Source: Malania oleifera
Lineage: Eukaryota > Streptophyta > Magnoliopsida > Santalales > Ximeniaceae
Length of the DNA stretch: 64,000 nt
Direction: 5' to 3'
NCBI RefSeq assembly: GCF_029873635.1
Contig: NC_080425.1
Location: 39,187,390 to 39,251,389 of the forward strand
How positions within the stretch are numbered: the first letter of the stretch is position 1; every line of letters starts with the position of its first letter. Positions 1-64,000 of this stretch are shown piece after piece. The notes under the pieces were generated by a model. The model ran no database searches and was not told where the DNA came from. It saw only the letters and a program-made list of their open reading frames with translations. The position numbers were made by a program, and so were the translations under genes.

Positions 1-9
1 TCAACTCTT

Positions 10-288
10 TTAGCTCTGTCGGTGCCATTCTGTACGGCGCTTTAGAAATTGGAGCTGTTCCGGCACTAGATCAATAGCAAACACTACCTCACGATTAGGA
101 GGTAGTCCCGGCAAATCCTCGGGGAAAGCATTTGGAAAATCCCTCACTATCGGGATACCCTCTAACCTCAACTCCCCTTCCAACACCTCTTTTACACTTG
201 CCAAATATCTCTGACAGCCTTTTAACAATAATCTTCTTGCCTGAATGGCAGATAACAACTGTGGTATGGTGCACACACATGATCCCAC
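10..288 (-). pseudogene. Protease-RT linker of gypsy Pol (M1), frameshifted at its C-terminal end
   Basis: The open segment holds the typical chromovirus linker, including FPNAFPEDLPGLPPNREV followed by an AIDLVP motif just before the RT domain. After AIDLVP the reading frame slips: the DNA that should encode the start of the RT fingers is read in the wrong frame and ends in a stop near position 10. An upstream ARRLLLKGCQ-like segment matches the same region of M2 and M3. It would have been part of the cytoplasmic Gag-Pol polyprotein. Identity of the domain is certain; the product is non-functional. Confidence 0.85.
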
Positions 289-474
289 GAATCTATACTC
301 CTATCCTCCTGGAGGTCTGAACACTACCTCTCTTTGATTACAGTTAATACTGGCATAATGGGCAGCTAGCCAATCCATCCCCAAAATTACCTCGAACCCA
401 TGCATATCTAAAACAACCAAGTTAGCTAGTAAAGACCTCCTCTGAATACAGACTGGACAGTTCCTGAGTACCTT

Positions 475-882
475 CTAACATATCTCTACAGCCCCTTTCA
501 GCGTAGCCACTGACAAACTAACATCCAACTGCTGAGTTTCTAACCCACATAACTTAACAAATTCTGAGGCAATAAAAGAATGAGTCACCCCTGAATCAAA
601 CAAAGCAATAGCTTTATATGACAATATTAAAATCGTACCTGTCACGACATCTCCTGCCGCCTCAGCATCTCGGGTGTCAATGCATAAACTCATATTGGGA
701 CGGTATTCCTCTACTGTCTGCCTCAAGGTGCCTGGTGACCTCCTTTGTATGGTATAGGAACAGGCGCGACAGTTGGAGGTGTTCAACAATCCCTCTCCAT
801 ATGCCCAGGCTGATAGCATTGGTAATAAACAATCTCCCTGACCTAACACTCCCTCGGGTGTTTCCTGTAGCATATGAGACAA
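475..882 (-). pseudogene. Retropepsin-like aspartic protease region of gypsy Pol (M1)
   Basis: The segment contains the catalytic triplet in ALFDSGVTHSFIA, the hallmark of retroviral-type aspartic proteases (DSG/DTG-A), followed by a VKLCGLETQ segment also seen in M2 and M3. Upstream are degraded Cys-rich residues that correspond to the Gag zinc knuckles. Unlike M2 (DLG) and M3 (DIG), the DSG triplet is intact here, but the adjacent Ala is Val. The reading frame closes at 475; between 289 and 474 the linker (including the MDWLA segment near 370-385) is readable only across stops. Protease would process the Gag-Pol polyprotein. Confidence 0.8.
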
Positions 883-1735
883 AGATGGGGCATTTGTCTG
901 CCCTATACTACCTGATCTCCCACTCCCTGTCTCTGTCCTCTTCTATTATCCTGCCACCTCCAAGGCCCTCTGTTGCACCCGACTAAAAATCTGAAGGCAC
1001 AGATCTCTTTCCTTGGCTCTGTGCTGCAGCACCTCTCCGCAGCCCATTCTCAATCATTGCAACTCTATCCACTATCTCTGCAAAATTCTGGGTTTAGAAG
1101 CTTATAACCTGCTCAAACAAACTCAGTCTCAAGCCCTCCTCGAACTTCCTTGCATTCTTTTCCTCATCTGGCACCAAATTTGGGGCGAACTGGGAGAGCT
1201 CGACAAATTTGGGGCGAATTAGATGCGAACTGTTGTACCATCATCTACCTCTGCATCAAGTGCAAGAACTCTACTACCTTCACACTTCTAATAGTAGCGG
1301 GGAAGTATCTCTCGAAAAATATCTCTCTAAAGTGGCACCACATCACCCTTACAAGGTCAAGAATCTACTCATCTAGTAATCTCGCTAATCTCCACCAGCG
1401 TTTATCTTCCCCAGTCAATTTAAATGTCGCAAACAGCACCTTTTGCTCATTTGTACATGGAAGAAATGCCAACATGTCCTCTATATCCTATACCTAATTC
1501 TTAGCTACTAGTGGGTCAGCTTCTCCATAGAACGACGAGGGTCTCATGAGCGTGAACTGCTCAATCGTGCAGCTCCGCTCCCTTGAACCTCTAACCATCT
1601 CTACCATCACCTGTTGGGTGATGCTACATAATACTGCATCAAGGTCTCTGCCACCCATACTAGAAGGCCTTACATCGTCACCTCTAGCCTATGCACTGCT
1701 ACTCCATGGGCCCATCCTGAAAATGGTATAAAACA
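883..1735 (-). pseudogene. Gag (capsid) pseudogene of gypsy element M1
   Basis: Minus-strand translation across several frames shows the retrotransposon gag domain: an ADPLVAKN segment near 1510-1550, then VLFATFKLTGEDKRWW near 1395-1445, then a degenerate RYFP/EFLHL block and the helical block near 1100-1200. The same order occurs in M2 (15200-15893) and M3 (36000-36996). Stops interrupt the frame, for example after AKN and after LLDE. Gag would form virus-like particles in the cytoplasm. Start is placed near 1735 by comparison with the M3 gag start. Confidence 0.75.
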
Positions 1736-2100
1736 ATCTTAGAATTTTATCATCTCAACATCACTAACACACTCAACAAACTAAACTTATAGAATATTCC
1801 TCTACAATCATCCATCTCCAATATCCTCAATCCCAATTTAAGATTCAGTCTTACTACTCAAAAATAAGAACCAATAGTATCCATGGTTTTCCTGAAATCG
1901 TCACCCCAGGAAAATCACAGAAAGAACCACGAAACTCCTACCTCCCAGGTCGCAAGATAGAACCCTAAATTCCCAATCTCATTCTTTAACAATAACTGAC
2001 TCATATCACAATCCACCCATCTCTTATTTTCCTCATAATCCATTCCTTTACTATGGTATTGTATTCCGCTGCTTACTAAAGTCTGCAGAACCTACCAACC

Positions 2101-2115
2101 TAAGCTTTGATACCA
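2101..2115 (-). promoter_or_regulatory. Primer-binding site of M1 (tRNA-iMet type)
   Basis: The minus strand reads TGGTATCAAAGC, one change from the TGGTATCAGAGC complement of initiator tRNA-Met. It sits a few bases inside the 5' LTR boundary at 2121, as expected for minus-strand DNA priming. Confidence 0.8.
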
Positions 2116-3289
2116 AACCGTGATGCCCTGATTTTCATAACATTTTTTTTTCAATAAAATAATAGTCAAACATTGGCAACCTCAAAACCCTAATACTATT
2201 TAAACATAACTAGACCCAAAGTGGGATACTGAGCAATCAGTCAAACTTATATAAACAACCCTATCAGCGGAAGTCAATATATACAAATCATCAAGAATAT
2301 AAATAACCAGAGTACTATATATCCATATACATAGACATATCTAACACAATCCCAAAAAAGCAACCAAAAACTCAAGGGGAAATATACATCCCTAGGTCAA
2401 AACACTCACCCTATCTATCAGGGTGTAGGCTCCCCTCTATCTCAGAGCTCTATCTCCTGGTCTGACATGATTTCCTGAAATATTTAGATATTTGGGTGAG
2501 ACACATCTTAGTAAGACTAAATAAATTATTTACAGTGTGTTGCAATAAGAGTTTCGTTATATCACAATGTACCTATTTTAGTGATAATACCATTTGAGGA
2601 AAATATACCAATTATTCCCTTAATCATATAAATATAAAACACAAGCTTTTATAAGCTTTAATTCCATTTTCAACTCACTCACATGCAACCCATATTTACC
2701 AGCGAAAGTTTCCGAGGATAGAGGAGATTAGACGCCCATACATGTAACTCCCTTCTGCTCTTATATCGTTTGTCACCCTACCCGATTAACTCGGGTGTGA
2801 CTACAACTAATACTTATTAGGGCACTCACCTTACTCAGTAAGCCCTCAGGCGGAGAGTTTCACTTCGCCTTATTTATTTATGTAATTATACTCACACTCT
2901 TTCTTTTCTCTTTCATTTCCATTTCATCATCTAGCACATGAGTGTCCTAGGTAACTAATACATCCGTGTCAATAACTCATGGCTACCCTAAGGATATTCT
3001 CCACACCATGCTTCCTTCCATGGTCAAGGTTGTGTGGCCCGAGATTGCATCTAAGCCACGGTTGGTCTACCTAATTAGATCAAAATAAACAATCCATATA
3101 CCTTTCTGTAGTATGAATGACTTGGCAAACCCTAGTCCGGACTCTTGGGGGGCAAAACCACCCTTCTCACTGGCTCATTCGACTACCAGGCCACACTCTC
3201 CACGAAACCGTGGGGTTGCACTTTTCATCTACTGGCATCGGTACCGTGCTTTCTATCACAATTCCTCCATCAAGGTTCTCATTTTCACA

Positions 3290-3730
3290 TTTACATCATT
3301 CATATTTCGTATTCCCATTGCAGTATTCTCATTGCAATTTTCACATTTCTAGTATTCACGTTTCAGTACTCAAATTGCAGAAATCTCATTGCAATTTTTA
3401 CATTCTCAGTATTCACATTTCCACATTCACATTGCAGTATTCACATTACAATATTCATATTCCAGTATTCACATTTCACATTGTAGTACTCACATTGCAA
3501 TATTCATATTTACTTATTCACATTTCAGTGTTCACATTTCAACATTCTCATTGCAGTATTTACATTGCAATATTCACATTTTCATATTCACATTTCATTA
3601 CTCATATCTCATCTCATAATGGTATATATCACATTTCAATGTTCTCAACATTTTCTATTTCTTTCTCATCTTTTCAATATTCATTCCATTCTCATAATAA
3701 TATATTTCACATTTTGAATATTTCAGCATT
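3290..3730. repeat. Degenerate minisatellite rich in CATTCACATTGCAGTATT-like units
   Basis: Many imperfect copies of a 15-20 bp unit (variants of TTCACATTGCAGTA and TTCACATTTC) follow one another. The array lies in the LTR of M1 at a position where other LTRs here carry their own, different minisatellites. Long open frames over it are by-products of the repeat, not genes. Confidence 0.8.
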
Positions 3731-3785
3731 CCTCAATAAAACAAATCCATCATTTCATAACTTTCAAATCCCAAAACATCATTGG

Positions 3786-5657
3786 TGTCACACCCTGAAC
3801 TCGCAGATGGGTCCCAGGTGTGAAAATAGTAACCTAACATGTCTTTGTATCAATTAAACATTCATGATACAATACTGAAAGGGGGTCTGACCCCATGGGC
3901 CACACGGAAGCCCTACAAAAACATGCACATACACATCCATACTCATCAAATTCACATCGGAAACTGTTCAATCTGTCCATATAACATACCATACCAGAGT
4001 CTATACAACACTAGAATATATGTTTCCATAATTACAAAACATACTTCGGGTGTCTACAAAAACCATCACGACAACCCGGTTACAAAACTCATACCTATCC
4101 AAGCACTAACTATAGCTAAACGATACCCCCGCTTCCGGATGCTAGAATGTCAGTTTCGGCTGCCTGAAGGACCTGAAAACATTTGTATATACATTCGGGG
4201 TGAGACACCTCTCAATAAGGAAGAAAGTGGGTTATATCAGTGTGTGGCATACCAGTGTTATTTTATGTAAAACCTAACACCGTACAATATGATACAGTTT
4301 CAAAACATTTCCATACAGTTCCATATAGTTCTATACACTTCCAGTATTTTCACAAATCTATTCCAATACATACAATACCCAAACATATAGTCAGTGTCAT
4401 CACACTCAAGCAACTGAAACCCTGTGATAAACGAAGCCTCATAGCGGTACGTCGCCAATATAGTATAGCTCACAGCCATCGATGACCAGCCGGAACACAC
4501 TGGTGATATTTCGCACCCATGGATATAGAGCCGGACACTCTCGCCCACAGTAATGAACCGGTACATGGCGCAGCGTATGTTAATTAGCCGCCATATAGCT
4601 ATTTCAGTGTACGGTTATTAGCCGCCACTAGCTAATTTCACAAAACCTGGAATCATTTTGGAACTCACGTTCCTATACTCATCAACATACGCTAATTAGC
4701 CACCACTAGTTGTTTTATAAAATACCTAGAACAATTACATACAACCATACATTACACACTTATTTGGTATACTGTAAATCATATCGTTTTCCAATTCAAG
4801 CATACAGTTTTATACAAATATGAATACGATCACCTCAATAATACAGTTTAAACACAACATACCATTTTCCAAACAAAGTAGAGATGATACCCAATATTCC
4901 CGATTTTCCCAAAAACTGTAACTCGAAAATCCCGCATTTTTACCTGATAGATTTCCCCAAATAAGTAGTGAAAACAAAAATACAATTGTAACCTATAGGT
5001 TTACCGATCTCAATTTCAAAAATAAATTTATATAAATAGAATCCCCTTACCTTAACTCAAAATCGAACCACAAACTCTACGACTCCCAAAACTATGAACT
5101 GAGACACCAAAACCTAAACAATGTAGAACAATACTTCCTTACAACTCATACTATTACACATATTTTGAAACAGAAATGAAAATCGAGCCTTACCTCGGTT
5201 TTCGATCAAAACTTGAAACTGCTCGAAACGAAATTTCAATCCGCTATTCGCGAAGAGAATCATGCCCTGAACTACACGGTAACGTCAAATTTACGATTTA
5301 GGTGATGAACGGCGAAGAAATTTAGAGAGAGAGAGAGTGATCTTCATGTTTTAGAGAGAGAGGGAGAGGATATTTTGAGTTTTCTTAGTGATTAAGCAAT
5401 GGAAACTGATATTTATAGCCCTTGACTCGATCGTCCTCGTCGACAAGTCACTGAAGGCACCTCATTGACAAGACGATAACCTCGTCGACGAGCATGAGAT
5501 CCCCAGTTTCCCAAAATCTCTCAGCTTCTCCTCGTTGATGAGCCTCTGAATTTCGCCGATGAGCAGCACCTAGACTTCGTCGACGAACTTTATTCAATTA
5601 CCAAATTTACCCTTCTTTTATATAATTAATCCACATATCACGGTTTGGGTTCTTACA
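3786..5657 (-). mobile_element. Solo LTR E nested in the M1 LTR (1.87 kb, minus orientation)
   Basis: It begins TGTCACACCCTGAACTCG and ends GGTTCTTACA, with no internal coding region. Flanking pentamers ATTGG (3781-3785) and ACTGG (5658-5662) fit a target duplication with one change. It contains the GGTGAGACACCTCTC block (4199-4219), a GCGGC-like core, a GA tract near 5320, a minus-strand TATA box (GGGCTATAAATATC near 5408-5421) and GTCGAC palindromes at 5425-5600. Solo LTRs arise by LTR-LTR recombination of a full element. Confidence 0.75.
5408..5600 (-). promoter_or_regulatory. Putative LTR promoter: TATA box with GTCGAC palindrome cluster (LTR E)
   Basis: On the minus strand, TATAAATA near 5410-5420 is preceded upstream (higher coordinates) by at least six variants of CTCGTCGACGAG, such as CCTCGTCGACAAG, CCTCGTCGACGAGC and CTTCGTCGACGAAC, plus mutated forms (CTCATTGACAAG, CTCGTTGATGAG, TCGCCGATGAGC). 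Position and symmetry suggest promoter elements; function is inferred. Confidence 0.5.
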
Positions 5658-6246
5658 ACTGGGTTTCTATTATATTCTTTTCTGCACAAAAACATTTCAA
5701 TATATGTTTACTTCATATTCCCATAGTTCATCATACAGTTCACACAACCCAGTTTCAAACATATTCTCAATATAACTCATATGGCACACAGTTTCATCTG
5801 TTATTCATATCATAATGCATACTGTTAAAAATATCATATAACCATTTTCATATATTCATTCAACCCATAATTTCTAAAATACTGCTATAATTTATTCCTC
5901 TTACCTGACTTACTGAGAGGTCCACTAAGACCCTAAACCCTACACTCCACGACGTTCGCAACTCAAAAGCTTGAAATTCACATTTTCCCAAATTAATAAA
6001 CTCAATCTCCAGAATATTAACATTTTGTATTCCCTAAGCCCCAAATACTCCAATTTAACAATTAAAACAAATATTTAACACCCTTACCTCAGTTTTGGAG
6101 TGGTGCCCTAGAACTCCAAATTGAAAATCTGCTCCATTTAAGTTGTAGAGAATCTTCAAACGAACCTCTTCGTATCTTTTGATAGTCAATTCGAGCTAAG
6201 GTCGGAGCGAAATCGTAGAGAGAAGGGAGAGAGAGTCATAGGTTTT

Positions 6247-6278
<32 letters not shown>

Positions 6279-6523
6279 TTTGTTTAATTAAAACAATGAA
6301 GCTTGCAGGATCCCTTTTATTTCCACACTGCAGAGAAGACCGTCGCCGATTTTGTCAGACTCTCAAGAAATCGTCACCGATTTTCTACTTAATCGGCTTA
6401 ATTTTTATCGTTCAGCCACTTACTCAACTGCAGTAAAACCATATAACCGTCTACGATTTTCTTAATGCTCCATAAAATTGTCGCAGGTTTTCTCTTCACC
6501 AACCCAAAAATCCTCCTTTTCCA

Positions 6524-6582
<59 letters not shown>
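6524..6582. repeat. (ATT)n microsatellite
   Basis: About 59 bp of uninterrupted ATT repeats close to the right end of the M1 LTR. The poly-Leu and poly-Tyr open frames over it are artefacts. Confidence 0.95.
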
Positions 6583-6584
<2 letters not shown>

Positions 6585-6600
6585 TTTTCAAGTCTTTATA

Positions 6601-7640
6601 GAAGTGGGAACATATTTCTATGGATTTCGTCACAGGGTTACTATCAGCACTTCAAGGACATGACGCCATCTGGGTAGTCATTAAGTGATTAATGAAGACT
6701 GCCCATTTTCCTCTAATCAAAGTTAACTACTTTATAAGTAGTTTGGGAGAGATGTACACGCAGGAGAGAGTTAGACTATATGGCATGCCAGTGTCCATCG
6801 TATCTGATCCGGACCCACAATTCATGTCACAATTTTGGAAGAGTTTACAAGGAGCCGTGGGTTCTCAGTTGACAATCAATACAACATTTCATCCTCAAAC
6901 TGATGGACAGACAAAGAGGACTATACATATATTAGAAGATATGCTGCGGGCCTATGTTTTGGATATTGGTGGTAGTTGGATCTAGTATATGCCACTGGTT
7001 GATTTTTCTTATAAAAATAGCTACCAGACAAGTATTGGGATGGCACCGTATGAAGCATTGTATGGTCGTAGGTGCCGATCTTTGTTATCCTGATAGGAGA
7101 CTGGTTAAAGACAGATTATGGGGCCAAAGATTGTTCAACATACTTCTAAGAAAATCAGACTCATTTGAGACAGAATCAAAGCAGCTCAAAGTTGATAGAA
7201 AAATAATGCAGACACTCGCCAACAAGAGTTGGAGTTTGGCGTAGGAGATCACGGGTTCTTGAGAGTTGCACCAATGAAAGGAGTGATGAGATTTGGGAAG
7301 AAAGGTAAGCTGAGCCCTAGGTATATTGGGTCGTTTGAGATACTGGAAAGAGTTGGTCCAGTTGCCTACAGGGTGGCATTACCCAGCTCTATCTAGGATC
7401 TATGACGTATTCCACGTGTCTATGTTTATGAAGTACGTCCCAGATCCTTTACACGTGATCAATTATGAATCACTGGAACTCCAAGATACCCTATCATATC
7501 AAGAGGTGCCAGTTCAGATTCTGGACCGAAGGAACAGGAATTACGCACTAAAAGGATCCCATTGGTAAAAGCACTCTGGCGCAATCACGCAGTCGAGGAA
7601 GTTTCATGAGAGTTAGAGGATAAAATGCGTTAGAGATATC
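6601..7640 (+). pseudogene. Integrase core to chromodomain, array unit U0
   Basis: Starts inside integrase (KWEHISMDF-like, lost to the M1 LTR at 6600) with the first catalytic Asp region, then VSIVSDPDPQF (second Asp region) and HPQTDGQTKRTIHILEDM (catalytic Glu region), YEALYGRRC, the C-terminal barrel (GKLSPRYIGSFEILERVGPVAYRVALP) read over a frame change, HVSMFMKYVPDP, and a degraded chromodomain (EVPVQILDRR...). The frame is broken by a CAG-to-TAG stop at GGSWI*YMP (6982-6984) and several slips. A ~104-bp stretch present in the other units is missing at about 7650. Confidence 0.85.
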
Positions 7641-7830
7641 CACAGGTGTTCTAGGTTATGAAGGGTTTTGGGAGAGTTTTATTTTTATGTGATTGATTGT
7701 AATCTCCTAAGATCTCTATTGTAACCACGGTATTCCTTCGCCATGAGTGAAGGTAATTAGTAAAGATTCAGTGGTTTGTTTTTCAGTTGGTGATATAAGT
7801 GATGATTAACAAATTTTGAGGAAGAAATTT

Positions 7831-7847
7831 TTATAAGGAGGGGAGGA
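7831..7847 (+). promoter_or_regulatory. Polypurine tract before U1
   Basis: TTATAAGGAGGGGAGGA immediately precedes the LTR start TGTAGAGACC at 7848, as in a 3' purine tract used for plus-strand priming. Equivalent tracts occur before U2, U3 and U4 (about 41075-41091, 45650-45666, 50492-50508). Confidence 0.75.
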
Positions 7848-8620
7848 TGTAGAGACCCGAAAAAGGAAAAAAAAATAATAAATAATGAAAATGGTAAAGA
7901 AAAGGAGAGAAGTGGGTTTGGCACATGCCAAACCGTTGACGATTTTCTGAGCTTTGGAAAAATCGTTGACGGTTTTGAGTTACCGAGGCTCAGTGAGGGT
8001 TAAATGGTAAAAATCAAGTTGGTTAAAAACCACACCATTGATGGTTTCAGGAAAACCATCGACGGTTTTGTCTGGGATAGTGGCTTATAAATAGGGCAGC
8101 AGCTCATTTTGTTTGGGATTTTAATCACTCTCTCTCTCCTCTCGCCTAGGGTTGCAAAGCTCTGCTTCTCTCTCTTCAATTTCTGTCAAACAATTTGCCT
8201 GATTGATAGTCAAACGCCATTTCTAAGGACTAATAATGACCCTCGTCAATTTAAGCGGATTAGATTAGCCGTTTGGGGGTCTTACGCACCACTCCAAAGT
8301 TAAGGTAAGGAGAATGAATAATGTAAGTTGTATTTAAAGATTAACTGGTTAAACTGAGATACGAGAACCTAGGAATGTTATAAGGGTAGTTATCTCGAAA
8401 TTAAATTGATTAAACTAAGGTATATGAATATAGGGTTTTGAACGAACGGTGCAGGCACTATTTTAGGATCGTTGCAGGCATTTCTCCAAAAATCATGTAA
8501 AGGGAATAAATTATGTCAGGCATTTTGGAAATTAATTGATTAATTTAAAGCATGAGAATATGAAAATATGTATATGATTTCCTGATGTATCAGGCATTTG
8601 AAAAATACTGGTTTAGATTA
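7848..8620 (+). repeat. Truncated LTR segment of array unit U1
   Basis: The segment begins TGTAGAGACCCG and carries four palindromic boxes, a TATA box (TTATAAATAGGG near 8085-8097), a CT-rich leader, and an AGGTAAGG sequence. It ends about 750 bp in, before the minisatellite and GGTGAGACACC block found in the complete LTRs, and is fused to integrase sequence. It is therefore only the 5' third of an LTR. Confidence 0.8.
7928..8097 (+). promoter_or_regulatory. Promoter-like cluster in U1: four ACCGTCGACGGT-type boxes plus TATA
   Basis: Boxes ACCGTTGACGATTTT, ATCGTTGACGGTTTT, ACCATTGATGGTTT and ACCATCGACGGTTTT precede TTATAAATAGGG. The same four positions are occupied in U2 (41175-41315), U3 (45748-45900) and U4 (50590-50735). 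Differences between copies are mostly CG to TG or CA. U2 has lost the TATA sequence (TTCTAAATAAGG). Confidence 0.6.
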
Positions 8621-9112
8621 TCATATATTTTTCTAGGCAATTATAATATTATGGAATATTTACAAGAGTTCTTTTGGTGGAGTAAATGAAGATGGAAACT
8701 ACCAGATACGTGGAGCAGTGTTTGAGATGCCAGTAGGTTAAAGCTAAGCATCAATGACTGGCGTGACCATTGCAACCACTTCATATCCTTGAATGAAAGT
8801 GGAACATATTACTATGGATTTCGTCGTAGGGTTACCACCGACACTTCATAGACAGGACGCCATCTGGGTAGTCGTTGACTGATTAACGAAGATTGCCCAT
8901 TTTCTTCCAATCAGAGTTAACTACTCTATGAGTAGATTGACAAAGATATATAGGCAGGAGATAGTTAGATTGCATGGAGTGCCAGTGTTTATTGTATCTT
9001 ATCGGGACCCATGGTTCACATCACAATTCTAGAAGAGTTTACAAGGAGCCTTATGTTCTCAGCTGACATTTAGTACAACATTTCATCCTTAGACCGATGG
9101 ACATACAAAGAG
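8620..9112 (+). pseudogene. Integrase N-terminal half, array unit U1
   Basis: Follows the shared LTR/pol junction. Recognisable are the FFWW segment, the zinc-finger CLRCQ, WEHITMDF with the first catalytic Asp, and PWFTSQF, ending at the DGHTKS-like segment, where M2 inserted (TSD AAGAG left copy at 9108-9112). Stops are frequent (for example after VVD and in the KSLQG region). The unit continues at 40116 after the M2 complex. Confidence 0.8.
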
Positions 9113-11265
9113 TGTAATGACCTCAAAATTACTGCCATTATATATATATATATATATATATATATACTATTACTCTAATACCCATAATACTATTCACTAT
9201 AACATCTCGGACCCAAAGTGGTACCGAGGATACCTGTTCACAACATATACCACCTAAGCAGCAAAACACATAAAAATGCATTAACCTTGTTTATAATACC
9301 AGAGTTTCAATATTTCTAAAAATATACATATACATCTCTCAAAAGAAACACAATGCCCTAAGTGGATACCCAAAAATACAACTCCCCAACTCAAAATTTA
9401 CCCTGCAACTAGGGCAACACAAAAGTCCTCTCTATCTCTGAGCACGCTCCACACTCCTATCTGGATCACCTAAAATATTTGGAATGTTGGGGTGAGACAC
9501 CTCTCAGTAAGACGGAATAAATTATAGCCAGTGTGTGGTAAATGAGTTATACATGAATTGCATAATTAATAACTCAACTATGTCGGGTAACATTTCAATA
9601 TACAACATATCATGACTCACACCTACACCTTTTAAAATAAACTTTCTATTTGAACATACTTATAACTATGATAGGTAGTTTATGTTCTCTGTAAAAATAT
9701 ATACATATATTTATATAATTGTGAAAGCTTCCCTGAATTGATACCTGTATGCATGATTTAACCCCACATGCTTGAGTTGTGCGGCCCGTGGGCGGGACTT
9801 AACACTGGCTGGCCTACTAGGCTAAGCAAACTATAACCTCTGTAGTACGATTGGTCTCCTCAACCTGGACCGTCTACCAAGGAACCTACGTCTCTCCTCT
9901 AGGCACAATCGACTGTTCATTTCCACACTCTATCTGAGATGTGTGGTTGCACTCTATACTATGATAGCTACGGTACCATGCTCTGTAATCTGTACTGGTC
10001 CATCAGGGATCTGATACTATGTAATACTATGTCTATATATTACTGTTTTACCATAATTCTGTATAAACTGTAGTATCTGTAAATCATTACTCTGTAATGA
10101 CTGTATATCATGGTTCTACAAAAGCTATGTACAATCATGGTTCTGTAAAAACTATAAATAATCATGGTACTATAAAGACTGTACAAAATTTTGTATTAAA
10201 TCTCAGTACTATATTTGTTATTTCTCATGCCACACGATTTAAATAAAACTCTTTTTATAATGTATGGTAAAACTATATTTTCCTGCTATATGAAAATAAT
10301 ACATATCATTCGTAAAACTTTCCTGTAACCCAGATATCTGGATTTTCACAAATATACCACCACTGTAAAATTCAAATCCCATATCACATGCTATACTTTA
10401 ATTAATAAAATTTCTAAAATTAACCGTCGTAACTTATTCCCCTTACCAGATTATTGAGAGGCCTGCAAATACACAATACTTACGCCCGCGGCGTTCAGAA
10501 CTCTAAAATCCTGAAATCACATAACCCCAAAATAATATCACATTCACATTTTCCTCGGATCCATGTACTCCATTTAACCAAGGAAACATCAAATAATTAA
10601 TTATTTATCACTCTTATCTCATTTCCTAAGGAAATGCCCGTAGGAATCCTAAACTTAAGCTTGCGGCGTTCACATCAAAACCCTCTACTCCAAAAATCCC
10701 AATTAATCAATTCACCCCAAAATTATGCTCATATTCACATTCCTAGGCCTATATACCCGTTAAACCAATTAAAAACACCAAACAACATCATAAACAACTT
10801 CCTCACCTTAGTTTGGGATGGTGCCTGAAATCCTTAGAACACAATTTTGCTCTGGTCAAATTGAAGAGAATCGCAGCTAGGCTGTAGAAACAGAGTCTAA
10901 TTGTCGATTACGTGATTCTAAAGTGGGAAAATGAAGAGAGAAAAGGAGGGTTTTGCAACCTTCCAGAGGATAAAGAGAGAGCTTTTGAATTTTTAAAAAG
11001 AAAAATGACCTGCAGCCCTTTATAAGTATTTTGTCTCTCAAAAAAACCCTTCACAGTTTTCTTAGGCTCTCAGAAAATTGTCGCCAATTTTCTCTTTAAC
11101 CAGCCCAGTTTTCATCGTTTACCTTTTAACCAGGCCGCGGTAAAACCATATAACGATCGATGGTTTTCTTAGCTCTTCAGAAAACTGTCGTCGATTTTCT
11201 CCTCACTAGACCATTTTTCTATTTTCTTTATTTATTTTTAATATTATATCTTTTGGGTCTCTACA
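9113..11265 (-). mobile_element. 3' LTR of M2 (2.15 kb)
   Basis: Begins TGTAATGACCTC and ends GGGTCTCTACA, followed by TTCTCCCCTCCTTA, the reverse complement of a purine tract. It includes a TA microsatellite (9138-9166), the GGTGAGACACCTCTC block (9491-9511), a GTGCGGCCCGTGGGCGGGACTT-like core split here as GTGCGGCCCGTGG and GCGGGACTTAACACTGG (9780-9805), a CTGTA-rich minisatellite (10060-10190), and degenerate GTCGAC boxes at 11048-11200. The left TSD pentamer is AAGAG. Confidence 0.85.
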
Positions 11266-11701
11266 TTCTCCCCTCCTTACAAAAATCCGTCCTTGAAATT
11301 TGCTATCTATGTTATATACCAATCTCTGAGGAAAACTTGTTGTAATTTTATTAATTACCCACACTTATGGCGGAGGAATACCGTGGTTAGAAGAAAGAGT
11401 TATAGGAGACTACAATCATTTAGACAAAAAGAAAACTCTCCAAAAATCATTTATAACCTAAAACCAAAAACACTAACTATCCTACCCTATACTATACAAG
11501 TCAAAGAAATACATACACTGCTATTTATTTTATTCTACTCTTAACATCTCATCTCTGATCTCCACTGAACATATGTGGATATCGCTGGCACATCTATTCC
11601 TTTAATTTTCACGAAACCTCTTTGACTGCATCGTTGTGCCATAGCACTTTCACCAGTGGAATTTTTCTTTGTACGTAGTTCTGTTCCTTTCAATTTAGAA
11701 T
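11266..11701 (-). other. M2 purine tract and 3' untranslated stretch
   Basis: Contains the minus-strand purine tract GTAAGGAGGGGAGAA at 11266-11280, then AT-rich DNA equivalent to the region between the pol stop and the tract in the array units. Around 11580-11700 the chromodomain coding sequence is recognisable only weakly. Confidence 0.6.
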
Positions 11702-12985
11702 CTAAATAAGGACCTCTTCATAATACAAGACATCTCCAAGTTCTAGTGCCTCATAGCTAATCACGTGAAAGGGATCCGGGATGTACTTCCTTAACATTGA
11801 TACGTGGAACACGTCATGAATTTTGGATAGAATTGGCGGTAAGGCTAACTTGTAGGCAACTGAACCCACTCTTTCAACTATCTCGAATGGCCCAATGTAC
11901 CTAGGGCCCAGCTTACCCTTTCTCTTAAACCTCATCAACCCTTTCATCGGTGCAATTTTCAAAAATACATGTTATCCTGTACCAAATTCCAACTCTCGCC
12001 GACGAGTATCTACATAACTTTTCTACCGACTCTAAGTTGTTTGAATTCTATCTCTGATGAGTTAGATTTTATCTGAAGTTTGTTGAACCAACTCCAGCCC
12101 CAAAATCTGTATTTCCCCACTTTCATCCCAATACAACAAAGATCAACACCTCCTACCATATAACGCCTCATATGGTGTCATCCCAATGGTAGCCTGATAG
12201 CTGTTATTATAAGCAAATTCGACTAGTGGCATGTACTGGATCCACCTACCACCAAAATTTAATACAAAGGCTCGCAGCATATCCTCCAGTATTTGAATTG
12301 TCCCCTTTGTCTGTCCATCAGTCTGAGGATGAAAGGTCATACTAAACGTTAGCTATGTACCCATGGCTCTTTACAAACTTTTCCAAAACTACAATGTGAA
12401 CCGTGGGTCTCAATCAGAGACAATGGACACTAGCACTCCATGTAGTCTTACTATCTCCTGTATATATATCTCTGCCAACCTACTTATGGAGTAGCCAACT
12501 CTTATGGGAAGAAAGTGGGCAGTCTTTGTTAACCAGTCTACAACTACCCATATAGCATCCTGACCATGCAAAGCTGGCGGTAACCCCGTAACAAAATTTA
12601 TAGAAATATGTTCCCACTTCCACTTAAGAATGTGGAGTGGCTGTAATTTTCTCGCCAGTCTCTGGTGCTTAGCCTTTGCCTGCTGGCACATCAAGCACTG
12701 CTCTATGTACTTCGCTATCTCTTTCTTCATATTGCTTCACCAAAAGGATTCCCGATGATCCCTGTACATTTTAGTGCTTCCTAGGTGCAATGTGTACAAG
12801 GATTGATGCTCCTCCTCCAAAATGGCTATTTTAATTTCAGGATCTACAGGTAGGCACAGTATGGTAACGAACCTTAGAGCACTATCATCTGAAATAATAA
12901 AATCAGCTCCCTGTCCACTTTGTACTTTATCTCTGATCTTTACTAATTCTGTATCCTGCATCTGAGCGATCTTAATTTTCTCCAA
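11702..12985 (-). pseudogene. Integrase and C-terminal domain of Pol, M2
   Basis: Three open pieces on the minus strand: 12737-12985 (RNase H-integrase linker ending HLGSTKMYRDHRESFW), 12410-12730 (zinc finger CLMCQQ, then HISINFVTGLPPALHGQDAI, where the first catalytic Asp is replaced by Asn, DF to NF), 12143-12340 (HPQTDGQTKGTIQILEDM with the catalytic Glu region, YEALYGRRC), and 11702-11962 (GKLGPRYIGPFEIVERVG barrel and HVSMLRKYIPDPFHV). Frameshifts separate the pieces. Normal function would be insertion of the cDNA in chromatin. Confidence 0.9.
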
Positions 12986-12989
12986 TAAA

Positions 12990-14353
12990 GTTCGCTAAAG
13001 TACCAGACTAGCAATAAATGACCGGTGATCTCCCTCAACCAGTTCTACCCCAAGCCTTTCTAATTCCATTCTGATCTGATGCTGCATCACTACTGCTGAC
13101 GTAGAGACATTCTCTAATTTTCAACTCAAGGCATCAGCTACCACATTTGCTTTCCCTAGGTGGTAACCAATGGTACAATCATAATCTTTAATTAACTCCA
13201 ACCATCTCCTTCGCCTCATATTCAACTATTTCTGTGTGAAGAAATATTTCAAGCTCTTACGATCTATAAGGACCTCACATTTCCCACCATACAGATAATG
13301 CCTCTAGATCTTAAGGCGTACACCATTGCAGCCAACTCTAAATCATGCGTTGGGTAGTTCTTTTCAAATTCCTTAAGTTGTCGAGAAGCGTATGTCATAA
13401 CCTTTCCTTGTTACAACAATACACACCCAAGTCCTCTTAGAGACGTCTCAATGTAAATCACATAATCTCCATCCCCTGATGGAATGGTCAAAATTGGTGT
13501 GGTGACGAGTCACTTCTTCAACTCCTAAAAACTCTGCTCACATTCGTCAGTCCACTCGAACTTCACACCTTTCTTCGTGAGCCGTGTCAGAGGACCTGAT
13601 AACCTAGAAAAACTCTCTACAAACCGCCTGTACTATCACGCCAGACCAAAGAAACTTTGGTTCTCCTAAACATTCCTTGGCCTCGTCCAATTCACCACCA
13701 CTTCTATCTTGCTCGAATCTACCGAAATACCATTCCCAGAAATCACATGTCCAAGGAACATAACTTTCCTCAACCAGAATTCACATTTCTTGAACTTAGC
13801 ATACAAATTATTTTCTCTCAACACCTGTAGCAACATTCTCAGATGATCTTCGTGCTCCTCAAAACTCTTTGAGTAGACTGGAATATCATCAATAAAAACA
13901 ATAACAAATTGATCCAAATACTAGTGGAATACCCTGTTCATTAGGTCCATAAACGCTGCTGGTGCATTGAACAATTCGAAGGGCATAACCAAAAACTCAT
14001 AATGGCTATACCTGGTTCAGAAGGTTGTCTTTGGAACATCTTTCCCTTTAATTTTTACCTAGTGGTATCCCGACCAAAGATCAATCTTAGAGTAGACCCG
14101 GGTTTCCTGGAGCTGATCAAACAAGTCATCAATACGGGGAAGAGGATACTTGTTCTTTACTATTACTTTATTTATCTCTTTGTAGTTTATACACATCCTC
14201 ATCGTCCCATCTTTCTTCTTTACAAATAAAACCGGCACTCCCCAGGGTGACACACTAGGCTTGATAAACCCTTTAACTAATAATTCTTACAACTGGTCTT
14301 TCAATTCTTTCAATTCAGCAAGAGCCATCTTGTAAGGTGCTTTAAAAATTGGT
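12990..14353 (-). pseudogene. Reverse transcriptase and RNase H, M2
   Basis: RT begins near 14253 with [19 protein letters not shown] and [10 protein letters not shown], and continues to 13666-13917 with the catalytic FIDD box ([20 protein letters not shown]) and [11 protein letters not shown]; here the FIDD is intact. RNase H follows at about 12990-13500, with [12 protein letters not shown] and a [11 protein letters not shown] segment visible, across stops. The active site residues of RT are present, but several stops and frame changes prevent a continuous product. Confidence 0.85.
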
Positions 14354-14360
14354 GCTGACC

Positions 14361-14978
14361 CTAAGAGTAGATCAACAGCAACTCAATTTCACAATCTGGT
14401 GACAAACCAGGTAACTCTTTTGGAAAAACATCTGAAAATTCCTTGAGGACTGGAATATCAGCAAGTTTCAATTCTCCCTCTGGCACTTCCTTTATACACA
14501 CTATGTACCCTTGGCAAACATCCCGGAGTAGTCTCCTTGCATGAATAGCTGACACCAACTGTGGTGGGGAGTGCGCAGAAAACCCCACAATTCTGAATTC
14601 ATGCTCTCTAGGAGGCCTGAATATCACTTCTTTCTGATGACAATCAATAGCATAGTTAGCTGCTAGCCAGTCCATACCCAGAATCATATCAAATCCCTAC
14701 ATATCTAATACCATAAGATCAACGAGTAATACTCTTCCCTGAATGCCCATTAGATTGTCTCTAAGCACCCTTCATCACCTCACTACTGACCCTGTCGGTG
14801 TAGCTACCAACAACTCGATGTCTAACAGCTGGGTTTCCATCCGACATAATTTGACGTAGTCCATAGACACAAAAGAGAGTGTAGCCCCTAAGTCAAATAA
14901 AACAACAACTTCATATGATAAAATAGTAATAATACCTGTCACGACATCGCTTGCAGCCCCAATGTCTCTTGTTGTCAT
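14361..14978 (-). pseudogene. Retropepsin and linker, M2
   Basis: Two open pieces: 14775-14978 with VVLFDLGATLSFV, in which the catalytic triplet DSG/DTG has become DLG, and 14361-14687 with MILGMDWLAANYAIDCHQKE, the conserved segment after protease, and FSDVFPKELPGLSPDCEI before RT. The Ser/Thr-to-Leu change is explained by one C-to-T transition and would inactivate the protease. Confidence 0.85.
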
Positions 14979-14999
14979 CGTATAGACTCTCGCCCGGAT

Positions 15000-15935
15000 T
15001 GTGTTCCTCTGCTGGCCTCCTCGGGGCGCCTGATTATTTTCTCAAAATGGTCTAGGAGCTGGTAAATTTACTGGATGAGCTCGACAGTTTCTCCCAATAT
15101 GTCTTGGCCGTCCATACCAATAACAGGCATTCTCTCCTACCATGCAATCTCCCATGTGCCTCCTACCACATCTAGGGCAGATAGGACCATTCTGCTCGCC
15201 CTAATATCCATGGTTTCCTATCACTTGCCTCTATCCTCTGTCATACCGGTCTCCCCTCCATGGGCCCTGACTAGTACCTACCTGAAACCCAAGAGGTGTA
15301 AGCCTCTTTCTTTGGCTCTGTGTCCTAGTACCCCTCTACCTGCTTGCCTCTGCTACAGCGGCCTTGTCAACTCATTCTGAAAAGTCCTAGACTTTTAAAA
15401 TGGTCAACTCTTAATAGATATCTTGCCTCAAACCCCTCTCGAACTTCCTCACTTTCTCAACCTCGTCTGGGACAATATGTGGGGCAAAGTGTGACAGCTC
15501 AATAAACTTTGCCGCTTATTGCACATTTAAGAACTCCTCTACCTTAGCTTCTCTAATAGTGGCAAGGAAATATCGGTCGAAGAACACCTCCTCAAACCGG
15601 CTCCAAGTCATGGCTACTGGCATGGGCCTCTATTCCTCTAACAACTTCACAGTTGTCCACCACCTCTCAGCTTCACCCGTGAACTTATATGTAGCAAAGA
15701 GAACCCTCTCCTCATCAAGACAGTGCAACACCATCAGTGTTTTCTCAATTTCCTGCATCCAGTTTTCAGTAACTATAGGGTCGACTCCTCTTGAAAATGG
15801 CAGAGGATTCAGGTCAGTGAACTGTTGGATCACGCAACCCCTACTGGTCCAGGCAATTTCTGCCATAACTTGTCGTGCTACACTCTGCAGCACATGGTCA
15901 GAGTCATTTCCACCTATACTGGAAGGCCTGCACCA
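15000..15935 (-). pseudogene. Gag with zinc knuckles, M2
   Basis: The N-terminal capsid part is at 15630-15893: [28 protein letters not shown] and FTGEAERWW. Weaker helices continue to about 15400. Two zinc knuckles lie at about 15090-15190: CPRCGRRHMGDC, and CYWYGRPRHIGRNC, where the second Cys is Tyr (TGT to TAT). The N-terminus is cut at 15935-15940 by insert C; the lost start codon region reappears at 20580-20640 (GGTCCATCC, the reverse of ATGGACC). Confidence 0.85.
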
Positions 15936-17155
15936 CTACTCTTAACTTTGGTGCAATCCCAAGAGGGGGGTGAATTGAGAATTTAAAAATTATCACTTAG
16001 GTCAATCGGTTTAACAACAGTATTACACAACCTAGGGTCAGTCTATGCAATCAACAAATAAACATACACGTGCAGTTAAAGTAAAGTGTGAAAAAGTAAA
16101 CAATACACGCAATATGTTATCAAAGTTTGGCCAAATTGCCTACGTCCCCGCCTTGGCTACACTAGTACAAGGATTCCACTACAGCTCACTTAATGGGTGG
16201 AGCGACACTGATTACGACCAAGTCAATTCAAGGGGATGACCTCAACCAACACGCCTTACCAAGATGGTGCACCTAACTTTCCTAGGCGGGTCTAAGCCAG
16301 TCCGGGACTATTCCACTAGGCTAGTCACCCTCTTCAGGCCCACGCCTAGGATACAACAAATGATGTGAAATTTTTGTACACAAAAATACGCTTCTTCACA
16401 AGCAGATATGTACACCAGTATAGCTCAAGCAATATTGTAGGCACGAATAATATGTAAATATGCTCAGTGTTCTAATGTGTGCTAAACACTCAAATAAGTA
16501 TATATTATTAGTCTAGATCTAGAGTATATATCAAAGCAAGCTTTGAAACACTATATGTGAATATCACAAAATCAGATCAAGTTTTCAAATATGCTAGCCA
16601 GTTGATTCAAACAAACTCAACAAGATATTCCCAATCTACTAAGCACAAGGAGTGTTTGAATACAAGTTTCAAAAATGATTTTGCACAAGAAAAATATAGG
16701 TTTAGGTGTCTTGCAATGACAATGTAAGAACCACAACCTTCCAAGTCTTCCCACACAATATTTGTCAAGTTAAATCAGTGGAAGAACTTGATGCTTCTAC
16801 TCTCAATAAAATCAAACGAACAATATAATCTAATGAGAGTATGAGCAAATTAGAATGCTGCACAAACACACTAAATATACTCACAACACTTGAATGATCA
16901 AGGAAAATGAAGTTTTGAAGTGTATGGAAGTAGTATAGGCTACAAAATAATTTTTGAATTTGGGAGAATTTTGGCCTTAATGATCTTGCTATTCACCCCT
17001 TAATTTTGCAAATGAGCTTGCCTATATAGGCATAGGCAAAATTATGACTATTGGGAACACCAAGGGTATTATTAGTACTGTTTTAAAACATTTTAGCATA
17101 ATTAACCCTATTTAAAAAATGTAACTATGGTAAAAAAAATTTCCAACCCTAGAGC

Positions 17156-17531
17156 ACCGGTCGATCGGACTTGTGGTTTGGTTGACCAGGTGACAAAGTT
17201 CGGTCGATCAGGAGAAATTTGAACCTAGAGTTCGGTCGACCAGACTAAGTGTCCCAAGGGCGATTTTTCATTCTATCAGGTGATTTTGAACTGAGTAGTT
17301 CAGTCCACCGGGCAGTTGGATTCTCCCATATTGGGGTTCGGTCGACCAGGGCGTTGCTTGTATAAATTTGGTCGGTCGACCAAGAAGTCAAAGGTTGACC
17401 TGGTGGGAGTTCGGTCGACCAAGTTGTGTGAACTTGGCAAGGTACGGTCGACTGAGCTGTGGTCAAAATGTTGCTCGTTGACAGGTTCGGTCGACCAAGT
17501 GATTTATACTATGAAAGTTCGTTCAACCGAA
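17156..17531. repeat. Array of about ten TTCGGTCGACCA-type palindromic motifs
   Basis: Within 376 bp there are ten near-copies of GTTCGGTCGACCAAG, for example at about 17217, 17236, 17336, 17370, 17408, 17440 and 17486, spaced 20-60 bp with unrelated sequence between. Intact copies are perfect GGTCGACC palindromes. The array lies upstream, or downstream, of no recognisable TATA box that I could fix. Confidence 0.8.
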
Positions 17532-17644
17532 CATGCATTTTTAATGCATTTCGATTCTAATCTCTTTGTATATTAACCCTATTCATATAATGATTAATGT
17601 TTAAGACTATAAGGCATATTTTTATAAATGATAAGGAGTCCTAA

Positions 17645-17845
17645 TGTAAAGACTCGAAAATTTGAAAGGATTAAAATAATTTAAAAAATAAATAAATAAA
17701 ATAACAGATAAATAAATAAAAGGAATGGCGTGAGAATAATAAAAAAATTAAAAATAAAGAAATTAAGATAAATTAAATAATTAAATAACTAGTTGTTAAA
17801 TTAAATATTATTGTATTGGATTTAAAAATAATAATAATTAAAATA

Positions 17846-17896
<51 letters not shown>

Positions 17897-20183
17897 AAGT
17901 TAAGTTACTGATAGAGAGATAAGAAGAAAAAAGAAAGAAGAAGGAAGAAGGAAGAAGAAGGAAGAAGACAGGAGCTGCACGCCCCCCCCCCCGTTTGAAA
18001 AATGTTTCTGCGGGCCAGCCACTCTATTTCCGTCCCTCTCTTTCTCTCAATTACTCGGCGAGTTTGCGACGGATTGGGAAACAAAAGGTGCCGTTGGAAT
18101 CTTGATTCCGCTGCTGACATTTCTACTGGAGCAGATTTTTCATGGAAATGGCTTAGGCACTCCTCCTAGGAAAAGGTAATTTTTCCCCATTTTCTCAATT
18201 TCGCCATTAATATGTGGTTAAATCAATGAATAGACACCACCACGGGGTCCTAGTTGTCGATATCGTCATTTTGGCATAGGTAATTTTCCAATTAAGCATT
18301 TCTAGACCCTACTCCAAAGCGAGAGTGAGATTTAGGAATTTGGCTAAATTTAAGGGTATTATTATTTATTTAGGAATTATGGCCCTAGGAAGTATTAAAT
18401 TAATATTTTATTCATGAATAATTTATTGGAACTAGAATTTAATTTCATGGTCCGGGTAAGCGCCATAGGTATTTTTCGGAGTCCCTATTGGGGTAGTTTA
18501 AGAAACTAGGTAAGGGGAAAAATATATATTAAATCACAATTTTTATGAATTTAATGAAAAAATAAATTGTGTTATATGTACGTGTATATATTCCAATATG
18601 GGTAAAATGCCAACTGTTTAAATTATATTTTTGCCGAGCTTAGGGCTGTTTATTGGATATGTATATACGAAAATGAACTAATGAAAGTGGGAAATATTTT
18701 TAGGATAATTAAGTTAGAAATGAAAGGTATTCTCAATATATAAACATTAAATGTTGGTTGGTTTATTTTATAGGCAGTGTATGAATTTTATTAGTAAATT
18801 GTGTGGCATGACATTTTGTGCAAATATATGTTAAATGTATGAGATGCAGGCTAAGTAAAGCAATGAAAATAAAATATGATATGGACAATGTTGGCTGTGT
18901 ATGTTAAATGCAACCATGTAAATGTAAGACAGATGAAAGGCAGCCATGTTAGCAAATCTAGCACACTTCTATGTAGACTAACTGATGACAACTAAAAGGA
19001 GCTGTGTTAGCAGATCTTGCACGTTTCTACGTAGACTAACTAATGATGGCTAAAGACCAACTGTAGTACGAAGTAATGAAATGAAATGTTATGCAATGAA
19101 ATGACGATGAAATGACAATGAAATGACGATGAAATGACAATGAAATGAAATGACAAAGGTAAATGATGTAAATGGGAAAGGGTCACTTAAAGTGAAACGA
19201 AATGCAAAGTTAAGTTATGAACAGGAATGAATGTGCATGAATGTATAATAACAAAAAAGAATGATGTCTTATGATATTAGAAGTATGTATGTACGCAGAA
19301 CATGTTACGATTGGGCGAGGCGTACCTTTCGCTTGAGGGTTTGCTGAGTAAGGCGAGTTCACTGGTAGCTACAAATATGGCAGTAGCCGCACAACATACT
19401 AGGGCAGAGGAAACCTACTTGTATGGGTGGGTATATTTCCCTTCCCTTAGGGCCTTTGCCGGTAAACTATTGTTGAATGCGTGAGTATGAGATCAGTTTA
19501 ACACTTGAGGGCTTACTGAGTAAGGTAAGTGCCTTAGTATGCTTAAATCGTGACCTTTGGGCTTCTAAATGTATCCGAGCAGAGGGGTGCTACTTGTATG
19601 AGCAGGTAATCACCCCTATCCTTAAGTAATCTCGTAGGTTAAACATTTGTATGTGTTTGATTAGGATCAGGGAATGATTTCCGAAATTATGTTAAGGATT
19701 TTTTAAATGTTAAATCTTATGTTATAAATAAACTCATGTTGGCCACACACTATTTTAATATATGGTTTCTTCCCTTACTAAGATGTGTCTCATCCGAATA
19801 TGAATTTATCTTTTTCAAGATTTCCTCGAGATCGAGCTTTGAAAGCCCGAGGGTTTTTATAGCATTATCGGGAAATAGAAAAAGAAAATGGTATGTTTCT
19901 ATGTTAATTTTGGGGAATGTAAATATTTATGTTTTATGCCTTTATGTTTTAAGGCCATTGAGTAAGGAATGATTGTGAAAATACTGAATTGTTTTAGGAG
20001 TAATGTAGATTTATGGAAATGTAGGTGATGGATGATTTAATATGGATTATAGTTACAATTAGTAAACTCTGGTATTATGTTATATGGAGATTATGATTAT
20101 GTTTCCCGCTACGTATGTTATGTTAATTATGGATTATTAGGTTTGACGAGTCGGACCTGGGTTTAAAGGTTTGAGACGTTTCA
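17645..20183 (+). mobile_element. Solo LTR B' (2.54 kb) nested in insert C
   Basis: Starts TGTAAAGACTCG and ends GAGACGTTTCA; perfect TSD CCTAA at 17640-17644 and 20184-20188. It shares with the LTRs of the 24-35 kb element the GGGCGAGG...GAGGGTTTGCTGAGTAAGG block (19310-19355) and the ACTAAGATGTGTCTCATCC block (19774-19795). A TA microsatellite lies at 17850-17892, and a GAAATGACRAT minisatellite at 19077-19150. No internal coding region. Confidence 0.9.
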
Positions 20184-20579
20184 CCTAAAGTCAGTCTAGG
20201 TCGTCTTTAGGACACCAAAAAAATACAGCATCGGTCGACCTTGATCCCTAAGGTCTTTCTATGGTCTGTGTAGGTACCTAAAGTCAGGGTTGATTTGAGC
20301 ATACCTACCTATCATGCATGATGCAAATTATTACAAGTCATGGGAGTGTACAACCCATAATAATATTACATCCCAAAATGAAGAAAGTGAAAAAGAACTA
20401 CAAATACAACACAGAACTTCTTCATTCATTGGCACGAACACCGCACGCCATCATGATATGTCTTTCAGTTCTAGTACGCAAACAAGGTGAACCTGCATGC
20501 AAACCTTAGTACAACTATCAGTACCAAGAGTATTTGTCATGATCAAAAGTGGGTGTGACCTATCAAGTCAACAACTACT

Positions 20580-20697
20580 ACCACCGATGTGTGCATTGCT
20601 ATTTTCGGGGTCCATCCTGCAATAACATGAAAATAATCTGAGAATCCTAGCTTCATAGTACAACTATTACATTAATCTAACTAAGATATCCCAATAC
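20580..20697 (-). other. Start of gag and leader of M2, first part
   Basis: Sequence GGGGTCCATCCTGCAATAACATG and what follows match the gag start and leader of M3 (36985-37060) and M1 (1700-1760). The leader resumes at 39673 after M3. Confidence 0.75.
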
Positions 20698-21257
20698 TAT
20701 AATGACCTGAAATTTCAAGACACTTTTTTTATGTATATATATACTATAAATTACCTTACTCTGATACCCTTAAAATAACCACTAGAAAACACATATGCAG
20801 CAGAAAACATAAAATCGTGTAACCATATTTACAATACCAGAATTTAATATTTCCCCAATATATATATACACATATATACACATCTCCCCAGCATCTTCTA
20901 CTAAAACTCCTGAAACCTACCAAAAATGCATGTTTTTGACAACACTTTCCCTACAGCCAGGGAAGTATAAATAACCTCTCTACCTACGAGCCTAATCTGC
21001 TCGTCTAACTGGATCACTTGAAAAATGTTAAATTACTGGTATGAGACAACGCTCAGTAAGATGAAATATGCTACTACCAGTGTGTGACAACTAAGTTTAT
21101 ATAAATAATTTACTGATAAATAACTGAACTGAGATATCATGTAAAATATAATATTGTGTAACCCACACCTATGTGGCTTAAAATACAACTGTTTTATCTG
21201 AGCTTTCTATTTATTCATACTGCAAATATTATAATATATATGTTGTTATTCTGTAAA

Positions 21258-21304
<47 letters not shown>

Positions 21305-22238
21305 CACTGTGAAAACTATCCTGAAAATCTGTATGTCATGATTTAACCCCTTATGACAGCGTTGTGCGGCCCGTAGGCGGGACTTAACACTGGTTGGCCC
21401 ACCAAGATAAGTCAACTGATACTCTATCAATTCTGAGACCGGACTTACTGCAATCCCTGCAAAGGCTCAGTATTGGCCTCTCCCTCATCAAACCGGCCAC
21501 CTCTACCCAAAATACTGGGGAGCCTGCAATCCCTCCAAGGCATGGTTGACGGAAATCTACACACTATCTAAGATATGTGGTTGCACTCTGATCTGAAATA
21601 GCTACAATATCGTGCTCTGCTGATCAAATCTCACTGAAATAATTCATCAGAGTCTAATATTATATAATACTAATATATAATTATCTTACTATTTCATCAT
21701 GATTCCAAAATAATCATAACACTATAAATCTGATATGAAAATACTATAATATCTTACTGAAATAACTACAATATCTGATCTGTAATATGTGACTATAATA
21801 TCTGAGTGTTGTGGTTTTGAAATTCTGGAAATCATGGTATTCTGTAAATACTGTAAAATATCTATCTGTAAAATATCTGTCTGTATAATATCTGCCTGTA
21901 AAATATTTGTCTGTATATACACTATAATTTATAATTCTGTAAAATCTAGTAAAACATATTTTTATGCAAAAATACTGTAAATCGTGATATTCTAAAAAAA
22001 CTATATAAACTATGTACTGAACAAATACCCACTTAGGCCACACAATTAATAAAATTCATGTTCTGAAATCTATAAAATTATATAATTTATACCTCGTATC
22101 TTAATAAACAAATACTATAATTGACTGATAAAATTTTTGAATTTACTAGCATAACATATTTCCCTTACCTGGAAAACTAAGCTCGTCTGCTTACTTGCTA
22201 ACTTATGCCCATGGCGTTCATAATTCCATAATCCTAAA

Positions 22239-22306
<68 letters not shown>

Positions 22307-22895
22307 CATATTTCCATGTCGATCAATTGAATTTCCTAGAATAGTTTCATACTCATATTTCCTGAATTAAAAACTATTTATCATTTACCTGGGTTCTTGA
22401 GGAAAACACCTACTGAAAATCCTAGCCTGCCTGCCATGTATACACCAACCATGAATTTTACAAAATCCCAATTTCTCAATTTAACCTCCTAAATACATTC
22501 ACATCTAGGCCTATACCTTAAATAAATTAATAATCAATCCAAAAATACTCAAATAACACCTTTACCTCAGTTTTGGGATGGTGCCCCAAAACCCAAAATT
22601 GAAATTTTACTTTGCCTACATTGTAGAGAATCTTCCTAGGAACCCCGTGGTGGTTCTTGATAATCAAAATGAGGCTTATTGAAGCAAAAATTGTAGAGAG
22701 AAGGGAAATGGGTCATGGGTTTTGAAGAGAGAGAGAGAGAGAGAGAGAGTAATTTGATTTATTTAACAAAATGAAGCTCTCGATTCTTTAAAACTTTTAG
22801 CATTGGCCAGAAAACCATCACCGATTTTCTCCTGCCTTAGCCAAAAATTCATTTTTTTTCATTTTATTTTATTATTTATTTTTCGGGTCACTACA
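20698..22895 (-). mobile_element. 3' LTR of M3 (2.2 kb)
   Basis: Begins TATAATGACCTG (TG decayed to TA) and ends TCGGGTCACTACA, then a CTTCCCTTCTTG purine-tract complement. It contains TA (21256-21302), AC/TA (22240-22306) and GA (22725-22749) microsatellites, the degraded GGTGAGACACC block (21039-21060), a GTGCGGCCCGTAGG core near 21363, and a CTGTAAAATATCTGT minisatellite (21840-21915). Confidence 0.85.
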
Positions 22896-23580
22896 TTCTT
22901 CCCTTCTTGTAAAAAGTTCGTCCTCAAAATTTACTATCTGTGCTATACACCATCCTCTAAGGAAAAATTGGCTACTTGTTTTATTAATTACCCTCACTTG
23001 TGGCGGAGGAATACCATGGTTACATTTAGGGTTCTGAGAGATTACAAATATATATATATAAAAGAAAATTCTCCCAAAACCAAAAACACTATCTATCCTA
23101 TAATCTAATATACAACTTGTACATACATCATTATACTCTGCATAAAATAAAACCAAACTACATAAACTGAATTTACCTTACCGAAATTACTATTGTTCTT
23201 TCTGTGTAATACTGGTCCCCACTGAACAGATGTGGGTATCTCTATCGTATTTCTTCCTCTAACTCCCACGAGGCCTCCTCCACCGCAAAATTTCTCCACA
23301 GGACTTTTACTAGTGGAATTTTCTTAGTACGCAACTCTTGTTCTTTTCTATCTAAGATTTGTACTGGCGTCTCTTCATATGCTAGGGTATCCCTAAGCTC
23401 TATCTCCTCGTAGCTAATCACATGGGAGGGATTCGGGATGTACTTCTCACCATAAAGATAGTGCCTCCAGATCTTTAGAGCATACACTACGGCAACTAAC
23501 TCCAAATCATGTACTGGGCTAGTTCTTTTCATACTCTTTAAGCTACCGAGAAACGTAGGCAATAACTTTTCCATGCTGCA
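22896..23580 (-). pseudogene. Pol C-terminus of M3: RNase H stub fused in frame to the chromodomain end, integrase deleted
   Basis: The open segment 23242-23574 reads SPVHDLELVAVVYALK and IWRHYLYGEKY (RNase H), then passes without a stop into IPNPSHVISYEEIELRD and QILDRKEQELRTKKIPLVKV, WELEEEIR (the chromodomain end). In M2 the same landmarks are about 1.5 kb apart, so the whole integrase core and barrel are missing. The join is at GAAGTAC, shared by both parental sequences (microhomology). Such a Pol could not integrate. Confidence 0.85.
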
Positions 23581-24161
23581 TCAACACCCACCCAAGTCCC
23601 TTCTGGGATGCATCACTGTATATCACATACCCATCCTCTCCTGATGGTATAGATAACACTAGTGTTGTGACCAACTACCGCTTTAACTCCTAGAAGCTCT
23701 GGTCACAATCATCGGTCCATTCAAACCTGAATTCTTCCTCGTGAGTCATATTAGTGAACTCAATAATCTGGAGAAGCCATCCACAAAACGCCGGTAGTAC
23801 CTTGCCAAACCCATGAAAATTCTAACTTCCTGTACGTTCCCCGATCTCACCCAACTCACCACTACTTCTATTTTACTCGGATTAACTGATATGCCATCCC
23901 CGGAGATCACATGGCTGAGGAAAGTGACCTGCCTCAACCAGAATTCACATTTCTTGAATTTTGCATACAATTTCTCTTCCCTTAACACCTGCAATACCAG
24001 CCTTAGACGATTCTCGTGTTCCTCAAAACTCTTCGAGTAGACTAGTATATCATTAATAAATACCACAACAAACTGGTTTTAGTACTGATGGAACACCCGA
24101 TTCATTAAGTCCACAAACACTGATGGTGCACTAGTCAATCCGAACGACATTACTAATAACT
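23581..24161 (-). pseudogene. Reverse transcriptase C-terminal half, M3
   Basis: The open segment 23746-24066 carries [18 protein letters not shown], where the catalytic FIDD box has become FIND (GAT to AAT), followed by [19 protein letters not shown] and [11 protein letters not shown]. The first Asp of the pair is essential for polymerisation, so the copy is dead even without its other stops. It is split from its N-terminal half (34965-35420) by the tandem gag-only element. Confidence 0.9.
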
Positions 24162-24166
24162 CGTAG

Positions 24167-26612
24167 TGTAGTGATTCAAAAAAAATTAAAAAAAAAAATT
24201 ATTCAAAATTTAAAATTAAAATAAATAAATAATATTAATAATAATAAATTTAATTAATTAAATTAATTAGTTATTAAATTAAACATTATTAAATTGGATT
24301 TATTAAATAAAAAATATAATGGATATATATATATAATATTAATATAATAATATTAATATGGTTAGGTAAGATTGCATTTAATACAATCTGAAGATCAGAA
24401 TGCAAATTGGAAATTTACATCTTTTTGGACACTCGCCAGCACCTCTCAGCCCTATCTCCAAGTCTCTGTTCTCTCCTCCATCTTCCCCCTCTATTTCCTC
24501 AATTTCTTGACGGATATTCGGTCGATCGGGAAACGGAAGGTACCGTTGGGTTTCTAACTCCACCACCAACATTTCTACTGGAGCGGATTTGTTGTGGGGG
24601 CAGGGTAGGCACCATTCCTGAGGTAAGGTAATATTTTCTTATTTTCTCAATTTCAACTTAAATCTGCTGCTAAATCGACAATCGGGCATCACCATGGGAT
24701 CCTAGTCTCAATCGTCATCATTTGGGTCGGAGTAAATTTTCAATTTGGGTTTCCTAAGCACCACCCCAAAGCGAGAGTGAGATTTGAGGAATTAAGTAAA
24801 TTGGTTATATTTGAGGGTATAATTATTTATTTGGAATTTATGGGCCTAGGAAATATTAAAATAATATTTTATTTAGGGTTGATTTAATGGAACTAGAATT
24901 TTTTAATTAGGGCTTGGGTAAGCACTGCAGGTAACTTTTTGGAGTCCTTGTTGGCGTAGTTCAAGAAACCAGGTAAGGGGGAATATATATATTAAACCAT
25001 ATTTTTATGAATTAATTAGGAAATGAAATATGTTATGAATATACGTGTATATGTTTTTGTATGGGTTTAAAATGCCAACCGTGTAAATTATGTTTTTTGG
25101 GCCTAGGGCTATTTTATTAGATACATATATGTGAAATTGAATTGATGAAAATGAAAGATATTCTCAAGATAGTTATGTAATAAATGAAAGGTATATTTTC
25201 AGCATATAAATGTTAAATGTAGGTCGGCTTATTTTACAGGAAATATATATGAATTTTACTGCTAAATAGTGTGGAATGAGTAAATAGGAATTATGTGTGG
25301 AAATATGATATATGTATGAGATGCAGGATATACAGGAAATGAACTGAGTATGAAAATGTTATATGAAATATGTTGCATGCGAGTGTTAATGCAACCATGT
25401 AAAACAGTTGAAAAATGATGGATAAGACAACTAAAAGATGTTGGGTAAAAAAGCTGAAAGATGCTGGGTAAAATAGCTTAAAGATATTGGGTAAAACAAC
25501 TAAAAAAAGCTGGGTAAAATAGCTGAAAGATGTTGTGTATGTTATGAAATGAAATGAAAAATGGAAATGAATGAAAAGGAAATGAAATGTGAAATGTGAA
25601 CAATGTAAAATGGGAAAGAGCCACGTAAAGTGAAACGCTACGAAATGACAAAGCTGAGAACATGAAAAGATGAGAATTACTGAGAAATGATAGACAAAAT
25701 AATGTATTATGGTATTATTAGTATTTATGCTAGTAGAACATGTTACATTTGGGCGAGGTAAACTCTCCGCCCGAGGGTTTGCTGAGAAAGACGAGTGCCC
25801 TAGTTATATCAGGTGTAGCAGTAGGCTACATAACATGCTAGGGCAAAGGGAAACTACTTGTATGGGCTGATAGATTTCCCTATTCTTGGGAGCCTTCGTT
25901 AGTAAACTTTTGTATGAACTGTATGAGTATGAGATTAATCTATCACTTGAGGGCTTATTGAGTAAGGTGAGTACCCTAGTATGCTTCAGTTGTGACCTTT
26001 GGATTGCCTAATGTATCAGAACAGAGGGGTGCTACTTGTATGGACGGGTAATCACCCCTATCCTTAGGTAATCTCGTGGGTAAAATACCATACATGTGTT
26101 TGAATAGGATTAGAAAATGATTTCAAAAATTATGTTAATAATTTGCAAATGATGAATAATATGTTATATACAAACCTCATGTTGGTCACACACTGTTTTA
26201 ATATATTGTTTCTTCCTTTACTAAGATATGTCTCACCCGAATATGAACTTATCTTTTTCAAGACCTCCACGAGATCGAGCTTAGAAAGCTCGAGCTGTTA
26301 TAGCATTTTTGAGAAAAAGGGTATAATTTTGATGATATTTTGGGATGTATATATTTTATGTTTTAAGTCTTTTGAGAAAAGGATGGTTGCAAATACTAGA
26401 AGTTGTAGATTATGTTTTTTGAGATATATGTATATGTGGATACAGGTGGATGTATGCCTTGTTTTGAATTTAGTTATATGTAGAAAACTCTGGTACTAGT
26501 GGGAGATTATATTTATGTTTTTCGCTGCATAAATGATATTAGAATGTTAGTTAGCAGGTAAATGAATGGATTAGTAGCACTCTAGGCCCACTAAGAGGGT
26601 CAGGGTGTTACA
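24167..26612 (+). mobile_element. LTR 1 of the tandem gag-only element
   Basis: Begins TGTAGTGATTC plus an A-run and ends GGGTCAGGGTGTTACA. It carries a 22-bp minisatellite (about six units, 25405-25535), the GAGGGTTTGCTGAG block near 25775 and ACTAAGATATGTCTCACCC (26219-26238). No convincing TATA box was fixed. Confidence 0.9.
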
Positions 26613-26614
26613 GA

Positions 26615-26627
26615 TGGTATCAGAGAC
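26615..26627 (+). promoter_or_regulatory. Primer-binding site, first internal region
   Basis: TGGTATCAGAGAC, two bases after LTR 1, matching the tRNA-iMet type site. The second copy is TGGTATCAAAGAC at 30821-30833. Confidence 0.9.
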
Positions 26628-27024
26628 ATACCCAGCCGAAAGTGTGATGGGATTCACATCACCTGGTTATGGAAATGTCAGAGCATTAGGTTTTGAGATT
26701 TTGCAAACCAAGGGATGATTTATATCAAAGTATAGGAATCAATTAGGATAACGATACTATATGGATAGGATCGGTTGGGTGTTGAGGAGTATAGGATTTT
26801 GTTTTGTAGTTTAAAGGTGGAAATACGTCGATGATTTCTTGTGATTTTTCTGAAGCAGTCGATGGCCTCAGAAATTCCATGGTAAACCTCAGATGATTTC
26901 TTTTCTGAGCTATAAGACTGGTCCATATATAGGGAACTTGGATGTATATTGGATTTAAATTATATAATTGTGTTATTGGGGTTATGATATGGAATTCTTA
27001 TCTCTTTTCTGTCCTATTTTCAGG

Positions 27025-27976
27025 ATGGATCCTAGAGATGAGGACTTAAAGGCAGAAGAAAGGGATGATTTGGACTTCCAGTGAAGATGGAATTGATATC
27101 TCTATAATGTTGAGGGGTATAGCCCGACAAGTCAGGGCAGAAATTAGAAAGGATACTAGATAGCAGAACTGCCCAACTGCAGATATGGATAGTAGCATCA
27201 AGGAGTTTATGAGGTTGAACCCCCTTACTTTTGAGGGAGGACTTGATTCGGTGATTGCAGGGAACTGGGTTCAGCCGATAGAAGAGATATTGGAGGTACT
27301 CGGCTATACGAACAAGTAAAAGGTCCGTTATGCCGCATTTAAAATGATCGAAGATGCAAAACGTTGGTGGCTTTCTATGAAGCTACTAGAGGAACAGAGA
27401 TTGGTAAAGATAGCTCTGACGTGAGAGAGATTCAAAGAGCTATTCTTTGATAGGTATTTTCCTTCATTTGTCAGAAAGGAAAAGATTGAAGAATTTACTA
27501 ATCTGACACAGGGGAATATGACAATCGGAGAATATGCAGCCAAGTTTGTTGAATTGTCACATTTTGTTCTATTCTTGATTCTGAATGAGGTAAGGAAGGC
27601 CAAGAAATTTGATAAATGCCTGAGGCGCAGAATTTATGAGCTAGTGGTGGGGTTTCAAGTTCAAAATTTCTTAAATTTAGTTGATAAGCTTTCGGTGCTG
27701 AAGAAGAGCATCCAGAGCAGCACAAAACCTACAGAGCAGAAGAAGAGACTTGCACCATCCACTTTTCAAGCTATGGTCAGTCGGGGCTCAGGGAAGAAAG
27801 GAAAAGATTCAGTGCTTTCCAGTTATCAGGATAGTCAGTCTTACCTCATATGTCAGACATGTAATAAGAAGCACATGGGTGAATGCTGGTTTCGGACTCC
27901 TATTTGTTTCAGGTGTTGTAAACCGGGTCATGTTAAGAAGAATTGTTGGGAATTGTTGCATGTTGTACCTGCATAG
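27025..27976 (+). pseudogene. Gag of the first internal region
   Basis: Begins ATGGATCCTAGAGATGAGG and ends at the TAG after VPA. It slips frame near 27083 (2-bp loss relative to the second copy, soon followed by another), has stops in the capsid part, and is open from 27518: EYAAKFVELSHFVLF, then RRRIYELVVGFQVQNF, then zinc knuckles CQTCNKKHMGEC and CFRCCKPGHVKKNC. Gag would assemble particles and bind RNA; protease, RT and integrase would have to come from an autonomous relative. The AERWW-like motif (AKRWW) is present upstream near 27355. Confidence 0.88.
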
Positions 27977-28276
27977 AATCCAGATCTAGAAAAATAGCAA
28001 GTACCACTTGGCAGAGGTCATCCAGCACGAGTTTACTCATTGATCCAGCCTGAGCCAGAGAATGCCAAGGCAACAGGCATGGGTTTATATTTAAGATAAT
28101 TATGATTTAATTTAGGTATGGATGATTTGGAAGTTTATATGAAGATGTTATTTAATTATGAATAATGTAGAAATTTATAAAATGATATGTACAGGATTGT
28201 GTGAGATAGTTAGTTGATAAATTTTAAAAGTGTGAAAAATGATCGAGTAGCAAACTTTGAGGACGATTTTTTTTTT

Positions 28277-28294
28277 TCTTTTAGGAAAGGAGAA
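28277..28294 (+). promoter_or_regulatory. Polypurine tract, first internal region
   Basis: TTTTAGGAAAGGAGAA directly before LTR 2 (TGTAGTGATTC at 28295). The second copy, TTGGAAGGGAGAA, ends at 32500. Confidence 0.8.
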
Positions 28295-30818
28295 TGTAGT
28301 GATTCAAAAAAAAATAAAAATTAAATAAAAATTAAAAATTAAAATTAAATTAAATTAAATAAATAAATAAACAAAAAATAAAATAATAATAATAATAAAT
28401 TTAATTAATCAAATTAATTAGTTATTAAATTAAACATTATTAAATTGGATTGATTAAATAAAAAATATAATGGATATATATATATATATATATATATAAT
28501 ATTGATATAATAATATTAATATGGTTAGGTAAGATTGCACTTAATGCAATCTAAAGATCAGAATGCAAATTAGAAATTTGCATCTTTCTCAGCACTCGCT
28601 AGCACCTCTCAGCCCCCTCTCCAAGTCTCTATTCTCTCCTCCATCTTCCTCCTCTCTTTCCTCAATTTTTCAGCGGATATTCGGCCAATCGAGAAACGGA
28701 TGGTACCGTTGGATTCCTAACTCCGCTACCGACATTTCTTTTGGAGCAGATTTGTCGTGGGAGCAACATAGGCACCATTCCTGGGGTAAGGTAACATTTC
28801 CCTATTTTCTTAATTTGTCCTTAAATCTTTCACTAAATCGACGATCGGGCACCACCATGGGGTCCTAGTCTCGAACGTCATCATTTTGGCCAGAGTAAAT
28901 TTTCAATTTGGGTTTCCTATGTACCACTCCAAAGCGAGAGTAAGATTTGAGGAATTAAGTAAATTGGTTTTATTTGAAGGTATAATTATTTATTTGGAAT
29001 TTACGGGCCTAGGAAATATTAAAATAGTAATTTATTTAGGGTAGATTTAATGGAACTAAAATTTTTTATTTAGGGCTCGGGTGAGTGCCGCAGGTAACTT
29101 TTTGGGGTCCTTATTGGCGTAGTTCAAGAAACCAGGTAAGGGGGAATATATATATATATTGAACCATATTTTAATGAATTAATTGGGAAATGAAATATGT
29201 TATGAATATACATGTATATGTTTTTGTATGGGTTTAAAATGCCAACCGTTTAAATTATGCTTTCTGAGCCTAGGGTTGTTTTATTAGATACATATATGTG
29301 AAATTGAATTGATGAAAGTGAAAGATATTCTCAAGATAATTATGTAAGAAATGAAAGGAATATTTTCAACATATAAATGTTAAATGTAGGTTGGCTTATT
29401 TTACAAGAAATATATATATGAATTTTACCACTAAATAGTGTGGCATGAGTAAATAGGAATTCTGTGTGTAAATATGTTATATGTATAAGATGCAAGATAT
29501 ACAAGAAATGAACTGAGTATGAAAATGTTATATGAAATATGCTACATGTGAGTGTTAATGCAACCAATTAAAATAGCTAAAAAATGTTGGGTAAAACAAC
29601 TGAAAGATGTTGGGTAAAATAGTTAAAAGATGTTGGGTAAAACAGCTGAAAGATGCTGGGTAAAATAGCTAAAAAATATTGCGTAAAACAACTAAAAAAA
29701 GCTGGGTAAAATAGCTAAAAGATGTTGGGTATTTTATAAAATGAAATGAAAAATGGAAATGAATGAAAAGGAAATGAAATGTGAAATGTAAACAATGTAA
29801 AATGGGAAAGAGCCACGTAAAGTGAAACGCTACGAAATGACAAAGCTGAGAACATGAAAAGCTGAGAATTACAGAGAAATGATAGACAAAATAATGTATT
29901 ATGGTATTATTAGTATTTATGCTAGTAGAACATGTTACGTTTGGGCGAGACAAACTCTTCGCCCGAGGGTTTGCTGAGAAGGGCGAGTGCCCTGGTTGTA
30001 TCAAGTGTAGTAGTAGGCTACATAACGTGCTATGGCAGAGGGAAACTACTTCTATAAGCGGGTAGATTTCCCTATTCTTGGGAGCCTTCGTCGATAAACT
30101 TTTGTATGAACTGTATGAATACGAGATTAATCTATCACTTGACGACTTACAGAGTAAGGTGAGTACCTTGGTATGCTTCAGTTGTGACCTTTGGGTTGCC
30201 TAAAGTATCAGAGCAAAGGGGTGCTACTTGTATGGATGGGTAATCACTCCTATCCTTAGGTAATCTCGTGGGTAAAATACCTTGCATGTGTTTGAATAGG
30301 ATTAGAAAATGATTTCAAAAATTATGTTAATAATTTGCAAATGATGAATAATATGTTATATACAAACCTCAAGTTAGCCACACACTGTTTTAATATATTG
30401 TTTCTTCCTTTACTAAGATGTGTCTCACCTGAATATGAACTTATCTTTTCCAGGGCCTCCACGAGATCGAGCTTAGAGAGCTCGAGCTGTTATAGCATTT
30501 TTGAGAAGAATGGTATAATTTTGATGATATTTTGGGATGTATATATTTTATATTTTATGTTTTATGTTTTAAGTCTTCTGAGAAAAGGATGGTTGTGAAT
30601 ACTAGAAGTTGTAGATTATGTTTTTTGAGATATATGTATATGTGGATATAGGTGGATGTATGGCTTGTTTTGAATTTAGTTATATGTAGAAAACTCTGGT
30701 ATTAGTGGGAGATTATATTTATGTTTTCAGCTGCATAAATGATATTAGAATTTCGGTTAGCAGGTAAACGAATGGATTAGTAGCACTCCGGGCCCACTAA
30801 AAGGGTCAGGGTGTTACA
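28295..30818 (+). mobile_element. LTR 2 (central) of the tandem gag-only element
   Basis: Same ends as LTR 1. TA microsatellite at about 28474-28498. The 22-bp minisatellite has about seven units (29570-29735). The conserved ACTAAGATGTGTCTCACC block is at 30412-30430. Confidence 0.9.
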
Positions 30819-31228
30819 GATGGTATCAAAGACACGCCCAGCCGGAAGTGTGATGGGATTCACATCGCCTAATTATGGAAATGTCAGAGCATTAGGTTTT
30901 GAGATTTTGCAAACCTAGGGATGATTTATATCAGAGTATAGGAATCAATTAGGATAAGGATACTATATGGATAGGATCGGTTTGGTGTTGAGGAGTATAG
31001 GATTTTGTTTTGTAGTTTAAAGGTGGAAATATGTCGACGATTTCTTGTGATTTTTCTAAAGCTGTCGACGGCCTTAGAAAATCCATGGTAAACCTTAGAT
31101 AATTTCGTTTTTGAGCGGTGAGACTGGTCCTTATATGGGAACTTGGATGTATATTGGATTTAAATTATATAATTTTGTTTTTGGGTTATCATATGGAATT
31201 CTTATCTCTTTTCTGTCCTATTTTGAGG

Positions 31229-32182
31229 ATGGATCCTAAAGATAAGGATGTAGAGGCAGAAGAAAGGGATGATTTGGAGACTTCCAATGAAGAGGAAATT
31301 GATACCTCTATGATGTTGATGGGTATATCCTGATTAGTCAGGGCAGAAATGAGAAAGGATACTAGAGTGCAGAACTGCCCAACTGCAAATGAAGGCAGTA
31401 GCATCAAGGAGTTTATGAGTTTGAACCCTCTTACTTTTGAGGAAGGACTTGATCCGGTGTTTGCAGAGAACTGGGTTTAGCAAATAGAAGAGATATTGGA
31501 GGTACTTGACTGCACTGACGAGCAAAAGGTCCGTTATGCCGCATTTAAAATGACCGGAGATGCAAAACGCTGGTGGCTTTCTGTGAAACTACCCGAGGAA
31601 TAGATATTGGTAAAGATAGCTCTGACATGAGAGAGATTCAAAGAGCTATTCTTTGATAGGTATTTTCCTTCATCTGTCATAGAGGAAAAGATTGAAGAAT
31701 TTACTAATTTGACATAGGGGAATGTGACAATAGGAGAATATGCGGCCAAGTTTGTTGAATTGTCGCATTTTGCTCCGTTCTTGATTCTAAATGAGGTAAG
31801 GAAGGCCCGAAAATTTGAAAAAGGCCTGAGGCGCAGAATTTATGAGCTGGTGGTGGGGTTTCAAGTTCAAAATTTCTCAGATTTAGTTGATAAGGTTTTG
31901 ATGTTGGAGAAGAGCATCCAGAGCAGCACAAAACCTACAGAGTAGAGGAAGAGACTTGCACCATCCAGTTTTCAGGCTGAGGTCAGTCAAGGGTCAGGGA
32001 AGAAAGGGAAATATGCACTGGGTTCCGGTTATCAGGATAGTCAGTCTTACCCAATATGTCGGATATGTAATAAGAAGCACATGGGTGAATGCTGGTTTCA
32101 GACTCCTACTTGTTTTAGGTGCGGTAAATCGAGTCATATTAAGAAGAATTGTTAGGAATTGTTGCCTATTGTACCTGCATAG
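31229..32182 (+). pseudogene. Gag of the second internal region
   Basis: Begins ATGGATCCTAAAGATAAGG and keeps one reading frame almost to the end, but contains at least five stops: TGA for an expected Arg (31332), TAG for Gln after ENW-V (31479), TAG after EE (31602), TGA for Trp (31629) and TAG for Gln (31716); another TAG follows PTE (31943). Each is explained by a single C-to-T or G-to-A change. Zinc knuckles CRICNKKHMGEC and CFRCGKSSHIKKNC are seen near 32055-32153. The protein is homologous throughout to the first copy. Confidence 0.88.
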
Positions 32183-32500
32183 AATCAAGATCGGGAAAAA
32201 CAGCAAGTACCACTTGGCAGAGGTGGTCCAACACGAGTTTACTCATTAATCCAACCTGGGCCAGAGAATGCCAGAGAAGCAGGTATGGGTTTATATTTAA
32301 GATAATTATGATTTAATTTAGGTACGGATGATTTGGAAGTTTATATGATGATGTTATTTAATTATGAGTAATGTAGAAATTTATATAATGATACGTACGG
32401 GATTGTGTGAGATAGTTAGTTGATAAATTTTAGAAGTGTGAAAAATGATCGAGTAGCGAAATTTTTAAGATGATTTTTTTTTTTTTTTTGGAAGGGAGAA

Positions 32501-33368
32501 TGTAGCGATTCAAAAAAAATAATAATTTAAAATTAAATTAAATTAAATTAAATTATTAAATAAACAAAAAATAAAATAATAATAATAATAAATTTAACTA
32601 ATCAAATTAATTAGTTATTAAATTAAACATTATTAAATTGGACTGATTAAAAAAATATATAATGGATACATATATATATATATAGATATATGAATAAAGT
32701 AAAGTGGATATATATATATATATGATATTGATCTAATAATATTAATATGGTTAGGTAAGATGGCATTTAATGCAATCTGAAGATCAGAATGAAACTTGGA
32801 AATTTGCATCTTTCTGAGCACTCGCTAGCACCTCTCAGCCCCTCTGCAAGTCTCTATTCTCTTCTCCATCTTCCTCCTCTCTTTCCTTAATTTTTTTGGC
32901 GGATATTCAGCCAATTGGAAAACGGAAGGTACCGTTGGATTCCTAACTCCGCCACCGACATTTCTACTGGAGCGAATTTGTCATGGGAGCAGCATAGGCA
33001 CCATTCCAGGGGTAAGGTAATATTTCCTATTTTCTCAATTTGTCCTTAAATCTGCCACTAAATCGACGATTGGGCACCACCATGGGGTCCTAGTCTCGAT
33101 CGTCTTCATTTTGGCCGGAGTAAATTTTCAATTTGGGTTTCCTGGGTACCACTCCAAAGCAAGTGTGAGATTTGAGGAATTAAGTAAATTGGTTATATTT
33201 GAGGGTATAATTATTTATTTGAAATTTATGGGCTTAAGAAATATTAAAATAGTATTTTATTTAGGGTTGATTTAATGGAACTAGGATTTTTTATTCAGGG
33301 CTCGAGTGAGCGCCGCATGTAACTTTTCGGCGTCTCTGTTGACGTAGTTCAAGAAACCAAGTAAGGGA

Positions 33369-33410
<42 letters not shown>

Positions 33411-34959
33411 CCATATTTTTATGAATTAATTGGGAATTGAAATATGTTATGAATATACGTGTATATGTTTTTGTGTGGGTTTAAAATCCAAATTTTAAAT
33501 TATGCTTTCTGAGCCTTAGATACGTATATGTGAAATTGAAATGATGAAAGTGAAAGATATTTTCCAGATAATTATGTAAGAAATGAAAGGTATATTTTCA
33601 ACATATAAATGTTAAATGTAGGTTGACTTATTTTACAGGAAATATATATAAATTTTACTACTAAATAGGATTTCTGTGTGGAAATATGTTATATGTATAA
33701 GATGCAAGATATACAGGAAATGAACTGAGTATGAAAATGTTATATGAAATATGCTGCATGCGAGTGTTAATGCAACCATATAAAACAGCTAAAAGATGTT
33801 GGGTAAAACAGCTGAAAGATGTTGGGTAAAACAGCTGAAAAATGCTGAGTGAAATAGTTGAAAGATGCTGGGTATGTTATGAAATGAATTGAAAATGGAA
33901 ATGAATGAAATGGAATGAAATTTGAAATGTGAACAATGTAAAATGGGAAAGATCCACGTAAAGCGAAACACTACGAAATGACAAAGCTGAGAACATGAAC
34001 AGATGAGAATTACAGAGAAATGACAGACAAAATAATGTATTATAGTATTATCAGTATTTATGCTCGTAGAACATGTTACATTTTGGTGAAGCAAACTCTT
34101 CGCCTGAGGGCTAGCTGAGAAAGGCGAGTGCTCTAGTTGTATCAGGTGTTGCAGTAGGTTGCATAACATGCTAGGGCAGAGGGAAACTACTTGTATGGGT
34201 GGGTAGATTTCCCTATTCTTGGGAGCCTTCGTCAGTAAACTTTTGTATGAACTGTATGAGTATGAGATTAATCTATCACTTGAGAGTGTACCGAGTAAGG
34301 TGAGTGCCCTAGTATGCTTCAACTATGACCTTTGGGTTGCCTAAAGTATTAGAACAGAGGGAAACTACTTGTATGGGCGGATAATCACCCCTATCCTTAG
34401 GTAATCTCGTGGGTAAAATACCTTGCATGTGTTTGAATAGGATTAGAAAATGATTTCAGAAATTATGTCAATAATTTGCAAATGATGAATAATATGTTAT
34501 ATACAAACCTCATGTTGGCCACACACTGTTTTAATATACTGTTTCTTCCCTTATTGAGATGTGTCTCACCCGTGAACTTATCTTTTTCAGGACCTCCACG
34601 GGATCAAGCTTAGAGAGCTCGAGCAGTTATAACATTTTTTAGAAAAAGGGTATAATTTCAATCATATTTTGGGATGTATATATTTTATATTTTATGTTTT
34701 ATGTCTAAAGTCTTCTGAGAAAAGGATGGTTGTGAATACTAGAAGTTGTAGATTATGTTCTTTGAGATATATGTATATGTAGATACAGGTGGATGTATGG
34801 TTTTTTTTTTTTTTAATGTAGTTAGATGTAGAAAACTCAGTATTAGTGGAAGATTATATTTATGTTTTCCACTGCATAAATGATATTAGAATGTCGGTTA
34901 GCAGGTAAATGAATCGATTAGTAGCACTTCAGACCCACATAGAGGGTCAGGGCGTTACA
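32501..34959 (+). mobile_element. LTR 3 of the tandem gag-only element
   Basis: Begins TGTAGCGATTC and ends GGGTCAGGGCGTTACA, then the right CGTAG duplication. The 22-bp minisatellite is reduced to about four units (33780-33875). Longer TA microsatellite at 33371-33405. Conserved block TTGAGATGTGTCTCACCC at 34553-34571. Confidence 0.9.
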
Positions 34960-34964
34960 CGTAG

Positions 34965-35420
34965 TGCCCAAACCTGGTTCGAAAAGCTGTCTATGAAATG
35001 TCCTTTGCTCTAACTTTCACCTGGTGGTATCCTGACCGAAGGTCAATCTTGGAGTAGACCTGAGTCCCCTGGAGCTGATAAAATAAATCGTCAATTCTGG
35101 GAAAAAAATATTTATTCTTGACTATCAGTTTATTAACTTCTCTATAATATATACACATCCTCATAGCCTCATCTTTCTTCTTCACCAACACGACTGGTGC
35201 TCCTCAAGGTGACATGCTAAGGCTAATAAATCCTTTATCCATCAACTCCTGCAGCTAGTCTTTCAATTCTTTCAGTTCAACTGGAGTCATTCTGTATGAC
35301 GCTTTAGATATCGATGCCAACCCTAGTAATAGATCCACAGTAAATTCAATTTCTCAGTCTGGTGGTAAGCCAGGTAATTCCTTTGAAAATACATATGGAA
35401 ATTCTCTTACTACTGGAATA
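34965..35420 (-). pseudogene. Reverse transcriptase N-terminal half and linker, M3
   Basis: Minus-strand segment 34991-35191 shows [35 protein letters not shown] and [14 protein letters not shown], the fingers and palm start of gypsy RT. It joins the C-terminal half at 24161 once the tandem element is removed. Between 35200 and 35420 the LPGLPPD-type linker is readable with stops. Confidence 0.85.
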
Positions 35421-35440
35421 TCAGCCAATTTCAGTTCTTC

Positions 35441-35908
35441 TTATGGCATCTCCTTTATATATGCAATATAACCCTGGCAACCACCCTGAAGCAGCTTCCT
35501 CGCCTGAATTGTTGACACTAACTTTGGCGAGGCGTGCACACGTGAACCTATAAATCTGAATTCTTGCTCACCTGGGGGTTTGAAAATCACTTCTTTTCGA
35601 TGACAATCTATGCTAGCATGATTAATTGCCAACAAGTCCATACCCAATATCACATCGAATCCTTGCATATCTAATACCACAAGATCGGCCAATAGAACTT
35701 TCTCTTGAATGCCTACTGAAAAATTTTTAAGCACTCTCCTAAACCTCATTACTGATCCAGTTGGCGTGGCTACTAACAATTCAACATCCATCATCTGTGC
35801 CTCAATCTCAGATAACTTAGCATATCCCAACAACACGAAAGAATGAGTGGCACCTATGTCAAGCAAAACAACAACTTTATATGGTAAAATAGTAATAATA
35901 AATGTCAC
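35441..35908 (-). pseudogene. Retropepsin and following linker, M3
   Basis: A 155-codon open stretch with VVLLDIGATHSFV, where the catalytic DSG/DTG is DIG (ACA to ATA would explain it), then FDVILGMDLLAINHASIDCH and KLVSTIQARKLLQGGCQGY. The conserved order equals M2 14361-14978. Loss of the Ser/Thr of the active-site loop should abolish activity. Confidence 0.88.
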
Positions 35909-35959
35909 GACGTCTCCAGCAGCCTCAGCATCTCCCAGAGTTAATGCATAGACCCTCGC

Positions 35960-36996
35960 TGGTATAGTGTTCCTCTGTTGGCCTCCATGGGGTGCCTGAT
36001 AACCACCTCTAAACGGTCTATGAACAGGTGCATGGGTTTGCGGTCCCTGACATGACTAAGCCCTATATCCTAGTCTCCCACACCTATAGCAGAAGTTCTC
36101 TCCCATCCTACACTCACCTGGATGTCTCCGACCACATCTAGAACAAATGGGGTAAGCCTGCTCATTTTGAAACCCTTGGTGTCCTGTCAACTGTCTCTAG
36201 ACTCCTCTAAATTGATCTCCTCTCCATGTGCCCCGGCTAGAACCCACCTAAAATCCTGAAAGCGTGGGCCTTTTCCTCTGGCTCGGTACTTCCACATCTA
36301 CCTACTCGCTCTCTTCCGCTACTGTGGCTCTGTCTACTAACTTAAAGAAGTCCTGTATCTTCAGAATTGCCACCTGCTTATATATATCTCGCCTCAAACC
36401 CCTCTCAAACATATTAACCTTCTTAACTTCATCTGGCACTATGTATAAAGCAAATCATGATAGCTCAATGAATTTTTCCGCATACTGCTGAACAATCAAC
36501 GGCTCCTGAGTCAAACTTAGAAATTCCTACACTTTAGCCTCTCTGATAGTAGCAGGAAAATATCTGTCGAAGAATATCTCTCTGAACCAACTCCAAGTCA
36601 TAGCCACTAGTATAGGCTTCTGCTCCTCCAGTAATCTGGTAGCCGTCTACCATCTCTCAGCCTCTCCTGTCAACTTATACGTGGCATAGAGGACCCTCGG
36701 CTCGTAGGTGCAGTGAAGCACCGTCAATACTTTCTCCATCTCCTGCATCCACTTCTCAGCAACTGCAGGATCAACTGCTCCTAAAAACGCGGCAGAGTTC
36801 ATCTTTGTGAACTTTTCTATCGTATATCCCTGGGTTGCAGATGGACCTCCCTGCTCCTTGGAGCCCCGTGTAATCTTAGCCATGACCTACTGAGCTACGC
36901 TGCGTAAAACAACATTTGAGTCCCCACTGCCCATGTTAGAGGGCACTGCTCCATCATCGCCACTAAAGTGAGCACTACTACCTTTAGGGTCCATCA
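35960..36996 (-). pseudogene. Gag with zinc knuckles, M3
   Basis: The start is readable near 36996 (MMDPKGSSAHFSGDD). Open segment 36647-36883 has AFLGAVDPAVAEKWMQEMEK and KLTGEAERW. Helices continue to about 36350. Zinc knuckles near 36065-36150: CSRCGRRHPGEC, and CYRCGRLGY, where the His of the second knuckle is Tyr and a stop follows. Both changes are C-to-T. Confidence 0.85.
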
Positions 36997-37359
36997 TGTA
37001 ATAATAAAATATTATTCTGAGAATCCAAACCTCATAATACTAATTTAACTTTAATCTATCTAAAATGCCCTCACACTACCTATTACTAATTTAAGGTCTT
37101 GTCCTACCATATGGAAAAGAAACCGATGATAGTTTACTATGGTTTTCTTGAAATCGCAACCGTAGGAAAAACATAGAAACCACCCCGAAGTTCTTGCTTC
37201 CAGATTGCAGAACACAACCCTAAATTCTCACCCTAATTTTCCAACAGTAACTCACTGATATCACGTTCTATCCTTCAAAATCCCAATCCTATATTCAGGC
37301 ATTGTTTTCCGTTGTACTCTAGAGTCTACAAAATCTAGCAACTTAGGTTCTGATACCCA
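36997..37359 (-). other. Leader and PBS of M3
   Basis: AT-rich leader homologous to those of M1 and M2. The PBS is at about 37345-37357; the minus strand reads GGTATCAGAACC, a slightly degraded tRNA-iMet site. Confidence 0.7.
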
Positions 37360-37453
37360 TGAAATGACCACTGGAAAACACCTAAGCGGCGAAAAATATA
37401 AAACTGTACAATCATATTTACAATACCAGAATTTAATATTTTCCCAAAACATA

Positions 37454-37497
<44 letters not shown>

Positions 37498-38838
37498 AAT
37501 ACACATCTCCCTAGCATCTTCTACTAAAAATCCTAAAACCTGCCACAAATGCATCTTTCTGACAACACTTACCCTATTGCCAAGGAAGTGTAAATAACCT
37601 CTCTACCTTCCAGCCTAATCTGCTCGTCTAACTGGATCACCAAAAAAATGTTAAATTACTAGGATGAGATAATGCTTAGTAAGATGAAATATGCTATTAC
37701 CAGTGCCTGGCAATTAAATTTATATAAATAATTTACTGATAAAAAACTGAACTAAGATATCATGTAAAATATAATACTATGCAACCCATACCTATGTGGC
37801 TTAAAATACAACTGTTTTATCTAAGCTTTCTATTTATTCATACTACAAATATTATAATATATCTGCTGTTATTTTCTAAATCTGTATATATATAAATAAC
37901 TATGAAAACTACCCTAGAAATCTGTATGTCATGATTTAACCCCTCAGGATAGGGTTGTGCGACCCATAGGTGGGAATTAACACTAGTTGGCCCACAAGGA
38001 TAAGTCAACTGATACTCTATCAATCCTCTGACCGGCCTCATTACAATCCCTCCAAAGGCTATGTACGAGCCTCTCCCTCGTCAAACCAACCACCTTTACC
38101 CAAAATACTGGGGAGCCTGCAATCCCTCCAAGGCATTGATGGAAATCCACACACTATCTGAAGTATGTGGTTGCACTCTGATATGAAATAGCTTCAGTAC
38201 CGTGCTCTACTGATCAAATCTAACTAAAATAATTCATTAGGGTCAGATATTATATAATACTAATATATAATTATCTTACTGTTTCATCATGATTCCAAAA
38301 TAAGCATAACACTGTAAATCTAATATGAAAATACTTTAATATCTTACTAAAATAGTTGCAATATCTGATCTTTAATATTTGACTGAATAAACTGTAATAT
38401 CTGAGTATTATGGTTTTGAAATTCTGGAAATCATGGTATTCTGTACATACTTTAAAATATCTATCTGTAAAATATATGTTTGTATAATATCTGTTTGTAA
38501 AATATCTGTCTATATATACACTGTAATTTATAATTCTCTAAAATCTAGTAAAACATATTTTAGTGCAAAAATACTGTAAATCATGATAATCTGAAAAAAC
38601 TATATATACTCTGTAGTGAACAAATACCTACTTAGGCCACACAATTAATAAAACTCATGTTCTAAAATCTGCAAAACTGTATAATTTATACTCTGTATCT
38701 TAATAAACAAATACTATAATTTACTGATAAAATTTCTGAATTTACTAGCATAGCATATTTCCCTTACCTAGCACTAAGCTCGTCTGCGAATTTGCTAACT
38801 TACGCCCATGGCGTTCATAATTCCATAATCTTGAAATT

Positions 38839-38902
<64 letters not shown>

Positions 38903-39313
38903 CCGTCGATCAACTGAATTTCCCAGAATAGTTTCATACTCATATTTCCTAAATTATAAACTATTTGTCATTTACTTGGGTTTTTAAGGAAAACAGCTAC
39001 TAAAAATCCTAGTCTGCCTACCGTGTATACACCCCAACCATGAATTTTACAAAATCCCAATTTCTTAATTTAACCTCATAAATACATTCACATCTAGGCT
39101 TATACCTTAAATAAATTAATAATCAATCCAAAAATACCCAAATAACACCCTTACCTCAGTTTTGGGATGGTGCCCCAAAACCCCAAATCAAAATTCTACT
39201 CTGCCTACATTGTAGAGAATCTTCCCAGGAATCCCATGGTAGTTTCTAATCATCGAAATAAGGCTTATTGGAGCAGAAATTGTAAAGAGAAGGGAGAGGG
39301 GTCATGGGTTCTG

Positions 39314-39392
<79 letters not shown>

Positions 39393-39672
39393 ATTTGATT
39401 TATTTAACAAAATGAAGCTCTCGGTTCTCTATAACTTTCAGCACTGTCCAAAAAACCGTCATCGATTTTCTATGCTTCTTAGAAAACCATCACTGATTTT
39501 CAATTAATCGGCTCCAAAATTACCATTTTACCTTTACCCGACCGCGGATAAAACCAAAAACCATCACCGATTTTCTGGCTCCTTCAGAAAACTGTCACTG
39601 GTTTTCTCCTGCCTTAGACGAAAATCCATTTTTTCCATTTTCTTTCATTATTTTATTTTTCGGGCCACTACA
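37360..39672 (-). mobile_element. 5' LTR of M3 (2.3 kb)
   Basis: Begins TGAAATGACCAC and ends TCGGGCCACTACA. It aligns by eye with 20698-22895. Microsatellites: TA 37455-37492, AC/TA 38838-38898, GA 39318-39390. Degenerate ACCGTCGACGGT boxes at 39446-39612 lie on the promoter side of the GA tract when read on the minus strand. Confidence 0.88.
39318..39390. repeat. (GA)n microsatellite, about 73 bp
   Basis: Pure AG repeat in the M3 5' LTR. The partner tract in the M3 3' LTR (22725-22749) is about 25 bp, so it has expanded or contracted since insertion. Confidence 0.95.
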
Positions 39673-39992
39673 CATAGCACCAATATACTAATTTAAGGTT
39701 CAGCCCTACCATTCAGAAACAAAATCGACAATAGTTACCATGGTTTTCCTAAAATTGTCACCCCAGGAAAATCACAGAAACCACCCCAAAGTTTCTGCCT
39801 CCAAACTGTGAGACAAAATGCTAAATTCTCATATTAATCCCTCGCAATGACTTTATCAAAATCCAAGTCCATCCTCTTCCTATCAAAATCCATTCCTATA
39901 CTCTAGTATTTTTTTCGCTGTACACTAAAGTCTACAGAATCAAGCAACCTAGGCTCTGATACCAAACTTGTAACGATCTCCAAATTACTACC

Positions 39993-40027
<35 letters not shown>

Positions 40028-40115
40028 ACTCTGATAGCCATAATACTATTCATTATAATATCTCATACCCAAAGTGGTACGAGGATACCTGTTCACAACA
40101 TATACCACCTAAGCA
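39673..40115 (-). mobile_element. Leader (second part), PBS and 147-bp 5' LTR remnant of M2
   Basis: 39673-39952 continues the M2 leader. GCTCTGATACCA at 39953-39964 is the exact reverse complement of the TGGTATCAGAGC PBS. 39969-40115 matches the first ~145 bp of the M2 3' LTR (9113 onward), including a TA microsatellite (39993-40022), then stops at CACCTAAGCA and passes into array unit U1 integrase. About 2 kb of this LTR is deleted. Confidence 0.88.
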
Positions 40116-40800
40116 ATTGGATTTAGTATATGCCACTGGTTGAGTTTTCTTATAACAACTACCAGGACAGTATTGGGATGACACCATACAGCATTGTATG
40201 GTCACATGTGTCGATCTCTGTTATACTGGGACGAAACTGGTGAAAGACAGATTATGGGGCTAGAGATTTTTCAACTAACTTCTAAGAAAATTAGACTTAT
40301 TCGAGACAGAATCAAAGCTGCTCAAGTCGACAGAAAAATTATGTAGACACTCACCAACGAGAGCTGGATTTTGGTGTAGGAGTCAAGTGTACTTGAGAGT
40401 TGCACCAATGAAAAGAGTGATGAGATTTGGGAAGAAGGGTAAGCTAAGCCCTAGGTATATTCGGTCGTTTGAGATACTTTAAAGAATTGGTCTAGTTGCC
40501 TATGGGGTGGCAATACCTCCGGCTCTGTCTAGGGTCCATAATGTACTCCACATCTCTATGTTGAGGAAGTACATCCCAGATCCTTTGCACATGATCAGTT
40601 ATGAAACACTGGAACTCTAAGATACCCTATCATATGAAGTGATGTCAGTTAAGATTCTGGACAGAAAGGAGTAAGAATTACGCACTAAAAGGATCCCATT
40701 GATAAAAGTACTTTGGCACAATCCCGCAATCAAGGAAGCTTCATGAGAGTTAGAGGATAAAATGCGTCAGAGATATCCACATCTGTTCAGTGGGACCCTG
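40116..40800 (+). pseudogene. Integrase C-terminal half and chromodomain, array unit U1
   Basis: Resumes at TTGGATTTAG (Gln codon now TAG), YMPLVEFSYNN, then the GKLSPRYIRSF barrel, the LRKYIPDP segment and ELRTKRIPLIKV of the chromodomain, with several stops. The 3' untranslated part up to the purine tract before 41092 is complete, including the ~104 bp missing from U0. Confidence 0.82.
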
Positions 40801-41091
40801 CGTTGAACTGATAAAAGTAAAGGTAAATAATTGTTTTTTACTTTTGTCATGTACATTGTAAGGTAGTTGGTTATAAGTTAGTGTTTTTGGTTCTAGGTTA
40901 TGAAGGGTTTTGGGAGAGTTTTCTTTTTATGTGATTGATTGTAATCTCCCAGGACTTTTATTGTAACCACAGTATTCCTTTGTCATAAGTGAGGGTAATT
41001 AATAAAGATTTGGTGATTTGTTTTTCAGTTGGTGATATAAGTGATGATTAATAAATTTTTGGAGGACGAAATTTTTATAAGGATGGGAGGA

Positions 41092-41820
41092 AGTAAAGAC
41101 CTAGAAAAGAGGAAAAAATAATAATAAATAATGAAAATGGTCAAAAAATGAGGAGAATAGGTTTGGCACAGGCCAAACCGTTGATGGTTTTCTAAGCTTA
41201 GGAAAAATCGTTGACGGTTTTGAGTTACCGAGGCTCTGTAAGTATTAAATGGTGAAAATTAGGTTGGTTAAAAACCAAACCGTCGACGGTTTCAAGAAAA
41301 CCGTCAACTATTTTTTATGGGATAGTGGCTTCTAAATAAGGCACCAACTCATTTTGTTTGGGATTTTAATCACTTTCTCTCTCCTCTCTCCTAGGGTTGT
41401 GAAGCTCTGCTTCTTTCTCTTCAATTTCTATCAAACCATTTGCTTGATTGACGATTAAACGCCATTTCTAAGGCCTAGCAGTGACCTTCGTCAATTTAAT
41501 TGGAGTAGATTAGCCGTTTGGGGGTCCTAGGCACCACTTTGAAGTTGAGGTAAGGAGAATGAATAATGTATGTTGTTTTTAAAGATTATGACTAAGCTGA
41601 GATATGGGAGCCTAGGAATGTTATGGGGGCAGTTATCCCAAAATTAAATTGATTAAACTAAGGTATATAAATACAGGGTTTTGTACGAACGCCGCAGGCA
41701 CTATTTTAGGATCCTTGCGAGCATTTCTTCAAGAATCAGGTAAGGGGAATAAATTATGCCTGACATTTTGGAAAGTAACTGATTAATTTAAAGCATGAGA
41801 ATATGAAAATATTGTATATG
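41092..41820 (+). repeat. Truncated LTR segment of array unit U2
   Basis: Starts AGTAAAGACC (TG decayed to AG). Palindrome boxes at 41178, 41207, 41278 (a perfect ACCGTCGACGGTTT) and 41299; the TATA sequence is mutated to TTCTAAATAA. It ends at the shared junction with pol near 41830-41880. Confidence 0.8.
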
Positions 41821-41825
41821 ATTTC

Positions 41826-42170
41826 TTGATGTATCAGGAATTTGAAAAACACTGGTTTGGATTATCATATATTTTTCTAGGCAATTATAATACTATAGAA
41901 TATTTACGGGAGATCTTTTGGTGGAGTAATATGAAGAAGGAAATTGTTGGACACGTGGAGCAGTGTTTGAGATGCCAGCGGGTTAAAGCTAAGCATCAGA
42001 GACCGACAAAACCATTGATACCACTTCACATCCCTGAATGGAAGTGGGAACATATTTCTATGGATTTCATCACAAGATTATCGCCGACACTTCATGGACA
42101 AAATGCCATCTGGGTAGTCGTTGACCAATTGATGAAGACGGCCCATTTTCTTCTAATCAGAGTTAACTAC
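41826..42170 (+). pseudogene. Integrase N-terminal half, array unit U2
   Basis: The longest open integrase piece in the array. From the junction it reads YLREIFWWSNMKKEIV, zinc finger CLRCQ, PLHIPEWKWEHISMDFITR (first catalytic Asp), then LHGQNAIWVVVDQL. It is interrupted at the NYS position by solo LTR D, into which a longer open frame continues spuriously. The N-terminal residues before YLRE derive from LTR and junction sequence, not from integrase. Confidence 0.88.
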
Positions 42171-44435
42171 TGCAGAGACCCGGAAGATTTAAAATATGAA
42201 ATTAAAGAAGGAAAGGAAATTTTCAAGAGTAATTCATATGGCTTCGTCGTCGATTGCCCTGGACTCGTCAACGAACTGCCTTCTGTGACTTGTCGACGAG
42301 GACACGTGTCTTATCGATGAAGAGCTACCGAGAGGGGAAAATTTTAGACCTTTGGTTCGTTGATGAACTCATTACCGTCGTCAACAAACTCCCTTCATAC
42401 GTTCATTGACGAGTCCACGTATCTCTTCAATGAAGCCACATGGCTAGCCACCTATATATACACAAAAAGTTGGATTTTGGCGAAAGAAAACAGTCTCTTC
42501 TCTCTCTCTCTCTAGAATTTAGTTCCCCTCACTTCTCTCTACGATTTCGGCCCCGATTTTCCCTATTTTGACGATCAGAAGTTACCACGATGATCCTGGG
42601 GAAATTCTCTACAACTTAGCCGCAGCAGCATTTTGGTTTGAGAAGTTCAGGCACCATCCCAAAATCAGGGTAAGTTGGTTATTTTAGAATTTTCTTCGTT
42701 ATCAGGCTTTTCTGAACTCAGATCTTGTGTTAGATGAAATTATACTGAAGTTTGAGTTGATTAAACTAGGGTGTTGTGATTTCAGAGTTTGAGTTTCCAA
42801 ACACCACAGGCATGGGTTGAGGATCCCAGTGGGTGTTTTCTTGAGATCTCAGGTAACATTGATAAAAATTAGTAGTTTATAATTTTATGGATAAAAGAAA
42901 TATGTGAGCTTGGCGAAAAGGCGAGTATAGTTATTGTTCTGAGTTTGGGTTGATTGAATTAGGGAATGTACATTGTTTCAGGGTATTGGAGTTTGGTACG
43001 CTGTGGGCATAAGAAAAGTGGGAGTCAGGCTTCCCAGTCAATTAGGTAAGGGAAATATGCTATGCCAATTAAATCAGAAATTTTTACTAGTAAAGTGTAG
43101 TATATATTTACTAGTTTCCAGAGTAAGAAATTATACAGTTTTATATATTATAGTTAATGAGTTTTATTTATTTGTGTGGCATGAGAAGTTTTAGTATAAA
43201 ACAGAATTCTATACAACTTTCACAGAATTATGATTACATAGTTTTATAGAATTAAGATACACAGATTATATGGTTTATTTACAAAACTATGGCTATTCAA
43301 TGTTTTAAAAAATTATGATTTACACAGTATATTCAGATATTATAGTTTATTCAGATATACAGTTTTCATAGTACCATGATATACAGATTACAAAACCATG
43401 ATAAACAGATAATACAAAACCATAACATATAGATATTACAGTTTATATAGATTAGTTTATTTCAGTGTTATGGTTAATATAGTTTTACATAATCATGGTT
43501 ATTACAGCTGAACAGAATCATAGTAAACCAATAAGATATATAGCAGTATTATATAGTATCAGACCTTGATGGATTAGATCAAATTACAGAGCATGATACC
43601 GTAGCTAATTCAGTACAGAGTGTAACCATATATTTCAGATAGTGTGTGAATTTTATGAGTAGTCGATCGTGCCTAGGGAGAGCTTGCAGACTCCCCAGTA
43701 GTCCGGGTTGAGGCGGTCGATCTAACGATAAAGGTTTCAGTTCACTTATCTTGGCAAGCGAACCAGTGTTAAGTCCCGTCTACGGGCCACACAATCCTGT
43801 CATAAGGGGTTAAATCATGACACATAACCATCCAAAGAAGTTTTCACAGTTTTATATATATAGATTTACAGAAAACAACAGTTATATTTAGAGATACTAA
43901 AACTATGACTAAATAGAAAGTTTAGAAACAATTGTATTTTAAGTCACGTAGGTGTGAGTTATATTGTATTTTATTTTACATGTTATGTAAACTCAGTTGT
44001 CACACACTGGTAATAGCATATTTCGTCTTACTGAAAGTTGTCTTATCCTAGTAATTTAACATATTACAGGTGATCCAGCTAGACGAGCAGATCAGGCTCG
44101 AAGATAGAGGGGATATTCTTGTTGCCCTGTTTATAGGGTAAGTGTTTTTTAGGGATGTATTTATTAGTAGACTCTAGATGATCTGGTGGATAATACTAGA
44201 GAGATATGTATATAAATGTTTTGTGAAATACTAAATTTTGGTATTGTAATTATGGTTGTATGATTTTATGTTTTCCGCTGCATAGGTGTGTTTTCTTATG
44301 AACAAGGATTCGTTGGTGCCCACTTTGGGACTGAGAAGTTATAGTAGATGTTATCAGAGATATCAGCATAATATGATTGTATAGCACAAAAATAATAATA
44401 ATGATAGTAATGGTAGGAATTTTTGGGTCGTTACA
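42171..44435 (+). mobile_element. Solo LTR D (2.27 kb) in array unit U2
   Basis: Begins TGCAGAGACCCGG and ends TTTTTGGGTCGTTACA; perfect TSD ACTAC (42166-42170, 44436-44440). Palindromes of CTTGTCGACGAGG type at 42238-42450, TATA-like CTATATATAC near 42461, CT tract 42497-42515, a GTACCG... block near 43598, the GGCCACACAATCC core near 43790 and the CTTACTGAAAGTTGTC block at 44027-44050. No internal region. Confidence 0.93.
42238..42475 (+). promoter_or_regulatory. Promoter-like region of LTR D: CTCGTCGACGAG boxes and TATA
   Basis: At least seven variants (TTCGTCGTCGATTG, CTCGTCAACGAAC, CTTGTCGACGAGG, CTTATCGATGAAG, TTCGTTGATGAAC, CGTCGTCAACAAAC, TTCATTGACGAGT) precede CTATATATAC and a CT-rich leader. 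Role inferred from position. Confidence 0.5.
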
Positions 44436-44440
44436 ACTAC

Positions 44441-45350
44441 TCTATGAGTAGATTGGCGGAGATGTACATGTAGAAGATAGTTAGACTGCATGGCGTGCCA
44501 GTGTTTATCGTATCTAATCGGGACCCATGGTTCACATCACAATTCTGGAAGGGTTTACAAGGAGCCTTGGGTTCTCAATTGACATTCAGTACAACATTTC
44601 ATCTTCAGATCGATGGACAGAAAGAGAGGACTATATAGATATTAGAAGATATGTTGCGGGCCTTTGTATTGGACTTTGGTGGTAGTTGGATCCAGTATAT
44701 ACCACCCGTTGAGTTTTCTTATAACAACAGCTACCAGGCCAGTATTGGGATGGCACCGTACAAAGCATTGTATGGTCATAGGTGCTAATCTCTGTTAAAA
44801 TGGGACAAGACTAGTGAAAGACAGATTATGGGGCCAGAGATTGTTCAACAAACTTTTGAGAAAATCAGACTCATTCGAGACAGAATCAAAGCAGCTCAGA
44901 GTCGACAAAAAAGTTATGCAGAAACTTGCCAGTGAGAGCTGGAGTTTGGTGTAGGAGATCACGTGTTCTTAGGAGTTGCACCAAGGAAAGGAGTTATGAG
45001 ATTAGGGAAGACGGGCAAGTTGAGCCCTAGGTATATTGATTCGTTTGAGATACTCGAAAGAATTAGTCGAGTTGCCTACAAGGTGGCAGTACCTATGGCT
45101 CTATCAAGGATCCATGACGTATTCCACGTGTCTATGTTGAGGAAGTATGTCCCAAATCCTTCGCACATGATCAGTTATGAATCACTAGAACTCCAAGATA
45201 CCCAATCATATGAAGAGGTGTCGATTCAGATTCTGGATCGGAAAGGACAGGAATTACGCACTAAAAGGATCCCATTGGTAAAAGTATTATTGCACAATCA
45301 CGCAGTCGAGGAAACTTTATAAGAGTTGGGGGGATAAAATGCCTCAAAGA
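44441..45350 (+). pseudogene. Integrase C-terminal half and chromodomain, array unit U2
   Basis: Continues from TCTATGAGTAGATTGG. It includes the second Asp region ([10 protein letters not shown], with the catalytic Asp replaced by Asn), the Glu region, the barrel and chromodomain: open segment 44963-45322 reads GKLSPRYIDSFEILERISRV, HVSMLRKYVPNP, and GQELRTKRIPLVKVLLHNH. A CAG codon is kept at the WIQY position that is TAG in U0 and U1. Confidence 0.85.
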
Positions 45351-45666
45351 TAACCACACTTGTTCTGTGTGACCCAATGTTGAACTAATAAAGGTAAAGG
45401 TAAATAATTGTTTTTGACTTTTGTCATCTACAGTGTGAGGTAGTTGGTTATAAGTTAGTGTTTTTGGTTCTAGGTTATGAACTGTTTTAGGAGAGTTTTC
45501 TTTTTATGTGATTGATTGTAATCTCCCAAGACCTCTATTGTAACGACGGTATTCCTTTTTCATAAGTGAGGGCAATTAATAAAGATTTGGTGGTTTGTTT
45601 TTTAATTGATGATATAAGTGATGATTAACAAATTTCGAGCACGAAATTTTTTTAAGAAGGGGAGGA

Positions 45667-46420
45667 TGTAGAGACCCAAAAAAGGAAAAAAAATAAAAAT
45701 AAATAATGAAAATGGTAAAGAAAAAGAGGGAAGTGGGTTTGGCACAGGCCAAACCGACGACGGTTTTCTGAGCTCAGGAAAAATCGTCGATGATTTTGAA
45801 TTACTTGACCCTCAGTAAGGGTCAAACGGTAAAAATCAAGTTGGTTAAAAACAAAACCATCAACGGTTTCAAAAAAATCGCCAACAGTTTTGTCTGGGAC
45901 AGTGGCTTATAAATGGGGCAGTAGCACATTTTGTTTGGGATTTTAATCACTCTCTCTCTCTCTTTCCTCCTCCTAGGATTGCGAAGCTTTGCTTCTCTCT
46001 TTTCAATTTTTTTCAAAACCATTTGCTTGATTGAAGATCAGATGCCATTTCTAAGGCTTAGCAGCGATCCTCACCAATTTAATCGGAGTATATTAGCGGT
46101 TTGGAGGTCCTAGGCTCCACTCCAAAGTTAAGGTAAGGAGAATGAATATTGTAAGTTGTTTTTAAAGATTAATTGGTTAAACTAAGATACGAGAACCTAG
46201 GAATGTTATAGGGGTAGTTATCCCAAAATAAAACTGATTAAACTAAGGTATATGAATATAGGGTTTTGTATGAAGGCCGCGGGCACTGTTTTAGGATCCT
46301 TGTAGGCATTTCTCTAGAAATCAGGTAAAGGGAATGAATTATGTTAGGCATTTTGGAAATTAACTAATTAATTTAAAGCATGAGAATATGAAAATATTGT
46401 ATATGATTTCCTAAAGTATC
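45667..46420 (+). repeat. Truncated LTR segment of array unit U3
   Basis: Starts TGTAGAGACCC. Boxes ACCGACGACGGTTTT, ATCGTCGATGATTTT, ACCATCAACGGTTT and ATCGCCAACAGTTTT; TATA-like TTATAAATGGGG near 45907. CT tract near 45948-45965. Joins pol at 46430-46460. Confidence 0.8.
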
Positions 46421-46439
46421 AGGCATTTGAAAAATACTA

Positions 46440-46952
46440 GTTTGGATTATCATATATTTTTCTAGGCAATTATAATATTATGGAATATTTACGGGAGTTC
46501 TTTTGGTGAAATAATATGAAGAAGGAAATTATTGGATACGTGGAGCAGTGTTTGAGATGCCTATAGGTTAAAGCTGAGCATTAGAGACCGGCGAGACCAT
46601 TGCAACCACTTCACATCCCTGAATGGAAGTGGCAACATATTTCTATTGATTTCGTCACACAGTTACCGCTGGCACTTCATGGACAGTACGCCATCTGGGT
46701 AGTCGTTGACTGATTGACAAAGACTGCCCATTTTCTTCCAATCAGAGTTAACTACTCTATGAGTAGATTGGTAAAGATATACATGCAAGAGATAGTTAGA
46801 CTGCATGGTGCGCCAGTGTCCACCGTATCTGATCAGGACCCACGGTTCACATCATAATTCTGAAAGAGTTTACAAGGAGCCTTGGGTTCTCAATTGACAT
46901 TTAGTACAATATTTCATCCTCAAACAAATGGACGGACAGAAAGGACTACACA
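46440..46952 (+). pseudogene. Integrase N-terminal half, array unit U3
   Basis: Shows YLREFFWW, KKEIIGYVEQCLRC, HISIDFVTQLPLALHGQ (first Asp), the DQDPRF region (second Asp) and HPQTNGRTERT, cut at the TSD by a solo LTR. Stops occur after VVVD and in the SQF region. Confidence 0.84.
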
Positions 46953-49480
46953 TAGAATGCCCCAAGCCTCTAAGTGGGCCCGGAGTGCTACTAATCCATT
47001 TATTTACCTGATAATCCACATTCCAATGTCATGTACGCAGCGAAAAACATAAATATAATCTCCCAAAAATATAATACCAGAGTTTTCTAAATCTATCTAC
47101 CAATCATAATAAATTAATCATCCACCTGTATTCAAATATATACATATCTACAAAAACATAACCTACACGTCTAGTATTCACCACACCAGTATGTTTCACA
47201 TCCATTCGTAAAATCTAGAAGACTTAAAACATAGAACAAAAAAACATGAATTTATACATCACAAAATTAACATTAAAATATACCATTTTCACATTTTATT
47301 TCCCAAAAATGGTATAAAATATCGAGCTCTCTAAGCTCGATCTCAAGGAAATCCTAAAAAAGATAAATTCATATTCAGGTGAGACACATCTCGATAAGGG
47401 AAGAAATAATATATTAAAACAGTGTGTGACTAACATGAGGTTCATAAATATCATTTTAATAAAATTTGCAAAATGTTATCATAAACACTAAAATCATTCT
47501 GTGAATCAAACACATGCAAAATATTTAACCCCACGAGATTACCCAAGGATAAGGGTGATTACCCGCCCATACAAGTAGCACCCCTCTGCTCTGATACATT
47601 TGGCAACCTAAGGGTCGCTACTGACACATACCGAGGCACTCACCTTACTCAGTAAGCCCTAGAGTATTAGATTGATCACGTACTCACACAGTTCAAACAA
47701 AGGTTTACCAATGAAGGCCCCAAGGATAGGGAAATCTACCCGCCCATGCAACTAGGTTCCCTCTGCCCTATTACATTATGCAACTACTGCCACATCTGAA
47801 GTTACTAGAGCACTCACCTTTCTCAGTAAACCCTCAGGCGAAGAGTACGCCTCACCCAATCATAACATGTTCTACAAGTATAGATACTTCTAGTATCATA
47901 ATACATTGTTCTTTCTGTTATTATTCAACCATTCACCTACATTCATGTTCATAACTTTAACATTTCATTTCATTTCACTTTAAGTGACTCTTTTCCATTT
48001 TACATTGTTCACATTTCACATTTCACATTTCACACTTCACACTTCATTTTCATTTCATTCATTTCTATTTTCATTTCATTTCGTTATATACCGAGCATCT
48101 TTCAGCTTTTTTACCCAGCATCTTTCAGCTGTTTTACCCAACATCTTTCAGCTATTTTACCCAATATTTTTCAGCTATTTTACCCAACATCTTTCAGCTC
48201 TTTTACCCAACATCTTTAAGTTGTTTTACCCAGCATATTTCGCTGTTTACATGGTTGCATTAACACATACGAGTAGCACAGTTCATATCATATTTCATTT
48301 TCAATGCAGTACTTACTTAACCTGCATCTCATACATTTAACATATATTTGCGCAAAACTTACATTTACTCATGCCACACAATTTAGTAATAAAATTCATA
48401 TACTGCTTATAAAATAAGTCAACCAACATTTAATGTTTATATACTGAAATATATTTCATTTCTTATATAATTATCCTGAAAATATTTTCCACTTTCATCA
48501 GTTTATTTTCGCATATGCATGTCTAATAAACAGCCACAAACTCGAAAAAACAAAATTTAAATAGTTGGCATTTTAAACACATACCAAAACATACACACGT
48601 ATATATAACACAATTTATTTTCCATCAAATTCATAAAAATTCTGGTTTAATATATATATTTCCCCTTACATGGTTTCTTGAACTACGCCAACAAGGACCC
48701 CAAAAAATACCTACGGCGCTCACCCGAGCCCTCAATCAAAAATCCTAATTTCATTAAATTAACCCTAAATAAAATATTATTTTAATATTTTCTAAGCCCA
48801 TAAATTCTAAATAAATAATTATACCCTTAAATATAGCCAATTTACCTAATTTTTCAAATCTCACATCGCTTTGGAGTGGGGCCTAGAAAACCCCAGTTGG
48901 AAATTTACTCACATCAAAATGACAACGATCACGACTAGAACCCTGTGGTGGTGCCTGATCGTCGATTTAATAGCATATTTAACGAGAAATTAAGGATTTA
49001 GAGGAAACATACCTTTCCCCATGAGTGGTGCCTACACCGCTCCCACGATAAATCCGCCCAAGAAAAATGTCGATGGCGGAGCTAGGAACCCAACAGTACC
49101 TTCCGTCTCCCGATCAATTGAATATACGCCGAGAAATTAGGAAAGAGAGAGACGGAGACGGAGGAGTGGCGAGACGCTGGCGAGCGTTTTGCCTCTACAA
49201 TTGAGATTTGAGATTTCAATCACAAATCTCCTCCAGCAGCTTCGTAAAGAAGCCTTCTAATATATATATATATATCATTATTCCAATTTTTTTACTATCT
49301 TATTTCTTTATTTAATAATGTTTAATTAATTAATAATTACTTTTTTTTCATACAATTTCTTTTTATTTGTTTATTTAATACATTAATTTAATAATGTTTA
49401 ACTAATTAATTGATTAATAATTTTTAATTAATTAATAATGTTTTTTTATTTAATAACTCCTTTTTTTCCGAGTTATTACA
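46953..49480 (-). mobile_element. Solo LTR (2.53 kb) of the gag-only element family, minus orientation, in U3
   Basis: Left end TAGAATGCCCCAAG (TGTAA decayed), right end GAGTTATTACA; TSD ACACA (46948-46952) and ATACA (49481-49485), one change; other units confirm ATACA as the original target. It contains the reverse complement of the family blocks: GTGGGCCCGGAGTGCTACTAA, GGTGAGACACATCTCG (47379-47399), CCTTACTCAGTAAGCCC, and the 22-bp minisatellite (about seven units, 48107-48245). Confidence 0.92.
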
Positions 49481-49485
49481 ATACA

Positions 49486-50190
49486 TATATTAGAAGATAT
49501 GTCGCGGGCCTATGTATTGGACTTTGGTGGTAGTTGGATCCCATATATGCCACTGGTTGAGTTTTCTTATAACAACAGCTATCAGACCAGTATTGGGATG
49601 GCATCGTATGAAGCATTGTATGGTCACAGGGGCTGATCTCTGTTATACTGGGACAAGACTGGTGAAAGACAGATTATGGGGCCAAAAATTGTTCAACAGG
49701 CTTCTGAGAAAATCAGACTCATTCGAGATAGAATCAAAGCAGTTCAGAGTCGACAGAAAAGTTATGTAGACACTCGCCAGCTAGAGCTGGAGTTTGGTGT
49801 AAGAGATCACGTGTTCTTGAGAGTTGCACCAAAGAAATGAGTGATGAGATTTTGGAAGACGGGTAAGCTAAGCCCTAGGTATATTGGGTCGTTTGAGATA
49901 TTGGAAAGAATTGGTCTAGTTGCCTACAGGGTGGCATTACCTCTAGCTCTGTCTAGGATCTATGACATATTCCACATAATGCTGAGGAAGCACATCCAAG
50001 ATCCTTCACATGTGATCAGTTATGAATCACTGGAACTTCAAGAACCCTATCATATGAAGAGGTGCCAATTCAGATTCTGGACCGAAAGGAATAGGATTTA
50101 TGCACTAAAAGGATCCCATTGGTAAAAGTATTATGGCGTAATCACACAGTCGAGGAAACTTCATGAGAGTTGGGGGATAAAATGTGTTGG
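49486..50190 (+). pseudogene. Integrase C-terminal half and chromodomain, array unit U3
   Basis: From TATATTAGAAGATATG, with YMPLVEFSYNNSYQTS, a barrel segment (TGKLSPRYIGSFEILERIG), a degraded LRKHIQDPSHV and a chromodomain broken by frame changes. Several stops. Confidence 0.84.
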
Positions 50191-50508
50191 AGATATCCAC
50201 ACCTGTTCAGTGCGACCCAACGTTGAACTGAAAAAGGTAAAGGTAAATAATTGTTTTTGACTTTTGTCGTGTACAGTGTGAGGTAGTTGGTCATAAGTTA
50301 GTGTTTTTGGTCTAGGTTATGAAGGGTTCTAATAGAGTTTTCTTTTGATGTGATTGATTGTAATCTCACAAGACCTCTATTGTAACCACAGTATTCCTTT
50401 ATCATAAGTGAGGACAATTAATAAAGATTCAGTGATTTGTTTCTCAATTGGTGATATAAGTAATGATTAACACATTTCGAGGATGAAATTTTTATAAGGA
50501 GTGGAGGA

Positions 50509-51260
50509 TGTAGAGACCCGAAAAAGGAAAAATAATAATAATAAATAATGAAAATGGTAAAGAAAAAGAGGGAAGTGGGTTTGGCACAGGCCAAACCGAC
50601 AACGGTTTTCTGTGCTCAGGAAAAATAGTCGACGATTTTGAGTTATCGAGGCTCAGTAAGGGTTAAACGGTAACAATCAGGTTGGTTAAAAACCAAACCG
50701 TTGACAGTTTTAGGAAAACCATTGATGGTTTTGTCTGGGACAGTGGCTTATAAATAGGGCAGCAGCTCTTTTTTTTTTTTGGAATTTTAATCACACTCTC
50801 TCTCCTCTCTCCAAGGGCTGAGAAGCTCTGCTTCTCTCTTTTCAACTTATGTCGAACCATTTGCCTGATTGATGATCAGATGCTCTTTCTAAGGCCCAGC
50901 AGCGACCCTCATCAATTTAATTGGAGCATATTAACCGTTTGGGGGTCCTAGGCACCACTCCAAAGTTGAGGTAAGGAGAATGAATAATTCAAGTTGTTTT
51001 TAGAGATTAATCGGTTAAACTAAGATACGAGAGCCTAGGAATGTTACAGGGGTAGTTATCCCAAAATTAAACTAATTAAACTAAAGTATGTGAATACAAG
51101 GTATTGTACGAACGTCGCAAGCACTATTTTAGGACCCCAGCAGGCATTTCTCCAGAAAATAGGTAAAGGGAATAAATTATGTCAAGCATTTTGGAAATTA
51201 ACTGATTAATTTAAAGCATGAGAATATGAAAATATTGTTTATGATTTCTTGATATTTCAA
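50509..51260 (+). repeat. Truncated LTR segment of array unit U4
   Basis: Starts TGTAGAGACCCG. Boxes ACCGACAACGGTTTT, ATAGTCGACGATTTT, ACCGTTGACAGTTTT, ACCATTGATGGTTTT; TATA TTATAAATAGGG near 50749; a poly-T run at 50767-50780. Joins pol near 51290. Confidence 0.8.
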
Positions 51261-51269
51261 GAATTTGAA

Positions 51270-52372
51270 AAATACTAGTTTGGATTATCATATATTTTTT
51301 TGGGCAATTATAATATTATGGACTATTTACGAGAGTTCTTTTGGTGGAATAAGACGAAGAAGGAATTTGTTGGATACGTGGAGCAGTGTTTGAGATGCAA
51401 CTAGGTTAAAGCTGAGCATCGGAGATCAGCGGGACTTTTGCAACCACTTCACATCCCTAAATGGAAGTGGAAACATATTTCAATGGATTTCATCACATGG
51501 TTACCACTGGCACTTCATAGACAGGACGCCATCTGGGTAGTCGTTGACCGATTGACGAAGATTGCCCATTTTCTTCTAATTAGAGTTAACTACTCTATGA
51601 GTAAATTGACAGAGATATACATGTAGTAGATAGTTAGAATGCATGGCACACTAGTGTCCATCGTATTTGATCAGTACCCACGATTCACATAATAATTCTG
51701 GAAAGAGTTTATAAGGAGCCTTGGGTTCTCAGCTGGCATTCAGTACACCATTTCATCCTCAGACCGATGGATGGACAAAGAGGACTGTATAGATATTAGA
51801 AGATATGTTGCAAGCCTGTGTATTGGACTTTGGTGGTAGTTGGATCCAGTATATGCCACTGGTTGAGTTTTCTTATAACAACAGCTACTAGGCCAGTATT
51901 GGGATGGCACCGTATGAAGCATTGTATGGTTGAAGGGGCCGATCTCTGTTATACTAGGACGATATTGGTGAAAGAAAGATTATGGTGTCAGAGATTGTTC
52001 AATAGACTTATGGGAAAATCAGACTCATTCGAGACAGAATCAAAGAAGCTCAGAGTCGACAGAAAAGTTATGCAGACACTCGCTAGAGAGAGCTGGAGTT
52101 TGGTGTAGGAGATCACGTGTTCTTGAGAGTTGCACCAATGAAATGAATAATGAGATTTGGAAAGAAGGGTAATCTAAGCCCTAGGTATAGGGGGCCATTT
52201 GAGATACTAGAAAGAATTGGTCCAGTTGCCTACAAGGTGGCATTACCTCCGTCTCTGTCTAGGATCCATAATGTATTCCATGTGTCTACATTGAGGAAGT
52301 ACATCCTAGATCCTTCGCACGTGATCAGTTATGAATCACTGGAACTCCAAGATACCCTTTCATATGAAGAGG
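51270..52372 (+). pseudogene. Integrase to pre-chromodomain, array unit U4 (uninterrupted but truncated)
   Basis: The only unit whose integrase is not split by an insertion. It reads YLREFFWWNK, CLRC (Gln following), HISMDFITWLPLALHRQDAI, the second Asp region, the Glu region (DGWTKRT), SPRYRGPFEILERIG and HVSTLRKYILDPSHV, then breaks off at SYEEG (52372) where unrelated DNA begins. Stops and frameshifts are present. This is the last unit of the array in the window. Confidence 0.85.
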
Positions 52373-52953
52373 GTTTGCATGTCTTTGTTGACTTCGCATA
52401 TTTCATCTTGTCATTTATGATGCTAACACACACTGTGCTCTGATACCAACTGTCATGGACCCCCAATTTAGACTCATCTAAGGGGTTATGCGGGACTCGT
52501 CGAGGCTCTCCCTCAACAAGGTCAACAAATAATCACTCGTTCAAATCTGCAAGCGTAAGCTTCACATAAGTCTCATCAACCGCTCATAATCGTGAAATAT
52601 CAATATAGGCACCGATGGATAAGGCAGGCAAGAAACATTCATGCTTAACGATAACATAAAGACCACTTATTTTATTCAAATAAGAGAACACAATACAAGC
52701 CATGACACAAGTAATTTTATATTCATTTACAAATCCCTAGAGAAAACATGTAAAGCCATCTCTCTTCCCCATTAAATCCCCATTACATTGTGACCCCCTA
52801 ATACCATGCCTTTGTCCTCTCATTCTCTCGAAAAATGGCCATGCATGCATCATGACCATGTCAACTACCACCGTTTAGTTGGACAAGAATTTTGACACCA
52901 TCATCGGAGTTGAATAGTTTCCCTATCTATTTTTCGAACTCCACACTCTTCAC

Positions 52954-53025
<72 letters not shown>

Positions 53026-53284
53026 GCTCTTGTTACTACCAAGTAGCCATCACACCCTGCCCAATGCTTGCTCAAGCATTTGCGCCGCTGGCCATCCTCA
53101 GCTTACTTTTGCCACAAGCCACTTCTCCTTGGTCCCTATATTCTTCTTGCTCTCTTTCTTTTACGTCATTCCTCTCTTTCTTCTAGATTCTCTCTCCTCT
53201 CTTACTCCTTTCTAGCTTTCTTTCTAGCTTTCAAAAAACTCAAACAAGTGAAACCCTAGGAGATGATGAATCTAAGACTATCAA
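52373..53284 (-). mobile_element. Truncated gypsy-type element G: short leader, PBS, and LTR
   Basis: A perfect PBS complement GCTCTGATACCA lies at 52437-52448, followed by a TG start (TGTCATGGACCCCC) at 52451. Only 64 bp of leader remain between it and array unit U4. The LTR reads right for about 0.8 kb; its end is uncertain, tentatively near 53284. It has a 60-bp CT microsatellite and no recognisable coding region. TSD not identifiable. Confidence 0.55.
52959..53021. repeat. (CT)n microsatellite, about 62 bp
   Basis: Uninterrupted CT repeat in element G. The poly-Ser/Leu frame across it is an artefact. Confidence 0.95.
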
Positions 53285-54470
53285 ACACACACACACACAC
53301 ACACACACACGTACAAAAAATAATATTTTTAAAAGAAAAAATTCAACTTTAGGCATCTATGAAATATTATTAAAATAGAAAGAAACTATCAAACTCCATC
53401 ACCTAATTAGTACAATGTCAACAACATAATCTCATCTTGCTAAAATTATATTTCATGTTATTCTAACAAGATTCTAACCACAATTAGAGCAAAGCAATTA
53501 GTGATTTACACTATCCATATACTACCATATATAGCATAAAAATTACACTTTTATGAATGTTGGTTTTATAGAAGTTTACATCTAAAAATAAGGATACCTT
53601 TGTCAACAAATTGATTTACAATTACATCTTATAGGAGCTTTGGCCTTTCTTTGGATATTTTTATCCACAAAATGATTTCCACTATTCATAGTATTATATA
53701 TAGTATAGACAAGGCTTTTCTATTTGACCAATGAAATAAATAAATAAATAACTAAGAAGGAAATTTTCACTATTCATAGTTTTATATGTAGTATACACTA
53801 GGCTTTTCTATTTGACCAATGAAATAAATAAATAAATAAATAAAAACCAAGAATGTAAGGTTTTCCTTTTGTATATAAAGAGTTGATTTTTCTATGTTCC
53901 CTCCTTATCTTTTTTTTTTCTTTATCTTGGGAATAGTGGAATATTGTGATTTAGGAAACTTGTACTATAACTTTATGTAGTAGCCTCTTTTATATTATGG
54001 TAACTTCGCATAGAGTCTTAGTTTCCATTTTCTGATAGGTTATTATAACTAGTGTTTCTGTTTTTTTTTTGGTTAAGGGTAAGTTACAATTTTCCCATTG
54101 CTTATGTAACTTATTTTTTGTTATGGCATGTGTTGGGTTCCTCTTGTCGGATTAGTAAAAAGGTGCTCATTATTTCATGAATTTTAATATCGTTAGGTTT
54201 CTTGTTTAATCTTGAAAAAAAAACTTAAAAATTTTCATTTGAAAAATCGGGACAAGATCGCTTAAACGAGAAAGTAAAGTGGATAAATTGAAACCTTATC
54301 AAGCAATGAACAATCTTTCTGATGCAGAGGATCAACCAATAAGGTTGCAACTGCAGAGCATACTTATGAAAATAAAGAAAAGAATTGTGAATCAAACAAA
54401 CTCGTTATTGTATTTTAAAGCTTACTTAAGTTTGATCGAATTTTACATGACAGAAATCCTAAGGACGAAG

Positions 54471-54519
<49 letters not shown>

Positions 54520-54699
54520 GAGAGAGTTGAGTGGAGCTCGAAGCTTAGGTTTTCCCTAGAGGAAATTAAACCCCATACTTGGTGCGAGTTTACAATGGAA
54601 ATGAAATACATATTTATAGACTCAAGGCTCAGACTTCAAACCATTTGAGAGTAAAGAAAAGAATTGTAAATCAAACAAACTCTTTATTGTATAATTATT
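53285..54699. other. AT-rich non-coding stretch with local duplications
   Basis: No gene recognised. It holds an AC repeat at its left edge (53284-53311), an ~85-bp tandem duplication (53672-53755 and 53763-53845), a GA repeat (54474-54526), and a 41-bp direct repeat (54372-54412 and 54652-54692). The open frame 54279-54530 has no known domain and runs into the GA repeat, so I do not call it a gene. Confidence 0.6.
54474..54526. repeat. (GA)n microsatellite
   Basis: About 53 bp of GA with one interruption (GAGGGAGA). Confidence 0.95.
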
Positions 54700-55186
54700 T
54701 TGACTAATTAATTGATCAAGATCATTATTTACTGGTGTAACTTCTTTTTATGGTGAGGCTATAACTTTTGTTCCTTTGTAATCAATTTTGAAAGAATTTG
54801 TTGGCGGATGTGTTGATGATATATAATTATTGTCTAACAACTTCCAATGCTTTTTGTTATTATGAATAACATTAACATTTTGTCTATCTTTTAAATATTT
54901 AAAAAATAGAATATCCTTTTGAACCTTTTGCATTTCTTCTAACCATTCAACTTTTATTTTCTCCCTTTCTTCTTTATTATTTTTTGCAAAGAATTAATCT
55001 CGATTCTTTTTATTAAGTTTATTTTTGTAATCTTCTCTAAGGACTTGATTAATGGAGATTTTTACTTGAGTGTGCCATTTATGGATATTGACTTTTTCAA
55101 TTTTATTTGAGGGTTTTCCCAAGTTCTTCTTTGAATGAATCTTCAGTTTTCATATCCAATTTTTCTTTTATTGATGATATTTCATT
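54700..55186 (-). pseudogene. Decayed retroelement or pararetrovirus-like coding relic, second part
   Basis: Minus-strand translation gives a Lys/Asn-rich sequence with frameshifts and stops: KWHTQVKISINQ near 55075, KVEWLEEMQKVQKDILFF near 54910, then KHWKLLDNNYIS and STHPPTNSF in an open segment (54748-54933). The style resembles the region between capsid and protease of plant caulimovirid polyproteins, but I cannot confirm this by reading. It continues the coding relic at 58441-58911 once the solo LTR is removed. No catalytic motif is visible. Confidence 0.35.
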
Positions 55187-55589
55187 TGTCACGCCCCGAA
55201 CCTGCCAAGTGGGGCCTGGGGTATGATGTGATCCAATCACTTGTGTCTGATACCAAAACCTCAATCACGCAGCGAAAAAATAAATAAACATCCTTAATAA
55301 TATACCAGAGTTCCATATAAACATCCAAAAAAACTAAAAACATAAACCCAAAAATACATCAAAGATCAGTACCCTCTCACAAAAATGCTATGCCAATAAA
55401 CCCAGCCCCGAGCTCGCTAAGCTCGATCACGTGGAGGTCCTGAAAAAGATGAATTGTATAAGGGGTGAGACACATCTCAATAAGACGAAATAGATTAATA
55501 CTAGTGTGTGGCTATCATGAGTTTAGTGTATACAAAATATCATCAGTTGTTAATTAACCACAGTTATAAAATCATTCTCAAACCATACC

Positions 55590-56006
55590 CACTCACACAC
55601 ACAATTATTTATAAGTGAAAGTTCCCGAGGATAGGGGAGATTACATGCCCATACATGTAGCTCCCCTATGCTCTAATATGTTATGCAACATGGTATGGCT
55701 ACAACCGATACCTATCAAGGCTCTCGTCTTTCTCAGCAAACCCTTAGGCGGAGAGTTTACTTCGCCCCAAATACATATAATACTACTATACACACACACA
55801 CATACACACACAATTATTTGTAAGAGAAAGTTCCCGAGGATAAGGGAGATTACATGCCCATACATGTAGCTCCCCTCTGTTCTAATACGTTATGCAACCT
55901 TGTATGGTTATAACTGATACTTATCAGAGCACTCACCTTTCTCAGCAAGCACTCGGGCGGAGAGTTTACTTTACCCCAAATACATATAATACTACTTATT
56001 TAATAC
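55590..56006. repeat. 209-bp tandem duplication inside the 55-58 kb LTR
   Basis: GTTCCCGAGGATA starts at 55621 and again at 55830. Both copies continue through GGGAGATTACATGCCCATAC, ATGTAGCTCCCCT, the CTTTCTCAGCAA block and GGCGGAGAGTTTACTT, with scattered differences. Confidence 0.9.
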
Positions 56007-56089
56007 ATTTAATTTTTTGTTACTTTACTCTATATATTGTTATCATTGTAAAACTCAACTCTTCATAATCTCTGTTTTCATATGCTCTG

Positions 56090-56375
56090 TTCTCCTATCA
56101 CAAACTCTGTTATCACATTTCACATCCTCTGTCTTTATATATTTTGTATTCACATACACTATTCTGTACTTATATGCACTGTTCTGTTCATACTCTATTA
56201 TCACATTCCACATCCTGTATCTTCATATATTCTATACTCACATACATTGTTTTGTATTTTACATGCACTGTTCTATTATACTTTGTTATCACATTTCACA
56301 TCCTCTGTCTTCATATATTCTATATTCACATACACTGTTTTGTATTTTACATGCACTGTTCTATTATACTCTAGT
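56090..56375. repeat. About three copies of an 89-bp tandem repeat
   Basis: TTATCACATTTCACATCCTC, then a TCTTCATATATTCTATATTC segment, ACATACACTGTTTTGTA and TGCACTGTTCT recur with a period near 89 bp. Open frames across the array are shadows of the repeat. Confidence 0.85.
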
Positions 56376-58306
56376 CAAATCTATAGATATAAATTTAGAA
56401 CTCACTGCCAGATGGATAAAAACCGACATGCTTCCCCCCATGACGGGTTGTGTGGCCCGTAGGCTAGACTTAACCGTGGTCGGCCCACCAGAGTCAAATG
56501 AATTCCTAACTCTTCAGTCTGTTAGTCCGATTGACTTTCCTATGCTGGTGTAGACTTTAGGGGGAACTCTACCCTTCACATCTCAATCGACTATTCAATA
56601 CCAACACTCTCTCTAAGATGTGTGGTTGCACTAAGCTCTCCATAACTCTCGCAACGGTACCGTGCGTACTATGGTCCACTGGAGTTCTCAAACCAAACAT
56701 TGCAATTTAACATTAATATTCTGCTCTGAATAAACAATTCCAAATGCAGTATAATCCCAACACATTTTAGTATTTCCACATGTTAGACAGATTTCATAAC
56801 TCAACACAATATTTTCATTTTTCCTCATGCCACATAATTTGAATAATACACATATTTATAAAACTTCTTAAATAATAAGTCAATCAGTGTTTATTATCTG
56901 CTTTTCTAAAAATATAGGTTAAAATATCTCCACAATTTATCATCTACTCAAAATAAGCATTAATAAGCAAAATGAAGATAATTAACTCTACTCACTTTGA
57001 CCAATTTTTAGAAAATGTAAAATAATTCCAACCAATCATTTCTACTAGTCAATTAATCCAAAAAATTCATTACTTAAATCCTGTAACCTTTTTCTTTATT
57101 TTAATCAGTTCATTTTCAAAAATAATAGTTATTAACACAACCCTAAGCTTACAAACCTCAATTTAAACGGTTGGCTTTCAAAACTTGCATGATAATCATA
57201 TACATACACATATAATTTCAATTTTAACTAGTAGAATTTACAAAACAACTGGCTTAATTTATTCCCCTTACCTTATTCACGGAGACTGTGCCTGTAAGAT
57301 TCCTAAATCGACGCCGACGGCGTTTAGAGCACAATCCTTGTAACCACATATTTCAGTATAATCAGCTAAGTCCTTGAATAATAATTATTTTAATATCCCT
57401 AAGCTCTCACACTCCCGTTAACCAATTAAATTCTAAAAACGAGGGTATGATCTACTTCTCATATTTAAATTTAATCTCTAATATATTAAAAATGAATACT
57501 AATACAATCAAATCCTCGCATTTTAATCTAATTCTAAAATATTCCCAGAATTCTAATTTAATACAATCCCCGCAATGTAACTTAATTCCAAAATGTTCCT
57601 CAAAAATTCTATTTAATCAAATTCCTACAGTTTAATTTAATCTCAGGAATATCTCCAAAATATCCAATACAATCAAATCTTATAGTTTAATTTAATCCTA
57701 AGAATATTTCCAAAAATCCAATATAATCCATTCCCTACAATTTAACTTATTCCCAAAACACTCCCAAAATCTGATATAATTAAATACTACAATTTAATAA
57801 TTAAATACTACAATTTAATAGGTTAAATTTTTAAAATAACCCACATAATTTGTACGCCTCACCTTAGCCTCGAAGTGGTGCCTAGAAAGTCCACTTCAAA
57901 AATCAACTCCACTAGATTTGTAAAGAAACGCTCCTAAATCATTGTGGTGGTTTCTGATTGTCAATTTGACTAAAGATTGGGGATAAATTGAAGAGAGAGA
58001 GTGGGTTTACCTTATCTCAAGAGTAGTGCCCACGACACTCCTACAACAAGTCCACTCTGGTTAAAATGTCGGTGGCGGAGAATGGAACCCAAGGGTATTT
58101 TCCATTTTTTTATTGGTGCACGTTTGACCGAGAAAATTGAGGATGGAGAGTGAGCTTACGGGGGAGAGAGAATGGCAAGAGAGAAGGAGAGAGAGAGAGA
58201 GAAAGTCGTCCAAATGTGAAATCTTCTGGAGGTCTCTGATTTCAAGAACAAAGAAAACATTTTATCCTCAAGCTTCTTCCATTAAAATATAATATATTAT
58301 ATTACT

Positions 58307-58343
<37 letters not shown>

Positions 58344-58440
58344 CCATCATATTACTCAATTTAATTAATTCAATTTAAAAATATTTAATTAATTTATTTA
58401 TTAAAAATTAATCTTAAATTTTTTTTCCCGAATTACTACA

Positions 58441-58911
58441 TCATTTTCGATTTCTATTCCTTTAAATTGAATATAGTTATTTTGTCGCTGAAGTTCTATA
58501 ATTTGAGTTTTTATTTCTTTTATTTCTCTTTGAAGATCTTGGATACTTACTGGTCTTTCTTCTTCAACTTTTTTATATTTCTTTGAGGTTGTATGTAATA
58601 AATATTTTTGGTTTTTCTTCTTGGGTTGTTGTCTTTTTTATTTTTCTAAATATTTTTTGTATATGGATATTCAACTTCATCTATTAATTCAAGTATAATT
58701 TCTTTATCTTTTGAAATTACATTGATTGTCTTAATATTGCAAACACAAAGACCAAGGCATTCATAATCTTGTTCTGACTGTTCCGAATCCGAATAATATT
58801 GAGAACTAACCATTACAACGATTGAATTAATGTCTTTACAATCACTAATAATAACTAAATAAATAGTTTTTCTAATTATTAACAATAATTGAATTAAGAA
58901 TTTATGTAGCC
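58441..58911 (-). pseudogene. Decayed retroelement or pararetrovirus-like coding relic, first part
   Basis: The open segment 58646-58885 encodes a Ser/Asp/Glu-rich stretch (SSQYYSDSEQSEQDYE), a short Cys cluster (CLGLCVCN), then INVISKDKEIILELIDE. After a frame change comes a helical, probably coiled-coil stretch: VSIQDLQREIKEIKTQII. An acidic/Ser patch, a Cys cluster and a coiled coil in this order recall capsid C-termini of plant pararetroviruses; this is from general family knowledge and is tentative. The solo LTR at 55187-58440 inserted downstream in the same relic. Confidence 0.35.
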
Positions 58912-59217
58912 ATTAATAATTATTTAACTAGTAATCTTCACAGTTGTAATTGAATTACTTTATCAAATAATAAATTAATTAATTAATATTCTAATGCCAT
59001 CCCATATATAAATTCAATAAATTAAATTACAAAATAAGTAATATTTTAAAACCCCCATAACACAATAATTATTATCTTGAAACTTTCGCATAAATTTATA
59101 ATTTAATTTATCTAACCATTACAATGACTGGATTAATGCTTTTACAATCACTAATAATAACTAAATTAATAATTTCCCTAATTATTAACAATAATTGAAT
59201 TAATAAGTCATGTAGCC
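58807..59217. repeat. Two ~105-bp direct repeats, 305 bp apart
   Basis: CTAACCATTACAACG...TGTAGCC (58807-58911) recurs as CTAACCATTACAATG...TGTAGCC (59112-59217). The right copy ends exactly where TGTTGGCTTTTTGAG, a copia-type LTR start, begins. Confidence 0.85.
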
Positions 59218-59394
59218 TGTTGGCTTTTTGAGTCCGATCCCCGGTTTTGATAATGACAAACCGCAAGTTACTCATGTGTGTTTCTAGTGGTTGAATAGGT
59301 TATAATTTACCACACACATAATAGGTGTAGATACCGAAGAATTATGTCATTTAAATAATAAAAGAGAGAAAAAAAGGAAATTGTAAAAGGGGTC

Positions 59395-59590
59395 ACAGCC
59401 GGTCCTCGTCGATGAATGCGAATTATTGGGATCATCGACGAGGACACATGTCACGTCGACGAGGAGTTACCAAGAGGGCTATTTCAGGCGTGAAATTTGT
59501 CGACGAAGGTTATGAGTTCATCAACGAAATCCCTTTTTGACCTCATCAACGAAGTGATGTGTCTCGTCGACAAAGGCCAGTGTATAAGTA
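59395..59590 (+). promoter_or_regulatory. Promoter-like region: CTCGTCGACGAG boxes upstream of a TATA-like sequence
   Basis: At least seven variants (CCTCGTCGATGAA, CATCGACGAGGAC, CGTCGACGAGGAG, TTGTCGACGAAGG, TCATCAACGAAAT, CTCATCAACGAAG, CTCGTCGACAAAG) precede TGTATAAGTATG near 59580. Confidence 0.5.
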
Positions 59591-60284
59591 TGCCAAATTC
59601 GGATTTCAGCGAGGAAAATGGCATGCAAACCCTCCTCTTTCTCTCTCTTCGTCCCCCCACTCCTTCTCTCTAAGATTTTGGGTCTGTTGTTCATCGGATC
59701 GACGATTTGAAGCCGCCATGCTACTCTTGGGGAAGTTCTCTTCAAGTTTGTTGGAGCAGATCATTGGCAGGGCTAACTTGGACTCCATCCCAAGTTTAGG
59801 ATAAGGCTTTACGTTGAGTATTTGGCTTTCCTACAATTGTAGAAAATGTAGCATTTGAAGAAATACTGAAGTTTTGTTCAAGGCAATGTTGTTTTCAGGG
59901 TATTCAACAAGGAAACCTGCGGATGCAGGACTTGTTATTTTGTGGGCTTTTCATAAGTCAGGTAAGGGGATAAACTAAGTCAGGATTTCATGAAAATGCA
60001 TTTACTAATTTACAGCATTTAATTCAGATAAATATGTATATTGTAGAATTATGTTCGGAGTAATGTTGTTGATCATAAATATGGATTTCATGTATAATGT
60101 CAGAAATATGATTTTAGAACAAATTTTAAGTTCTGATTATTACCTCTTTTGTGTGGCATGAGTAAAATTTACCATGGAAATTATGATGATAAAATATTAT
60201 GTTTACAAAATAAGTATGTTATTACTGCTTTGAGGAAAATATTAAAATGATACATGGATTTTTCAAACTAAGGAATTTATACGA

Positions 60285-60460
60285 TAAGTCGGCGTAAGGG
60301 CCGAGGATATTATATGATATGTCGGTGTAAAGGCCGAGGTTTTATATGAAATACCGGCGTAAGGGCCGAAGGTTTTTATGATATGCTATACCGGCGTAAG
60401 GGCCGTGATTTACCAGATACAAAATGCCGGCGTAAGGGCCGTGGGTTTTATATGACATGT
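60285..60460. repeat. Minisatellite with CCGGCGTAAGGGCCG units
   Basis: Five copies of a 15-bp motif (GTCGGCGTAAGGGCCG, GTCGGTGTAAAGGCCG, ACCGGCGTAAGGGCCG twice, GCCGGCGTAAGGGCCG), 30-45 bp apart, each followed by a variable TATGA-rich stretch. Confidence 0.9.
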
Positions 60461-61287
60461 TATGCAAAGTTTTATGAAGATATTAACATGGCAGATATTA
60501 TTATGAAATAGTCATGTATCATTATGTGGAAATATATTATATGTTATCATAACCTGGTTGGTTTGGTTTAGGCTTTCACGAAGCACGGTACCGTAGCTAT
60601 ATGATCACGATCTTGTTTATGTTAGTGCTACCGTTTGCCGTAAGGGGCAGTGGGAGATCGACAGTCGATGTGGTTTATTGTAGTTTAGGCGGCCCTATGG
60701 TGTTCGGACCAGGAGGGGCAGACCCATCGTACTTATAGACTTATGTTGATCTAGCGTGGTCGGTTAGCCATTGCTAGGTCCCGCCTTTGAGCCGCATAAC
60801 CCAGTCATGTGGGGGTAAGACATGACACCAGCTAGCTATCTATTTAGAGTGTTTTCTATGTACAGTTATATGAGATGATTTATATGTATAGAAATTCAGT
60901 ATGTTATACCATGTTATGATAAATTACACTTTTCCCAAATATGATACAAACAGTTTTATCAAGTTTGATTTATGTACTGTTATACATATAACATGAAAAT
61001 ACTCATGTTGTCACACACTAATATTAGTTTATTTCCCTTACTGAGAGGTGTCTCACCCCAGCTATATAAATATTTCAGGAGCCCTAGATAAAAAAGCGGA
61101 TAGCGTTCCGTAGCATTAGAGTTCAATTGTTCTACCCTGCCTGAAGGGTAAGTCATTTTGCTAGGGTCTGACAAAATTTTGGGTGGTGACTCTAGGCCAC
61201 TTTTGGATATTTTGGGATACGTGTATGTACATGATAGTGATAGTAAAACTTTGGTATTGTGTTGGTTGGATAATTTGATATGTATAT

Positions 61288-63292
61288 GAACTTTGGAAAG
61301 ATAGAAAACCAAATATATCCTACTTTCATGTATTCGGTTGCAAATATTTTATTTTAAATACTAAAAATGACCTAGGAAAATTTGATGCAAAGTCAGATGA
61401 AGGTATTTTCTTAGGTTATTCTACAAATAGTAAAGCCTATAGGATTTATAATAAAAAAACTTCTACAATTATGGAATCAATTCATATAACCTTTGATGAA
61501 TTAAATTATTATAACATAAAAAATATGAATGATGAAAAAGAAGTCACTCCACAAAAGGAAGAAGTTCTTAAAATAAAAGAAGAAAAGGATAATGATGCAT
61601 TAAATGAAAACCTTTCAGAGAAACTGAAACTTCCTAAAGAGTGGAAATATGACAAAAATCACCCAAAAGAACAAATTCTTGGTGAAACATCAAAACGACT
61701 AACTACTAGAGCCTCACTAAAAAATGTTTGCAATCATTATGCTTTCTTATCCCAACATGAACCAAAAAATATTGAAGATGCCTTAAATGATGACTTTTGG
61801 ATTATAACTATGCAAGAGGAATTAAATCAATTCGAAAGAAGTCAAGTATGGGAACTAATACCAAAACCCAAAGATAAATCAATTATAGGAACAAAATGGG
61901 TGTTTAGAAATAAAAAGGATGAAAACGGAGTAGTTGTGAGAAATAAAGCTAGGTTAGTGGCACAAGGATACAATCAAGAAGAGGGAATTGATTATGATGA
62001 AACTTTTGCACCAGTGGCAAGGATGGAAACCATTAGGATGCTCTTAGCCTATGCAGCCCATAAGGACTTTAAGTTATATCAAATGGTTGTGAAGAGTGCA
62101 TTTCTGAGTGGATATATAAACGAAGAAGTATATGTCAAACAACCACCAGGGTTTGAAAATTTTAAAAATCGAAACCATGTATTCAAATTGAAAAAAGCTC
62201 TTTATGGGTTGAAATAAGCTCCAAGAGCTTGGTATGAGAGATTAAGTAAATTCTTACTTAAAAATGAATTTACAATAGGAAAAGTTGATAGTACCTTATT
62301 CATTAAAACTAAAAACAAAGATTTGTTACTAGTTCAAATATATGTGGATAATATTTTATTTCGAGCTACAAATAAAGATCTATGTAAAGAATTTGCCACA
62401 TGTATGCAAAAAGAGTTTGAGATGAGTATGATGGGAGAATTAAATTACTTTCTTGGATTACAAATCAAACAAGCAAAAATGGAATCTTCATAAATCAAAC
62501 TAAATACATTAAAGACATGTTAAAAAAGTTTGATATCGAAGAAAGTAAACCTATAGGAACTCATATGAGTACTTCAACTAGTCTTGACAAAGATGAAAAA
62601 GGGAAATAAGTTGATACTAAGCATTATCGAGGAATGATAGGAAGCCTACTCTATTTAACAGCAAGTAGGCCAGATATCATGTTTAGTGTATGTATGTGTG
62701 CAAGATCTCAGACAGCTTCAAAGGAATCACATCAAACAGCAATCAAAAGAATCCTTAGGTATCTCCTAGGTACACTTGAACTAGGATTATGGTATCCAAA
62801 GGAATCTAAATTTGAAATGATTAGTTATTCAGATGCAGACTTTGCTGGATGCAAAATAGATAGAAAAAGTACAAGTGGAACATGTCATTTTCTAGGACAT
62901 TCTTTAGTTTCATGGTCTTCAATGAAACAAAATTTTGTAGCATTATCTACAGCAGAAGCAGAATACATTGCTACAGGAAATTGTTGTGCTCAAACATTAT
63001 ATATGAAACAACAGTTAAAAGATTTTCAAATACAATATCAAACTATCCCTATCAAATGTGATAACACAAGTGCTATTAATATTTCAAAAAATCCAGTGTC
63101 TCACTCAAGAACAAAACACATTGATATAAGACATCATTTCTTGAGAGATCATGTACAAAATGAAGATATAGTACTGGAATTTGTAAATACACATGATCAA
63201 TTAGCATATATTTTTACAAAACCTTTGTCAGAAGAAAGATTCATATTTATAAAAAGAGAACTGGGCATGTTTCACAATCGTGAAGTAATTTA
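61288..63292 (+). pseudogene. Ty1/copia pol pseudogene (integrase end, RT, RNase H), Sirevirus-like
   Basis: Starts inside integrase ([20 protein letters not shown], then [15 protein letters not shown]), then a linker, then RT (KTKWVF-type start seen as [44 protein letters not shown]). The RT catalytic box YVDD is YVDN. RNase H follows: SYSDADFAG, STAEAEYIA, CDNTSAI and DIRHHFLRD. Breaks: stop at the Gln after YGLK (62215-62217), one-base slip near 62478, stop at 62609-62611. The 5' gag, protease and integrase core are missing. It ends with a normal stop at 63291. Confidence 0.93.
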
Positions 63293-63592
63293 GGAATTAT
63301 TATGGTTGGCAGGCGACTGCCTGGCTACTGTCTTTCAAAATTCCACAAAGACAGGTGCCTACCACATTCAAGCAGGCGATTGCCTCGTGGTGAGTAGGGT
63401 TAAAAACCCTATTTTAAGTCATTTCAAAACCCACCAGGCACCTAACCATTCATTTTTCTCTCTAACCTTTCATCTCCATCACTTTCCATACACAAATCCT
63501 GCTTAAAGCATCTTGCAACCTAGCATCAAATCCTTCCTCCACAAAAACCGAGCTTAACTTAAAGTTTCCTTGATTTTCTTCTTCATCTAAAC
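63293..63592 (+). other. Spacer between copia pol and the third ORF
   Basis: Contains GC-richer repeats of GCGACTGCCT and CAGGCGATTGCCT (63311-63385), where AGGCGACTGCCT and AGGCGATTGCCT are imperfect palindromes, then a CT-rich leader-like stretch. No LTR or purine tract follows pol immediately, so the element continues into the next ORF. Confidence 0.6.
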
Positions 63593-64000
63593 ATGCCTAG
63601 ATCAAAATCCGTTGGTGTTAAAGGATCCTCCTCTTCCATAAGAATAAACAACGATGAGGTGGAGAAATGGTTGGTCACTCCACACGCCAAGCACCTTTAC
63701 CGAAATCAAATTACTTCAGCAGAACCAATATTAGGTAAGGTACTCGATGTAACGTTCTTCAATTCTAATTTCCCCGAAATCTTGGAACTTTTCAAGAACA
63801 TTGGATGGGATAAGTTTATCACCTACCAAGCTAAAGGCTATTATCCTAATGTTGTACGTATTTTTTACGCAAACATGGAGCGATGCAAAAATGGAATCAA
63901 AACAAATTTGCTTGGGAAAGACATCCATCTAAATCCCATATCTTTGGGAAAGATTCTTCGAATTAAGCCAGGGGATTTTGAGATTCATATTATTGAGAAG
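63593..64000 (+). CDS. Third ORF of a Sirevirus-like copia element (putative plant transposon protein domain), 5' part
   Basis: An ATG at 63593 opens a frame of 136 codons that is still open at the window end, so it does not appear as a closed ORF. It starts MPRSKSVGVKGSSSS, then has NDEVEKWLVTPHAKH, ILELFKNIGWDKFITY, VVRIFYANMERC and DIHLNPISLGKILRIK. The pattern (a short Ser-rich start, then F.NIGW, FYANM, and an I.L...I..IL segment) matches the domain annotated in plants as putative plant transposon protein, found downstream of pol in Sirevirus-type elements, where it is sometimes called env-like. No stop or frameshift is seen, in contrast to the pol upstream. Confidence 0.7.
   Translation, partial: MPRSKSVGVKGSSSSIRINNDEVEKWLVTPHAKHLYRNQITSAEPILGKVLDVTFFNSNFPEILELFKNIGWDKFITYQAKGYYPNVVRIFYANMERCKNGIKTNLLGKDIHLNPISLGKILRIKPGDFEIHIIEK

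Follow-up and report, generated by a model that had tools for sequence, protein, structure and literature searches.

The window analysed here, a 64,000-nt stretch of the 1.49 Gb Malania oleifera genome (C9:39187390-39251389), was compared with itself, revealing plus-strand collinear copies at 6598-9112, 40117-42171, 44435-46954 and 49478-52372 with a period of 2.2-2.3 kb and identities mostly of 82-87%. The copies belong to an array of five head-to-tail units at a single locus (~10.9 kb), each running from the integrase zinc finger through the integrase core, the chromodomain region and the 3'UTR/PPT to the first ~812 bp of an LTR. Junction-to-junction lengths, inserts not counted, are 2196, 2240, 2316, 2305 and 1045 bp (the last truncated); five plus-strand units with a period near 2.3 kb had been described previously, and the first four lengths are close to the 2305 and 2309 bp then given for two of them. 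The array is real and occupies one chromosome site, where a fragment of a defunct plant retrotransposon was copied about five times long ago, the copies later being split up by other LTR elements. Its features within the window are as follows:

6601-8660, plus strand: unit a, with integrase core, chromodomain region, 3'UTR/PPT and first ~812 bp of the LTR (LTR from ~7848)
8661-9112, plus strand: unit b, first part, zinc finger to integrase core, after the junction at ~8660
9113-40116, unstranded: insert B, a composite of nested LTR elements
40117-41904, plus strand: unit b, second part, up to the junction at ~41904
41905-42171, plus strand: unit c, first part
42172-44435, unstranded: insert C, with the target-site duplication (TSD) ACTAC at 42167-42171 and 44436-44440
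44436-46489, plus strand: unit c, second part, up to the junction at ~46489
46490-46952, plus strand: unit d, first part
46953-49480, minus strand: insert D, a solo LTR with the TSD ACACA/ATACA (one difference)
49481-51327, plus strand: unit d, second part, up to the junction at ~51327
51328-52372, plus strand: unit e, cut off within the chromodomain region at the array's right end
52373-52453, minus strand: leader and presumably PBS-like sequence of a small enclosing LTR element
52454-52803, minus strand: 5' LTR of the enclosing element

The zinc finger of unit a lies to the left of insert A (L039:4375-4515; TSD of the insert, GAAGT), and this unit is without ~100 bp near 7650 that are present in the other units. 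Insert B starts with an LTR start at 9113, a 147-bp copy of which recurs at 39969-40115; the right LTR is cut to these 147 bp, no TSD was seen for this insert, and ~57 bp of the array are missing at its right edge. The LTR family of insert D also forms a three-LTR tandem element in the same window (24167-34959), flanked by perfect CGTAG duplications, demonstrating that such arrays do form in this genome.

Profile matches in the unit pieces comprised Integrase_H2C2 (E 2e-9) and SH3_Tf2-1 (E 4e-23), with no match to the Chromo profile; Chromo was detected in the dispersed copy L029 (E 0.0013) and in another element at 23245-23580 (E 0.0002), both below Pfam's cut-off. The unit contains no RT, on whose phylogeny the lineage is assigned. 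Judged from the predicted order of integrase followed by chromodomain, the source element is a Ty3/gypsy chromovirus, putatively of the Tekay lineage. A 124-aa open frame at 41799-42170 (unit b/c) spans the LTR/zinc-finger join. The units had been suggested to be former small transcription units, and a TATA-like word (up to one mismatch) in three of the four in-window LTR pieces, as well as in the out-of-window LTR piece, is consistent with promoters that may once have acted, but the frames are broken in every unit. The array likely has no function.

All units have in common one base-exact junction, at which LTR base ~812 meets the integrase zinc finger, the two sides overlapping by 3 bp (ATT). 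The four junctions in the window agree with one another, as the preliminary description had maintained, except that they lie 40-55 bp to the right of the positions it gave and that the LTR piece measures ~812 rather than ~750 bp; the fifth lies upstream of the window at C9:39181642-39181884. No TSD was seen at the unit-to-unit junctions. Genome-wide, the junction was found five times, all at the array locus, among the 40 of 2741 candidates scored, a count in which strongly diverged arrays may be missed; within this scope the junction turned up nowhere else, and a mobile chimera was rejected. Dispersed copies of the family continue past the breakpoint in 24 of 25 cases on the LTR side and 13 of 14 on the pol side (the remaining one does not cover the breakpoint).

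In the dispersed relative L006, the zinc finger, integrase core, chromodomain region, 3'UTR and LTR are contiguous and in the same order as in the unit. Only the LTR-to-zinc-finger join is new, integrase-chromodomain-PPT-LTR corresponding to the 3' half of a normal element, and one deletion from LTR base 812 to the integrase would be enough to make it; the earlier statement that a normal element cannot give this order is not supported. We consider it probable that such a founder deletion in one chromovirus was followed by early out-of-register LTR recombination in place. According to this founder-deletion reading, a Ty3/gypsy chromovirus with an LTR of ~1.95 kb would have inserted into a small LTR element, and a deletion at the overlap ATT, preceding amplification, would have joined base ~812 of the 5' LTR to the zinc finger, with loss of the PBS, gag, the greater part of pol and whatever of the 5' LTR lay beyond that base. 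This would have left LTR(1-812)-integrase-chromodomain-PPT-LTR, a remnant with direct LTR repeats 2.3 kb apart, and unequal recombination between them soon after insertion may have generated LTR-(integrase-LTR)n containing five or more junctions. Thereafter the array would have been stable in number or not homogenised; its units diverged independently, four later LTR elements landed in it, and a later deletion would have removed its right end together with part of the enclosing element. One founder junction amplified in place, as first proposed, is supported by the same junction in five of five places, by the lack of duplications between units and by the restriction of the junction to this locus within the 40 candidates scored. 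The opposite order is unlikely: a tandem duplication in a full-length element, covering zinc finger to LTR base ~812, would have come first, and gag-pol would then have been lost as the 5' LTR recombined with the first of the internal LTR pieces. By reasoning, this order would yield exactly the observed left end and junction, yet it takes one step more than deletion first, and no intermediate was seen.

The left end of the array is an LTR start (~L039:3578-3580, window position about -6420), to the left of which no unit sequence was found; GAAAC is the candidate left copy of a TSD round the whole array, the right copy being lost. Probing with a unit yielded nothing in L040 and a single 208-bp match (67%) in 52804-64000, while its matches in L055 (66-69%) look like another chromovirus copy; on these results, continuation of the array to the right of 52372 was rejected. 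The 3' part of the LTR of this family was not found at the locus as a member of the array. With the right end, the expected complete 3' LTR and second TSD are lost and the founder is not seen directly, which weighs against the founder-deletion reading. Both ends lie inside the small minus-strand LTR element, which has matching CCATG duplications (L039:2133-2137 and window 52804-52808) and a 3' LTR (L039:2138-2488) with an 89% match to the 5' LTR. The K2P of this LTR pair is 0.119 (351 bp), below that of the enclosed units (0.140-0.166) though the enclosing element is expected to be older, and this too was counted against that reading. Capture of an existing array by the enclosing element and its insertion as cargo would suit these younger-looking LTRs and the matching TSDs; however, 351 bp gives a wide error, the left end is exactly the LTR start, as in an ordinary insertion, and no second copy of the junction was found among the 40 candidates scored, making cargo very unlikely.

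The timing of amplification was read from derived bases. None of 451 LTR columns holds a derived base common to four or five of the five units, and only one of 503 integrase columns holds one common to four of four. With almost no derived bases in common, copying was done close to insertion, without detectable later homogenisation; late or homogenised amplification was rejected on this ground. The LTR comparison took seven dispersed copies (L005, L006, L014, L015, L016, L020 and L026; L021-L023 are identical to L020, and the more distant L019, L025, L029, L030, L031 and L034 were left out), and the integrase comparison set units a-d against L005, L006, L019, L029 and L034, leaving out L024 (same place as L006) and L036 (40-bp match). 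In 21 control sets of five drawn from the seven LTR copies, derived states in at least two copies occupied a mean of 23.0 columns (maximum 28) vs 10 in the units, those in at least three copies 2.67 (maximum 4) vs 2, and those in all five 0 vs 0, the control sets being judged against an outgroup that includes the array and thus not strictly like the units. The LTR pairs of insert A (K2P 0.107 and 0.131) and insert B (0.080) are less diverged than the units, indicating that the inserts are younger.

For an LTR tree, 26 dispersed loci were tried (L005, L006 and L014-L038 minus L024) and ten with matches of at most 600 bp were left out (L017, L018, L027, L028, L032, L033 and L035-L038), giving 16 dispersed loci with the five units; the out-of-window unit, L007, was entered as U_m1, and L008 is the same place as L020. 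The units do not form a clade (5 changes), with one origin in 0% of 200 bootstrap trees, a further observation counted against the founder-deletion reading; the supported branches are compatible with a single origin. Likewise, over 1.7 kb the units differ mutually (K2P 0.140-0.166) almost as much as from L006 (0.146-0.183), as would independent or nested insertions of separate elements, tandem in appearance only. In the 450-bp zinc-finger part, however, the units are closer to one another (0.153-0.183) than to L006 (0.186-0.219), and the same breakpoint recurs in five of five places, head to tail and with no duplication at the joins, and is confined to this locus within the 40 candidates scored. 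Such element-by-element insertion, excluded already in the preliminary description, can hardly be credited.

It is possible, though doubtful, that the array was made before or during integration, as a tandem reverse-transcription product or circular-form transcript, and landed as one insertion. In its favour, the divergence of the units is star-like and their age matches that of the family's spread, the second tandem element in the window lies between perfect duplications, and PMC11899658 mentions such an origin as a possibility for tandem LTR elements. Yet the same pattern would be expected if near-identical LTRs had recombined unequally at an early stage, and the 40 candidates scored held no second junction copy, as a mobile product might leave. 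Rather doubtful as well is birth of the finished array as a concatemer in one retrotransposition-linked event, with mutation since then proceeding without gene conversion or unequal exchange.

The array exemplifies, in good preservation, a type of event already known from tandem LTR retrotransposons and maize CRM1TR/CRM4TR, and provides a useful worked case rather than a new system. As in the tandem elements of rice and other plants (PMC11899658), LTR and internal sequence alternate in one orientation with shared internal LTRs, and no internal TSD was seen; the same text reports over-representation of the chromovirus Tekay lineage among them. There, however, the unit is LTR plus internal region, clear cases begin and end with an LTR, and 80% of cases have LTRs more than 95% identical, whereas the present array has an LTR cut at 812, extends only from integrase to PPT, has lost its right end and is much older. 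CRM1TR/CRM4TR (PMC3648361) likewise are chromovirus-derived tandem repeats with one shared internal-to-LTR join, a proposed deletion start and dating by nested elements; a single shared junction was found here in five of five units, with deletion as its probable maker. Their unit is LTR plus UTR rather than integrase to partial LTR, and gene conversion among monomers is reported for them, in contrast to the few derived bases in common here. That type is further characterised by membership of the CRM lineage and a centromeric or pericentromeric position. As far as the accessible texts go, tandem arrays of Cassandra and other TRIMs (PMC7215508, PMC4528315) are similarly LTR-internal-LTR arrays ascribed to LTR recombination, but consist of whole tiny elements (PMC7215508) rather than a fragment of a large one, and Lathyrus satellites (PMC7004042), also tandem repeats of retrotransposon origin, originate in short repeats within the 3'UTR of Ogre elements and are able to grow into long arrays, compared with about five units at one site here. 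With five junctions, one locus and ~10.9 kb, the array has neither the many-copy long arrays nor the several loci of a satellite, and the name macrosatellite, given to it earlier, is too large. Literature searches, with subscription journals mostly outside their scope, listed no tandem unit of integrase-chromodomain and partial LTR.

PMC11899658 leaves undecided whether tandem LTR elements form as complex insertions or through recombination at a later stage. In the present array, both the founder join, with its 3-bp overlap, and the timing can be read: derived bases occur in every unit but are almost never common to all, which places the end of copying early, with little or no homogenisation after it, and the nested inserts give a minimum age independent of the units. 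If concatemer birth were true, the array would be a dated fossil that separates the birth of a tandem LTR array from later homogenisation.

Comparison of the window (C9:39187390-39251389) with itself and of the units with one another revealed plus-strand, head-to-tail repeat copies at 6598-9112, 40117-42171, 44435-46954 and 49478-52372, bearing out the collinear tandem copies of the preliminary description. These copies, broken up by three inserts within the window, are mostly 82-87% identical over lengths from hundreds up to thousands of bases, which greatly exceeds chance, and the array DNA totals 10,897 bp spread across 58.8 kb. The unit is composed as follows.

Parts of the array unit, in order
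41799-42170 (piece), plus: integrase zinc finger (Integrase_H2C2, E 2e-9), first part
6689-6982 (piece), plus: integrase catalytic core (match to Ty3 Gag-Pol chain 7q5b, E 4.6e-8), second
44936-45319 (piece), plus: SH3-like region (SH3_Tf2-1, E 4e-23), third
Last parts, plus: 3'UTR with purine tract, then ~812 bp from the LTR start, assigned by reading the sequence

The chromodomain stretch, placed between the SH3-like region and the 3'UTR, gave no Pfam match in the unit pieces; in the dispersed relative L029 the chromodomain scored E 0.0013, below the Pfam cut-off. In L006, a dispersed relative on C3, the unit's parts are contiguous and in identical order, with ordinary pol ahead of the zinc finger; thus the order that the preliminary description took to be impossible for a normal element is that of an ordinary 3' half, cyclically shifted, in which only the LTR-to-zinc-finger join, at LTR base ~812, is new.

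Alignment of the junctions upheld the claim that they are shared, as all five agree, including the fifth, which lies outside the window (C9:39181642-39181884). In relatives, the LTR side of the breakpoint reads GGAATATT followed by ACTTAAAATTTG and the pol side GGGATT followed by TACGGGAG; the array reads GGAATATT followed by TACGGGAG, with an overlap of ATT. The usual LTR carries on past the breakpoint in 24/25 aligned dispersed LTR loci (L038 diverges just beyond it), and upstream pol continues in 13/14 dispersed pol copies (L048 does not cover the breakpoint). Since the relatives' LTR extends ~1.14 kb beyond the breakpoint, up to a PBS-like word, the full LTR is ~1.95 kb. The genome search suggested by the preliminary description, run with a junction probe, recovered the whole junction in 5 of 40 scored candidates (of 2741), all at the array locus and none elsewhere among those scored; the other 35 end at the breakpoint.

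The array is interrupted by four LTR-element inserts (L039 denotes the stretch left of the window).

Inserts in the array
L039:4516 to window 6600: insert A, 12.1 kb, TSD GAAGT
9113-40116: insert B, retaining 147 bp of its right LTR; ~57 bp of array absent there
42172-44435: insert C, TSD ACTAC
46953-49480: insert D, solo LTR, TSD ACACA/ATACA

K2P among units a-d was 0.140-0.166 (1675-1789 sites), and 0.146-0.183 against L006; for the 450-bp zinc-finger part it was 0.153-0.183 among units b, d and e, and 0.186-0.219 against L006. LTR pairs of inserts A and B gave 0.107 and 0.131 (two parts of A) and 0.080 (B, 147 sites); each value is lower than those between units, as nesting requires.

The LTR tree placed the five units in an unresolved star together with close dispersed copies; the array was not a clade (5 changes) and one origin appeared in 0% of 200 bootstrap trees, while one origin is compatible with the supported branches. 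Among the 451 LTR columns that do not vary across seven dispersed copies, derived bases occurred in one unit at 84 columns, in two at 6, in three at 1 and in four or five at 0. For the integrase part, the 503 columns that do not vary across four or more outgroup copies gave 74, 14 and 2 with a derived base in one, two and three units, and 1 with it in all four; relaxing the rule to two outgroup copies gave 84, 15, 3 and 3 of 556 columns. Derived bases per unit number 13-29 (LTR set) and 20-38 (integrase set), and sets of five dispersed copies have more in common than the array units. The scarcity of shared derived bases indicates that most unit divergence postdates copying, so the array was finished close to insertion, and conversion or unequal exchange after its formation left little trace.

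The array's left end, at about L039:3578-3580, is an LTR start whose first bases are slightly unlike those of the units; no unit sequence was found to its left. Immediately before it stands GAAAC, a candidate TSD whose partner copy is lost. The right end, 52372, falls within the chromodomain region.

Enclosing element
52373-52453, minus: leader and PBS (by appearance), right of the array end
52454-52803, minus: 5' LTR
L039:2138-2488, minus: 3' LTR, 89% match to the 5' LTR

These matching LTRs, together with CCATG at both outer ends, place the array inside a small enclosing element, at a site that, by eye, reads like the end of gag. The enclosing LTRs differ by K2P 0.119 (351 sites), low for the supposed oldest layer; we read this as sampling error, though it counts against the main explanation. 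The array's right end and the adjoining part of the enclosing element were probably removed by deletion.

Most likely, a deletion came first and early LTR-LTR recombination then made the array: one microhomology deletion would have yielded LTR(1-812)-integrase-PPT-LTR, whose LTR repeats, 2.3 kb apart, could have recombined out of register soon afterwards. A concatemer formed before integration gives the same picture, and tandem duplication followed by gag-pol loss also fits but costs one extra step; with the complete 3' LTR and TSD of the right end lost, the choice among mechanisms rests on economy.

Related structures were also seen. Within insert B, 24167-34959 is a separate LTR-gag-LTR-gag-LTR tandem element with CGTAG on both sides, three ~2.45-kb LTRs (24167-26612, 28295-30818 and 32501-34959; K2P 0.092-0.109) and two ~1.68-kb internal parts (K2P 0.113), the first with a gag-like zinc-knuckle frame by eye; the window thus holds two tandem LTR structures. 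This element and its neighbours are flanked by plus-strand direct repeats of ~2.1 kb (20760-22830 and 37349-39471; 83%, K2P 0.119), which may be the two LTRs of a larger element inside insert B. At 23245-23580, a single minus-strand open frame runs from RNase H (RT_RNaseH, E 8e-6) straight into a chromodomain (E 0.0002, below the Pfam cut-off), so a related chromovirus has undergone an internal deletion too, at a junction different from the array's. Chromovirus integrase regions at 11212-12754 (insert B) and -3045 to -1601 (L039/window, insert A), both minus and so opposite to the units, are 68-76% identical to them. On C10, L054 (C10:73323000-73332999) is a tandem repeat of far younger age: its copies, with a period of ~6.54 kb, are 98.9% identical where read and include an LTR of the array's family, and four LTR copies 6.5 kb apart are identical over 811 bp.

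PMC3648361 describes maize CRM1TR and CRM4TR and offers a model that also starts from a deletion and closely resembles the one proposed here. According to PMC11899658, tandem LTR elements are common in plants, and in rice Tekay is significantly over-represented, the overall gypsy excess being non-significant; their mechanism is left open there. The array is one further case of these known tandem structures; its unit is unusual and its pattern is that of an early burst.
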